Program-made: the position numbers and the translations under genes
The notes under the pieces: model-generated
The model's database searches: none
What the model saw: the letters and a program-made list of their open reading frames with translations, nothing else
What the model was told of the DNA's origin: nothing
Assembly: GCF_019059575.1 (NCBI RefSeq)
Contig: NW_024881961.1
Span: forward strand, 1 to 64,000
Length of the DNA: 64,000 nucleotides
Source: Amphibalanus amphitrite
Taxonomy: Eukaryota; Arthropoda; Thecostraca; Balanomorpha; Balanidae
Reading direction: 5' to 3'
Part shown: positions 1-64,000 of the stretch, piece by piece
How positions within the stretch are numbered: the stretch's first letter is position 1
Layout: each line of letters begins with the position of its first letter

Positions 1-360
1 AAAACTTAAAAGGATATCAAGGGAGATGTAAATAGACCAAAAATGGTCTTCAAGAAATTATTTGAAAAATATTTTTCAAAATATGCCATGTATACACATC
101 TATACGTTGGGTCTCAGTTTGTTGATTTGAGCCGTTCGATTTACCTACTTTCACAAATATATTGGTGACTGCCAACCACGTTTATTGCCACAGAACAGGT
201 GAGTATCTTTCATCACTAGCAGGCGAACTTAAAATGCTCTCACAGCTAACAATCAGTTGCAGTGCTTTTACTGCAATGCTTATCAAGAAGATACCAGTAG
301 GTACTATTTCGTCTGGATTCGCACGTCAAATCCTCCAGAAACGTCATCTCCCTTCCATTG

Positions 361-1278
361 CTACCGGTGGAACTTCATGAAGCAGTTCCTGTCAGACGTC
401 AGACACAAGTAAACACGACATGACGAACATTTTACTCTGGCCAGTTTTGAACATCCTGGCAGTCGGCACCTGTGGTAAGAGGCCTTCCCTGAATCCATCG
501 GGATCATCTGCTCGTCCACTGCCACGGCTTCAGGACGATCCAGCTGAAGACAGCGCTGCCGAATGGCGTCCAGCAGTGGTCGGATTTTCCACAGACGATC
601 ATTCTGTTTGTGGTCCTCGCTAACGCGATTATCATCGACCACCTTTAGATTGGCCCTGATGTTGAAGAACTTGTTTCTGCTCATTTGATCGGCAACCACT
701 GGAAGACGATACTTCTCGCTCCAGTACATCCGAAGCCATGGGAACTTGATGACTGACGTGTAAAAACAGATGCCAAAGAACTTGAAGATGTCTCCTGGTG
801 TGACATTAGGAGTCTTTCCCTGCTCTGCTAGGCGCTGGTTAGTACATGTTGCTATGACGGCAAGCAGATCACCAGATACGTATCGAAGAAACATGTCAAG
901 CGGAAGCACTTTCTGCAGCTCAACTCTTCCCGTGCTTACTCCCATCTCCAAGAGACGCTGTGCCGGCTCTCCAAAATCGGCATTGAGTCTCCAGAACACT
1001 CTTCTGCTGGCAGGTGGATCGGACGTCTCTTCATCGGTTGCTGACAGCTCGTCGTTTGAGGATGGGCTGTCTTCGTTTTCGCCAGAGACGTTCATCGGTG
1101 CAGTTCCGGTCAAGTCATCTTCATCTTCCGAGAGCTCAATATCAGAGATGTCAAGGTTGTTCAGGATCTCACGCAGCTGTTCATCAGTTATTGCGGGAGG
1201 CCTCCGGCGGGCAGTTGCAGGACGTGTGGAACAGGAAGGACTCCCAGAACATCCTGGAATGGCAGGGATTGTAACCAT
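361..1278 (-). pseudogene. Internally deleted piggyBac transposase (PGBD-like)
   Basis: A 305-codon frame resembling piggyBac-derived transposases. It has an acidic N-terminus (ISDIELSEDEDDL), then the DDE_Tnp_1_7 start (FWRLNADFGEP; LLAVIATCTNQR; FFGICFYTSVIKFPWLRMYW; NKFFNIRANLKVVDD). It reaches the first catalytic region, AVDEQMIPMDSG. It then jumps directly to the C-terminal cysteine-rich zinc domain (CRLPGCSKLARVKCSSC, LCLTSDRNCFMKFHR). The central part that should carry the second and third catalytic aspartates is missing, with the junction near 490-500, so it cannot be a working transposase. The frame is otherwise open, so the deletion may be recent, or the N-terminal plus zinc-finger fusion may be retained. 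I found no TTAA/CCC terminal repeats at its edges. It could be the decayed relative of whatever mobilised the TTAA-flanked MITEs here, but that is inference. Confidence 0.8.
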
Positions 1279-1303
1279 GAGGGAAATTGGACGGATGGGC
1301 GGA

Positions 1304-1625
<322 letters not shown>

Positions 1626-1629
1626 AAAT

Positions 1630-3510
1630 ATAACCCCCTAAAGACAGCATTCAGACCCAACGTATAGACACCTTGACATTGTGATTGATGACAGTATAGG
1701 AAGCAAGCCAATTAATTTAAACACACAGATAAGACACCAAATAAACCGTAATGGTTCGTTTTAAGTAATGCTACATGAAATTATTCTCAGCAATTAGTAA
1801 AAACATTTGAAAACAGCGTTTAACTAACCTGTACTTCTTCCGCCGGTCGCCATAGTTCACAAAAAGGAAAATTGCGGATGTTTGCGAAGTACTAGTGCCA
1901 AAATTTCTCGCCAGGTGGCTAACAAATGGTAAAGAAACCCATACGCCCGGGATTAAGGTCAATGCTAAAAGTTTTCTTGTCGCTAAAAATTTGCAAAGTT
2001 GTGTATAGATATCTATACGGTGGGTCGCTGGAGGGTATGTAGTTCTGTAGGTCTCGTGAGGCCGAAAAGGCGTAATCTACGGCTACAAACAAAACAAATA
2101 TTTATTGCAGCTACTATGTATTCATAAAGCAGCCTTGATTGATCCGAAAAAAAAAACATTTTAGCCAATGGACAATAAGGACATATTTCTCCCCGGCGCC
2201 GGGAAGGCGATCAGTGACGAGTGACGACTGAAAACCGAGAGGCCCCTCTCGCCCCTGACGAAGACGTGGCAGTCTTTGTGACAGGCGACAGCCTGACAAG
2301 CTGGCAGCAGTCAGCTGCTATTGCCATGAAAACGGTTATCCCAAGCTAGACAATTTACCGGTCGCCGAAGGAGGACTCGAGCCGATGGACGCCTCAGAAC
2401 ATGGGGCGCACCTGCCCGAGTTATGAGAGAGCTGTCAATCGCTCTGGCCTCTGCCCTCCGTGGACCTGCGACTCCGGGTCCGATATTGTTGCCGGGCTTT
2501 CTGCCGGGGTGATTTCGGGCGACGAGAGTCCTCGCTGTGTCGGCTGGCTTCGGAGGTGTGCGGAAATTTTATACAAACGAGCGACTAATGAACGGTGGAC
2601 CTGCCCGCACCGTCTGACCGCTACCCCAAGCCCCAAGGCCGTATAAGAGCGCTACCCATCATGACCGACGGCTGAGACCCCACTAGCTCACGGTCAGTGG
2701 GCCGTGGGGGGGGGGGATCTGGGGTTACCGAAACCTGATTGGCTTACTTCACTTCGCACTTCGCAGAGCGTGGGAAATCTGATCCCACTGAACCGTGATT
2801 GGCTAGTTCATGGCTGATCAACAAGAATGTGGGCAAGTCACTGTCAGTGGGCGGAGCAACGTAAAGACGGGGAAATGTGATTGGCTGCCTGGAGAAGTGC
2901 AATTCCGGCACTGAGGTGGCGGTGGGAGGAGCAATTGGATATGCTAAAATGTGATTGGCTGGTTGGAGCGGCGGGAGAGGAGGTCCAGCTAGTTAAGATG
3001 AATAACTTCTGATGGATATTGCTCGTGAATGTGGCCTGCTTTTCAGAATCGGAGCAGTGTTTAATTATTTACCGTTCATTACTATCATTGTTGTTCTTAT
3101 CTTTAAGGGCTCATGCCTCATAACACCTACAGGAGTACAGGCATAATAACCGTTCATGAAACAAATTGATACTGGTAAAAAAAAAAAACTGAGCCTGTGA
3201 TTGGCGCTTCGCTTTCCATGGTATTCGGTTCCAATAAAATACAAATGCTGCATTCGCTGAATCTCTGGACTCTGAACATCCCCAAAAGCAAAGTGTGACA
3301 ATAAGTAAGTACATAGGTAGGTATGAGATATGCGATTCCTGCATTTGGGACCGTTTCCGGTTCTTATATAAAGGGCACACTCAGAGACGGTTACAACGCA
3401 TTGCCGACTGTCATGGCGCAGCACCGCCTCTGAGGCGGCGCTGTTCTCGGAGCTGAGCTGAGGTGTGAGCGCGGCGCGCGGTGAGCAGGTGGTGGGCTCC
3501 CAGCGCGCGC
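1630..3510. other. Non-coding stretch upstream of crystallin gene 1
   Basis: No convincing exon seen. AT-rich to about 2150, then GC-richer. Between 2735 and 3205 the inverted CCAAT core TGATTGGC occurs about five times (near 2737, 2800, 2879, 2951 and 3199), most often as TGATTGGCT. The small frames on both strands look random. Confidence 0.5.
2735..3206. promoter_or_regulatory. Cluster of inverted CCAAT (ATTGGCT) motifs
   Basis: About five copies of TGATTGGC within 470 bp, most inside similar short blocks (for example GTGATTGGCTGCC and GTGATTGGCTGGTT). ATTGG is the NF-Y/CCAAT-box core on the opposite strand. The cluster ends 300 bp before the TATA box of crystallin gene 1, so an upstream promoter role is possible. 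It may equally be a degenerate tandem repeat. No spacing rule or conservation could be tested. Confidence 0.3.
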
Positions 3511-3516
3511 CGCGGC

Positions 3517-3523
3517 TATATAG
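3517..3523 (+). promoter_or_regulatory. TATA box of crystallin gene 1
   Basis: GCTATATAG lies 66 bp before the ATG, giving a start of transcription near 3545-3550. The same nine-base core precedes crystallin gene 2 at 14845, which supports a shared core promoter. Confidence 0.7.
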
Positions 3524-3582
3524 GCCGCGCCCGGCCGGGGGCGGACACACGACACCGAGCCAGTCCCACCAATCCCAGCACC

Positions 3583-6500
3583 ATGCAGCCCCTGACAGCG
3601 TGCCTGCTCGTGTCGGCCGCGCTGGCCGGCGCCTCCGGCCAGATCGTGACGCCGTGGCTGGACGGCTACAGCGGCCAGCATCAGACGGGCAGCCTCATCA
3701 CATACCACGACAGCGCCAGCAGCCTCGGCGGCTGGAACGACGTCATGCGCTCCGCCTGCATCAACGGATTGTGAGTCGGCTCATACCACTTACCAGCACC
3801 ACTTTCGCATGAATGTGTTCAGTTACTAATTGGGAGCATCAAATGGCTAAACTTCGCCTCTTATTGACTGAACAAACGGGGCAAAAGTAGCGTCTGTCGA
3901 TTATTCATGATGACTTGCGAAGTGCGAACTGATAAGGCGATCAACGTGAAACTTCTTGGTGATTTCAAAGGGAAGCGGGCACTTGGGAAATTGAGGCCGG
4001 CTCGGTGTTGTTAATAATCTGTCCACTCTGCAGAGTGGACAGAACGGGCGGGCCCATGGGTCCGCCCGTTCTGCGCCGACCGTGTAAGCCACATTTAGTT
4101 GAAATAGCCCTTTATGCCGCGCCATTAATGATTATGCCGGTGGTTTGGAAGGAAATTAATGAGCCTTTTTAAGTGTGAAGAATTTATGTTCCGCAACATT
4201 CATAGTCTTCTCACGAGTAAGGCGAATGACGGCACCTTGCGCCGTGTCGACGGATTTTTCATCATCTTCACCTTTCACGTAACAATTTTAGCCCCGGTTC
4301 AAGTAGGCCTAAGTCAGTGGTTCACCGTCCAACCTGACAGTTTATTGCTTTTGAAAGAGCACTGGCTTTTTAATTTGAGCGACATTGTACCTCCTTAAAT
4401 TTACTATTTAAGCGTGGCGCCGATTTGTCGAAAATGCTAGAACGATGCAATCGGCATGTGACCTTTGATGACCTCTTATAACCAAGCGTTTAACCCGACC
4501 CGAAAATGGCAAAAGATATTTTGTCAGCATCGTGCGTTCCAACAGGGGGGCCAAACAGAGAAGCTAGATCCCATCATATTCCTCCAAATCCAACTACTTC
4601 AGGTCTGATAGAACTTTAACCCTCGCCGGACCTATTGGTTTTCTACATACGCGCCGGCCGAGGGGGGGGGGGCGGGTACGACCCCCCCTCGCCGTTTCGC
4701 CCCTGGTGGAGCTAGCGCGTCGCAGAAAATACGAGCGTGTGCGCCGTTACGAGACGCAGAGATTGGTACCCGATTTTAAGGTCCTAGGTCAACCGGTGAC
4801 CTCTGAGGTCAGGTCAAGTGCCCCAGGGTACGGTTCAGTTTTTGGTGAATAACTTCGCAAAAAACGGCCGCAGAGCGCCGATTTTGGCAGCATCGTGTTC
4901 GCCTCGCTCAGGCGCGTCGAATGATATACTTTTTGTCCGGGTCAGGTCAACTTGGGGTGTTGACCTCAGGTCAAGGTCAGGTCAGCACCCCCAGGTCACG
5001 AAGTTGGTCGAAAGAGGTCATGTCGCATATCATTCGATTCGGCAGGCCTTCCTGAGTCCATTGGTGCTTTTCCCGACTCGCTAGCTCAATTTGATCAAGA
5101 GTTATTGACGAAAAACTAATTTGACCTTGATGACGTCATAAATGACGTCACGCAAGGTCAACATTGCAAAAGTGACGCATCTAACCTTGCAAGGAGTGCA
5201 TCAAATCATGATTCTGTGTGCTTGAGATAGTTAGAGATCGTTCCCGGCGCCAGAATAGCAGTTTGAATTTTTCCCCATTGACTTATAATGGTGAGGTCAC
5301 GAAAATGACCTGACCTCATATGACCTTTAGGAAAAATCCGAGATATACAAGTTGTGGGACTCATAATGGATACTAGATCCTGCAAGTTTCATTTCCCTGT
5401 GACATCTCCTCTGGCAGTGAGGGCGTTGCGAAGTTGCGACATCTGAAGACCGTGCAGCGGTTCACTTATGACGTCATAGGTCAGTGACCTGACCTGACCC
5501 AAAAATGCGGTTGGTGTCAAAAGATCCGGCTTGGATCAAAGGTTAGGTATGCCAAGTTTCAGCTCTCTATCGCCAGCGTGTTCGGAGCTATCGCGAAAAA
5601 ACCCTATGGGGGGGGGGCGGCACCCGCCCCCCCCCCCTCGGCCGGCGAGGGTTAAGCTGTGGAAAATGCTTGCACCGATAAGCCTTTGACAAGAAAATAT
5701 TTTTCCGTGTATGACTATGTCAGTTTTATCGAAACATTTTTTTGCGCTCAGCGTTAAACGGCTTTATCTCGGAATGATTAATAGGTAATAAACGGGAAAT
5801 TATGTGGTATTTAGTGCTTCTCAAGCACAGCAATGCACGCTTCATGTAATAATCGAAATCACCCATTACAGATATTGATTGGAGAGGTCCTGATGTGATC
5901 GTAGTTGTACACTGCATTATCAATCATATACCTGACTGTATTTCCTTTTTCAGTTGGGTGTTCTTCGAGCATGATCAGTTTAATTATGACGCCGGAAGAG
6001 TGCTCTGGTCCTACGGCTTCAACTACTGCTTCACTTTCAAGGCGGACTTCGATCAGCAGGTAAACCGTGGAGGGATCTCATCTACAGTTATCTTTCGGGA
6101 AAATTGGTATATCCGGTTATAGAACCAAGTTTACTTCGGTAGTTCAGCACCCGTAGCGTATCATCTAGATAAAATAAGGATCACGAGCTGCTAGTGTGTC
6201 TTTGTAAAATGCCCAAGATTCTATCGATATGATCCAATTTAAGCTCCATCGAAGCTTTTATCCCAAAATTCCAGTTATTTTCGAATGAATTAAGGTGGAA
6301 ACTGATAGGCGAAATTTGATGAATGTAAGACTTAATCTCTAGTGAGCCGGATGTGTGACATCTCTTACCTAACCTCGTGTGACTTGTTTGACCTCCTCCC
6401 CAGACTTCGAGCATCCGTCGGGTCGGTGACTACTATGACGCTGCCGCCGACTCCCTCAGTCTCTACGAGGGCACCTACTTCTCGGGCAAACAGGTGTTCA

Positions 6501-7186
6501 CCGAGAGCTACCTGAGCAGCATTGGAACGAGTAAGTAAGAAGGATATTCGTAATAGTATAGTGCTTTAGATCTTCCTTTTCGCTATATTTAAGTTATTCA
6601 GACGGCCTTTGATTCATTCATCACAATATCCTCTCGAACCGATTCTGTATTTTTGCTTGGCTTCGCTACAAGCAGAGTGCAAGACCATACAGTGTTTGTC
6701 TCTATTGCAGGCTATGGCTACCAGTGTTTGATCGTGACGGGGTCATTTTTTTCTATTGCAGCCTACGGCTACCAGTGCGTGCTGGTGACGGGGTTAATAT
6801 ATGTCTCTATTCCAGCCTACGGCCACAGTGTGACGGGGTGACGAGTATTTTCTGTCTTTATTCCAGCATACGGCTACCAGTCAGTGATAGTGACGGGCCC
6901 GGACGCGTGGACCATCTACTCTGGCGACAACTATACGGGCTACAGCGTGTGTCTGTACTCGGGCAGCGACAGCGCCGTCTCGCCCAGCGGACAGAAGATC
7001 ACCTTCGGCCTCTTCCCGACGGCCGACTACCTGGGCGTGGTGGGCTCCAACATCCGGTCGGCGCGCAAGGGATGCTACTCGGGGGTGACTCTGCGCGGCC
7101 AGCCGCTCACCGCCGAAAACCACATCTCCACTGTGGTGGAGGAGGACGCTGCGAGCGGAGGGGTCGGACGCGCCGGATCAAACTAG
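3583..7186 (+). CDS. Secreted beta/gamma-crystallin-fold protein, gene 1 (4 coding exons)
   Basis: Exons 3583-3770, 5954-6059, 6404-6530 and 6867-7186 join in phase (2, 0, 1) into about 246 aa. A signal peptide (MQPLTACLLVSAALAGASG) is followed by four Greek-key-like repeats. Each has an aromatic/glycine pattern: WLDGYSGQHQTG, FFEHDQFNYDAG, LYEGTYFSG and IYSGDNYTGYS. The domains end in SSIRRVG and SNIRSARKG, the usual end of a crystallin domain. Four cysteines outside the signal peptide are shared with the paralogues and probably form disulfides. Donors are GTGAGT, GTAAAC and GTAAGT. Intron 1 (2.2 kb) holds a piggyBac-like MITE and intron 3 holds acceptor echoes. Exons 1 and 4 are almost identical to gene 2. 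The role is unknown: secreted structural, calcium-binding or defence functions are all known for this fold. The fold call is firm; function is not inferred. Confidence 0.87.
4620..5651. mobile_element. TTAA-flanked piggyBac-like MITE (copy in gene 1 intron 1)
   Basis: About 1,032 bp, flanked by TTAA (4616-4619 and 5652-5655). Terminal inverted repeats are CCCTCGCCGG / CCGGCGAGGG. Just inside each end is a G-run/C-run palindrome. TTAA duplication plus CCC ends is the piggyBac signature. There is no coding capacity. The interior is rich in AGGTCA/TGACCT, including TCAAGGTCA at 4971-4979. It matches the copies at 13.3, 47.7 and 49.6 kb in order and motifs, for example 'gcgtcgaatgatatac' and 'gttattgacgaaaaac'. 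Confidence 0.85.
6711..6866 (+). repeat. Triple echo of the exon 4 acceptor, crystallin gene 1
   Basis: Three diverged copies of the exon 4 splice acceptor and first ~31 exon bases lie head to tail before the true exon. Exon-like starts are at 6711, 6762 and 6816, and the true exon starts at 6867 (steps 51, 54, 51 bp). Each copy has a pyrimidine tract, CAG, a CTAYGGCTACCAG-like block and GACGGG. In each echo GACGGG is followed by GT, where the true exon has CC. The frame 6653-6841 stays open through all three and then stops, so using any echo acceptor with read-through would truncate the protein. Confidence 0.85.
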
Positions 7187-7356
7187 GAGCAGACACCACC
7201 GGTCTCTGAGCTGTCGGTGTCTGTAGCTACCTAGCGTCGAGCGGGGCTGGCTTAGATTTGATAATTGATACCTATATTGTTTTTATAGAATACATTGTTA
7301 CGTTACGATGAAAGGTCGTTTGGATGCCGAAGCGACACGATACAACTGTTTGTCTT

Positions 7357-7362
7357 AATAAA
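7357..7362 (+). terminator. Polyadenylation signal, crystallin gene 1
   Basis: AATAAA 171 bp after the stop codon, on the coding strand. Confidence 0.65.
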
Positions 7363-7689
7363 TTCATGCGCATAGTCCGTCACCTTATTTTCCGGTGAAT
7401 CTACGGATTCTCATAAAGCTTGGGATTTTAGATCTGATTATTTTTGACGTCAGTGCGATTGCTTCTACACTGTGCAAGAGTAAGCTGGGTCATAAGACCT
7501 CTGCGGGACCGATTGAGCACTGATCGTAATTGGTGAACTAAGTCTTCCCGGCTGAAGGGGGCGAGTGCCAATCCCTCCAAACGTTTTCTCGCTATTATTC
7601 TAAAGGCGCTGGCCAGTGGCCATGGGAAAACTGAAAGGTGGCGAACCTGACCTCTTATCCAAGCCAGATCTTGTGACACCAGCTACGCT

Positions 7690-8438
7690 TTTAGGTCATG
7701 CCAGGTCACTGCGCGGCTGTATCTCGTTCCTGTAAGGAGTTATTGGCAAAAAATCGTTGGTGACCTTTAATGACGTCACATGACCTTACAGCTGGCCAAC
7801 AGCAAAACAGGCCTCAAAGTAGTGAAGGTTGATCGTATGTGAAGTCATGTATGGTATATGGGGCCATTCCGACGCACTTTAGTGGAAAAAACAGAGAGTT
7901 GCTTTTCCCCCATTGACTTATAATAGGGAGGTCGAGAAATTGACCTGACCTTAAGTCATCGATATCGAAATTCCGAGATAAACAAATTGTAGCTACCAAT
8001 GACCTTATAACATCCTGCGACTTTCAAAGGCCTCCGTCACCTACTGTAGCTCTGACACTGTGGAAAAGTTGCAAAAAAGTAACTTGAGGTTGGGTCATTC
8101 AAAGGGACCTGGTGACCTGACCTTAAAAGTTAAGATGTTCAAACTTGCACATCACGTGTAAAATTAATGAAAAAATAGTCATGCCAAATTTCCTGGCGCT
8201 ACGCGCCGCGGTTTTCCCGCTATTCATAGGCGGCGGAACGGGGAGGGCACCGGGGCACCGTGCCCCCCTTTAATTTTGGCATTTTAACATTAGCCCTATG
8301 GGCGTTGCATGGAAAGAATCGAACCGAAAGTCGGCAGTGCCCCCCCCCCTTAATTGAATGTGTTCCGCCGCTACTGCCGCTATTCACGAAAAACCTCAGG
8401 GGGGAGGATAACCGCCCCCCCCCCCGCCGGTGCGCGGG
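7690..8438. mobile_element. 5'-truncated piggyBac-like MITE with nested small MITE
   Basis: The right end (GCGCGGGTTAA with G/C-run hairpin, TTAA 8439-8442) and interior blocks match the 4.6 and 13.3 kb copies: ATTGGCAAAAAAT, TGACGTCA with TGACCTT, and CCCATTGACTTATAATAGGGAGGTC. No left TIR was found; similarity fades upstream of about 7690. A 151-bp element (8225-8375) is inserted near the right end. Confidence 0.7.
8225..8375 (+). mobile_element. ~150-bp MITE, copy 1, nested in piggyBac-like MITE
   Basis: Ends are AGGCGGCGGAAC / GTTCCGCCGCTA. The flanking direct repeats CCCGCTATT (8216-8224) and GCCGCTATT (8376-8384) match at 8 of 9 bases. The interior has GGCACC/GGTGCC-type arms and a C-run. 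An inverted copy lies at 10949-11097. The 8-9 bp duplication suggests a Mutator- or Merlin-type transposase; that assignment is inference. Confidence 0.8.
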
Positions 8439-9237
8439 TTAAGTCGACCTCTATAAAACGAAAAGTATAGCATTCAGCACGCTAAACCATAAAGAACATG
8501 ATGGTGCTACGATCGCGACTAATTATCCGCCAAAAACCGAACTCCTACCTTGGGCATCTGACTTGACCTCAGAGGTCACCGGCAGGTAGTAAAAGGATAC
8601 TGCCTAAAAATAAGAATTTGAAGCAGTTGAAAATTAAATTGTTCTTGACCAAATTTTCACTTGGCTGCACGCTTAAAATTGCTAAATATAAAGGATGCTT
8701 CACATAGAAGCTACTTTGGTAGGCTGTGTTGTCTAGTAGAAACGTAGGTACGCTATCTTATAAATTGTCTCAAATCCGACGTGTGAGTCTCGGTGATTAT
8801 TCGACAGTTATGGTTGGACGATTTCGGATTTGGCCTCGCAGCTATCGCGTCTTAAATCAACAACCTTTACAAAAATAAACGACAGACACAGTTATACCCA
8901 TACCAAAAAACATGGTTCGAAAACAACAGCGGACTATTTCTGGTGTATTTATTCATACTCTATCGATTTTCATAAGCCGGCTTTTCATAGCATGCATATA
9001 TTTGGCCCATAATTGCGTACGTAACAAGTAACAGCTACCAATAACGTCACATCAAGCATCTTGTCCACAAACTTTCACAATGACGTAAGGCAGATGCGCT
9101 GCCTGGGCGTCGCTGTCCGTTTAACCGAGCAAGCACTTCGTCTGACTACCGTCTTATTTCCGTTGGCTATTTTTCGTCGGTCGGTCGCCGTTTCGGTAGT
9201 GTCTCTCTGTAGACGCCGACTGCGCTCTGTTGTCGCT

Positions 9238-12200
9238 CTAGTTCTTCACGACGAGCCCGGCGTCACCGCGGCGGACGGTGACCGGCTGTGACTGGAGGCG
9301 GGTCGCTCCCTCCGCGCAGCCCTTCTGCACGGAGCGGATGTTACCGCCGACAACGCCCAGCTCCCAGGGCGTCCAGAAGACGCCGTACTCGATCTGCTCG
9401 TCACCCACCCAGACGTAGGTGCCGTACGACTCCAGGCAGACGCTGTCGCCCGTGTAGTCCTCACCCGAGTAGATGGTCCACGAGTCGGGGCCGGAGACCA
9501 TGACAGACTGGTAGCCGCTGGCTGCAGCAGAGACAGCAATGGTCCAGTCACTATCACAGACTAGCCGTAGGTTAGGCTGGAAGACAGGGGTAGCCGCTGG
9601 CTGGAACACAGCGGGACGGGAAGGGTGGGGTCTGGGGATAAGCTGCAGATGTCAGCTCACTGTCGGGTCTGTGGGCCGATGAACAGAAATGCGTCAACCC
9701 AGGAAGGGTCTGCGTGTATGCAAATATTGCGAAGTACAGTATGCGAATTGCAACAATGTTGGTGAAAGATATGTAGGGGAGTGGGAGAGCGTCCGTATCG
9801 GTTTAGAGATGTTGAGTTATTGTTCGTTTTAGTTTAGCTACCTTGGTTTGTTGAAATTGTACGCGTGGGATATTTAGGCAGGGGTCTGAAAGGAGGCAAG
9901 CGCGGCGGGAACCGCACGGGCACATCGGCCGCCATCTTTAGCCTCGAGGCGGCTGATGTGGGCGTGGCCTACTCGGGCCAGGGACGAGACGAAAGCAGGG
10001 GAGAGGAGATCGGGGCTCTTGGTGTCTGACGGCCGTCCGGTACGGACATCGAGCCCCCGACTGCTCTCTGCTGCTGGCTCACCTGGCTCGAGGTAGGTTC
10101 CTGTCACGCAGGGATTGATGCTGGGCTCAAAGCACATCCCATAGTTAGGATAGGAGCACCGGGGTGGAGGGTTAGGTAGATTCGCGCGCCGTAAACCGTT
10201 AGGGTAGTGATAGGGTAGAAATTTGCGAAATGCGGAAGGTGAATCGTCGTATCGAATATTGACTTACGCAGTCCTTTATATCGTTCGGCTTTTACAATAA
10301 ATGGGTTTAGAATTGACCAGATGCATTTGGAGACGGGTTGAGTCGGAGGAGAACGGAGGTTGAGCGGAGTCAGATTCACTCGGTACCTTAGTTAGTCATC
10401 ATGGCTCAGGAGCTTAGCTCCAAACCCACGAAGGGCGCGCTAAAAACCGCGTGTGCTCCAAAATGGCGGAGTTATTCACCTGAACCACGATGCATAGTTT
10501 AGTACATTTAGTTTAGAGGACAGTGGCCCGGGTGGCAGACGGGTAAAAGGCTGGGAGACGTCCCGGCTGATCACTGATCCTATAGAGTAGAGTAGAGATC
10601 CGGAGGGGAGGTAACGAAGGGCCTGCAGGACCGGCCTAAGCCCCCCTCACAGATAGAGCGTAGTAGGAACATGCGGGACGGAGCAATATGGTATGTAAGG
10701 GTAGGACTGCTACAATCTGTGGAGATATTGGATAAGGTGATGTATCTGTAGAAAAGTGACTGAGGTACGGAATGCATCCGATGATTGAGCTTTGAGACAC
10801 GTGTGACGGGATATGCACCTTGCGTGTCTGTGCGGCTGTAATAAATGAAAACAAAATATTGAGGGCCGATGAAAAAAAAAATCCTATCGTAGTCGTGCGC
10901 CTGGCACATGCCGGCCGTATAGTGCCTATAGTTTTTCCTATTCCGACCAGTAGCGGCGGAACACCTTCAAGGGGGGGGGGGGCACTGCCGACTTTTGGTC
11001 CCATTCTTTCCATGCAACGCCCATAGGGCTAATGTTAAAATGTCGAAATCAAAGGGGGGCACGGTGCCCCGGTGCCCTCCCCGTTCCGCCGCCTATGATT
11101 CCGACCGCTAAATGTCCATCAGAGGCAAGCACCTGAAGCGTGCTGTGCTACACTGCTCCATAGTTTCTATTCTATCTGCTAGCTGTCTTGAACAGTCGGA
11201 CGCCTGGCACATGCCGTGCCGCAGTGCTCAATATTTTTAATTTTAGCCGTTAAATGTCTTTAAGTTGGACGCCTGGCGCATGCTGTGCCGCAATACTCCA
11301 TTTAGTTTCTAATCCAGCCGCTAGATGTCTATCGTAGTCGGACGCCTGATGCATGCTGTGCCGCAGCGCCTTGTAGTTCCTATTCCAGTCGCAAGATGTC
11401 TATAGCAGTCTGGCGCCTGTCGCATGCTGTGCCGCAATGCTCCATAGTTTCTATTCCAGCCGCTAGATGTCTTTCGTAGTCGGACGCCTGGCGCATGCTG
11501 CGCCGCAATGCTCCATAGTTTCTATTCCAGTCGCTAGATGTCTATAGCAGTCGTACGCCTAGCGCATACTGTGCCGCAATACTCTATAGTTTCCATTCCA
11601 GCCGCTAGATATCTGTAACAGTCGTGCCGGTGCGCCTGATGCATGCTGTGCCGCATGTCTCGGCTGTTCCTGTTCCAGTCACCTCGTGTCCGGAGGTGCG
11701 CGCCACGCCGCATGCTACGCTGGGTGACCGCTGTTCAGTGAGTACGTTCTTTTGAAGCAGCTGATTCAGTGTTCCTTGCTGATTCAGAGTTTGACTTCAT
11801 TTTCGACACCCAGCTTTTTATTTTTGTTGGCTATAGGTATGTGTAGCTTAGTAGCTCAGAGGCTTACCAACATTGACAGAGATGTTTTGAACATCTCATA
11901 ACATTGTTCGCTCACAAGAAAGTAGAAACTATATATGCTTCACGGGCAAGCCTTGGTAGGTATGGCAGCTGATACCCGCTGAGACACCCCAGTGTGGTAG
12001 AACAATAAAATGGAGCTCTCAAACCAGCTGGGGACGGGCGCACACGGGTGTACTCAGCACGACAGCCCTCACCTGACACGGTGTTGGCAGAGTCGGCCTG
12101 CAGGAACGTCTCCTCGCCCGAGAAATACATGCGTGAGTAGAGGGTCAGCCCGCTGAGAGACGCGTCGGTCGGGTCACCGACGTAGCGCAGACTGGACACC

Positions 12201-12983
12201 TGGTGAGTGGTGAGCGACGGGGCACGAGGTCACTCAATTCGGCAGCGCAAAGTAATTAAATACAGCTGAGCAGTCTCATACTCAGTCAAGGCATAGGCAT
12301 TGAAACAGTGGCAGCTTACCTATCGTCTCGACGAACTCAACCACGGTGGAACTGATGAAACTTCGAAACGTGATGGCATTGCATAAAAGACATTAACTTT
12401 TATGTTTAATGTATACGGAACGCATAGAACAATCGGACTCCCTCTCGTACATACACAGAAAGGAGGAAACAGGCACCCACTTAGGTAATTGACACGTAAA
12501 TTCACATTAGCTGTCTTCATGCCTGGCTGGGCATTCCATTCCACCCAAAGTCCACTAACCTTGCCCTGCAGGTCTCCGTCGATATCCATACAGCCTCGGA
12601 TACCCAGCGTGAGGAGGACCGCTCCGCTCTGCGCATTGTACTGCTCGTTCTCGTACAGGATCCAACTGAAAGTGGGCCGTCAGTTAAACACATATCAGCC
12701 ATGTGATGTAGCTAATGTCTCATAAATTTTGCAGATTACCGGATAAAGGCAGCCCTCAATTAACGACGCAGGTTAATTTGTCACCGATTAATTACCAGCC
12801 CATGAGGCAGATGGATCCGACGCGGTTATCCAGCTCGCCCAGGCTGCTCTGGCTGCCGTAGTAAGTGACGCTGGTGCCCGTCTGCCCGGCACCCGTGTAC
12901 ACCAGAAGGGACGGGGGGACGGGCGTGCCGGCGCTGGCCGCCGCCGCGCCAGCCACGAGCAGCGTGAGAACTCCGAGACACAT
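9238..12983 (-). CDS. Secreted beta/gamma-crystallin-fold protein, gene 3 (4 coding exons)
   Basis: Minus-strand exons 12796-12983, 12560-12665, 12073-12199 and 9238-9521 join to about 234 aa. Exon lengths 188, 106 and 127 and their phases equal those of gene 1. Signal peptide MCLGVLTLLVAGAAAASAG. Greek-key segments: LVYTGAGQTGTSV, LYENEQYNAQSG, LYSRMYFSGEE and IYSGEDYTGDSV. Domain ends are SSLRYVG and GNIRSVQKGC. This is the most diverged of the three; exon 2 has CMDIDGDLQGK where genes 1 and 2 have CFTFKADFDQQ-type sequence. It converges on gene 1 and diverges head to head from gene 2. Intron 3 is 2.5 kb and carries a 71-bp minisatellite, a MITE and an acceptor echo. Confidence 0.85.
9522..9612 (-). 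repeat. Echo of the exon 4 acceptor, crystallin gene 3
   Basis: On the minus strand the true acceptor CTGCAG/CCAGCGGCTACCAG is preceded by two copies. One is TTCCAG/CCAGCGGCTACCCC ending near 9601. The other is TTCCAG/CCTAACCTACGGCTAG followed by TCTGTGATAGTGACTGG. The second resembles the exon of genes 1 and 2 more than its own exon, so the echo is older than or independent of the divergence of gene 3. Confidence 0.7.
10890..11720. repeat. 71-bp minisatellite in gene 3 intron 3
   Basis: About ten diverged units with consensus blocks 'gacgcctggcgcatgctgtg', 'ccgcaatgctccatagtttc' and 'tattccagccgctagatgtc'. The CTAGATGTC block recurs at about 11321, 11392, 11463, 11534 and 11605, i.e. every 71 bp. 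The first part of the array is split by the MITE at 10949-11097. No open frame runs through the units. Confidence 0.9.
10949..11097 (-). mobile_element. ~150-bp MITE, copy 2, inserted in the 71-bp minisatellite
   Basis: Inverted copy of the 8225-8375 element. It is flanked by a perfect 9-bp duplication ATTCCGACC (10940-10948 and 11098-11106), which is itself part of a minisatellite unit. This fixes the element borders and shows a 9-bp target duplication. Confidence 0.87.
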
Positions 12984-13035
12984 GTCGGCAGGGACTGAGG
13001 AGCTCCTGAGCGCACCGCACCGAGCGACCGGCGCC

Positions 13036-13041
13036 TTTATA
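13036..13041 (-). promoter_or_regulatory. TATA box of crystallin gene 3
   Basis: TATAAA on the minus strand (in GTGTATAAAGGCGCC), 53 bp before the ATG at 12983. A second CCTTTATAG-type site lies about 35 bp further upstream. Spacing matches genes 1 and 2. Confidence 0.65.
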
Positions 13042-13322
13042 CACTCACAGGCGCGCTGACATCGACACGTGCCTTTATAGATAGACACGCAGGCTCATAG
13101 TGTACGTTTACCTATGCCCATAGCATAGGTCTTACCTATATCTATACGCCATATGTAATATGCATAATGCATATTGATATATACGTATGAATATCTACAT
13201 ACACAGACACCTATATCGGTATTCAGACGTACATCTACACAGACATACAGACTTTAACAGGCCGACACAGTAGCACGCTCCGTACCCACATTAGGCTCGA
13301 CAGGGACACAAGTGTGTTTTAA

Positions 13323-14492
13323 CCCGCGCCCGGCTGGGGGTCTTGAATTTCCACGCCCTGCTGGGGGGGGGGGGGGGGTGTTTGAACACCCCCCCCCCTT
13401 GTAACTCGGCTCCTGGGCCACGTAGCGATACGCGGAAGGCGGCGTTCGAAAGAGCGTCAAATATAATGACGAAATCCCTTCGGTTAATTTTTTGGTCAGG
13501 TCAAAGGTCAGGTCACCAGAGGTCATTGAAGGCAGAATTTCGCCAATTTCCAGGTCGAATGTCCACAATTTCCAAGAAGCCAACGCATAACTCGAGAACC
13601 AATAGAGCTACAACGCTGCGGAAAAACGCATTCGATAGCCCTATTAAAGCCCTTTCTGAGTAATTCTCTCAGATTTGACCTAACGTCAACGGTTTTGCCT
13701 GCAGGGGGCAAAAACTGCAAAAATAGCCGATTTTTTTCGGAAACAGTTTTTCTGCAATAACTTTTGACCCAAGCATTGTACGAGCTTACTTTTACCGGCA
13801 TTGTGTTCCTCTCGTCAAGACGCATCGAATGAACTATAAGTTGACCTTGAAAGGTCAACTGGAAAATTTGACCTCAGGTCAAGGTCATGACCTGACCGGA
13901 AAGGGTCATGTTGCATATCAGTCGATCCGTATCGTCGAGCTGAACACATCTAAGGCGTTTTCATCGCTCTAGCATGCCTCTATCAAAAGTTATTTGCGAA
14001 AAACTGTTAGATACCATTCGTGACCTAAGATGACCTCAGGGCATAAACAAGGGTCACTGACACCATTTTCATGTTCAGTGTGTCTAAACCACTTGTAATT
14101 CGGTGTTTGGGAGTGTTTATAATGTCTTATGTCCAAAAGAGGCGCATTTCAATTTTCTCCCATTGACTTATAATGGGGAGGTCGCAAAATTGACCTGACC
14201 TCAGGTCATCGATATCAAAATTCTGAGATATACATTTTGTACATGCTATTGCTCTTAGCAATCGCTGAAAGTTTCAAAGCGATCGGTCACTCGGTGTAGC
14301 TATGACAGACATTGAAACTTTTTATGAGGTGAGGTCACTTCAAGTGACCTGGTGACCTGACCTTGAATGACCTTGGTCTGAAGTTTTCACAACATGTGTA
14401 GAATTGATGTATGATAAGGTGTACCAAAAACGGATTCGCGAAAAACCACAAGGGGGGGGGGGGTGTTCAAACACCCCCCAGCAGGGCGCGGG
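13323..14492. mobile_element. TTAA-flanked piggyBac-like MITE between crystallin genes 3 and 2
   Basis: 1,170 bp with TTAA at 13319-13322 and 14493-14496, and TIRs CCCGCGCCC / GGGCGCGGG. Subterminal palindromes are G-run, TGTTTGAACA, C-run (left) and G-run, TGTTCAAACA, C-run (right). By eye it holds about twenty AGGTCA/TGACCT hexamers. These include a DR1 (AGGTCA-A-AGGTCA) at 13498-13510 and TCAAGGTCA at 13879-13887. No coding capacity. It lies 280 bp upstream of the gene 3 TATA box and 350 bp upstream of the gene 2 TATA box. Confidence 0.9.
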
Positions 14493-14846
14493 TTAAGACA
14501 GTTCTGATAACTGAGCATATTGTGCTTGGGCCCAATATTCTACATAGATGTCAATTGTCAAACACGCGTGTAAAACACAATTCGCATGCCATGCAACGCA
14601 ATACCTCATACCAAGCCCCTATACTATCGGTCACATTACCTATTTTGCACAGCTGTGCTCTGCGCACTTCCTTACACAGCAGGTGACATCAGACTCCTGT
14701 ACATCTGCGCAACTATCTACGAATTTCGGTGACAAAGCGCCCGTTTTTCGTATGAAGCATCCGATGCATCGCAGAGCGGCGGCCGGTTCCCGGAGCACAG
14801 CTGGTCTGGTCCCAGCCCTCTCACAGGGGCCGCTCGGAGGGACAGC

Positions 14847-14853
14847 TATATAG
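14847..14853 (+). promoter_or_regulatory. TATA box of crystallin gene 2
   Basis: GCTATATAG, 54 bp before the ATG, identical in core to the box of gene 1. Confidence 0.7.
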
Positions 14854-14900
14854 ACGCACTAGCAACACCCCGCTGCAGACCATACTGTAGTGTCCCAGCC

Positions 14901-16869
14901 ATGTTCCACCTATTGCTGACGGCGGCGGCGGCGGCGGCGGCCGGAGGGGCGGCCCGACCCAGCGGAGTGAGGCAGTGGCTGGACGGCTACAGTGGCCAGC
15001 ATCAGACGGGCAGCCTCATCACATACCACGACAGCGCCAGCAGCCTCGGCGGCTGGAACGACATCATGCGCTCCGCCTGCATCAACGGATTGTGAGTCAG
15101 CCCCTCTGAGAGGCTCTTAGCCTCTTACCAGTCGTTTTGCTGAGCTGGGCGTCTGTAATTTTAACGGACTGACAGTTGACACATCTTTGCATTTAAAGAT
15201 GTTGAACTAACTTGAACTAAATGCTCGTAATCGTTAGCCGTTCCGAATATTCAATGTCGATAAATATCGTAGAGTTGGAATGCCAATGTAGTGCACATTA
15301 GATGTATATGAGTTTTAGCTATCAAACGCTCTTACTATGTACGACATCAAAATGAAACGTTGCTTGCGATGCATTTTCACATTTCAATATTTTCGAGCGA
15401 AAGTAACCACTAACTTTCATTTTATCAAAGATCGAGTTTCCCGAGCTTAATTGGGATCGAAGCGGCGTGAGCTCTGACCGTGACGTATGGGACCGGGATG
15501 AATTGAAGTTTTAAACGCCGACATGTTTATTGCAGCTGGGTGTTTTACGAGCACGATCAGTTCAACTACGAGTCTGGCAAGGTGCTGTGGGCATACGGTT
15601 TCAACTATTGCTTCACCTTCCGGGAAGATATGGATAAACAGGTGAGATGCCCTTAACTAAACGCACTAAACGCGTCTAAAATTAGACGCATGTGTCAGCT
15701 GTCATGTTATGCATTCGATTATGCTGAAGTTCTACATTTCTTTTTTATATTCACAACGTCGTCACCTACGACGCCTAAAAAAGTCAAAAGTCGTGACAGT
15801 GTGCGCAGTGCGTTTGCATTAACCGTTCACCGTCCAACCCGCGCAGACCGTACACAGACCATAGGTCAGTCGAGTGTGCGGTCCCGGCGTCCACCGTCTA
15901 TCCTGCACGATAGACCGTCTATCCTTCACGATAGACCGTCTTTCCTGTATGAAAGACCGTCTTTCCTGCAGCACATGCGCTGGCTGACCGTGACCCCTGA
16001 CCACATGTCTCGAGTGTGCAGTCTCCGCGTCCCCGTCTATCCTGCAGCACTTGTGACTGACCGTAACCTCTGACCACAGGTCTCCAGTGTGCGGCCGGTC
16101 GGACACCCAGTAGACGCCGCTGCCGACTCCCTCACACTGTTCGAGGGCACGCTCTTCTCGGGCAGTCAAGTGTTCATCGACGCGTCCGCTTATAACGTCT
16201 CCACAGGTCGGTAGCTGGTGCTATAGGCGCTAGCTTACTGTGAGAGAGGCCGTGAAGTAACTGAACACGGTCCTTCATTATACTTGACGAATGACGATAG
16301 AATGGATAGTTTGGATTCGTATATGAAAACTATTGACTCTGTCTCAAACTTAAGTGTACCAGCTCTCAGCTACGTGTCCGTTTCAATTTCATTCGTTTGT
16401 GTCCATTTAGGTCAGTTTCTTCATTTGTCTCCATTGCAGCCTACGGTTACCAGTCTGTGATAGTGACGGGGTAATTTCTGCCTCTATTACACCCTATGGT
16501 TGCCAGTCAGTGATATTAACGGGTGCTACTTCTGTCTCTGTTTTAGCGTACGGCTACCAGTCAGTGATAGTGACGGGCCCGGACGCGTGGACCATCTACT
16601 CTGGCGACAACTATACGGGCTACAGCGTGTGTCTGTACTCGGGCAGCGACAGCGCCGTCTCGCCCAGCGGACAGAAGATCACCTACGGCCTCTTCCCGAC
16701 GGCCGACTACCTGGGCGTGGTGGGCTCCGACATCCGGTCGGCGCGCAAGGGATGCTACTCGGGGGTGACTCTGCGCGGCCAGCCGCTCACCGCCGAAAAC
16801 CACATCTCCACTGTGGTGGAAGAGGAATGGGAAAAGGCTTTGGACAACGGCTTCGCCTTCGAACCATGA
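14901..16869 (+). CDS. Secreted beta/gamma-crystallin-fold protein, gene 2 (4 coding exons)
   Basis: Exons 14901-15091, 15536-15641, 16080-16206 and 16547-16869 join to about 248 aa. The signal peptide (MFHLLLTAAAAAAAGGAA) contains a GGC/GCG triplet run, so its alanine tract may vary in length. From WLDGYSGQ to the end of exon 1, and through most of exon 4, the sequence is almost identical to gene 1. Exons 2 and 3 differ clearly (WVFYEHDQFNYESGKVLW; VSSVRPVGHPVDAAADSLTLF). The C-termini differ after STVVEE. Crystallin Greek-key motifs and four cysteines are as in gene 1. Introns 2 and 3 carry acceptor echoes. Shares a roughly 1.9 kb divergent upstream region with gene 3, most of it MITE. Confidence 0.87.
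15845..16079 (+). repeat. Echoes of the exon 3 acceptor, crystallin gene 2
   Basis: The end of intron 2 and start of exon 3 (ACCGTAACCTCTGACCACAG then GTCTCCAGTGTGCGG) recurs upstream. One copy is CCTGACCACATGTCTCGAGTG at about 15997-16017. Another is CAGACCATAGGTCAGTCGAGTG at about 15855-15876. Steps are about 73 and 142 bp. The middle copy has CAT in place of CAG, so it has lost the acceptor. Between the outer two lies a short inverted repeat built from GATAGACCGTCTATCCT-like units (15895-15968). Confidence 0.75.
16440..16546 (+). repeat. Double echo of the exon 4 acceptor, crystallin gene 2
   Basis: Two copies precede exon 4 (start 16547), at 16440 and 16493, steps 53 and 54 bp. The first keeps a good acceptor (CTCCATTGCAG) and ends GACGGG/GTAATT, a plausible donor that would define a 31-nt, frame-shifting microexon. 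The second has AC instead of AG at the acceptor and is probably dead. Confidence 0.83.
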
Positions 16870-17183
16870 ATCGTCTTCTTAAGTGTATGCATATTGTCTA
16901 GCTCTCTGTGACATTTGCCCAACTTCGTATATTTAAGCTGAGTGTTTTTGTTTTTATGTCGTCAACTGTAGTTGCTTTATCTTCTGTCCTGCTAAGTGTC
17001 AAATCGGAGGTGGTAGTCTCAACTCACATGTAAGTACGTTTTACGAAGGCGAGAGTCTCTGCTCGTTCATACTTTACGTCATGAACTCCCGGTGCTCGTG
17101 AAGAGAAGTCATCAAGCTATGTTTGAAGCCATTATCATTAACATTTCACGCTTCTAAAAATAATGTCAGGCTAGTACAGCTCC

Positions 17184-17189
17184 AATAAA
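17184..17189 (+). terminator. Polyadenylation signal, crystallin gene 2
   Basis: AATAAA 315 bp after the stop of gene 2. Between 17190 and 17900 I see no gene. Confidence 0.55.
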
Positions 17190-17926
17190 ATATCTTACAA
17201 ATGTCATCTTCAGTGAGCTTTGTAGGCGGTTTGCCGTAATCGAAGGTCACACAGATGTATAGGTACTGACCGTGACGATAGGCGGGCCATATGGCCGAAT
17301 CTCAGACACCGCCCTGGCAGAGTTCCCATCGCCACTGAGGTTCCAAGTATGGGACCGTCCTATCACGTGTCAGCAGCGATGGACCTCTGGGAGCCGACTG
17401 TATCTTATCTCGACAGCACAGGTGGATGGAGATGGGAGAGCAGGAGTGGCCTCAGTGACAGTCGCCGGCCACAGAGCCATACTCAGACCCAAAACCCCTC
17501 CCAGAGACCCGCCACGGATGTGGAATAAGGCGCAGATGCAATGCATGCAAAGCAGCAATTGAGACTTCGCACGAGATATCAAACGACAGCTATTTGGTAA
17601 AAACTCGAGCTCTGGGAAACAAACGCCTCCGGCCATGTCCGCGTTCCACTACTGCAGTGGCAAGTCCATCCTGCATTCGCGAAACGAATGTCTGTTACTA
17701 CGACAAACGGACACTTCTTAAGTTGCAGAAGTTTAGCCTGAAGTTGCAGGCTAAACGTATGTCTAAAATGCATAAACTGGCGTCTTTAGCACAATCGAAA
17801 AAAAACTTAATTTGTACCACTTAGGACGCTGGCAAACTAAGCCAAGGTATAAATGGAAACGAATTGATGACGTGATATGAATTAATCCTTTTTATGAAAT
17901 ACAGCAATGTTCTAATACAAACAAAT

Positions 17927-17932
17927 TTTATT
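17927..17932 (-). terminator. Polyadenylation signal, PIBF1 homologue
   Basis: AATAAA on the minus strand about 730 bp beyond the PIBF1 stop codon. The intervening AT-rich sequence (17933-18663) is taken as 3' UTR. Confidence 0.5.
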
Positions 17933-18663
17933 CGCAGCTTTTATATTGTTACAAAACAATAAGTGAAAAACAGTATTGACCACAAACATTTCGTTATATT
18001 CGTACCAAATCTTTGTACTTGGATCACGCATGTGGAAGCAGGTGACAAAACACACGGACACAAAAATACTTTGGCATCGGCTGGCTGAGAGTCGCAAGAT
18101 TCAGTTCCGGGGTCTTGTCCATTCTACATACAAAGGGCCCACACATAGCAGCACAGCGCTCGACCTAGAGAGCTAAATTCGGTTGGGAGTTCAACGGTCG
18201 TTTACCAAGGACAGGTACTTGGCAGTTGGCACTGTGATATTTCACAGGAATCTGGCTGACAAAAAATGAGACCCCCCGAAAAGACGCATCGAAACTAAAA
18301 TAAAAATATGACTGAAAATGTTAAGGGGAATATCGCGAGAACAAAATACCGTCATGGAAAAGGAGGGGCAAACACTTCGGAAGGAATGACAGCAGCAAGC
18401 TAACCTGATAAAACGATGAGTGATACAAGAATATGTTATGAGGCAATGCCTAGCATACCACACACGGGTGGAAAATGGATGCCTTTGATTTACAGCATCC
18501 GCGAGACAAAATAAAGATGAAACATGAGATATATCACAAACATCACATTATAACTTAAAAAGTACAAAAAACTACTTCTTACGAGTGCTACATAAATATT
18601 ACCTTAATAACGAGTACAAACACTGAGCACTTGGCAGTGTTTTTTTTTTTACGTTGTAGTCGA

Positions 18664-21600
18664 CTAGGGAGTAGTATGGTTGGAGTCTTCTGCGTGACTC
18701 CCAGAGTCAGACTCGAGCAGTGGAGTCACCAGCAGTTTCAAGGCGTTGAGATCATCCTCTTGACGAAGCAAAACATCAATATCTGTGAGCCAAATGCCTG
18801 TACTGTAACGCTCTGCAGGCCGGGATTGGTTCACAAATACAACTGCCCGGCGTCCAGCATCCACCAATTATGCTCGTTAGTCAGGTCAGTTTATAGCTGA
18901 ATTCTAGCCTCGACTTTCAGCTCAAACCAACCCTTCCTTCCAACCGAACTCGACAATTGCAGCATTTTGCTGATCGCAAGCGCCGTACGTTTCGATCGTC
19001 TCGTGTGCTATATTCGCAGACGCTGTCAGTGTAAACGGTCACCCAAACGGTCACCGCGCGCCCCGCCCCCGTCTGCCGTCACTGACCTTTGACCAGCCGG
19101 TCCCGCTGCCGGGTCACGGTGGCCAGCTGGCGGCGCAGCAGCTGCAGCCGCTCCGTCAGCTGCCGGCTGTCGGCCTGCAGCCGCTCGATGGTGTCCTCGT
19201 ACTGGCGCCAGCGGTCGGCAGCCCCCGCCCCGCCGCCGCCGCCGCCGCCGCCCAGCAGAGGCTGCAGACGCGACATCTGCACAGCGGGACGGACGGGCCG
19301 CAGACGTCACATTCTATTCACCGTTAGAATAATCGTTTGGTGTCTGGATGCTATTCGTCAGAGGCACGCATCTTTCAAATACAAAAGTAACCTCACAGTG
19401 GATTAAAAGGCACAGTGTCCCAAAATTATGTTTTGGCTTGGGTGTCGGAGGGGAATATTCGTCACTACAAAGAGGGCTGAGAGTGAAAAATGCCAGTCAG
19501 AAAGGCACAAAAAGAGCGGAAAACAGGGGTCAACAATTTATTTGTTAATGTTATAGGATGTCGGAGCTGCCTTATAAGATAATTAAATCGAATATGGAGG
19601 GAAATGAAAGATACGTACAGCCACACGCAGATGCTCTTTATTGGTAAAATAGGGAGTGAAAAATTGCTCTTAGAAATCAGAGATGAGAGTGGAATATTAT
19701 TGTGATTTGGATGTCACTTCCCACCCAAACTGGCGAGTTTTGGGACACTGAAAAGGCAGCATGTAAACGACCTTACCAACCGAATCATAAGGTGTACCTA
19801 AATAGACTCAGCATACCCAGGGTCTGGTCGTGGTAAAGGTTCAGCAGGCTAGTTAGGGAGGGGGGGGGGGACGGCCTTTCACCGCGCTGGTGGCTCACCT
19901 GCTGCTGGAGTCGCTCGGCCCGCTCCGTCTGCTGCCGCAGCTGGTGGGAGGGGGGAAGGGCTCACCTGCTGCTGGAGTCGCTCGGCCCGCTCCGTCTGCT
20001 GCCGCAGCTGGTGGGAGGGGGGGGGGGGGGCTCGGCGCGCAGGTGACTCACCTGCTGCTGCAGTCGCTCGGCCCGCTCCGTCTGCTGCCGCAGCTGGCCC
20101 CTCAGACGGGCCGCTGCAGACTCAGAGTCGACCAGTCGGCGGCCCAGCTGCAGCGAGTACTGGAGCCGGCGCCGGCAGCCGGCAGGCAGCGGCGGACCCG
20201 ACTCGAGCAGCTCCGCACAGCCGTCACCGCCTGCAAACACACGGTCGCACACGGCGGATATTCAGGTAAGCGGGAGTGAATCTATTCCGATGAGTAAGCA
20301 ATATGGCAAAATCTGTAAACCACCTAGCTCCAGCACTGAACGCGGAACACGTGCTGCATTGAATCCTTCTCTCGACCACAGCCCGGACGTACCCTCCGCG
20401 GCCTGAGCGATGAACGTGCCCCAGCTCTTCTCGAATGCCTCGTAGGCCTGTAGCTGCTGTCGGCACTCGGTCAGCTCCCGTTCCAGTCGGCTCCGCTCCG
20501 AGTCCGTCTCCGTCTGCCGCTGCAGCAGCGCCGCGTCCCGCTGCTGCGGGTAACGGGAGACGGACGGGGGTCAGTGGAGGGGTACGCAGAGGGAAGGGGG
20601 AAGGTCCGGTGGAGGTCACAAGACGAAGGAGTCACTGAAAGCAACCGATTTAAATGCGGATATCATTCGAGGTGTTGGCCACTAAATGTGCAATTATTCA
20701 TCAAATGAGTCTACAATGGATTACGATCGACTGCTTTGGATATTGGATACCACAGACACGACTACCATAGCATAAGATAAGAGGCAAACCAAGAAGCGCT
20801 TGTAGCCTGAAAGTATCGGTACACACCGACCAGCTGTCTGAGCGTCCCTGCCCACCTGCAGCTGTGCGCTGAGCGTCTTGTTCTCCTCCCTGAGCGTCTC
20901 GGCCGCGCGCACCGCCTCCGTGGCAGTCACGTCGTACCGCTCCGTCTCATACTCGGCGATCTGGAGACGCGCAGACAGCTCAGCCAGCCGGGCCCGCTCG
21001 GAGGATAGCTCAGACTCGAGCCTGCCGAGTACACCACAGAGGCCGTTAGGATAGAGTGTGGGGAATAATAACTGCAGCAAGACAGAGCCATGCCGCCCGA
21101 GAGAAAACACCGACACAGAGCTGAGGATTCATTTTCAAAGTAATTGATCGATTAGCCAGACTGCATATCTCCGACGAACGTCGGCCCAACATGAGCAGAT
21201 GATACTGGTTTTACCTTTAATAAGTAAGGATGAACCACCCCTTCCACAACCACCACGCAGCCAACAGGTCATTCACCCACCTCTCGACGCTCTGCTGGGC
21301 GGCCTCCCGCGCCTGCTGCTCCCGCTCCAGACTGCGGGCGTGCTCTGCGCGCAGCTCGGCCGTCTCTGCGGCGCGCTCGGCCAGCAGCTGCGCGCGCAGC
21401 TCAGCAACCTGCTGCTGGTGCTGGGCGCGCGCCGAGTCGCGCAGCGCCGCGTACTGGCGGCGCGCGGCCAGCTCGGCCTCCACCAGCTGCTCGGCGCGCA
21501 CCCGCTGCCGAGCCGCCTCCTCCTCGGCCTCTGTGCAGCGAGCGGCCGCCTCCGCCAGTCGGCGGGCCGCCTCCAGCTGCTCAGACTCCAGCGACGCCAC

Positions 21601-23860
21601 CCTGTCGAGAGAGGACGGACGCAGACAGCAACAGTCGTGAGTCGGGTCAGAGCACGAAAAGACGCCACGCCAGTTCTGTCAGAGCAAAAAGAGACGCCAT
21701 ACTTGACAGGCTGAACACGGGGGATGCAAAACCAGTACGGAAACAGCACGACTGCCGAGCTCCACTGATATCAACAAACGTCGGCATGTAAATTCGCCTT
21801 GAGCCCCCTCACCTGTCTCTAACGACCTTCAGCTGAGCCTCCGCCTCACCAGCTGCCTCCAGCTTCTGAGTGGTCTCGGCCAGCCGCGTCAGCGCCGCCT
21901 CCCGGTCCGCCTCGGCGCGGGACAGGCGCGCGGACAGCTCGTCACGAACGGCCCGCGGCAGCGCCGACTCGCGCAGCCGCTGGTGTGCCTCGGAGAGCTG
22001 TCGCAGCGCCGCCAGCTGCTCCTGCTGGGCGCGCTCCGCCTGCTGGCGCGTCTCGGCCAGCTCCGCACGCGTCGTTGCCAGCTGCGGACGGGCCGACTCG
22101 AGCTCGGCAGCCAGCTCCGCGCGCTCTGCCTCCAGCTGACGGCAGCGGGACTCGAGCGGCACCACGGCCTCGTGGAGACGCAGCTAGAGACGGAAGCGAT
22201 GCAAGTAGTCGGACATCGCAACATAACAGATACAGGCACCACCAAGTCTGATCACACGGGTTTCGAACGTTTTCGAACGGGCGCGTTTTCGGGAACGTAC
22301 TTCGAATCGAAAGCCTTTTCGGATTACGAGTAGGACTTATATATTACTAACTCAACTAAGAAAAGGCGGAAACACATTTCAGGAATACCTACATTGAAAA
22401 GTTCATATAACCCACTTTTTCGTTTTCACATTGCTCAAGCTTTTTGGTATTCCCTTAGGCAAAGAGCAAGGGGCTTGTATAATGTCGGATGGCCAAGACC
22501 ATACGAGTCATGAGCGTGATGTAAAACCTGGCGGACATCGCCTTCGGGCCCGTGGACAAGCCAACGCTTCGCAAATCACACCCCATTCCCAGGGAACAGC
22601 CACTCACCGCAGCGAAGTCTTTGACGGACATTGCCTCCGTGTCCATGTCGGCGAGCTCTCGGTAGCGCGCCTCGTTGATGGTCAGGTGGAGCAGCGAGCG
22701 CTTCAGCTGGTCGGGCGTCACCTGCAGGCGGCTGTTGTCCTCCTCCAGCTGCCGCTGACGGGCCAGTAGCTGGTCTAGCTGCTGACGCAGCGACACGACC
22801 TCGGCCTCGTACTGACCCAGCTGGCCTGTCTGCCTGTCGGATAGCAGCGGAATAACAGCGGCACACACAGCGGGGAAAGTAACACACGATACCTCGGCCT
22901 CGTACTGGCCCAGCTGGCCAGTCTGCCTGTGATACAACAGCAGGAGTCGTGACGGCCTGGATAATAAATCTCAAACATAGAAAACATCAAAACAAGTTCA
23001 GTTCACAAGGCAAGAAGGGTGTTCAACTGACTTGACAATAGAGCCGTATTTAGGTCTCATGGTCCCAACAGCTGCATACACACTCACCTGATCTGGAGCA
23101 TGTTCCTCTGGTGTTGTGCCTCGGCCAGCTGGTCCTCGAGCTCGTCCACCCGACTCTGCTGCTCCCTGCGCTCCACCTGACAGCGGCCGGACAGACGCCG
23201 TTAGTCAGAGAAGATCAGCAGGGCAAAACCAGTCAGACTGGCAGAGCCAGATACAGCCAGTGAGCCACGATCCGCCGGACAGCGCCCGAGAGGCATCGCC
23301 AGACAGGACAAAACAGATGCCTTCACCATTTGGTCAACAGATACTGTCATGCAGACAATCAGGCAAGCAAAGCCAGACGGGCATAGCCAGACTCAGGCAA
23401 GTAAAAACGATGAACCCGTCATCTTATCGATGAAGATGAATGAAATATTTGGATAATGTTAGTATCACCTTCGGGAGTTCGGAGCTGTCCCGATTCCGTT
23501 TTTTCGAGCACCGGCACGTAGGAAGGTACCCAGTACCCACCATTTCGCCAATGAATGCCGACGGGTAGCCGGTAGGTGCCCACCATCTCGTCACTGAGAG
23601 CCGGGACGGCGCGAGCCGCGTACACCCACCTGTCGCTGGTGTGTCAGCTCGGCCAGCTCCACCCGCAGCAGCTGCAGCTCGTGCATGAGCCGGGCGCGGT
23701 GGGCGGTGGCGGCGGCGGCGGCCGAGGGCGAGCCGCGCTCCCGGCCGCCGCCCTCCGAGGACACCGTCAGGTCGGTGGGCACCGTCGAGTCGTCGGCGGT
23801 GCGGTGCGGCGCCGACTCGGACGTGGTGGTGGTGGTGGTGATACATCCCGCGTCGGACAT
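18664..23860 (-). CDS. PIBF1: Progesterone-induced-blocking factor 1 / CEP90 homologue (10 coding exons)
   Basis: Minus-strand exons 23630-23860, 23088-23176, 22608-22833, 21813-22183, 21281-21601, 20856-21021, 20393-20543, 20052-20230, 19087-19276 and 18664-18782 join in phase to about 680 aa (vertebrate protein ~757). It is almost wholly coiled coil. Landmarks shared with vertebrate PIBF1 run in order: TVPTDLTVSSE and LMHELQLLRVELAEL near the N-terminus; VDELEDQLAEAQHQRNMLQ; RQRQLEEDNSRLQ; YAALRDSARAQHQQQVAEL; LQAYEAFEKSWGTFIAQAAE; CRRRLQYSLQLGRRLVDSES; and LLRQEDDLNALKLLV at the C-terminus. The family acts at centriolar satellites and distal appendages in ciliogenesis. Arthropod copies are less studied. 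Exon 9 has a polyglycine run from a GCC repeat. Introns hold exon echoes and a hAT-like MITE. The start codon is the first in-frame ATG matching the family N-terminus. Confidence 0.85.
19413..19750. mobile_element. hAT-like MITE in PIBF1 intron 8
   Basis: 338 bp with ends CAGTGTCCCAAAA / TTTTGGGACACTG and a perfect 8-bp duplication AAAAGGCA (19405-19412 and 19751-19758). No coding capacity. An 8-bp target duplication and CAG-type tips fit hAT. Confidence 0.9.
19899..20007 (-). repeat. Two 42-nt echoes of the PIBF1 exon 8 end with splice sites
   Basis: The last 42 nt of exon 8 (20052-20093, encoding LRQQTERAERLQQQ) recur at 19966-20007 and 19899-19940. Each echo is preceded by a C-rich tract ending CAG and followed by GTGAG. 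Each is exactly 14 codons, two coiled-coil heptads. The two echoes match each other and differ from the true exon by one base (CTCCAG against CTGCAG). The gap between echoes is only 25 nt, too short for a normal intron; the gap to the true exon is 44 nt. Confidence 0.85.
22893..22926 (-). repeat. Echo of the PIBF1 exon 3 acceptor and first 34 nt
   Basis: GCAGACTGGCCAGCTGG onward, preceded by CACAG and followed by GTATCG, lies 93 bp upstream of the true exon 3 start (22833) in the sense direction. It matches the exon through CAGTACGAGGCCGAG with three substitutions. As a 34-nt microexon it would shift the frame. Confidence 0.82.
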
Positions 23861-23889
23861 GGCGGGGAAGTGCTTCCACCTCCGGCCCC

Positions 23890-25100
23890 ACAGAAGAACT
23901 TCAACCGTGAAACTGCTGAAATGAAGAAGTATGAGCTAGCTGAGAAGAATTAAAGAAGTAAAGGGTACAAATTCCCTATTTCTTTTATCATCTATCCCTA
24001 TTTTCTGGTGTAAGCAGGGCTTCAGTTGAATTGCCAATAATGGTAGATATTCGGCATGTGCATGAAGATGAAGTACATGAGCTATGTAATGGTAGGTTGT
24101 AGGTTGGTGGTGGCCTGGTGGTAGTTTGGTAGGTTGCAGGTATGTAGGTTGTAAGAAGGTTGGTTGAAGGTTAGGTTAGGTCAGGTCAGAGGGCTGAGGC
24201 TTTTGTTAACCCTGATGTATTGATAAAATTAGCACTGATGAGGTTATTAGTGTACTGTATAGTATTATACCATGGCGGCATGGCCAATTACATGTAATAT
24301 ATGTATTTAATTATTTTGACAAAATTTCACCACACCAATTGGCAATTGAAGCAACACACTTTTAGTTTGTCATTAATTTCAAAATACTAACAGTAACTTT
24401 ACTCCACTCCATCCAGGAAATCAAAGGACTCAACGACTCAAATGTTTACCTGGCAATCACTAGTATTCTTACCTCGTCTTACCAGTCGCCAGTCGTCAAC
24501 AATTTTCAAATTATTCAATAGATTTCCGCTTGGATTTCCGTCTCTCAGACTCAGCCCACACAAAAACAAAAACGCAATTCAAAATGTTTTGTTTATCTTT
24601 TTCGATTTTGATATTTGAAACAAACGCGCCAGTTCTGACTCAAAAATAATTGAGTGACTGCCACCAAATAGAAGAAGTACCAAACCGATGCTAAACACCA
24701 TGATAAGGGGCTATGCTGAAGCCTGAAACTAATAAAGTGAATTATGTTCTGAGCTTTTTTGGGGACATTTGTCAAGTCTAATTATTTATTTTTTTGGTGT
24801 TAGAACTAGAACAAAGTTCACTCCCTTTTTGCAAAACACAATTAAACACAGACGCCCCAGCCAAAGCTTTATGAAAGGGACCGTACTCAGCTCACACGTT
24901 TGCTGTGCAGTGACGTGCATATCCATATATTTGGGTCGGGTAAGGTTCGTATTGGAACTTCGAGCCACAAATGCATCTCTTTTCTATTTGTGAAATCTGC
25001 AGCCACTTCGCTTTGGAGTTTGGGCTGAGTGAGTAACGACGACCAGAAAATATAGGACCTAAGTCAACCTAGCCTCGTTACGGGATGTGAATGTCCCTTC
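23890..25100. other. PIBF1 5' flank and intergenic AT-rich region
   Basis: A minus-strand acceptor (TTTCATTTCAG) near 23915 suggests an upstream non-coding PIBF1 exon, but I cannot place it. 24080-24190 is a low-complexity GTAGGTTGGT-type stretch ending in GGTTAGGTTAGG. Nothing else was recognised. Confidence 0.4.
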
Positions 25101-25130
25101 GGCACTGATCAGGAGTTATTTATCTATCAG

Positions 25131-25136
25131 TTTATT
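25131..25136 (-). terminator. Polyadenylation signal, CTH
   Basis: AATAAA on the minus strand, about 310 bp past the CTH stop. A second, weaker AT-rich site is adjacent. Confidence 0.55.
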
Positions 25137-25444
25137 TGAAAAACACGCACGTCCAAACCAATGCATTGACAAAAGTACTAATGCCTTTTGCAGGCTGTTA
25201 CAGCACCCCCAAATGACTCTCCGCATACGAGAGGTATACGTCGACCACTAAACATCTCCCGAGTAGGTACTCCTCGGTTGCAACACTGTACAGTACAGAT
25301 CACCAGTGTGCTGTTGATGTTGAACCGGTAAATACCTTCGCAACCTCGCCCCTACGACCTGTCAGACCACCTCCACTCAGTCACTGCACTGTCCGGTGTG
25401 ACACCCCTCCACTCGGTCACACAGCTCATGGCGTGGCGGCTTCT

Positions 25445-28400
25445 TCACTCGGCCACACCAGCCGAGCCGCCGTTCCCCGCGGCGGCGCTGGTCGAGCCGC
25501 CGCCCTCCGAGCGCTCGGCACAGGCGGCCCGCAGCGCCTGGTCCAGGTCGGCGCAGAGGTCAGACGGACTCTCGAGGCCGATCGACAGACGCACCATGGC
25601 TCCGGTGATGTTGAGACTGTCCAGCTCCTCCTTCGAGTTCCGCACATGCGTCGAGAACGTGCTGAAAATGATCGACAGCGCGAGTCAGACCTTAGGTACG
25701 GAAAACCGAGTCCGACTGCAAAGGACATTTCTCCGTCATTCAGAAAGATATACCGTTCTAACTAATAATGCATTCTAGTCATGTTATACTTTTCACTTCC
25801 ATTTGTACTTATACCCTTATGTTCGTCAATTTGGTATTGGGTCGCCTATTTATAGCGACAGGCCAGAAATAGCGCTCAAAAGATCGCCATCTCTAAAGAT
25901 ATCTAAGAACATAAGCATTTTTGCTGGTTCGGAGGCTTATTTAGACCGACCCGAGAGATCCATACATCTCGTGGCTCTAGAAGTCAATCGAATATAAATA
26001 TTAGTTACTCTGCACGATACGAAACTATCTTTTTATGCGTAACGAGTCAGCGTGATGACCTGCAAGGCCGAGGTTTGAGGCTGCTGACTAGGCCTGAGGC
26101 TGCTACTCACGGTCCCACGGCCAGACTCTCGTAGCCCCCCAGGCTGCCGGCCATGGTGAACAGCTTCAGCTGGCGGAAAAACTCCATGGCCTCGGGCCGA
26201 CCGCCACGAATGTAGAAGCTCAGCATACCGCTGCACCCGTAGGCCTGCCGCTTCACCAGCTCGTGCTGACGACACAATCATCCATCATGTCATGAAACAC
26301 TTTTGGTAGGTTTGTATTCACCAGCTCATGCTGACGGTCGAACGTACAGAGTGGGCTCTGCGACTGTCATCTATGGCAAGACGGCCAACTGTCGTTTTTA
26401 GTAGCATCGGCCGTAGTAGATTGTCTACCTGGTTATAGTTCCATTTTGCTTTTGAAAAAGGCTGTTGGAACTGTCTTTTTTACCTTTTTAACTTTAACTC
26501 GTGCATGAGGTAAATAAATACCTATCGGAATAATGCACCGTCAAATGCCTAAGATAATCGCAAGTATATAATTTATAAAAAAGCAGATCTCGATGTGATG
26601 TCGATGTTACTCTTCACACCGTACCTCATGGGCACAGCAACTTATACATAAGACACAGACTTGTGCTTTCTCAGGCAGTCAGCCTATATAATCATATCTG
26701 TCATACCTGCGGGTGGGACTCGAGGCCGGGGTAGAGCACCCTCTCCACGTGCGGATGGTCCTCGAGGAACTTGGCCACGTGCAGTGCGCCACGCATGTGA
26801 TGCGGCATGCGCACGTGCAGGGTGCGCATACCGCGGAAGGCCATGTAGCAGTCGAACGGGCCCGGCACCATGCCGGAATCTGGGACGTTGTAAAGACAAT
26901 AGAGCGTTAGGAGGTCCTCGGTGGGCTAAATTGCCGGAATGTCCCATAAACGGTCGATTTATTATGTAAACAGAGGCGTCTCAAATAGCAGCATCCCAAC
27001 GATACTTGCTATGCAAAATAATTTCTGCGATTTGCCCATCATAAAAAATTAGATTCCGGTGAACCACGAGAAGACTTAAATATATGACGACTGCTGACTA
27101 CGACTCCCTCCTCACGGCTGCCGGCCAGCAGACCGTGGAACAGGCCCTCCTTCCCCCCGGCCCCCACCAGCCGATCCTTCCCCACCGGTCCCACTTGCCC
27201 CTCTCACCGATTTGAATAAGATCTCTCACCGATCTGTATGAGATCTCTCACCGATCTGAATGAGCTTCAGCCGTTCGTAGAGGTCCTCTCTGTTGGTGGC
27301 CACAGCGCCCATCACCACGTCAGAGTGACCGTTCAGATACTTTGTGATCGACTCGATCACAATGTCGATGCCAAAGTTCAGCGGACGCTGTAAAAGGAAC
27401 ACTTATATCTACGAGAAACGTATTGCCATAATAGTTAGGTTACATTACTCATTAAATTGTTTTGATTTTGGCTTCTACATTTATATTTGGTGGGAACCTA
27501 ACAACATATGCCTCTGTTTGAGCCGAGTTATAACGCGTACACAATCACCAAACGAATAACTTGGCCGATGACTTTAATTACAGATTATCGACAGTGTATA
27601 ACATCGAAACAATAATAGGTCACAAGATAGTGAATGCGCAAAATAACTCAATAAAAATGTTGAAAACGCGATATTGTACTGAAAGACTCCAATAGGTAAG
27701 CAAACTTAAAGGGCTTATCTGCCGCTAGGGTGTTTTAGACCGCCGCTAAAGGCGTTGCTGGTTTAAACGGTTCATTTACGCCTCCGATTAGTGATGTCAG
27801 TTACAGAAAATCGGGATACCGATACCAAACCAAATACCAATAATAACCATAGGAAAATACCAAAACTAAACCAACTTCAGAAACTGAGGGAAATACCAAC
27901 TTTTTACCGAATTCACAACCTCTTTTACATTAGCGACGATTCACAATACCAACAAAATACCAAATGCATTAGCCTTAAAATCCAAATACCAAGTTGGTAT
28001 CGGTTTGGTATCGGTATACCAAAAAGTTGGTATCCGATTGACATCTCTACCTCCGACCCAAACCATCCACGATGAATATTCTACATAAAGCATGAGGTAT
28101 ATCAGTCGAGGAGGGGACAGCCCAGAGCGAGAGACGGACCAGCCGACAGACCTGGAAGTAGGGCGACATGAAGGTGTTGTCACAGACGGTGATGATGCCC
28201 GGGTGTCGGCGGCAGACGGCCACCACCGCCTCCAGGTCAGCGATCTTCATCGTCGGGTTCGACGGCGTCTCCAGGTAAACCATCTGACGGTGACGGTGAC
28301 GGTAATGGTGGTGATAATGGTGATGATGGTGATGGATGATAATGCTATTTGCGTTTTGTTAGCTGGCTACAATTACGGTGTCAATCCGTCTCTCCGTCCG

Positions 28401-31400
28401 TCCGCATGTCCGTCCGTACTTCGTTCGTATGTCCGTCCGTCCGTCCACCCGAACGTCCGATCGTCCGTATGTCCATATTTCCGTCCGTGCTCTGTTCGTA
28501 TGTCCGTCCGCCTGTCCGTCTGTCCGTCTGTCCGTCTGTCCGTCTGTCCGTCTGTCCGTCCGTCCGTCAGTCCGTCCGTATGTTCGTCCGTTCGTATATC
28601 GGTATGTCCGCTCCCCGTCCCACCCCTACGATCGTCGGTCTGCGCTGGTCGCGCGTGGCGGCCGATTCGCGACAGTACTGTGGCATGTGTGGCACGTGTT
28701 ACACGACACCGTCCCCCACGGGGGAGGGGGAGGGGGAGAGGTCTGCCGTCCTGGGCCGGCGGCTGGCCTGTGAAGGCTAGGTTGATGCAGTTATGTTCCA
28801 TGTCACTCTTACGACACAGATCCACCGCACATGGAGTCTGGTAGGACTGGAAGGGCCAGGCCGGCTCGGCGTCTGCTGAGGACCATGGGGCCGCGTCGAT
28901 AAGAGTAGTTATAACAAGTCTTTTTACCGTTTACATAACATGCAGTCAGTGGACGACTTGAGAAATGATGTACAACCGTCTGGCCTAGCAAGTGTAATTT
29001 ATGGCATCTATAATGTAGTTATTTTTCGCTTTGTTATACCCTAAATCACATGAATAGTGCCGGCTTACGCGCGCTGCTAAAACGTTGAGAGGCTCACATT
29101 TCGTACATCTCACTGGTCACCACTCATTTAGTATCTGGCAAGCCTATACTGACCTTGGTCTGCGGAGTGATGGCGCTCTCGATGAGGGAGGCGTTCCGGG
29201 CGTCCACGTAGCTGAAGACGATGCCGGTCCGCTCTGTGTGGTGCCTCCAGAGCGTCGTCGAGCCGCCGTAGACGTCGTCGCTGACGACGATGTGGTCGCC
29301 GGCGCTGAGCAGCATGGTGGCCGCCTTGACGGCGCTCAGGCCGGCGCTGAACGCCAGCCCTGCCCGCGGACGGGGGCGGAGACTGAGAGCATGGGGATCC
29401 CAGAACGGCTACACTCAGAAAACACTTTGAGAACATTTTTGAATAAGGGCTCATATGAGTGCAAAAACAGGGCTCAAATCTGTATGATTTTAAAATCGGT
29501 ATCAGTTAGGCGCCCTTTTCGGGCTCAAAGTACATTAGCCCCGAAAGCGGCTTCAGGTTGTCTTCCTTTTCGGGCTCAATTCGGGCTGCGTTTTAGGGCT
29601 CCATACGGCATTCCGCCATTCCGTCTTTTGCTGTTTTCAGTGCCATGTGTTGGTGTACCTACCGCCGTGATTTCAAAATGAATGGTAAGTTATTAGTTAT
29701 CAGTTATCGCTATCTTTTAGAAAAAAATCAAGATGTTGATGCTCATGCCATTTTAATCCCTTATCAATTATAATTGTGGTGGCATTTGTTCAGAAAAGGT
29801 CTGATCTACAATTGTGGCGCCGTTGATACGAATACGCACGGGTTTGATTATTCGTTTTTCTTGTATTTTCGCCACATGAAAGCATCATATCTGGATTCAG
29901 GATGTCAAATAGTGTAAGAATGTGCAAAATTTTTGTCTGGTTCTTCGTGATGATGTGATTGAAGCAATGCTTTCAAGGGTAGGTAAGGATTTTGTTACTT
30001 GTTCGTAATTGGTTATCTTGATGCTCAACTAAAATTAATCCTAACCTTGCCTACTAACCTATTAAGTTAAACTTAGTACCAATACCTACCAACCTACAAC
30101 CTATTTGGATCTTTCATATACTTATAACATGCTGCTGCTTCTGCTAGCATGCTGCGGAATGCTGGTTGACATGATGGAATGCTGGTATCACAGTGTTCCA
30201 TGTTTCAGAATTTTAGGTGAATAACCACACATGATGGGGAAAATATTTTCATCCTAAAAATATGACAAGTGGCTTTATTTCATCTTTGCTAAAAAAATAT
30301 GTCAAAAGTTTGATTCAACAGCCAGCTCAGTCGGGGAAACTATGGTAAAATCTGCTATTTTTAGCAGTCTGCTATTTTTAGCAGTCTGCTATTTTTAGCA
30401 GAAATCTGCTAAAAATGGGTACGCAAATAATGAATTTGAAAATAGTCGGATCTGAACAAAAATAGCAGAGAACACTCTCAGCACTATTCTCATCATGAAT
30501 CTGCCAGGCATTTGATGCGCATTTGCTTCAATTAGGGTGCAGATCTGCTTTTGTATGGGGCCGTACCCAAATCTGCTATATTTGGGTACGATGACGTCAC
30601 ATGCGTACCCATTTTTAGCAGATTTCTGCTAAAAATAGCAGACTGCTAAAAATAGCAGATTTTACCATAGTTTCCCCGACTGAGCTGCCAGGTTACGCAT
30701 GACTTGACAGTTGATGCATCTACTCTACATCATTTCATTTCAGATCCTGTGAAGGTTCTGACAAAATCTGAGGTAAAAAAATGGCATTATGCAGTTTTGC
30801 GGAAAGACTAAATCTATCTCATTTTGTCTTCAGATTTTTTTTTTGGGACACCCAATTGAAATCCAATTTTAGAACACTGTGACACCATGCCTGTGTGCCA
30901 AGTAAGAGGAAGGGTCTACAAGTATACATCAAGATAACCAATTATGGACAAGTTGAGACTTGAGTCATCAGCTCTTATTTGTGGTTACAATACCTTCAAC
31001 TGCATGATTTTGCACAACTTCCATACAGGCATCCAGACTGGAAAAGGTTCAAGTCCATACTTATTCTGGTGCTTGAATATGACAGTTCAAAGATGGAAGG
31101 CATATGATGCTACAAAATGAAAAAAGTAATTCAACTTACAAAAAATAGGTACTCATATCTATCCTAAACTAAACTAACCTAAACTTACCTAACCTAATCC
31201 AACCCAACCCAACCACCCCATTCCAACCAGCCCAGCCCAGCCCAGCCCACCCCAACCCAACCCAAAACCTACAGTCTAAAACCTAGAGCTAAAACCTGCA
31301 GCCCAAACTGGAAAACATCCATATGGTACGCCGGACGCCCGTGAAGCCGTCATGCGCCGAAGTTCGGCGCAAGCTATTTTGCAATTTGCGCTGAAATTTC

Positions 31401-34400
31401 TGCATTATTTGCGCCGAAGGTTAGTGCCGTTTTGCGTCAAAATTAAGCCACTTATACAAAAAGCACGTTTACATCTGCTGGCCAAGGTTTTATAAACCAG
31501 ACAGAACGCTCTGGGCCTTAACCACTCCTGACTCCCATGTTTGAGCGTCCAAATTAGTTGATGTTTCCATGGAAGCTGAATACCACAATACGTGTAGCGC
31601 ACTGTAGCATCGTGCCGTGAAATAAGGCTCGGGACGGAAGTTCCGGGGTCACAAAAATTGAAGTGGCGGTGTTGTCGCGGCTGACGGGCGCCAGCAAGGG
31701 GTTTAAGTTTACGACACCATTCTTGTTTCAGGAGAGGTGTCAGCGATTCGAGACTACTTGGGCATGCGGGCAGCGGGGTCGGCGTGGCTGCCTGCGGCTG
31801 CGGCCACACATCTTGGCGTCCTGGAGGCGGAGATGCTGATGGTGGCATGAGTCATCACTGGCTGCCCGATTTCCATGCTCCAAGACTCGCCGTGAGGGCA
31901 GAGGCGGGCGTCGTGCCGATGGAGAGATGAGGAGGGATGCGCTGGCATCGCGCCTACTGGCGAAGGCGCTCTCCCTCCCGTCGGAGGACCCGCCGCGTCG
32001 TGGCGGAAGCCCCCCCCCCCCCAACCGTGACTGAAGTCAGTGACCGGCTGGAGAGAGCGCGGGGGAGCGGTGTGGGACCACTGGAGTGGCGCTGCCCGCC
32101 GAGGCGCGCTTATCCACGAGACTGCCCCCGTAGACGCCAACAGACGGCGTCACGGTCCACCTGGACCGGCTGCCGATCGGGGCGTCCGCGACAGCGAGGA
32201 GGAGTGCAGCTGCGGAGGCGTGCCTGGGAGCGCTCCCCCAGCGTGCGACGTGGGCCTGGGTCGACGGGTCTGCGACCGGGGGAGTAATAGGAAGGCGGCG
32301 CTGGGGTCCTCACCGAGCACCCAGACAGTACAACATTGGTACTGCGGGAGGCGGCGGGGAGGATCTGCTCCAGTTACCGATCTGAGATGGTGGCGCTCAA
32401 GACGGCAAAGCAACATCTGGAGCACCCGTCCTTCGAGGAAGACCCCATAATCATTTGCTCCGACTCGCAGGCGTCGCTGGCGACGCCACGAGGTGGACAA
32501 GTGGCCCAGACACCCCCCCCCCCTCATCCCCTAGGTGCCGCCATCTGGGAGTATATGATGGCCCTAGTGGCTGTAGGGGGCCGAAGAATCCACCATAGAA
32601 GGAGGGCGGCGATAGCCCGATTAAGCTGGGCGTCCAGTTGAGCCTCGGCTTTATCATGGGCATTGGGCAAGGACTCTGCGAGCACCCCCGTCTCCTCCAT
32701 CTTCGACGGCACTCCAGTCAGAAAGCTGTCCCCACCCGAGTTTCCCAGCAGCATGGGCCACATGAAACCGAACAGCGCCGAGCCGCTCGACGCTGAGGAC
32801 CAGGCGAGAGGAACAGTGAAAAGGTGAAACGCTCGAAACGGCGCGCGCCGCCGGCCGAGGGCGCCGAGCCGGCCCAGGCCGGCTGCGGGTCAAACAGAAG
32901 CCGTCTCTGCGGCGGCCGCCCAGTGACAGCGACTCGGACTGACGTCGAGGCACCGCTGCCGCCTCCGCCGACCAACCCGCCGCCCAGCAAGGGCAGTTTG
33001 AAGGCGGCTGCGCCGGTGAAGGTGGCGCGGCCTGGCAGGGGCCGCGGCCGGCCCACTCCCAGCTACCCGTCCCGCGAGGTGCTCAGTACCACCGACTCGT
33101 CCGATTCTGAGGCAGCGCCGTCGGCGGGCCGCCGCCAGCAGTGACGACGACCGGCTGGCGGCGTTCGCGCGGGACTTGTCCGACTCCTGGTACTCGGACT
33201 TGCCGCCCAAACTGGACGCCGGCGGCGTGAGCACCAGCAACGCCAATAAAAAGTCCACCTTCATCCGGCTCTTCTCGCACCGTGTCAAAAGGACTACGCC
33301 GCGCGGCCGGCAGGCCAACTCGAATGAGCGCAGCGAAGGGCACACGTCCCCGACGGCGGCACTGGCGCCTCCCGCCGCGCCGCTGCCGGCGTTGCTGGCA
33401 ACGCCGATCCAGGCCCATCGATTTCTACTGTTTTGTTGCCTACGTGCCGCTGCCGCCGCTCAGCCAGCACAATGGCGTGCCGGTGTTGCGCTGTCGGATC
33501 GAAAAGCGGCTCGTGCAGCGGACGGACGGGTGCGGCCCGCGCGATGAGCCGCCGCCGCACACCGAGCTGCGCCGCGCGGACGTGAAGGTGGAGCTGGCAG
33601 CGGCCTGCTCAGTCCCCTCAACGGCGTCGACCGGCTCTCCGGCGATTTGCGGTCAGAAACGCCGCCGCTTCTGGGACCCTGCACCCTGGGACCAAGGTGT
33701 CAGAGCGCGGCGCGGAGCGGAGCGCGGTTTTTCAGTTCATAGAACTTTTTCCCTGGCTATTACACCCCACAACCGAACACTGACACCTTGCACAAGTATG
33801 ACTGTGTGTATGAATGTTAATAAATACATGAACCAATGTTGTGTTTTCGGTTCCAGTACCTTCTAAGTACTCCGTTAGCTTTGCCACACCTAAGATAGGC
33901 TCCCACGTTGTTATTTGCTCCCGGGTTAACATAAACCGGTTTAACGTAACTTTTGCATCCCGGCCAAAATTGCCGGGTTAACTGTCCCACCGCTCGAGAC
34001 TGGCGCTAGGCTGGCCGAGCAAAAATAAAAAAGTTTGTCCGCGGCTTCGTCTTATTCGCAGCTGCTGGACACGGGGGAGGGGGGAGGAGGGGCTGCATCG
34101 GACGAAAAGCGGACTCTGGTATTAACTGGATTTTTTGCCAGCTGGCGCCGTATGGTGGCGCTAGCAGAGCTTCTTACATATCAATGCTAGATTATAGATA
34201 TAAAAGAATAAATATTTACCAATCAATTTTTCATTTGAAGCCATTTGAAATATTTATGTCCATCCTACTACCGCGCTTATATCTAAAATTAAATACCTTT
34301 CGTGCGTCGCCAGCTGGCCAGCCAGCTGACGCAATCCAGTTTTTACCAAAGCCCCGAAAAGTGAGATCAGGTGAGCCCTAATATTGGCTTCACCACACAA

Positions 34401-35789
34401 TTTGAGCCCTCAAACTGGATTCAGGTGAGCTCGAAAATGGGGATCGGGCTGAAAACTGGCTTCATAGTGAGACTAGTTTTGAAGCTTGACACCGATAATG
34501 GGTACTGACTGAGCTCTGTTTCTGCGATCAATGATACCGATTTAAGGGATCGTATGAGCCCATGTGGCGTTGCTCAGAAAGTATTCTCGAAATGTGCTGT
34601 CTGTTTTGAATATGGTACATTAGCCCGAAAACTGGTCTCTGAGACCGAAAATGGGGATACTGTTTTCTCAGTGTAGCTACGCGTAGTGGAACAGCGGGCG
34701 CCATAGACAGACCCAGCTGAATGGTAGTGGACCCCCAGGCTAGCCGTTAGGTCTCGGCACTAGAATTAACTGGCTGGCCTGGCCATTCGACTAGGCAGTG
34801 AGCCTTCAGCCGTAACAAGCTCCCCACTCCCCAGTCCCCAAAACGACCGGTCGGCGGGGCAGCCAAGGCAGTGCGCTCTTTCACCCCCACCCCTTACCAA
34901 CGGTTCCAAGACGGCTGCACTGAGCGCACCTAATGGCCAGAATTCCACACACACAACACATGTTTACTTTCGCACAGGTCTGTTTTCCGGAGGAATGTAT
35001 ACACTATACATAAACCGCATACCTTCTTTTTCACGGAAGTTTATAGTTGTCGTTAACATTTATAATTATGCTGCCCAGCATAATTATTTTAAGTTATCAT
35101 TTATTAATCATGTTAGTAAGCGTCTGCAGCCGTCTAAAGCAAGACGGCTGCTCAATTACCGTATTTTCCATCTTCCAGCTTTGCGATGGCCTTTTCAATG
35201 ATCAGTCTTGATGGGCTTCCCAGGCGAGAGTAAACGAACTCCTGCAATATGTGCACCGGCACCGGCGACCGAAAGTTAAATCAGCGTCAACACTCAACGG
35301 TGTCATAATTACCGAATTATAACCAGGGTGAGACCGATTGCACGTCTAAGCCAATAGTCAACATTTAACGCTAACTAAACGTTTTATAAAGGATCTTTCC
35401 ATCCCATCACCAACCGGTCAAAAGTTTCTCTCTGAACAATGCATTCCAATGTCTAGCAATGTAACTGCGATTTAACTATTTACAAATTATTAACGCATTA
35501 TTATCACAGCTATGTCACACTGTCATCAGGTGTTTAGGTTATTAAGCTGACGTCCCACTGACCGTCGCTGAGCTCGCTAGCACATATTTGTGCGTTATTT
35601 CACCCTTTATTGTATAAATATTGCAGGCGAACTCACGTCCCACGCGCCGCCGGGCTTCATGCGGTACGTGGAGGACAGTGTGATGGGCGGCACGATGGCG
35701 CCGTGCGGTATACACGTCTCGTCCAGGCCACTGTGCACCACGCGCGTGGCAAAGTGCTCGTCCTGCGGCAGGTAGCCCTCCACAGACAT
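25445..35789 (-). CDS. CTH: Cystathionine gamma-lyase (8 coding exons)
   Basis: Minus-strand exons 35637-35789, 35160-35241, 29154-29359, 28152-28283, 27252-27387, 26707-26879, 26111-26265 and 25445-25661 join in phase to about 417 aa (human enzyme 405). PLP fold-type I enzyme of reverse transsulfuration: cystathionine to cysteine, 2-oxobutyrate and ammonia; also an H2S source. Visible landmarks: HFATRVVHSG and IVPPITLSSTY (N-terminus); VYSRLGSPSR with the phosphate-binding YSR; SDDVYGG; ETPSNPT; DNTFMSPYFQ; the PLP lysine in ITKYLNGHSDVVMG; FDCYMAFRGMRTLHVRM; SLGGYESL; and MVRLSIGLE with the carboxylate-binding arginine. The C-terminus ends in a Gly/Ser/Ala-rich tail. Cystathionine beta-lyase and gamma-synthase are relatives, but the motif order and animal context favour CTH. 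Intron 2 (5.8 kb) holds a large TIR composite; echoes flank exons 5 and 7. Confidence 0.9.
26317..26330 (-). repeat. Echo of the CTH exon 7 acceptor
   Basis: CCGTCAG followed by CATGAGCTGGTGAA, 65 nt upstream of the true junction CGTCAG/CACGAGCTGGTGAA at 26265. One exon base differs, and similarity stops after 14 exon bases. Confidence 0.75.
27202..27251 (-). repeat. Tandem triplicated donor of CTH exon 5
   Basis: On the minus strand, ATTCAGATCG/GTGAGAGAT is followed by two further copies of the exon end plus donor (CTCATACAGATCG/GTGAGAGAT and CTTATTCAAATCG/GTGAGA). The donor GT positions begin at 27251, 27229 and 27207, exactly 22 nt apart. Alternative use would insert 22 or 44 nt and shift the frame. 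Only the first donor gives the frame that continues into exon 6. Confidence 0.87.
27789..28049. mobile_element. hAT-like MITE in CTH intron 4
   Basis: 261 bp with ends TAGTGATGTCA / TGACATCTCTA and long inverted arms of GATACCAAAC-type repeats. Flanks CCTCCGAT (27781-27788) and CCTCCGAC (28050-28057) match at 7 of 8 bases. Confidence 0.88.
28384..28612. repeat. GTCC/GTCT tetranucleotide microsatellite in CTH intron 3
   Basis: Imperfect (CCGT)n with a pure (CTGTCCGT) core near 28510-28560. Preceded by a GGTGAT repeat (28287-28340). It creates long open frames on both strands that are not genes. Confidence 0.95.
30323..30687. mobile_element. 365-bp MITE built of CTGCTATTTTTAGCAG palindromes
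   Basis: Near-perfect inverted arms from CAGCTCAGTCGGGGAAAC to CCCCGACTGAGCTG, roughly 75 bp. The arms contain tandem copies of the self-complementary unit CTGCTATTTTTAGCAG, three on the left and two on the right, then AAATGGGTACGC. The target duplication is not clear (possible GCCAG). Confidence 0.8.
32040..32640 (+). pseudogene. Degenerate non-LTR retrotransposon RNase H fragment
   Basis: The + frame at 32336-32600 reads AAGRICSSYRSEMVALKTAK, then IIICSDSQASLATPRGG and PLGAAIWEYMMALV. This is the layout of a LINE ribonuclease H (E in helix A, then D in SDSQ). It is broken by C-runs and frame changes, and no reverse transcriptase is adjacent. The preceding part (32040-32330) is GC-rich with shifted frames. 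The lineage is not resolved. Confidence 0.5.
32755..33760 (+). pseudogene. GC-rich frameshifted coding relic (identity uncertain)
   Basis: Pieces of protein-like sequence in alternating + frames: KRSKRRAPPAEGAEPAQAG, LRRPPSDSDSD, PPSKGSLKAAAPVKVARPG, TTDSSDSEAAPSAGRRQQ, DLSDSWYSDLPPKLDAGG, KKSTFIRLFSHRV and NGVPVLRCRIEKRLVQ. Codon-biased GC content and consistent order suggest one former open frame with several indels and no visible introns, as in a retroposed copy. The serine/acidic and lysine-rich style recalls the AF4/FMR2 (Lilliputian) family, but I cannot confirm this. It lies inside the TIR composite in CTH intron 2. Confidence 0.4.
34680..35150. other. CTH intron 2 remainder
   Basis: No feature recognised between the TIR composite and CTH exon 2. 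Confidence 0.4.
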
Positions 35790-36598
35790 GGCTGACAGCT
35801 GAAACATGACGATAGTCGGACACACAGTAAGGCTCGTGCAGATACCTAAACGAGGCAGCGGTGACGCGGTCCATCCCCTGATTGACAATAAATATAGTCG
35901 TATGGTGGTCAATAAAAAGCTACGTACATATCACTTTCTACCCTAGCTCCTAGTGCGTAATCCACTACCCATAGCTAACACATTCAATACTGAAGGTGTA
36001 AATGATTTGCTAGGCCTATCATAATTCGAGCATCGCTAGCTGTTCAGCGCTGACACACCGCTGACTGCACTCACTCCAACTGCTGAGTTCAAGTCTAATA
36101 CACTCACTCAGTAGTCAGTATAGGGTCAGTCGCGACAGCAATATCTCTGCTGACTAGAGCATGAGCTACCTACGTTTATATGTAGATACCCTGGGCAGTG
36201 GGCTGGTCTAACAGTCATCGGGTCATGATTATATTTCGATGAGTTTAACTACTGAGCTGTTGATTGTTTCAATAACACCGCTCAGCTGCCGTACCGATAA
36301 CTTATGCGCTAGTTATTTTTATTTTTTGCAGTAGGTACGGGGACTTAAAGATAGTAAAGATAAACCATGACCTTTGGTGACCTGGTGGCCCATTGCTGGC
36401 GCAATTTTTTGTCACCATGAAAATTGAGATACGCATTAATACGCATTAAAACGCATCAATACAAAAAATAATGATGCATTTGAAACGTCCGTAAACGGCT
36501 ATATACATTTCACATTCATCTCACTTTCAAGCCTTTTGCGAACACTGAAGGGCGAAAACGTGGTTTATCGGTCATGACAAAGTAGTGAGTTCTCTCAC

Positions 36599-36800
36599 CT
36601 CAGAGTCAGGAGCCGGGATCTGCAACACGTTCCACACAGCGAGTCTGACGAACCGGGCCTCCGCTCCGGGGTCCTCTGCTGGCAACTATTAGCTGTCCGA
36701 GGTGTCCGGGCCTGAGACGGCACTGCGGGGGCCATCTGCCGGGAGGGACCACGGCGGCCGACACAGCCGGTACACGCGGGCGGGTCTGTCCGCCAGCAGA
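36599..36800 (-). other. Possible CTH 5' UTR exon
   Basis: The CTH start codon sits 10 nt after a good acceptor (ATGTTTCAG, exon from 35798), so a leader exon should exist upstream. A donor (CTGAG/GTGAGA) ends a GC-rich patch at 36599, which is the best candidate. The upstream limit is arbitrary. The interval 35800-36590 otherwise shows nothing. Confidence 0.35.
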
Positions 36801-37455
36801 GAGGAAACAGTAAACTGTGTTTACAGCTACTCAGCTATGTTTACATATGAAATAATGGCGAGTGCATGTGAACATGGTGTTTGGAATACGAGAAGATGTG
36901 TTTGTTTTTAATGTTTTTCAGCGTTATCAGCTCACTCTAGTGCAGAGAGCATGGTGCTCGTTTTTACCCCAAAACTTTAGATCAGTTAGGGTCCGACCAT
37001 GCTGTTTCCCTGAGCCGTTGAAAAAAAGAAGAAGATTAGCCAATGCCATTGCCGGCAAGCTTAGGTCTCAGATCAGCCAGCCCATTTTGTTGCCAGGTCA
37101 ACAGCTAAAGTAGTCTGACAGTCAGTAAACCAAAACAATCGAAGCTTCCTTGTTCGGGTGTTTGAAGCTACGCTACATGATAGAGGCCGAAATCTTGGAA
37201 ATGGTATAGACGACTGCACTTATCAACGTATAGCCTATAGGTAGTCACCAAAATAGTTCGAGGCCTTTGTTAAACACAATGACCATATGACCTTGGATCA
37301 CCACCTATAACATTTTCTCCACACCTGCGAGACCTCAGACCACACTACCGAGAACGGGGACGTGAACAGCAGTTAAATATTTTAGTCTACAAAATTAATT
37401 GATGGGAGAGGAGACTGATATGCTGCAGCCTAAATACAATACAGGAACACCTGAA

Positions 37456-37491
37456 TTCAGGAGACGAGCACTTAAGTGCTCGTCTCCTGAA
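37456..37491. repeat. 36-bp perfect palindrome
   Basis: Two fully complementary 18-base arms, TTCAGGAGACGAGCACTT and its reverse complement, with no spacer. A third partial copy (GACGAGCACTTAAATGCTG) follows at about 37500. Could extrude as a cruciform; may be the end of a foldback element. Confidence 0.9.
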
Positions 37492-38074
37492 AGACTAAGA
37501 CGAGCACTTAAATGCTGATGTTTTTTATCTTCTTGGAACTAACCCGCATACCTGGCAGACGGAGAAGCCCGTGCGGCGTGCAGCGTGCACCAGAAGACAG
37601 AAAACATTCGGGTTTCACAGTGTTCTCCATGGACCGGTGGGGACAGCCTAACAAGCCAGTGCGTCCTGACAGGCTGAGCTATGGGTTAGCGGCGCTAGGC
37701 CCTCAATCAACGGGCTGGGACAGCTGGACCAGTAACTCTGGGTAAATGGAACCGGGGCACACACGGCGTCTCAGACAAAACATTAGCTAGATAATTGGTT
37801 ATCAGTGCACCTACATTGCAGAATGAAGGTGCATGTCAGATCAGTCAGATGAATGCTCTTGGGCCAATGAATGGCGTAGCCTGAAAATGATTTTATCATT
37901 TCATGATACCTATTTTCGAACTCTAAGCCTAAGCAGTGGCGCACCCAAGGGGGGGCCTTGGGGCCCGGCCCCCCCCCCCGCTCGGTCATAATTAGGAGGC
38001 CCCCTGAGCACCGCTTAGGGTACTTTTACACTTGACTTTCCTGCCTAACCTACTATAATTCTGCACAAGATGCA

Positions 38075-39345
38075 CTATCTGGGCAGAGGCCAGGAGGCCC
38101 CCTCTGGTAGGCGACCCTTGATGGGCAGGAGGCCCCTTCTGGATGTGAGGCACCTTCTCACAGGAGGCCCTATCTGGGCAGGAATCAAGAGGCCCCCTCT
38201 GGCAGGAGATCCTTCATGGGCAGGAGGCCCCCGAGGCTCCCTCTGCACAGGAGGCCCCCTCTGGTAAGCGACCCTTGATGGGCAGGAGGCCCCGTCTGGC
38301 AGGGGACCTTTTATGCACAGGAGGCCCCTTCTGGATTTGAGGCACCTCTCACAAGAGGCCCTATCTGGGCAGGAATCAAGAGGCCCCCTCTGGCAGGAGA
38401 TCATTCATGAGCAGGAGGCCCCCGAGGCTCGCTCTTCACAGGAGGCCCTTTCTGGACAGGAGCAGGAGGCCCCCTCTGGCAGGAAAGCCTTTATAGGCAG
38501 GAGGCCCCTCTGGCAGGACACCTTTTCTGCTTAGTAGGCCCCTTCTGCATGGGAGGCTCCCTTCTGCACAGATGGCCCTATCTGGGTGGGAGCCAGGAGG
38601 CCCCCTCTGGCAGGAAATCTTATACTGGGCAGGAGGCCCCCTCTGGCAGGAAATCTTATACTGGGCAGGAGGCCCCGAGATTTCCTCTACTTAGGGGCCC
38701 TTTCTGGGCCGGAGTCAGGGGGCCCCTCTGGCCTCTTGCAGGAGACCCTTTCTGGGCAGGAGGCCCTCTCTGGATGGGAGTCTCTCTCTGCATAAGAGGA
38801 CATATCTTGGCAGCAGTCAGGAGGCCCCTCTGCACAAAATGTCCTATCTGGGTAGGAGCCAGGAGGCCCCCTCTGGCAGGAGATCCTATATGGGCAGGAG
38901 GCCCCGAGACTCCCTCTGCACAGGAGGCCCTTTGTGGGCAGGAGCCAGGAGGCCCCCTCTGGCAGGAGACCCTTTATGGGCAGGAGTCCCCTCTGGCAGA
39001 GGACCTTTTATGCTTAGGAGGCCCCTTCTGGATGGGACGCTCCCTTCTGCACAGAGGGCCCTATCTAGGCAGGAGCCAGGAGGCCCCATCTGGCAGGAGC
39101 TCCTTTATGGGCAGGAGACCCCGAGGCTTCCTCTGCACAGGGGCCCTTTCTGGGCAGGAGTCAGGAGGCCCCTCTGGCCTCTTGAACGAGACCCTTTATG
39201 CCCTCTCCTGATGGAAGGCTCCCTCTGCACAAGAGGCCCCTTCTGGCAGGACTCTCTCTGGATCCCCTCTGGAAGGAGACCGTCTCTGGGAAAGAGGCCA
39301 TCTCTGGATAGGAGGCCCCTCTTCACAAGAGGTCCTATCCGGGCA
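38075..39345 (+). repeat. GGAGGCCCC minisatellite inside the hAT-like element
   Basis: About 1.27 kb of irregular tandem units built on CAGGAGGCCCCCTCTGG, alternating with short spacers such as CAGGAGATCCTTTATGGG and CTATCTGGGCAGGAG. Units are about 25-60 bp and higher-order blocks of about 110-320 bp recur. Long + frames (to 220 codons, with GRRPPLAGD-type repeats) follow from the repeat and lack any other sign of a gene. Confidence 0.9.
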
Positions 39346-39508
39346 GCGCCTCGCCCTGGCAGGGCATTTTTCATAACGCGGCCTGGCAGAGGGGGGGGGG
39401 GTCGATGCGACCCCCCTCGCGATTGCATCCTATGGCACCTAGAAATACCAAATTTGGTAGGTAGGTGGCCCTCTTAAAATCCTCGTCCCTGTGCAAATTT
39501 GGTTGCTC

Positions 39509-39818
39509 TGTCGTAGCGAACCTTGGGTTCAGCCGCGCTTACGCGTGAGGCTCCGTTCTCTGGGCACAGTCGCTGTCAAACCGAAGAGCTATTTCTAACG
39601 AGCTCGGTTGGCAGGGACCAATGCTTTCAGGAACTGGCGCACCTCATATGTACGCCGGCTGACCCGGTATCTTGTGTCACGCTTGGCACAGACCACCCAG
39701 TATAACTTGGGATGTGTTGATGAAAATACACGCAGTGTTCCGGACCCAGCCTGAGTGTGTGGACGGAGCGCTGCTCCCGAATGGAGGTAAGGGGGGCCGC
39801 GCCCAGACCAGCACTACA
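39509..39818 (+). repeat. gypsy-1 5' LTR
   Basis: 310 bp, TGTCG...CTACA, preceded by GCTC. I saw no difference from the 3' copy. Confidence 0.93.
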
Positions 39819-39819
39819 A

Positions 39820-39835
39820 TGGTAGCAGCGGTAGG
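39820..39835 (+). promoter_or_regulatory. gypsy-1 primer-binding site (initiator tRNA-Met-like)
   Basis: TGGTAGCAGCGGTAGG begins 1 nt after the LTR. It matches the complement of the 3' end of eukaryotic initiator tRNA-Met at 13 of 16 positions, including the first nine. The exact tRNA of the host is unknown. Confidence 0.65.
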
Positions 39836-39949
39836 ATACATGTGTCATTAACATGTTTAAGTTTATTTAATTTTAAGAATCATATTTTTGCCCACCTCCC
39901 GCCCAATTTTTTTTTTTTTTGGTACTTTTGGATTTTTTAGATCGGAATC

Positions 39950-41002
39950 ATGCCAAATGACGAAACGTTAGAGCCTTTGCCACCAAATTTAAATATTCAT
40001 CAGATCGGTACATTTATTCCCAATTTTGATGGATCATTCCCTATTCAGGATTTTTTCACTGAGGTCAAGGAAGCAAAGGTGTTAGGTAACTGGCCTGATG
40101 TTGTGGCGATCAAGGTCGCAAAATCGAAATTACAGGGACACGTGGCGGATATTGTCCGTACTCGTATGGCACTTGCAAATGCCAAAACTCTGGAAGAATT
40201 CGAAACCCTACTTATAAATGCAATGCACACGGACAGACCAATAGCAACCCGGCTACAGGATCTAATGACGTGCACACAGCACCCCGTAGAAACTGTAGAC
40301 CAATTCGCCAGTCGGCTTAGGGCCAAGGCGAAATCTCTAACTGAGTGGGACGCTACTCCGGAAACCCAGCAGTTGAAAAACAAAACCGTGGCGGCTACTT
40401 TTGTAAAAGGGCTGAAGCCAGCCCTCCGCCAGCTGGTTCTGCCTCACAACCCTGCTGATTTCGAATCAGCGATAACCCTTGCCAGGACACACGAGATGAA
40501 TAGCTCCTTTATGCCCGACACTACCTCCGCATCGGCAACACAAGCAACTACGAGCGTTATGGACGAGCTCCAACGCCGCGTAGCCAGCCTCGAGCTCGCT
40601 GCTGCACAACCGACCTATCGTGGTCGTGGTCGATTCCCCTCCAACACGGCCAACCGAGGTGGCTCGGCACACCCCAGCCGTGGCCGTGGCCGTGGCCGTG
40701 GAAACGGTCGAGGCCGTGGCTATTCTGGGCCACCCCGTGCTCCTCCCCACTACGAACGACGGCCAACTTCCGAGCACCGCTGCCAATGTGCGTGCCGACA
40801 CTCATGCCATAGCCGCAGCCGATCCCCGGATAGAGATTACCGATATTCATCCTATGATCGGTATGAGCGCCGCAGCTCGCCGCGTCCAAGGTCGCGTGAG
40901 CGCCGGGGACGGTCCAGGTCACCATCCTTTTCACCAGACCGGAGTCGTTCTCACAGGTACAGATCTTCTCGTTCCCCAAACCAGAACCGCTCGCAACGCT
41001 AG
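39950..41002 (+). CDS. gag: gypsy-1 Gag, with RG/RS-rich tail and no CCHC knuckle
   Basis: 350 aa. The N-terminal half is a retrotransposon capsid-like domain (IPNFDGSFPIQDFFTEVKEA; LEEFETLLINAM; ETVDQFASRLRAKAKSL; FVKGLKPALRQLVLP). From about residue 225 it becomes RGRGRGRGNGRGRG and then arginine/serine dipeptides (SRSRSPDRDYRYSSYDRYE; RSRERRGRSRSPSFSPDRS). The usual CX2CX4HX4C knuckle is missing; only a compact HRCQCACRHSCHS cluster is present. The tail resembles SR splicing factors and presumably binds RNA. Pol overlaps its 3' end in the -1 frame. Confidence 0.88.
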   Translation: MPNDETLEPLPPNLNIHQIGTFIPNFDGSFPIQDFFTEVKEAKVLGNWPDVVAIKVAKSKLQGHVADIVRTRMALANAKTLEEFETLLINAMHTDRPIATRLQDLMTCTQHPVETVDQFASRLRAKAKSLTEWDATPETQQLKNKTVAATFVKGLKPALRQLVLPHNPADFESAITLARTHEMNSSFMPDTTSASATQATTSVMDELQRRVASLELAAAQPTYRGRGRFPSNTANRGGSAHPSRGRGRGRGNGRGRGYSGPPRAPPHYERRPTSEHRCQCACRHSCHSRSRSPDRDYRYSSYDRYERRSSPRPRSRERRGRSRSPSFSPDRSRSHRYRSSRSPNQNRSQR

Positions 41003-44000
41003 ACGGTGGCAAAGCGTTTGCGAGCGTTGCTTCGAATCAAAGTGAAACCCTTAGACCTCCACCAATACTGAAGGATATCCATGTTTGTGAAACAAAAGCA
41101 TCTGCTTTGTACGATACTGGATCCAGTGTCAGCCTGATCAGTCAAGATTTTTTCCGAACTTGCAAAAGTGAGACTTCTCTCAAACATCCGTCAGTATCTA
41201 TTCTTGGCGTTACTGGCTCTGCAATCGAAATCGTAGGTGAATGTTGTATCACAATTAACATTCTTGGTCGTGATATCAAACATAAATTCTATGTCACAGA
41301 AAAACAACTTTCTTTTGGTTGTGATATTATTTTAGGCATCGATTTCATCATAAAACATCAGTTGATGTACAGTCCAGTATCAACGGAAGTGACGTTCCTT
41401 CAGCCATGTGCGACATCTTCGATTCGGTCGAATGTTGCTGCATCGAAACGACTGAGTCCAAAGCGAAGAAAACGAGTGAGATTTTTGCTAGGGACAACCG
41501 ATGATTTAAAACCCATCACTTCTGATAGTCCGCTATATACTGATGACGTCAACGAGGCATTTATTATCGACGATGGAAAAAGTTTTCCACTTTTTATATC
41601 TCAATCAGTTGAAATTCCACCATTTTCAGAACACTTTGTTCCGATGAAACTTCCGCGTAACTTTACAGCAGATGAACGTCCTTATTTTATCCAGGGTCAT
41701 GTTGAACAGTCAGTTACAGGAATCCATGTAGCACGAGCTATTGCATTCTTTCGCAAATCACGCGTGTCCATACGTGTAGCTAACGTAACGTCTGAACCTA
41801 TCTTGCTCCGCAAGAATGTCCGTCTTGCTCAGTTCAGCCCCACTGCAGCTTCAGTCAATGAGAGTCATGTGCAATCAGATCCTGTTTTGCACGCTGCAGC
41901 AGCCTCAGCTGAAAGCAAGATCACAGTCGACGACTTCAAAATTGATCATGTTCCTGAACCATATCGATCCCAGTTACGTGACCTACTGATGGATCACATT
42001 CACGCATTTGGAAAGGATTTGAAAGACATTAAATTCACAGATGTATACGAGCATCATATAGAGTTGTCTGATGCAACTCCTGCTTTCAAACACCCCTATC
42101 GGTTACCTTTTGCTCATCGAGATGTTGTCAAAACAGAAGTAGACAAATTATTAGCTAGCGGTATCATTGAGCCTACCGTAAGCTCTTACAATGCACCTAT
42201 CATTGTCGTTCCGAAATCATCAGGGGGATATCGACTAGTTTCTGATCTGCGCTTGCTCAACCAGAAAATTAAAGATGATCGTTTTCCAAGTTCGTTCGCA
42301 TCCGATGCTATTGATCAATTAGCTGGATGTACACTGTTTTCTACTCTTGATCTTCTCAGTTCATTTCATCAGGTCCCATTGACACCATCTTCACGTCCGT
42401 ATACAGCATTTACGGCTAACAACCAACATTATTGTTATACCTCTGTTCCATTTGGATTGAAATCAGCTACTTCTGCTCTGAACAGAGCTTTGCAAATTGC
42501 ACTCTCTGGTTTACAGGGCATTGATGCATTTCTTTACGTAGATGACATTTTGATTGCTAGTCGCAACTACTCTGAACATTTAGAAAAACTAGAAAAGGTA
42601 TTAACTCGTCTTGAAGCAACGCGTTTCGTTTTGAAACCCTCAAAATGTTCGTTCATGCAACATGAAATCAAATACTTAGGACACATCATCGACGAAAATG
42701 GTGTTCGTCCTGACCCGTCCAAAATTCAAGCGGTACAGGATTTTCCAACGCCTTCTACGGTCAAAGAAGTGCGATCTTTTCTAGGTTTTACAAACTACTA
42801 CCGCAAACATATCCCAAATATGTCTGAATTAGCGGCACCGCTTATCAACCTTACTAGAAAGGATGTTCCATTTGAATGGACTGACCAATGTGAAGAAAAT
42901 TTCCAGGCAATTAAGCGATCATTAGTGAACTTTCCTGTTTTACGTTTTCCAGACTTTACCAAAGAATTTTACCTCTCAACTGACGCGAGCAATGTAGCAA
43001 TTTCAGCAGTACTAGAGCAAAAACATGGAGACGATCTCCATCCCATAGCGTTCATTAGCCGTCAACTCAACAAAGCTGAACGAAATTATTCTACAACAGA
43101 AAAAGAATGTTTAGCTATTTATTGGGCATTTGAAAACTTGCGATGTTACCTTCTAGGGCACTTTACCCATGTCTTTACAGACCACTTGCCATTGCGTGGT
43201 ATCTTCAAAGGTACTAATCCAGGTGGTCGTTTAACCAGATGGTCTCAAAAGTTAAATGTTTTTGATTTCGAAATACATTATTTACCGGGACGTAAGAATG
43301 TCAAAGCTGATGTTCTTTCTCGAACAAAAACTGATTCACAGTCTAAAGATGATTTTCTTGGTTACATTTCTAGCACTACCCTTGAAAGCGAAGGTTGGAC
43401 TCGAGAGAAAATCAAACTTGAACAAAGGAAAGACCCAACTCTATTACCTATCATTGATCAGTTATCAGGAAAAGAAACCAAACGCAAGGATTTGCAACTG
43501 CATGAGGAATTATCTGCATATTTTCTTAGCTCAGATGGTTTACTCTATCATGTTTCTCCGCAAAAGAACAAGACTCGCCCATACATAGATCAGATGGTGG
43601 TTCCAAAACCAATGAGAATGAATATTATTCAAAAGTTTCATGATACTATTTGGTCTGGTCATCTCAAGTTCGACAAAACCTTACAAAAGATACGATTGTC
43701 ATTCTTCTGGAAAGGCATGTACACAGATGTAAAGAAGTACGTAGAGTCTTGCCGTCTTTGCATGGAAAGACATGCCCACAAGCATATCAAACGTGCTCCT
43801 CTTCAGCGAACACTTGTTCCAGAGTACCCGATGCATATTGCATCATTTGATATTGTCGGACCACTCAAGAAAAGTTACCGTGGAAACACACACTATCTCA
43901 GTTGGATAGATCATTTCAGTAGATATCCTGAAGCTGTTCCCTTAGCCGAAACGACTACTGAAGCAGTAGCGCAGGCATTCGTGGAACACATCATTTCTCG

Positions 44001-45033
44001 TCATGGCATTAGTAAAATTTTGCTCAGTGATCGTGGATCCAATTTTACGTCAAAGCTCATGCAATCTATTTGCAAACTCCTGGGAGTCAAACGTATTCTC
44101 TCGTCGCCACGCCATCCTCAGGCAAATGGTCGTGTCGAAAGACTTCATTCCACAATTAGCAACATTTTATCTCAGTTTGTAGATTCCTCACAAAGAAACT
44201 GGGATGAAGCACTACCCCTTGCTCTTTTTGCCATTCGCTCATCAGTCAATCGTTCGACTGGAGACACTCCAGCCCAAATTTTCACTGGGCGTGATCCCAT
44301 CTTACCACTGGATGTGGATACACAAGCCCCTTTCGATCCTTTCGCATCCATTGATTCTTATCGCGACATCCTTCACAAACACTTAGATGCACTGCACTCC
44401 GTCGTGCGTGCCAACAACGAATCAGCTATTCTGGCACAGGAGAAAGCTCACCCCACTCAGGACAAAGCCTCATCCTTCCCACCTAATTCTCTAGTATACC
44501 TCCACAATCCCCAGTTCAAGCCCGGTTTGACTAGGAAATTTCAAAAAGTCAACCGCGGTCCTTATCGCGTGCTGCATATGACGAGCCCTGTCAATGCTCG
44601 TATACAGCACGTACACAATGCTGATGACGTGCAGCATGTTCACGTCGACCGTCTGAGACGCTTCTCTGAGCACCCACAGCTCACGTCTCCAGACGACCAT
44701 CCGAACAGCAGCGAACCTGACGGAGGTTCCGTAGGCAAAGCCACTGAGCGCAGTAACACTGATGCTAACAAGCTCATTACGCTGCCGGCCACGCCAGGGA
44801 CTTTCGCAGGACCCCGCTTTGCTGAAGAGGATGGTCCCGCAGACAATGCGGAGAATGATGTGCCAGCGGACGCTGCAGCACCTGGTATACAAGAAGGCGA
44901 TCTCGCCATTTTAGAGGAGCAATGGAATGTTCCTGCGGCCCCTGCGGTAGACCAAGGTCACCGACAGGACGCGCCAGCCTACAACTTGAGGCCGCGCAAT
45001 GCTTTAAGGCCGCCAGAGAAATATCGCCAATGA
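40867..45033 (+). CDS. pol: gypsy-1 Pol (protease, RT, RNase H, integrase)
   Basis: Open from 40867 (after a TGA at 40864) and overlapping gag by 136 nt. No early ATG, so expression needs the -1 shift at 40975. Order: aspartic protease (LYDTGSSVSLIS near 41105); reverse transcriptase 42150-42690 with LYVDDILIAS at about 42532; RNase H with STDASNVAISAVLE near 42978; integrase zinc finger (H...H, SCRLCMERH); DDE core with FDIVGP, LLSDRGSNFTS and SPRHPQANGRVERLH; and a GPYRV module near 44560. The disordered tail ends YNLRPRNALRPPEKYRQ. No stops or frameshifts, and all key residues present. Confidence 0.95.
40975..41026 (+). promoter_or_regulatory. -1 ribosomal frameshift signal, gypsy-1 gag/pol
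   Basis: Heptamer C CCA AAC at 40975-40981, in the gag reading phase required for an X XXY YYZ slip. A 6-nt spacer follows, then a stem: 40988-40999 pairs with 41014-41026 over 12 base pairs with one bulged base and a 14-nt loop. The gag stop lies at 41000-41002, inside the loop. Position, phase, spacer and stem all fit known signals; efficiency cannot be judged. Confidence 0.87.
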
Positions 45034-47272
45034 GCGCAAATACATAGCTAAAAAGCTACCAATGCAAAAATGCATGCAATCTAGAAAGGAACGCGTTCCC
45101 CTTGTACATAATCCCATTTAAAGAAGAGTAAAAACTGAATGATGTATGAATATGAAAATGGAATGAATGAAATGTTTTGAGAAATGAATGAAATGTCAAT
45201 GTGAAAATGCAACGAATGCAATGTTTGCAATGTACACTCAATTATGCAAATTTCTATAATTTCATGTAAAATTGAAACTGTTTATTAACATATTTAGATG
45301 TGTTCTGTTTCAGGTTTATCGAGAGTTGGGGTACAGTCATGCAGCACCCATTACAAAATTATTTCTTTTCCTAATTTTCCATTCGTCTACAATAATATCT
45401 TCATTTTAGTTTTATAACCGAACGTCAAAATGACGTATGATTGGTGACTTCGAGTCCCACGAACGTACAATATAGACATTTCAATACTGTCTTGATCACT
45501 ACTACTCGCAAAAAAAAAGCAATTGTGTTCAGAATGCTTCCGTCCTAATGGATTATAATGGCAGAACACGACGATATACTACGTACAGCAGATTATTTTT
45601 TGGACAATGCTAGTGGTTTAAATGGGATGCCTGCTGCATATGACTGTACCCGGCAAACTCGCACCACGAGATGCCGCCAGGAGGAGGTGTTCCCGGTGTT
45701 CCCCTATACTACCCCTTTCGTCCGTTCGACGAATTTCTTCGGTCAACTCTACCATTCGACAGCATAAGAAAATATCCTTTACCCGTTCCATATAAACTGT
45801 CCTTAAATATTCCATAGAATCGGTTGTGGATTGCTATTTATGCCCCACAACTGCCAAAATAGTCCATATGTGCCAAATCCAATTAGCTCTTTAGGTAAGA
45901 TGTCCGTATTCATTAACGCCATCCATCTCTCATCCCCTTCATTAAAATTTATTTTCAACAGCTCTCTCGTGACTCCCGAATTTTCACATCATATCCATGT
46001 CACGCTGAGCGTGTCTGTTTGTTATACGATAGAATAGTTCATGATACATCATATTGTTTAGATTCCCCGACTCGTACCCAATTTAACGTAACGAAACGTC
46101 TGCCCATTCCATGATTGTTTGCACTCCCGTGGTCTTTTCGATTTTACTGTGGCCACAATCCCTTGGCACTCAACTTCAAATATCTCTTTTTACTTCTGGA
46201 CAATGGGCACGAGGGCATCTATAATTATCTTCAATATGATCATCAACGGCGAAACACGTTGACCGACTACCACATGATCCGGATATCTCCTCACTGTCGA
46301 CCGGCACCAGCCAGTCACCGTGGCACGCTGCCACGTGTGATCACTGCCAACGCTGTCATCACCATGCCATCTCATATGGCACTTCAATGTCAATCTTCAA
46401 GTTAATTGTCAAGTAAATCACTTCAAGTTTATTATCAACAAGATCTTCTAATTGCATATTTGTGTACTGTTTCCAACATTGTTTTGAAACATTGCTGAAA
46501 CCAGCATATCAATAAGCTGCCATTAATATCGTAAGCCTGATTGACTACATTACCAATTGTATGTATGTATGTATGTGTACTGTTTGTGACAAGTGTATGA
46601 AAGTGTATTTTGATTTTAAAAGCTTACAAACCTTTGTTTCATTTCTCAGGCCGCTGACCAAGGTACGAGTTCTGCACGGTGTTATCCTGCCAGCCTTCAT
46701 GGGTCACAACGGACCGTCATACACATGCACGCAACAGACCGAGCTCCAGGCCTCCGCCGCCAGGCCACGGGCCCAGGCCGGCAGCGGGGACGTCGAGATT
46801 CAGCGAGTCGAGATCTGGTACCACGCCATCAAAGCGACCCTGGCGCCACGCCCACGACATCTACACGAGCGTGGTTCACTCACCACCGAACAAGACGGGT
46901 CGTCTTCTGCCCCTGGCGCTGCACACACGACATCCAATCGTGTGCGGCCCGGATGAACAGAAGAGGATCAACGCCAACATGATCCGGTACCACTGACATC
47001 GACTCGGGACGTCTGCGAAATATCTGCCCGCACTGCGCCTCAACGAGGTCCCTGCTCTGCCTCAATCAGCTCTGGCCTGCCAAAACTGGAGTCCAGCGAA
47101 AAGGACCACATCTACGGATCCCACAGCAAAAAGGGACAATCGCAGGCTGGCCAGAGGCTGCAAACATCAGGGATACTCAATCTCCAAGCACAAGAGATGC
47201 GCGCAGCGTTCTGCAGACGGACGTCCACCTCGGTCATGTGTTGTTGTTTTGACGCCTCCTGTTGTCGGCTCA
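45034..47272 (+). other. gypsy-1 3' non-coding region with a GC-rich insert
   Basis: 45034-46640 is AT-rich with no long frame. At 46634-46650 there is a pyrimidine tract and CAG (CATTTCTCAG), after which the sequence becomes GC-rich to about 47270. Protein-like pieces appear in two frames (TKVRVLHGVILPAFMGHNG; VEIQRVEIWYHAIKATL; HDIYTSVVHSPPNKTGRLL; GPDEQKRINANMIRYH). This looks like a decayed former exon carried by the element. I do not recognise the family. Confidence 0.5.
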
Positions 47273-47273
47273 T

Positions 47274-47282
47274 GGGGGAGGG
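47274..47282 (+). promoter_or_regulatory. gypsy-1 polypurine tract
   Basis: GGGGGAGGG, 8 nt before the 3' LTR. Confidence 0.7.
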
Positions 47283-47290
47283 TAAGATAA

Positions 47291-47600
47291 TGTCGTAGCG
47301 AACCTTGGGTTCAGCCGCGCTTACGCGTGAGGCTCCGTTCTCTGGGCACAGTCGCTGTCAAACCGAAGAGCTATTTCTAACGAGCTCGGTTGGCAGGGAC
47401 CAATGCTTTCAGGAACTGGCGCACCTCATATGTACGCCGGCTGACCCGGTATCTTGTGTCACGCTTGGCACAGACCACCCAGTATAACTTGGGATGTGTT
47501 GATGAAAATACACGCAGTGTTCCGGACCCAGCCTGAGTGTGTGGACGGAGCGCTGCTCCCGAATGGAGGTAAGGGGGGCCGCGCCCAGACCAGCACTACA
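47291..47600 (+). repeat. gypsy-1 3' LTR
   Basis: 310 bp, followed by the target duplicate GCTC at 47601. Confidence 0.93.
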
Positions 47601-47698
47601 GCTCTAGGTCAATATTTAGGGGTTTTTGGGAGGTATAATTGTAAAAAATTTGCTAAAACAGGTCAAAAGTTTTCGCTGATAACTTTTGATCTAATTAA

Positions 47699-48864
47699 CC
47701 CGCGCCGGGCAGGTGCTCCGCGACTTCCGCGCCGGGCCGGGGGGGGGGGTGTCTGAAAACCCCCCTTCTAACTCGGCTCCTGGGTCACGTAGCGACACGC
47801 GGTAAGCGGCATTCAAAAGAGCGTCCAAAATAAGTACGAAAACACTTCAGTCATTTTTTGGGTCAGGTCAAAGGTCAGGTTACCAGAGGTCACCAAAGGT
47901 AAAATGTTGGCTATTTCAACATTTTGGAAACTGCCAACGACTAACTCGGGAACCGATAGAGCTACAGCGCCGCGGAAAAGCGCATTCGATAGCTCTTTTG
48001 ACGCTCTTTCGCCACTATGTCCTCAGATTTGACCTCAGGTCAACGGTTTAGCCTCCAGAGGGCAAAAACTCCAAAAATAGCCGTTTTTTACGAACAGTGT
48101 TTTTCGGCAATAACTTCTGACTCAAAAAAGCCACGACATTACTTTTGCCAGAATCGTGTTCCTCTTGTCAAAACGCGTCGAATGAACTATAAGTTGACCT
48201 TGAAAAGTCAACTTAAAAATTTGACCTCAGGACCTGACCGGAAAAGGTCATGTTGCATATCAGTCGATCCGCATCGTCGAGCCGAACACATCTAAGGCGT
48301 TTTCATCGCTCTATCATGCCTCTATCAGAAGTTATTAGCAAAAAACTGTTAGATACTATTCGTGACCTGAGATGACCTCGGGGACATCTCAGAACGAGGG
48401 GTCACACTCCGGGTCACAGGTGCAATTTTCGGGTTCAGTGTGTCCATTTTACCTACATCCCGATGTTTGAGAGTGTCTAGAATGGCGTTCGTGCAAAACA
48501 GACGCCTTTCAATTTTCTCCCATTGAATTATAATAGAGAGGCCGCAAAATTGACCTGACCTTAGGTCACCGATATCGAAATTCCGAGATACACGTTTAAT
48601 AGGTTTTTATACACGCTTTTATAGGATACACGAGATACACTGTTACTCTCATCAATCGCTGAAAGTTTCAAGGCAATCGTGCGGTCGGTGTAGCCATGAC
48701 GAACATTCTAATTTGTTTGACCTGACCTTGAGAGACCTGGGTCTGAAATTTTCACAGCATGTGCGGAAAAGATGCACGAACAGGTGTGTTAAAAACGGCG
48801 GCGCGGAGCTGCGAAAAGCCGCCGGGGGGGGGGGGTGTTCAAACACCCCCCGGCCCGGCGCGGG
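47699..48864. mobile_element. piggyBac-like MITE B, nested in MITE A
   Basis: 1,166 bp between TTAA sites (47695-47698, 48865-48868), with TIRs CCCGCGCCGGGC / GGCCCGGCGCGGG. Closest in sequence and length to the 13.3-kb copy. The DR1 AGGTCA-A-AGGTCA is kept at 47865-47877. MITE A sequence resumes on either side. Confidence 0.9.
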
Positions 48865-49829
48865 TTAAGATAGAGCAAAACAAAAGCACCAGTGAACTCA
48901 GCACGTCAAGGCGTGTCGAATGATATACTTTTTTTGTTTGCTTAAGTGTACTTAAAAGTGTAGGTATTAAAGTGTACTTAAGTGCACAACTTAAGTAAAA
49001 CTTAAGTCTTAGGAATGGTTGAAATGCTTAATGTTGCATATCATTCGACTCAGCTGTTCAAGAGGAACAGAATGATACCATCTTGAAACCTGTTCTATTA
49101 TGTGACAAGTTATCGGCACAAACGTCATTTGACCTGAGTTGACCTCATTTGACCTGAACCTTAGATAAGTACACCAAACAAAGAAACACCGAGTGACATT
49201 ATGTTAAGTACTGTGGTATCAAAGAACAAAAGGGATACAACGAAGCGGACATCTCTATATTTTCCGAATAGGAGTTATTTGAATATTTTCCCATAGGCTT
49301 AACATTACGACGTAATGACCCCTAACTGACCTCAGGTCAGTGACATAAAAAACGAACTACATATTATACAGCTCGGTGAACTTAGCACATCCTGAAAGTT
49401 TGAAGGAAATCAGTCCAAAACTGTGCGTTGGACAGGTACATAAAAAATTAAATTTGACCATAACCTTGTACCCGTTTTTCTGAAATGGTGGCCTGACCCA
49501 AGGTCGACCGGACCTGAAATTTGCAGATCACATGAAAAAAGGTTGCCCCATAGGTTGTGCCAAATTTAGCGGCGTTGCGCGCCGCCAATTTTACGCTATC
49601 TTTGAAAAACCTTAGGGGGGGGGGGTCGCATCGACCCCCCTGCCAGGGTGAGGGTTAAGCTTTACTAATAACGCTAAGAACGTCACCAAACATACAGAGG
49701 CCGTCAAAAAGTAAGCCATTTGGAGGCCCCCTCGATAGAGAAAAGGCCCCCTGGCAAGCGGAACACGGAGGCCCCTTTGAGCCCGGGCCCCCTCCCCTGG
49801 AAAATCCTGGGTGCGCCCCTGAGCCTAAG

Positions 49830-50195
49830 AATTCTATTAAAAATTAAAAGTTTAAACCACGTACGGCTTAAAACTTTTTACCATGTACGGGTACAGGCTG
49901 GATTTAGCTTTTTGTCATTCTGGTCCGTGGCGAGCACTTTTATTGGCCCAAGCACCTACAAGTAATGTCCTGGGTAATGTATGGCTTATAAGGTTCTTAG
50001 CGTGTTCTTCGTTGGAAAAGTTGCCACTCTATAATTTTCTCTTCAATCGAAAACCGATTCTTTTTCTTATTAAATAAATATATGAAATCATGAAAAAATT
50101 GTTGAAAATTGATGTAAATTTCTTTCTTTACGAAATCTTATGATAGCATTAATGTTTTATACGTAAATATGGTTTTGACTTTAGGCAGCGCCGCA
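49830..50195. other. Gap between transposon nest and eL33
   Basis: AT-rich, no feature recognised except that its last part must contain the eL33 promoter. Confidence 0.4.
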
Positions 50196-50201
50196 AAAGT
50201 T

Positions 50202-50220
50202 CCTTTTCCTGGCGTTGAAG
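50202..50220 (+). promoter_or_regulatory. Non-coding TOP first exon of eL33
   Basis: TCCTTTTCCTGGCGTTGAAG followed by GTAAAT: a pyrimidine-run start, a very short leader exon and a donor, as in other animal ribosomal-protein genes. Joins to the acceptor TTGCAG at 50798. The start is inferred from the motif, so it may be off by a few bases. Confidence 0.6.
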
Positions 50221-50820
50221 GTAAATATTGTTGTATACGATTGGTATGTAAAGAAATAGATATTCTGTTGACGATATATTCTGTTTTTGTGTTTTATCTG
50301 CTTGATCAAAGTTCAAAGATTCCCCTCCTGTAGCATTTTATTGAAAAGAACCGCAGATACATGCATATTTCCCTCGTCGACACAATGCTTACGGTTCTGA
50401 CGCATCATATTCATTTGTTGTGTGTTCATTGTTCAGAGGCCATTATTATAAAATAAAATCTGAGCAAGCTGCAATTTTTTCCTGACCTTTAAAGAGGAAC
50501 TGGAGGATGCATGTCAAGCACGCATGTATGTTTATAATGAGAAGCGGTTGTATTTAGTTAGGTTCTTATTTGCAGCCGATAGCTTGAATTTATTTGATAA
50601 AAATGGCTTCAGTTCTCGGCGCTCACTAGCTCATGATGTTTTGGGTACATTCTGGCAGTATTTATGTAACCATGAATTTGTGTTGGACATGTAATTTGTT
50701 GTTTCTGAAATGCCATTAAATTTGTGTGTAACCCCTCACTCCAGTTAAGGAATTGGTTTTGCCATGCAGTGTGAAATTGGATTGTGTCCTGTTTGCAGTA
50801 CATCAAGCCAAGGGGCCACA

Positions 50821-52715
50821 ATGGCTGACACTGAGACTAAGAAGATGAAGAGGAAGCACCTCAAGCTGTATTCTAAGGCTACGTTTACCGGCTACAAGCG
50901 TGGCCTCAGGAACCAGTACGAGACCTTTGCTCTCCTGAAGCTGGAGGGAACGTTCAATAAGGAGGATGCTAAACACTACCTTGGCAAGCGCTGTGTCTAT
51001 GTTTACAAGGTGAGTGGGCTGGAACTCTGCTGATGAGCGGGGTCAGTTCAGCTATATGCTTTTCAAGACAATAATCCAGGCCCGTGCATTTTAAAAATAG
51101 TTTTTAATTTCTACAATTAGTTTCGATTTCAAAGAAATCCTTGCCAGTAATGCACAAAAATTCAACATACTTTTCTCAAAGCAAAGTCTTGAGGGAGTAT
51201 GTTCAAGGGAGCCCATGGCAACATTTCACCATACTCCAGTTGCATTCTTTAAATAAGTGTTGAAATTCACATTTTTCCAAATTCAGACCATTTAGACATC
51301 TTTGCTTGATATTAGCTACGTTTCCCTGGCACAAGTAAAGCAGATTTTGCAAAATGGATTTGGTCCTTCATAGCATTTCAGCATCATTTAAAATCGTAAC
51401 TATCACATTAATTACTAGCTAAAGCCATATATATGCTCATTTACTGATAAAAGTTAATAGTATCCAAGAAAACGTGTGTTAAATTTTGTCAAATCGATTC
51501 AGCTATGTCATGGAAATGCAGTGATTGTTTTGGCCCACTGCAGCTGGGGTGGGCGGGTTGTGACTTTACCTATTCACTGCATCCAAAACTAGTGTATGCT
51601 GAATAGTTATGCTGAATCATCCTGCTCAAAGTGAAGTGAATGCCATGAAGCTAAGCTTTATGCTCCTTTGGTTAACCCAAATTATGATAAATGATTTAAT
51701 AGATGGCTATGATATTGCATGTCATTTAGATGTCTTCTAGAGACAAGGTGAAAAGTTTGATCAATGTTATTTTTATATAAGTGGTAGAATATGTAGCTGA
51801 GATAAATGTGACATTGCTTTGAGCAGTCTTTTTGCCCTATTTGTAATGCATGGCTGGTCAACTAATGGCATATTGAGACATATTGAGGTTCAGTTCCCAT
51901 TAGTCTCTTTGGTACTAATAGTGATGCTTAAATCTTGATTGGACACTTATAGATTGGACAGATGTTCTATTTGAAGAATCTTATAGGAAACCTTGTTCGA
52001 GTGAATGAAATGAGCTCATTGATGTTGTGTATTCCCCATGTCATGACTTTCACATTTTTTTTTTTTAGTGCAGGAAACAGTTCCTGTTCCCTTGCTTATA
52101 TTTGTTTTTGTTTTTTTAGTAAGGTATGTGCCCATGTGTGTACATTAAAAAACAAGTTTTTTTAGACGTTGCTCTGTTCATAAAATCTTTTATTTTAGTA
52201 CCCTCGAATATGAACACGGTGGTTGTAACTATGTTACGGTTGACGTATAGTCGACTATAGAATGATGTTCCACTCCTCAGAAGCTATTAGTTGACCGGAG
52301 CGCTAAGTTGTGCCGTTTATTACCTACGCAATTAAGCGTGTCGATTGTGAGCATGGGGACAAAGCTATAATTTGTGAACCCAGCCCGTGGGATGCGGCAT
52401 ATCCTACCTTTCCAGGCAAATAATTGCCTGTGAAAAGTGGAACATCATTCTGTAGTCGACTAGGCACCGATGCCTCATTGTTTCGTCGTGTTTTAGTGGT
52501 ATTAATGGCATCTTTTCCTTTGGCAGGGCAAGAACAAGTCTCGGGTGCCGGGAGCGCCCAACCAGCACAAGAACCGCCTGCGTGCCATGTGGGGCAAGGT
52601 GGTGCGGATCCACGGCAACAGCGGCTCGGTACGCGCGCAGTTTAAGCGCAACCTGCCCCCGAACGCTATGGGCAAGACTGTGCGCGTGATGATGTACCCC
52701 TCGAGGAGCCAGTGA
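50821..52715 (+). CDS. RPL35A: 60S ribosomal protein eL33 (L35A)
   Basis: Two coding exons, 50821-51009 and 52527-52715 (63 codons each, the last including the stop), give 125 aa. Family landmarks: [35 protein letters not shown], then [43 protein letters not shown] and [10 protein letters not shown]. Component of the large ribosomal subunit. The charged N-terminus ([13 protein letters not shown]) makes it a little longer than the human protein. The ATG lies 22 nt into the exon that follows the TOP leader intron. The 1.5-kb intron is AT-rich with no further gene. Confidence 0.96.
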
Positions 52716-53770
52716 TCCAATACAGTGACTCGACCACAGTGTGAGTCTGGCCGGGCGGCACGAGCAGAGTGGCGGGGTGTGGGCGGTGATCGGTGTCCGT
52801 CGGGGTCGGGTGTGGAGAGCGGCAGGGGACGGTCAGAGCGCGGTGCCGCCACCGTCAGCTGTTCGACACCAGGTGGCGCCACAGCAGGCAGCGAGTGGGG
52901 TGACTGACGAAACCTCTGGCGGAACAGCTTCCCTAACACTGCACGGGAACTACGCTTAGTGACAGCCAACCAACCAACACAAATTGCAGCACCGATATCC
53001 ACAGTTCCAATAACAATCGTTATTAATCGCCTGAAAGAATTCCAGTTTACATTTCTTTAGATTTATCTGGCTGCAGTTTTTGAACTATCGTATAACTGAA
53101 GGGGCATTATCAGATCAATTTATCAGACCAGATGGCGGCAATGGGCTCGTTTCGCTTATCATAATTGCTTTGTTACCTCTGTAAACTAATAGAAAGACGG
53201 CCAACCTCACCAGTTAGCCGTTTTCCAGAACTCGCATAGACCGAAACATATTGAATTATTGATGACTTTAGTCGACGGCTTTCCAAAGTCCTAACGTTAC
53301 GCATTATGAAGCAAAATGATCACTCGAAATGGGTGCTATGGTCAAACGTGTTTCTAAATCACAGCCTATTTCCAGACAATAGGGTTACATTCGGTGGCCA
53401 GTGCGGCCTCATTTCCGCCATTGGGTAATTCATAGTGAGGGACAATCTTCTGAAGTACGGTCAGAAGCCAGAACTTCTGACTGACGTCGCCCCACTGACG
53501 ACCATTGTAGAAATTCCGAACTACTCTAAGAGCAGCTGCCACCGGTATATCTGAAGTTACTACGAAATTTATGTTATGAAAATCATTTGCGAAATAAGGC
53601 GTCTGCGTCGCACACCAATTACGCCGTAATAACGTTGGTCTAACGCTCTCTACAAACAGACATAATAACACAATGAATCAAGCTCATACTCTGTCCTCGG
53701 TCCGTTATTGGATATTTCTGCCTGGTCAATGGTCATAGGCCCGTCTACAGATTTTGCCACGGCAATACTT
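52716..53770. other. eL33 3' flank
   Basis: GC-rich for about 250 bp, then AT-rich. I saw no clear AATAAA and no gene. Confidence 0.35.
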
Positions 53771-53775
53771 GAGTA

Positions 53776-55114
53776 GGGTAGGGTGGGGTAATTTGAACAT
53801 GTGGGGCAATTTGAACATAGTGTGAAAAACAGAAAATTACGGAAAATCCATAAGTGGCATGACAATAAGACCAATGAGGGAAATTATCGTAACTAAAAGG
53901 GCTATCATATGAATGGGGTTTAAAGTTTCAGGGAATGAAGATGTTGACGCACACTGTAAAAAATCAATTTCGCAAGTAAAAACGCCTAAAAACACGTCAT
54001 TGCAACTTCATTGCAGCGCAAAATCTTGCATTGCTAGCGCCTAATACGCAACGGCTTTTGTTGTACAATGACCTAATCAGTGCCTTCAATCCAAGAAATT
54101 TGCTTTTGAAGCCTGTTTTTAAATATGGCAAAATAACTTTTAGCGTGGGGTAATTTGAACATAGTGTGAGAATTTTAGTGAAGACAGGGATAGCTCCGAA
54201 AAAACAACGCTCCCAGTTTTTTTTTGCCAATATTTTCGACCCAAAGCAGTAGCAGATTAGTGATGCCAGTTTTATAAAAATTTACGTCTAATATCCGTCT
54301 AATGTCTGGCATTTTCGTTGATTTCCGTTCAAAAATGTTTAAGTCAGCCATTTGTCCAAATATGTCCGAAAATTACGCATTAATCAACACTCAAAACTGT
54401 CATTTAAATTGCTTATAATGTAATTTTACCAGCCAAGAAGTGTTCATTATATTAAGAGCTTAATAAGCTTTCCATTCGCCAATCAATGCTATGCACGATT
54501 ACTTTATAAAAAGCGCTGAAGTGTAGCAAGCCATCGTCCAATGTTGTCCAGTCTGCTACCTTTGTCCAGCCAATTCCGAATTGGAGATTGGACAAAATCA
54601 GAACTCCAAATGTCCAGGTTTCAATTGGCACCACTATAACAGATGCAGTAAGGTTGGGAGAGTTGTTATCGAACAAAAATGATAGACGTTCTGTTAATTG
54701 AAGAGAGGCGAATTCTGTCAACTGACCGGTGTGCAGCATGCAGATATTGATACCTTGCAACTGTTATTTTTGTTGTTGTGTTGATTTTTCAAGTGAAGGT
54801 ATGTTAAGAATTGTTCTGCCTATTTGTTTATGGGTCAAACAACATCGGTGCTGGCGAGACTATCGTTTTTATGACAGGTAAAGGCAGTATGTTCAAATTA
54901 CCCCACGGTGGGGCAATTTGAACACACCGTGACTTGGTGGAGAAGTGAGGCTATGCTTTTCAAGGTATGCTCGGCTCGTCCAAAAATGAGGCTTGCATGG
55001 TGAGAGCAAGTGACACTTGCGCTACTGAAGCAGTTTTTCTTCATCCAGGGTTGAGCTGGAATTTGGTACAACGGAGAAGACGTAAAAATATGTTCAAATT
55101 ACCCCACACTACCC
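53776..55114. mobile_element. TA-flanked TIR element with repeated GGGGTAATTTGAACA
   Basis: Left end GGGTAGGGTGGGGTAATTTG and right end CAAATTACCCCACACTACCC, flanked by TA on both sides (53774-53775, 55115-55116). The TIR core GGGGYAATTTGAACA recurs inside near 53786, 53805, 54147 and, inverted or direct, near 54893-54922. No transposase was found. The TA duplication suggests Tc1/mariner-type movement. Confidence 0.75.
54258..54636. mobile_element. hAT-like MITE nested in the TA-flanked element
   Basis: 379 bp with ends TAGTGATGCC / GGCACCACTA. Flanks TAGCAGAT (54250-54257) and TAACAGAT (54637-54644) match at 7 of 8 bases. Its tips resemble those of the 27789 element. Confidence 0.83.
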
Positions 55115-55222
55115 TAACTACCACGCCTCCAATCTCCATCATATCATAAACGGAGAAATATCTGATGTAATCTGATGTATGTAAATTCTAAAAAGATGCG
55201 ACGAGCTTATGATTGACATGAC

Positions 55223-55357
55223 CAGGGCTACGGAGTCTGAGTCGGAGTCGCTCAGAGTCGATAGTTCTGACAGGGGTCTGAGTTAGAGTCGGAGTTAGTT
55301 TTTGGAAGCCGGAGTCGGAGTGGGAGTCACTGAAAATCCATCGACTCCGCAACCCGG
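55223..55357. mobile_element. 135-bp hAT-like MITE (GGAGTCGGAGTC type)
   Basis: Ends CAGGGCTACGGAGTC / GACTCCGCAACCCGG and interior GAGTCGGAGT repeats. Perfect 8-bp duplication GACATGAC (55215-55222 and 55358-55365). Confidence 0.9.
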
Positions 55358-55369
55358 GACATGACCATC

Positions 55370-56490
55370 GGCGAAGCTGCTTTTCAAAGACTTTCAAACG
55401 CGGCTTTTCGTTTCTCAATCGTATCATGATACCTACACCGCAAAGCAAACCGTGCATTTTTTTTTAGCTTTTATGGGATATTATGAATAACGCTTTTGCC
55501 GTTGATGGCAATAGTCGGGAAACGATTGAAACGTCAATTTTTGGGCTGAGCATCGTTTGGAAAAAAAAATTGTGAACGCTCAATTCAAATGTCATTGTTT
55601 GATGAGTCAATGATTTGACATCAATATTTGACATCAATGATGTCAAATATTATGCCTCAACACCGGTTCTCGATCGTTATCGTTTTGTAGAAATGGCCAA
55701 ATTGCCTACCCTTTACATAAACGGTCCTGTGAGGTGTACTGTGCCAATCGTTTTGTCATGGTTGAAAGTTGAAACACAGGTTGGTTTGGTGATAGGTAGC
55801 TATAATACGCTTATTTTTACAACAGGCAAACACTATTGCCCGAGAATTTAGAAACTTCTGACTTGACCAAAAATGACCCCAAACCTCGGAGAAATGCGGT
55901 TGTGGTAGCCTCAGACGCGCACCCCACCGAACACGGTGCCCAGTGGCGCAGTGGGCTCCCGAGCAGCCAGAAAAGGACGCCGGGCAATCACGGTTGTGGG
56001 TGCTCCCCCGAGCTGCCTGCCCGCCCTCAGTAATTGATCAGCGAAATGGCCAGCGGGCACGGCCGGCGTCAACAATCAGGGCGACAGGCAGACGTCCGGA
56101 TCGGCCGTCTCGAAACTGCGGTGCACAGCTGGTTGTGTTTTTCTTAGGTGAATGTCCATCCTTTCCTTGTTTATTTCTTGAAATTTCGATGAATGTTTAG
56201 TGTATACCTACGTTTTTAAACCGGCATGTCAAATATTATCAGCTTTCATTTGGTGTCTTTAGTAGGATTTCAATCCAAAAGAGACTCCTCTGTTCTTTTC
56301 CACATAATAACACATTCTAGGACACTCCGATTGACATGCTGCTTCGAAGGATGTCCTACATTGTTTCAGAATGAGTTCATTTTTAGGGATCGGGTACGGG
56401 GACCCGCAGCTGCTACTGTACAGCGAGCTGTCAGAGGGCACGCACAGAAAACCTCAGCTGCTCTTGTACAGGGCCCGGCAGTCGTAACGG
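55370..56490. other. Intergenic region before the (TA)n array
   Basis: No convincing gene. The tandem ATATTTGACATCAATG at 55619-55645 is a minor repeat. Confidence 0.4.
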
Positions 56491-56492
56491 CA

Positions 56493-57073
<581 letters not shown>

Positions 57074-57087
57074 CTTCTCCCTCCTTT
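57074..57087 (-). promoter_or_regulatory. gypsy-2 polypurine tract
   Basis: AAAGGAGGGAGAAG on the minus strand, directly against the 3' LTR. Confidence 0.8.
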
Positions 57088-57668
57088 GAATGAAAGGCGT
57101 GCACTTACATCTAGAAACACTCATTGACACATGCGCCATCATCAGCAGTTGCAGCACGCGCCACGCGACACCATAACACCGTGGTCGCTAGATGATGCCT
57201 GGCAGCATTCGGCTGACGTGGACTGGCAGTCAGCAACAACGAAAAACACAAACACGTCATCGCGCAGCATCGCTCACTTATCAACTAGCTAGCTGAACAG
57301 GTATGGCTAACCGTCAATGATGGCAATGGGTACCCTGGGTCCCATCCCAAACACAGGCTAGCCAGACCATGCTATTTACATCCTATGCCATGATGCTCTG
57401 AACAGGCTGCTAGAGGGCTCCTACTCAAACTGAGTTTAATGACATTGACATGTCAATCAGAAACGTCCCCAGGGATTGACCGAATCTAGCTCGACGCGCA
57501 CACTCTCTTTCCATAAAGAGTTAAACAAATCTGTCGCACTCCGGCGCCAGGAGCCAACCGATTGTCTGCTGAGCTAGTTAAAAGGAAAATCAGGGCGACT
57601 GATTTTACGTTAATTTGAGCGCAACTCTTACCTCTTGCCTTTTGTAGCATTCATGTTAATCAGGCTAC

Positions 57669-60600
57669 CTACAAGCCTGGGACAAAGCGATCAGGCGGTC
57701 GAGTCCGTCGCTCGGACCGTCTGGCTGGCACCGGCGGCGGTACCTCAGACCGCGGGGGTACCGGTGGACACTCGGGTGTCGGCACCGCCATCTGAACTGT
57801 GCCGGACGATTGCTCCTCAATCGCTGGCTCCTTACCTTGCACAGCTGTGCCGATGATGGGCAATCGTGCCCACGCTGTGGCACCAGCCGGGCCATCCGCT
57901 GACCCACTGTCCACGGAGACCGACTCTATCTCTGCTGGCGGCGTGGTCTGAGCGCGTGTCACCGGTGACGCAGCATCAGCACCAGCCCCATCCTGACTCT
58001 CAGTGACCTCTGGCACTGGTGGGGTAACTATCGGCTCAGTTCGCGGCTTCAAACGATTATGGTGAACCAGTAATGTTTTCCTGGAGCCCGTGACCCTGAT
58101 GCGATAGTTCAAGTCCCCTACCTTTGCTACAATCACCGCAGCCTTCCACGGTCTCACAAACTTGTAATATTGTCCCTTAGGAACTACAGCTTTGTGCAAA
58201 AATACCAAATCTCCCTCTTTGTATTCAAACTCATTCATTCGTTTTTCGTAGAACCGTTTGTTTTTCCCATGTGAAGCGTCAGATACCTGTAGCGCATGCT
58301 TGTGTGCAATTCTCAAAGACTCGCGTAGCTTATCTACGTATTCAGTGACGGTCTGAGATTTGCTCGCGACTGGAACCTGGAGCTCAGCCTCCACAGGCAG
58401 GCGCGGCTCTTTACCAAACATGAGAAAATACGGACTGTAGCCCAGCGCACTGTGCTCGAGCGATCTGTACCCCAGCATCAACAATGGGAGGTGCTCGTCC
58501 CACTGATCATGATTGGCGTCGAGATACTTCGAAAGCATGTCGAGCAGAGTCCTCATCATCCTCTCAACCTTACCGTCACCCTCTGGATGATAGGCACTTA
58601 TCTTTGTCTTCTCGATGCCGAAAAGACGACACATCTCGGCAATCACCTGACCCGTGAAATTGGCGGCACAATCCGAATGGAGCTTCCTCGGGCACCCGTA
58701 CCTGGAAAAGAATTCACTTACCAGAGTGGACGCTACTGTGGTGGCCGTCATGTCCTTCAGCGGGAACACCTCACACCAGCGAGTGAAGTGATCGATCACC
58801 ACCAACAAATGCTTATGACCACTCGGCGTCACTGGTAGGTTAGTCAGAAAATCGATCGCTACCGTCTCGAACGGCTCGGAAGCATGCAGTTCACCCAGCG
58901 CGGCTCTCGGTCTCGGCACCGGCTGACTTCTGGATGAACACCGCTCACAGCGCTTGCAGAACTCCTTGACGTCTGACAACATCCCTACCCAGAAAAAGCG
59001 TCGGGTCACTGCTGCGTGTAACCTGTCCGGTCCGGGGTGACCGGCGGTCGGGCCGCTGTGCAGTGACGTCAGCACACCGGTCACGAGAGATCGCGGAATC
59101 ACCAGCTGCAGCTGAAACTCATCTCTCGCCCTCCTGCGGTACTTTCGGTACAGGACACCGTCAAGAAGGGTCAGTCTGGACCACTGCCTCAGCAGGGGAC
59201 GCGAGGACCTGTCGACACTGCGGCGATTTGGACGCTGTCCTGAGGAAAGATGCTTCACGATCTCTGAAATTGTTGCGTCCTTACCTTGCTCGTCTTTCAT
59301 GAAACTGGTGGACCACAGACTCGCATTGATCTGATGGCACCACGCTCCCTCAGTCTGCACGCCTGCGTCAGCTGTGCTCTCGGGGCGCCGGCTCAGACCA
59401 TCAGCTGCTGTATTAGTGGCCCCCGGGCGATAAGAAATGTCAAACTGATAATTGCCCAAAACTTCAAACCACCTGGCTAGCATGCCGGTGGGGTTCTTAA
59501 AATTCAATAGCCATTGCAGGCTACTGTGATCAGTACGTAATTGAAATCTCGCTCCCTGAAGATAGTGGTTAAAATGCTGCATAAAATGAACACACGCTAA
59601 TAGCTCACGCTTCGTGGTAGAGTAATTTCTCTGTGACTTTGACAGCGTCTGGCTGCCGTAAGCGACTGGACGCTCGACACCATTCTGCACCTGTAGCAAA
59701 ACGGCTCCCATACACTCACCACTGGCATCCGTCTCCAAAATGAATGGACCTGCCTCTGAATCAAAACGCGGAAACGCAAGCACTGGTGACTCGCATAAGG
59801 CCTTTTTCAATGAATCAAAAGCAATTTGAGCGCTGTCCGACCATTCAAACTTTTGATCCTTAATCGTGAGGCGGAACAGCGGCGCTGCAATATCCGCAAA
59901 GTTCTTAATGTACCGTCTAAAGTACGAAGCTAGCCCAAGAAAACTGGACATCTCCTTGGCTGATCTGGGCACAGGCCAGTCACGCACCTTCTCCACCTTG
60001 ACAGGATCGGCCTTGATACCCTCCCCTGACACTTCATGTCCCAGATAGGTGACCTTTTTCCGGAAAAACTGACACTTTTTCAAGTTCAAAGTCAACCCTG
60101 CATCCATGAGACGACTCAAAACACAATCCAGTGACTCCAGAACACTCTGAAAGGTTGACCCGTGCACAATGATGTCATCAAAGTAACTGACACATTTTTC
60201 CGGTGCAATATCTCCAAGCACTAAGTTCAGCAGACGAGCACAGCTCGCTGGCGCTCCAGCGAGACCAAAACAAACCCGTGTGTACTGCAGACACGAGAAA
60301 GGTGTCACGATCGTTGCCTTTTCTCTATCCTCCGGTGCAATTGACATCTGATGGTAAGCCGAGTTCATATCAAGGGTACAAAATAGCGACGATCCCGACA
60401 GCGCGTCTAACGTGTCATCAATTCTGGCTATCGGATAGGCGGGGACTCGAGACACTGAGTTCAATCGGCGTAAATCAGCCACTATCCTCGCCGACCCGTC
60501 CTTCTTGCGAACCACGCAAATTGGCGACGCCCACGTGCCCTCTGACTCCTCTAGGATCCCCTGTCTGACCAACTCGTCTAACTGAGCTTTCACCTCCTCT

Positions 60601-61583
60601 TTGAGGTGCGGCGGAATTCTACGTGGGGCCTGTCTGATCGGAGGACTGTCACCCGTGTCGATACGGTGCTCCACCAGAGTGGTGTGGCCCACGTGACCAT
60701 CGAACATTGACTCGTACTTTTTAAGGACGCGAAAAAGGGCAGCTCTCTGTGATGACGTTATATCTACTCCCTCTAAGTTCACTAATTCTTCCAAGTTCAC
60801 AGACTCTTTAAGCTCAGACTCTTTTACTTTAGGCTCCTCTGAAAATCCTACCTCTAACTGAGCCAGCTCAGCGTGCTTGGGTACAGTAACAAAACGATCA
60901 GAGTTGTTTCGCAATACTAATGGAACGCTCGTGCCAGACACTTCCACTATGCTTCTCACAACCTCTAATCCCGGTTTATCCCAGGAAGGTTCAATCAGAG
61001 CAGAACCCCTGTAGTCACAATTATGAGAGAACCCACGAACCACCGTCTCACTACCGGGTGGAACGGTAATATCTTTGCCCAGAACCACGGTTCCTACAGT
61101 CACTGCCTCCGCTGAAACAGATCGAACTGCCTCCGACGGCACAAAGCTCAGGCATTTCCGCTGCAGATCTATTACACACGGTTGCACGTGCTGAAGGAAA
61201 TCAATGCCAAACAGGCAGGGCACATCAATCACATCTGACACATAAAAGGGGACAGTCTTTTGTACGCGACCTATCTGAACGGAAAGCACAGTTCTCCCTA
61301 GGAGAGGCAACTGTTCCTGCGCGGCCGTCCGCGCCCGTGTCGCTGTCATACTCAAAGTGGCGTTCGGTAAAGCATCAAACACTGCCTTATTGATAATGCT
61401 AATCGTCGAACCCGTATCCAACAAACAGTTACACTCAACCCCACAGATCCTAGCCGAGAAGGTCATATCTGGGTTGAGCTGTACGCTGTCACCAGCATCA
61501 CTTACTGTTCGGGAGGTGCCGCGGGACCCGGCCTCGGGCTTTGACCTGGGCCCCGGTCGGCGTTTCCCGACGGAGCTTGGCAC
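57669..61583 (-). CDS. pol: gypsy-2 Pol (protease, RT, RNase H, integrase)
   Basis: 1,304 codons without a stop, frame open upstream of 61583 to the frameshift site at 61562. Order: protease (CLLDTGSTISIIN); reverse transcriptase with RRIPPHLKEEVKAQLDEL, SPICVVRKKDGSARIVADLR and the active site YFDDIIVHGS; RNase H (LETDASGECMGAVL); integrase zinc finger (HSGPTAGHPG...FCKRCERC); DDE core with AIDFLTNLP, LHSDCAANFTG and HPEGDGKVERMMRT. The C-terminal part binds DNA or chromatin (YKEGDLVFLHK; HHNRLKPR), followed by a proline-rich tail. All catalytic residues are present. The GTG at 61583 is not a true start; translation should enter by frameshift. Confidence 0.94.
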   Translation of the reverse strand: MPSSVGKRRPGPRSKPEAGSRGTSRTVSDAGDSVQLNPDMTFSARICGVECNCLLDTGSTISIINKAVFDALPNATLSMTATRARTAAQEQLPLLGRTVLSVQIGRVQKTVPFYVSDVIDVPCLFGIDFLQHVQPCVIDLQRKCLSFVPSEAVRSVSAEAVTVGTVVLGKDITVPPGSETVVRGFSHNCDYRGSALIEPSWDKPGLEVVRSIVEVSGTSVPLVLRNNSDRFVTVPKHAELAQLEVGFSEEPKVKESELKESVNLEELVNLEGVDITSSQRAALFRVLKKYESMFDGHVGHTTLVEHRIDTGDSPPIRQAPRRIPPHLKEEVKAQLDELVRQGILEESEGTWASPICVVRKKDGSARIVADLRRLNSVSRVPAYPIARIDDTLDALSGSSLFCTLDMNSAYHQMSIAPEDREKATIVTPFSCLQYTRVCFGLAGAPASCARLLNLVLGDIAPEKCVSYFDDIIVHGSTFQSVLESLDCVLSRLMDAGLTLNLKKCQFFRKKVTYLGHEVSGEGIKADPVKVEKVRDWPVPRSAKEMSSFLGLASYFRRYIKNFADIAAPLFRLTIKDQKFEWSDSAQIAFDSLKKALCESPVLAFPRFDSEAGPFILETDASGECMGAVLLQVQNGVERPVAYGSQTLSKSQRNYSTTKRELLACVHFMQHFNHYLQGARFQLRTDHSSLQWLLNFKNPTGMLARWFEVLGNYQFDISYRPGATNTAADGLSRRPESTADAGVQTEGAWCHQINASLWSTSFMKDEQGKDATISEIVKHLSSGQRPNRRSVDRSSRPLLRQWSRLTLLDGVLYRKYRRRARDEFQLQLVIPRSLVTGVLTSLHSGPTAGHPGPDRLHAAVTRRFFWVGMLSDVKEFCKRCERCSSRSQPVPRPRAALGELHASEPFETVAIDFLTNLPVTPSGHKHLLVVIDHFTRWCEVFPLKDMTATTVASTLVSEFFSRYGCPRKLHSDCAANFTGQVIAEMCRLFGIEKTKISAYHPEGDGKVERMMRTLLDMLSKYLDANHDQWDEHLPLLMLGYRSLEHSALGYSPYFLMFGKEPRLPVEAELQVPVASKSQTVTEYVDKLRESLRIAHKHALQVSDASHGKNKRFYEKRMNEFEYKEGDLVFLHKAVVPKGQYYKFVRPWKAAVIVAKVGDLNYRIRVTGSRKTLLVHHNRLKPRTEPIVTPPVPEVTESQDGAGADAASPVTRAQTTPPAEIESVSVDSGSADGPAGATAWARLPIIGTAVQGKEPAIEEQSSGTVQMAVPTPECPPVPPRSEVPPPVPARRSERRTRPPDRFVPGL

Positions 61584-61780
61584 ACGGCTGCCAGGTGTCC
61601 CTTCTTACCACACGAGTGGCAGGTGCTATCACGAAAACGGCATCGGGACCGCACGTGATCAGCACCACCACAGGCCCAGCAGGCGCGCGCCGGCGCCTCG
61701 TTTGACCGGGACGGCTGCGACCCGCGGCGCCGTCCGTCCGGTCCGCTCGGGGCGTCCGGGGCCGTCCAGACGCCGCTCGA
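61502..61780 (-). pseudogene. gypsy-2 Gag nucleocapsid region in a +1 frame
   Basis: Two CCHC knuckles, CWACGGADHVRSRC (61640-61681) and CHSCGKKGHLAAVC (61580-61621), are read one base ahead of the N-terminal gag frame. The frame ends at TAA 61502. It is open upstream past 61780, so an indel between about 61690 and 61780 could have split gag in this copy. A programmed +1 shift is the alternative. Pol is in the -1 frame relative to this one. Confidence 0.75.
61522..61568 (-). promoter_or_regulatory. -1 ribosomal frameshift signal, gypsy-2 gag/pol
   Basis: Heptamer G GGA AAC (61568 down to 61562), in phase with the knuckle frame. Then a 6-nt spacer (GCCGAC), and a stem pairing 61555-61548 (CGGGGCCC) with 61529-61522 (GGGTCCCG): eight pairs, one of them G-U, with an 18-nt loop. 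The slip leads into pol. Confidence 0.8.
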
Positions 61781-62366
61781 GCTGCTCGATACGATCGAGT
61801 ATCAGGCGCAACATCGGCGCCTGCACGTCTACCTGACGCACTGTCTCGCTTCGCAGCACCTCAGCGCTGCGGATATTGCTCACCTTTTGCACGGCGGCCG
61901 GGAAATCAGTAATTCCCGCCATCACAATCTCTGAGCGATATTTCTCGGGGACGGCTGACAGAAAGTAGTTAAAAAGCAGACCACCAGTCGGCTGATCTGG
62001 GAAGGAGCGCCTTACCAGAGACTTAAACCGCACAAGGAACTCGTCCAGAGACTCGGCGGGGTCATACTTTAACTCGGTCAGACGAATGTGCGCGTCGATT
62101 GTGGTCCCCACTGTGAACGTTTCCCGCAAACCATTGAAAACGCTGTCGAGAGATCCCTTCTGACTCGAGCTCAGAGCATCATAAGCATCCCGTGCAATGC
62201 CTTCTAGGGTCAGTGGCAGAAAAGAAAGCTGCTGTCCCTCATCCCAGCCCTGAAGCCGACCAAACGTTTGAAAGTCCTCACGGAAACGGGACAATGAGCC
62301 CTTCCCACCGAAACGGGGTGCCGGTACAATAAAAGAACTCATTTTAAATTCCTGCTTAGGTACCAC
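61659..62366 (-). CDS. gag: gypsy-2 Gag N-terminal part (capsid)
   Basis: 235 codons, with likely start at the first or second methionine (MSSFIVPAPRFGGKG). Retrotransposon gag domain: LSRFREDFQTFGRLQGWDEG; LPLTLEGIARDAYDAL; AESLDEFLVRFKSLVRRSFP; LLFNYFLSAVPEKYRSEIV. A short coiled coil (LRLILDRIEQLERRL) precedes an arginine/proline stretch. It ends at TGA 61659, before the zinc knuckles, which lie in another frame. Confidence 0.85.
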   Translation of the reverse strand: MVPKQEFKMSSFIVPAPRFGGKGSLSRFREDFQTFGRLQGWDEGQQLSFLPLTLEGIARDAYDALSSSQKGSLDSVFNGLRETFTVGTTIDAHIRLTELKYDPAESLDEFLVRFKSLVRRSFPDQPTGGLLFNYFLSAVPEKYRSEIVMAGITDFPAAVQKVSNIRSAEVLRSETVRQVDVQAPMLRLILDRIEQLERRLDGPGRPERTGRTAPRVAAVPVKRGAGARLLGLWWC

Positions 62367-63417
62367 ATTAACTGGTTAGCCAAACCTGACCTGGCTTTAC
62401 AGTGAACTCTAATATCATTTCCATTGCGTATTCACTTGATTTTTCGCACATTGTTCTGACACCACTACTGAATTGTTCATTGTCAACACTCAAAACACAG
62501 TTCACCGACCCCGAAATCCCAGTTCCCCAGGCACAGTACCGTGAGTGCAGTGACAGCCAGTCCTCTCCATCCGGTGCCTTGCCTGCTGCTCCTCGAATCA
62601 GCTGACGCGGCCCAGTGCAGCGCCGACGGGGCGGCAGAGCTGGGCAGAGCTCCGAGCCGAGTCGCGGTGGGCAATACGGCCGGCTAGTGCCGATCACCAG
62701 CAGCGAGGAGGTCGGACGCCAATCGCTATGGCGGTGCCGACTCGTCACTCGCTCACCACTCGCGCACCAAATCACTGAGCACTGTACACTGAGCTCGCAG
62801 GCCGCAGCAGCGCGACGGCTGGGCCGAGATCACCGCAAGCCACTGCGCACTGATCGCTGTCTCTCAGCCTCCTCACGGACGTCACCTCCATCACAGCTGA
62901 GACTGCAGGTAGCCGGTACCCGAAGATTGTAGAAGCAGGGAAAACAGCGCGGTCCAGGACTAGGCTCCTCTTGCTTCGATAGCCCTGGGCTGGTCGATCT
63001 CCATGACGGCTCGTAACTGGTCCATCTTGCGATAAACTTGATGAGTAAACGTGTTGCAGCAACGGTGCTCAGTCGACACTTCCAAAGCCAAGTGGACCGA
63101 GGGTCGACCGTAGCACAGCTCAAGAAGCGGAGCTCAGTGCTAGCGGGAACAGACGACACTGCTGGACGGTCGCCGTGCAGCGGCCAACATGTCGCAGTCT
63201 TTAGTCGGGACAAAAGGTGAAGTCGACCGACCTTACCGGCTAACTGACAGCTCGCCAGAGTGTTGCAGAGCCGGAAAACCAACAGCAGACATCTTGCACT
63301 GGCGATAGCTTCTCCGAAGAGTTCAAACAGTCAGTTGAATTCTTGAATTCTTCATCTTGAGGCCGCGAAAGCCGAGGACGTCGGTTCGGGCTCCAAACTT
63401 CATTTCGACTAAGTCGA
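62367..63417 (-). other. gypsy-2 5' leader
   Basis: About 1.05 kb between the primer-binding site and gag, GC-rich, without a long frame. Expected to hold packaging and translation signals; nothing specific seen. Confidence 0.6.
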
Positions 63418-63434
63418 TCCCACCGCTGTCACCA
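63418..63434 (-). promoter_or_regulatory. gypsy-2 primer-binding site (tRNA-Leu-like)
   Basis: TGGTGACAGCGGTGGGA starts 2 nt inside the 5' LTR. It matches the complement of a typical animal tRNA-Leu 3' end at 14 of 17 positions. The assignment is tentative. Confidence 0.6.
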
Positions 63435-63436
63435 AA

Positions 63437-63923
63437 TGTAAACCCGTGTTTACTGAAGGTGAATCGACATAATCAAAAGTGAAGAACATTACATTGTATT
63501 TAGCTTTATGTTACATTTTAACAGAGCCAGGAGCGCAACCTCACTCCTTGAGCTCTCGATCCAGACTCTCCGCCCACAGTCAGCCGAACACCTCCGTGAT
63601 CAGCTGAATGGGCGAAAACATAGTGCACATGAGATGCTCCGATCGCGGCATCCGCTATATAAAACATTATACTAATTGGTCAGTAAAGCCTCTAAGCATG
63701 AACAAGAGTGTTTACCATTCTAATAATATGCTGTACATAATAAACACATTTAATTGCAGTATCTAGGACAGCTTCGAGTTCATACCTGAAGCAACAATTG
63801 AATAGCAGACGATCACGCGCAAAACCGTTGAATTAAATTCCTGTCCAGACATCATATGGTCACCGGGCTCCTCTCGCCGGTGAAACAGATAAACTTTAAT
63901 CGGCGCAAAGCTTGCCGATTACA
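63437..63923 (-). repeat. gypsy-2 5' LTR
   Basis: 487 bp, matching 56587-57073 throughout as far as I can read, then (TA)n. Confidence 0.92.
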
Positions 63924-64000
63924 TATATATATATATATCCAATGGTAGTCTCTGCGCTTTTTTATCTACAAACTTACCAAATTTTAGATCGATATCTCCT

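What the first reader, a model, noticed from the sequence alone, without database searches (positions are those of the whole stretch)
6711..27251. Splice-junction echoes: tandem copies of exon edges with their splice sites at eight junctions in five genes
At eight exon edges the short segment spanning the splice site and 14-42 exon bases is repeated in the adjacent intron. The sites are crystallin exon 4 in all three paralogues, crystallin-2 exon 3, PIBF1 exons 3 (acceptor) and 8 (donor), and CTH exons 5 (donor) and 7 (acceptor). Units step by 22 to 142 bp. Copies have diverged, so they are not assembly stutter, and most keep AG or GT. A recurrent process seems to duplicate splice junctions: replication slippage anchored there, repair from spliced products, or selection for decoy sites. 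I know of tandem NAGNAG acceptors and exon duplication, but not of a genome-wide echo habit like this.
Basis: partly seen in the sequence, partly recalled or inferred. Interest (0 to 1): 0.87.

Follow-up and report, generated by a model that had tools for sequence, protein, structure and literature searches.

The report
Duplicated exon edges in barnacle introns
In the barnacle genes examined, short stretches spanning the border between exon and intron are often copied into the neighbouring intron; the copies are real and differ between the two parental chromosomes, and most look like leftovers of ordinary local duplication rather than working parts.

Summary
The eight echoes are real. Of 48 modelled splice junctions, 8 have a nearby intronic copy (score >=17, shuffle z 7-26); crystallin exon 4 is one shared event, leaving about six. 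On the other haplotype's contig of this diploid barnacle assembly seven sites again have echoes and crystallin-2's is differently decayed, so assembly error is largely excluded. Copy number differs at CTH, and crystallin-1's first echo lacks its AG there. Local duplications are common (4 loci per 10 kb). Yet 6 of 40 edges of homology-chosen kinase exons carry echoes, against 3.1-3.8% of arbitrary points (P 0.001-0.004). Against an excess: predicted exon edges elsewhere gave 2 of 64, and displaced probes in the kinase introns were not significantly rarer (P 0.32). Echo-exon differences are mainly synonymous (13:2 outside crystallins). Best reading: local duplication across exon-intron borders, a known kind, unusually frequent here, the exon anchoring the copies. 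Of 14 echo sites tested as splice sites, 13 give early stops; PIBF1 exon 8 copies could be in-frame cassettes. Decoy selection is unsupported, not excluded.

The parts
6695..6897 (+). crystallin-1 exon 4 acceptor array: echo acceptors with exon-like starts at 6711, 6762, 6816; true exon start 6867
   Evidence: other haplotype
9510..9611 (-). crystallin-2 exon 4 acceptor echoes (exon-like starts 9600 and 9576; true start 9521)
   Evidence: other haplotype
15843..16093 (+). crystallin-3 exon 3 acceptor echoes (offsets 73 and 213; true start 16080) with an internal 21-bp tandem repeat
   Evidence: nearer copy on the other haplotype
16419..16577 (+). crystallin-3 exon 4 acceptor array, two echoes (16440; the second has AC instead of AG); true start 16547
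   Evidence: other haplotype
19856..20097 (-). PIBF1 exon 8 donor array: exon ends 20052; two 42-nt in-frame copies at 20007-19966 and 19940-19899, each between CAG and GTGAGC
   Evidence: other haplotype
22793..22941 (-). PIBF1 exon 3 acceptor echo (exon-like start 22926; true start 22833; +93 nt, open in frame)
   Evidence: other haplotype
26252..26336 (-). CTH exon 7 acceptor echo (true start 26265, echo 26330, 19/20 identical)
   Evidence: other haplotype
27201..27264 (-). CTH exon 5 donor, three 22-bp copies (true donor after 27252; echo donors after 27230 and 27208)
   Evidence: one copy fewer on the other haplotype

Best explanation
The echoes are short local (mostly tandem) duplications of about 20-95 bp that happened to straddle an exon-intron border. 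Shown: such duplications are common in the sampled genome; seven sites have echoes on both haplotypes, and copy number and spacer length differ between these. Shown: the exon edges compared are conserved. Inferred: the echoes are older than the haplotype split; the copy joined to the exon is held by selection while outer copies become intron; and exchange (gene conversion or unequal exchange) with that fixed exon keeps the outer copies recognisable. That would explain both the excess of visible echoes at junctions and the mainly synonymous echo-exon differences. Most echoes would then be by-products without function; PIBF1 exon 8 may have gained usable in-frame cassettes.
For: Background: 81 loci in 200 kb of arbitrarily placed stretches, 4.05 per 10 kb, 8.4% of bases. 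Other haplotype. Extra donor copies 2 v. 1 at CTH exon 5; PIBF1 exon 8 spacers differ in length, and copy 1 on the other haplotype carries the same two haplotype-specific synonymous changes as its exon; cry1 on the other haplotype carries the last array unit of the window's cry3. Between haplotypes seven echo copies (201 sites) differ by 11.9%, 13 synonymous and 11 nonsynonymous; five exon edges (171 sites) by 3.5%, 6 and 0. Echo-exon differences outside crystallins 13 synonymous: 2 nonsynonymous, P 0.0002; all 27:10, P 0.00005. Junction excess: window 8 of 48, kinase 6 of 40, arbitrary points 423 of 11,060. Simulated survivorship, averaged by me over ages from the table, gives about 1.1-1.4 fold.
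Against: Exchange between exon and echo is seen directly only at PIBF1 exon 8 (two sites), by eye, and between cry1 and cry3. PIBF1 exon 3, CTH exon 7 and cry2 exon 4 show no full-period homology, so simple tandem duplication is not shown there. Counted by codon, all echoes including cry1 give 17:12, only P 0.05. For the most diverged copies (0.30 per copy) survivorship alone favours junctions 3-7 fold. A junction excess needs no explanation if the 2 of 64 predicted edges or the non-significant displaced control (P 0.32) reflect the truth.
Confidence: 0.6

Rival explanations
1. A mutational process is directed to splice junctions (for example transcription-linked breaks with end-joining or templated repair), so duplications arise there more often than elsewhere.
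For: Placement test in the window: 6 of 12 loci span a junction, 1.6 expected, P 0.003; within genes 6 of 11, 2.1 expected, P 0.009. 6 of 40 kinase edges v. 3.1-3.8% of arbitrary points, P 0.0013-0.0039; with the uncertain L035 donor dropped, 5 of 40, P 0.007-0.018. Survivorship in simulation is small except for old copies. In Daphnia, staggered breaks are proposed to leave direct repeats in new introns (PMC4202315, passages).
Against: Predicted exon edges elsewhere 2 of 64. Displaced probes in the kinase introns 25 of 225, not significantly fewer. The window was singled out after the fact.
Confidence: 0.2
2. The copies are used or selected: decoy or backup splice sites, or small alternative exons.
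For: Four cry echo acceptors outscore all 24 authentic acceptors in a matrix built from this window (the authentic ones scored leave-one-out, which favours the echoes a little). PIBF1 exon 8 copies are 42-nt open cassettes with good sites, open by eye on the other haplotype too, exactly two heptads long. PIBF1 exon 3 echo use is open (+93 nt; chance about 0.63 x 1/3). Synonymous bias.
Against: cry1 e1 lost its AG on the other haplotype. 13 of 14 echo sites tested as simple alternatives give a stop before the normal end. AG/GT is missing in 2 of 15 copies. No RNA data. In the window the two PIBF1 copies could not both be cassettes, the intron between them being 25 nt.
Confidence: 0.12
3. Assembly artefact: fragments of the second haplotype or read errors inserted beside exons.
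For: Many kinase matches come in near-identical pairs on different contigs; the related barnacle B. improvisus is hyperdiverse (PMC8270832, passages); false haplotype duplications occur in such assemblies (PMC9516828, passages). Synonymous-only differences at PIBF1 and CTH resemble allelic ones.
Against: Seven sites have echoes on both haplotype contigs, and cry2's is there in decayed form; no N in the window.
Confidence: 0.02
4. Coincidence in a repeat-rich genome: junctions are hit at the background rate and this window and the kinase sample are lucky.
For: High background, 2 of 64 predicted edges, strong variation between stretches, 0 to 15% of points.
Against: Two samples, one picked without looking for echoes, at 8 of 48 and 6 of 40.
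Confidence: 0.06

Closest known systems
Tandem genomic duplication crossing an intron-exon boundary (potato RdRp intron gain, PMC4974935)
   Same: A duplicated segment contains the 3' end of an intron and the 5' end of the next exon with its splice signals.
   Different: [quoted passage not shown] here the outer copies lie inside an existing intron, no splicing is shown, and donors as well as acceptors are involved.
Internal gene duplication (Gao and Lynch 2009; paper not held; known here from citations in PMC3443670 and PMC4974935 and from recall)
   Same: Short duplications inside genes that include exon and intron parts.
   Different: Here 14 of the 88 junctions examined (8 of 48 and 6 of 40), with copy-number change between haplotypes at one site and a synonymous bias.
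Internal direct repeats in young Daphnia introns (PMC4202315)
   Same: Crustacean introns with direct repeats; repeats of exon ends in the intron occur (33 cases).
   Different: Daphnia exon-end repeats are 4-12 bp at the opposite end of a new intron; here longer, next to the same exon edge, in introns of unknown age.
Minisatellite (VNTR)
   Same: Tandem units, copy number differing between haplotypes at CTH exon 5.
   Different: One unit is anchored in a conserved coding exon.

Membership tests
Tandem duplication crossing an exon-intron boundary | Duplicated unit contains both intron and exon bases of one junction | tested here: met
   Matched blocks with both sides at the eight sites; 7 of 8 best blocks pass the strict spanning test, CTH exon 5 failing it (its best block has 7 exon bases)
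Tandem duplication crossing an exon-intron boundary | Copies adjacent over a full period | tested here: inconclusive
   Met for cry1/cry3 exon 4, PIBF1 exon 8, CTH exon 5 and the nearer cry3 exon 3 copy; not shown for PIBF1 exon 3, CTH exon 7, cry2 exon 4
Tandem duplication crossing an exon-intron boundary | New intron or exon is spliced | not testable with these tools
   No RNA data; only in-frame potential at PIBF1
Minisatellite (VNTR) | Copy number varies between haplotypes | tested here: inconclusive
   Met at CTH exon 5 (3 v. 2 copies); PIBF1 exon 8 and cry3 exon 4 have equal numbers
Duplicated whole exon | Complete exon copied | tested here: not met
   Copies in the window hold 7-57 exon bases in the alignments
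NAGNAG tandem acceptors | Acceptors 3 nt apart | tested here: not met
   Offsets of the echo copies are 22-213 bp
False haplotype duplication in the assembly | Copy exists only through mis-assembly of the other allele | tested here: not met
   Echoes at seven sites on both haplotype contigs, cry2's in decayed form
Introner-like dispersed intron element | Same element in unrelated genes | tested here: not met
   Only within this window: echoes match their own exon; 5 of 48 own scores exceed all 960 cross scores and 8 exceed the 99th percentile

The most novel reading that the evidence does not exclude
In this barnacle roughly one splice junction in seven carries intronic copies of itself, because duplications touching an exon are continually re-homogenised by the constrained exon (or arise preferentially there); junctions thereby act as seeds for intron growth and for in-frame micro-exons such as the two-heptad PIBF1 cassettes.
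Probability: 0.3. Interest if true: 0.8.

Novelty: new variant of a known kind. Interest (0 to 1): 0.6.

Why it matters
If the rate holds across annotated genes, exon edges are a major, measurable source of new intron sequence and candidate splice sites, and a diploid, hyperdiverse species lets duplication, exchange and loss be compared between haplotypes. It also warns annotators: gene finders can take echo sites for exon edges (my own finder did so at PIBF1 exons 3 and 8).

Tried and rejected
Blast self-comparison timed out and was replaced by a diagonal scan. Rfam gave nothing. Protein searches found barnacle crystallins, but for PIBF1 only two hagfish records among the 8000 candidates scored and nothing for the exon 8 region, so use of the cassette could not be checked. 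Weaker candidates (PIBF1 exon 3 donor, exon 2 acceptor, exon 6 acceptor; scores 13-14.5) are within the top 1-5% of cross pairings and were not counted; the L040 donor (score 16) missed the threshold and was not counted. Dropped before the kinase count: 3 of the 10 exons predicted in L032-L034 (6 edges, 1 echo, at the 449-nt L032 exon), because they overlapped no kinase match and did not look like kinase. Of the 20 exons kept, 18 overlap PF00069 matches (in L032 and L033) were kept because their translations look like kinase (by eye). The 14 loci were hand-picked from the 140 matches for being split by introns. Haplotype mis-assembly was my leading rival after and was dropped. Intron-wide controls in the window (9.7%; 5.3%) are inflated by the echo arrays themselves. 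The start of the last CTH exon was one base off until, so the scans used it so, and the CTH frames are replaced by those. Literature searches on duplicated splice junctions; no title in the listings was a genome-wide survey of such echoes, but the listings are short and most subscription papers are not held.
Full report
What the window is. The window is contig C464:1-64000 of an 807,550,619-base assembly in 2644 contigs. Its crystallin-1 matches an Amphibalanus amphitrite protein at 97%. The allelic contig C341 is 635,009 bases long, the same length as the contig listed for that NCBI record, LOC122389072, so I infer that this is A. amphitrite. Many kinase matches come in near-identical pairs on different contigs, which I read as an uncollapsed diploid assembly. 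CTH exons 5/6 and 6/7 join without a gap against a solved cystathionine gamma-lyase, so the authentic donor and acceptor at the two CTH echoes are right.

The observation. Against 960 pairings of junctions with other introns, 8 of 48 exceed the 99th percentile and 5 exceed all. A census of 1700-29400 at score >=16 found 19 local duplications: 8 span a junction, 3 are exonic, 8 lie elsewhere, 2 of these simple repeats. Placing 12 loci at random (crystallin exon 4 counted once, the 3 exonic and 2 simple loci left out) gives 6 reaching into an exon against 1.6 expected, P 0.003; within genes 6 of 11 against 2.1, P 0.009; with all 14 loci 8 against 1.9, P 0.0005. These figures are after the fact: the window was picked for this feature.

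Are they real? Yes. On C341 (L029-L031) I aligned or read each site: CTH exons 5 and 7, PIBF1 exons 3 and 8 and crystallin-3 exons 3 and 4, crystallin-1 exon 4, crystallin-2 exon 4. Seven sites have echoes there; of the two crystallin-3 exon-3 copies only the nearer one was recognised. Crystallin-2's remains survive with a 5-base insertion and a 6-base loss. CTH exon 5 has one extra donor copy on C341 against two in the window. PIBF1 exon 8 has two 42-nt copies on both, with spacers of different length; the PIBF1 exon 3 echo lacks one G at its acceptor on C341. On C341 crystallin-1's first echo has lost its AG, its other echoes are much altered, and its last unit and exon start read like the window's crystallin-3, which indicates exchange between these paralogues; exon 4 of the two is 94% identical in the window against 67-87% for exons 1-3.

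Do they do anything? Of 14 echo sites tried as simple alternatives (8 crystallin acceptors, PIBF1 exon 3, two PIBF1 exon 8 donors, CTH +22, +44 and -65), 13 give a stop before the normal end. PIBF1 exon 3 from its echo adds 93 open nucleotides, which chance allows in about one case in five. Each PIBF1 exon 8 copy is 42 nt between good sites (acceptor rank 0.79, donor rank 0.88 among authentic ones) and would add LRQQTERAERLQQQ, two heptads; the segment runs from CAG codon to CAG codon, so the frame is kept. No RNA could be examined. The highest-scoring echo acceptor is destroyed on the other haplotype, which speaks against decoy selection.

How common elsewhere? Twenty arbitrarily placed stretches (200 kb) hold 81 local duplication loci, 4.05 per 10 kb, 8.4% of bases. 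Of 11,060 points in them 3.82% score >=17 and 3.07% also span the point. A simple exon finder trained on this window (15 of 19 internal exons overlapped, 26 of 38 edges exact) gave 64 edges in 224 kb, 2 with echoes (2 of 78 at a looser threshold): no excess, though these exons are unverified. Kinase exons were then picked by homology from the table. Of 40 edges (20 exons in 14 loci) 6 carry echoes, all spanning the junction; one (the L035 donor) has an uncertain edge. P is 0.0013-0.0039 against arbitrary points, or 0.007-0.018 without that donor. Two are striking: an AMPK-like acceptor copied 52 bp upstream (L033) and a kinase donor with at least five further copies, by eye (L034) (the name AMPK is from recall). 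Against this stands the displaced-probe control: 25 of 225 probes moved 100-300 bp into the kinase introns also hit (Fisher P 0.32), 17 of them beside echo-bearing edges; beside echo-free edges 8 of 188 hit. In the window 21 of 336 displaced probes hit (P 0.018), 17 of 280 beside echo-free edges.

Why at junctions? In simulation, detection at junctions is favoured about 1.1-1.4 fold averaged over ages (my average of the table), but 3-7 fold for copies 0.30 diverged. Outside the crystallins, echo and exon differ by 13 synonymous and 2 nonsynonymous changes, against 40% synonymous expected for a free echo beside a constrained exon (P 0.0002; kinase alone 6:2, P 0.04; all 27:10, P 0.00005). An earlier count by codon, without the kinases, gave 7:0 for PIBF1 and CTH (P 0.002) but 17:12 with all crystallin copies (P 0.05). 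Between haplotypes seven echo copies differ at 11.9% of sites, 13 synonymous to 11 nonsynonymous, five exon edges at 3.5%, 6 to 0. Echoes therefore change fast yet stay close to their exon, as expected if the exon re-seeds them; at PIBF1 exon 8 copy 1 on C341 shares two haplotype-specific changes with its exon. Alignment ends were chosen for similarity and the frames by hand, so these tests are indicative only.

Relation to the literature. A tandem duplication crossing an intron-exon boundary made a new intron in potato (PMC4974935, abstract and passages); internal gene duplications are called commonly observed there, citing Gao and Lynch 2009. Tandem genomic duplication is a listed route of intron gain (PMC3443670, passages), is invoked for some Drosophila introns (PMC2891723, passages), and direct repeats mark 55 of 90 young Daphnia introns and 100 of 617 established ones (PMC4202315, passages). 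Coding diversity in the barnacle B. improvisus is extreme (PMC8270832, passages). I found no survey of junction echoes in the searches named in Tried and rejected.

Noticed in passing
L033 (C970), exon 3156-3286, minus strand; L034 (C921), exon 4081-4303, plus strand: Junction echoes outside the window: an AMPK-like acceptor copied 52 bp upstream, and a kinase donor with at least five further copies in the intron.
   Followed up: partly
L041, L044, L035: Further kinase exons with junction echoes (scores 38, 35, 40). L035 has copies at both ends of one exon and might be a tandem exon duplication.
   Followed up: partly
6867-7186, 16547-16869 and L031:4386-4718: Crystallin-1 and crystallin-3 appear to exchange exon 4 and part of its intron array; on the other haplotype crystallin-1 exon 4 is cry3-like in its first part but keeps a cry1-like end.
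   Followed up: partly
3583-16869: NCBI isoform X2 of LOC122389072 (P0001) reads as crystallin-1 exons 1-3 joined to the crystallin-3 last exon; FJT64_022189 (P0002) lacks the start of exon 4. Shared last exon or misannotation near the echoes is undecided.
   Followed up: no
56586-57073 and 63436-63923: Two 488-bp direct repeats, 100% identical, flank what looks like a Gypsy-type retrotransposon (named by eye): a recent insertion.
   Followed up: no
11100-11678: A 71-bp minisatellite in the crystallin-2 intron shares the 12-mer TCTATTCCAGCC with the crystallin acceptor echoes (shuffle P 0.002).
   Followed up: no
13300-14500, copy at 47739-48597; L029:2894-4089 and 4868-5910: Dispersed repeats with long G and C runs; on the other haplotype copies related to 13317-14496 and 4615-5656 lie between CTH and PIBF1.
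   Followed up: no
29360-35636: One CTH coding exon expected in this 6.3-kb intron was not found by motif search.
   Followed up: partly
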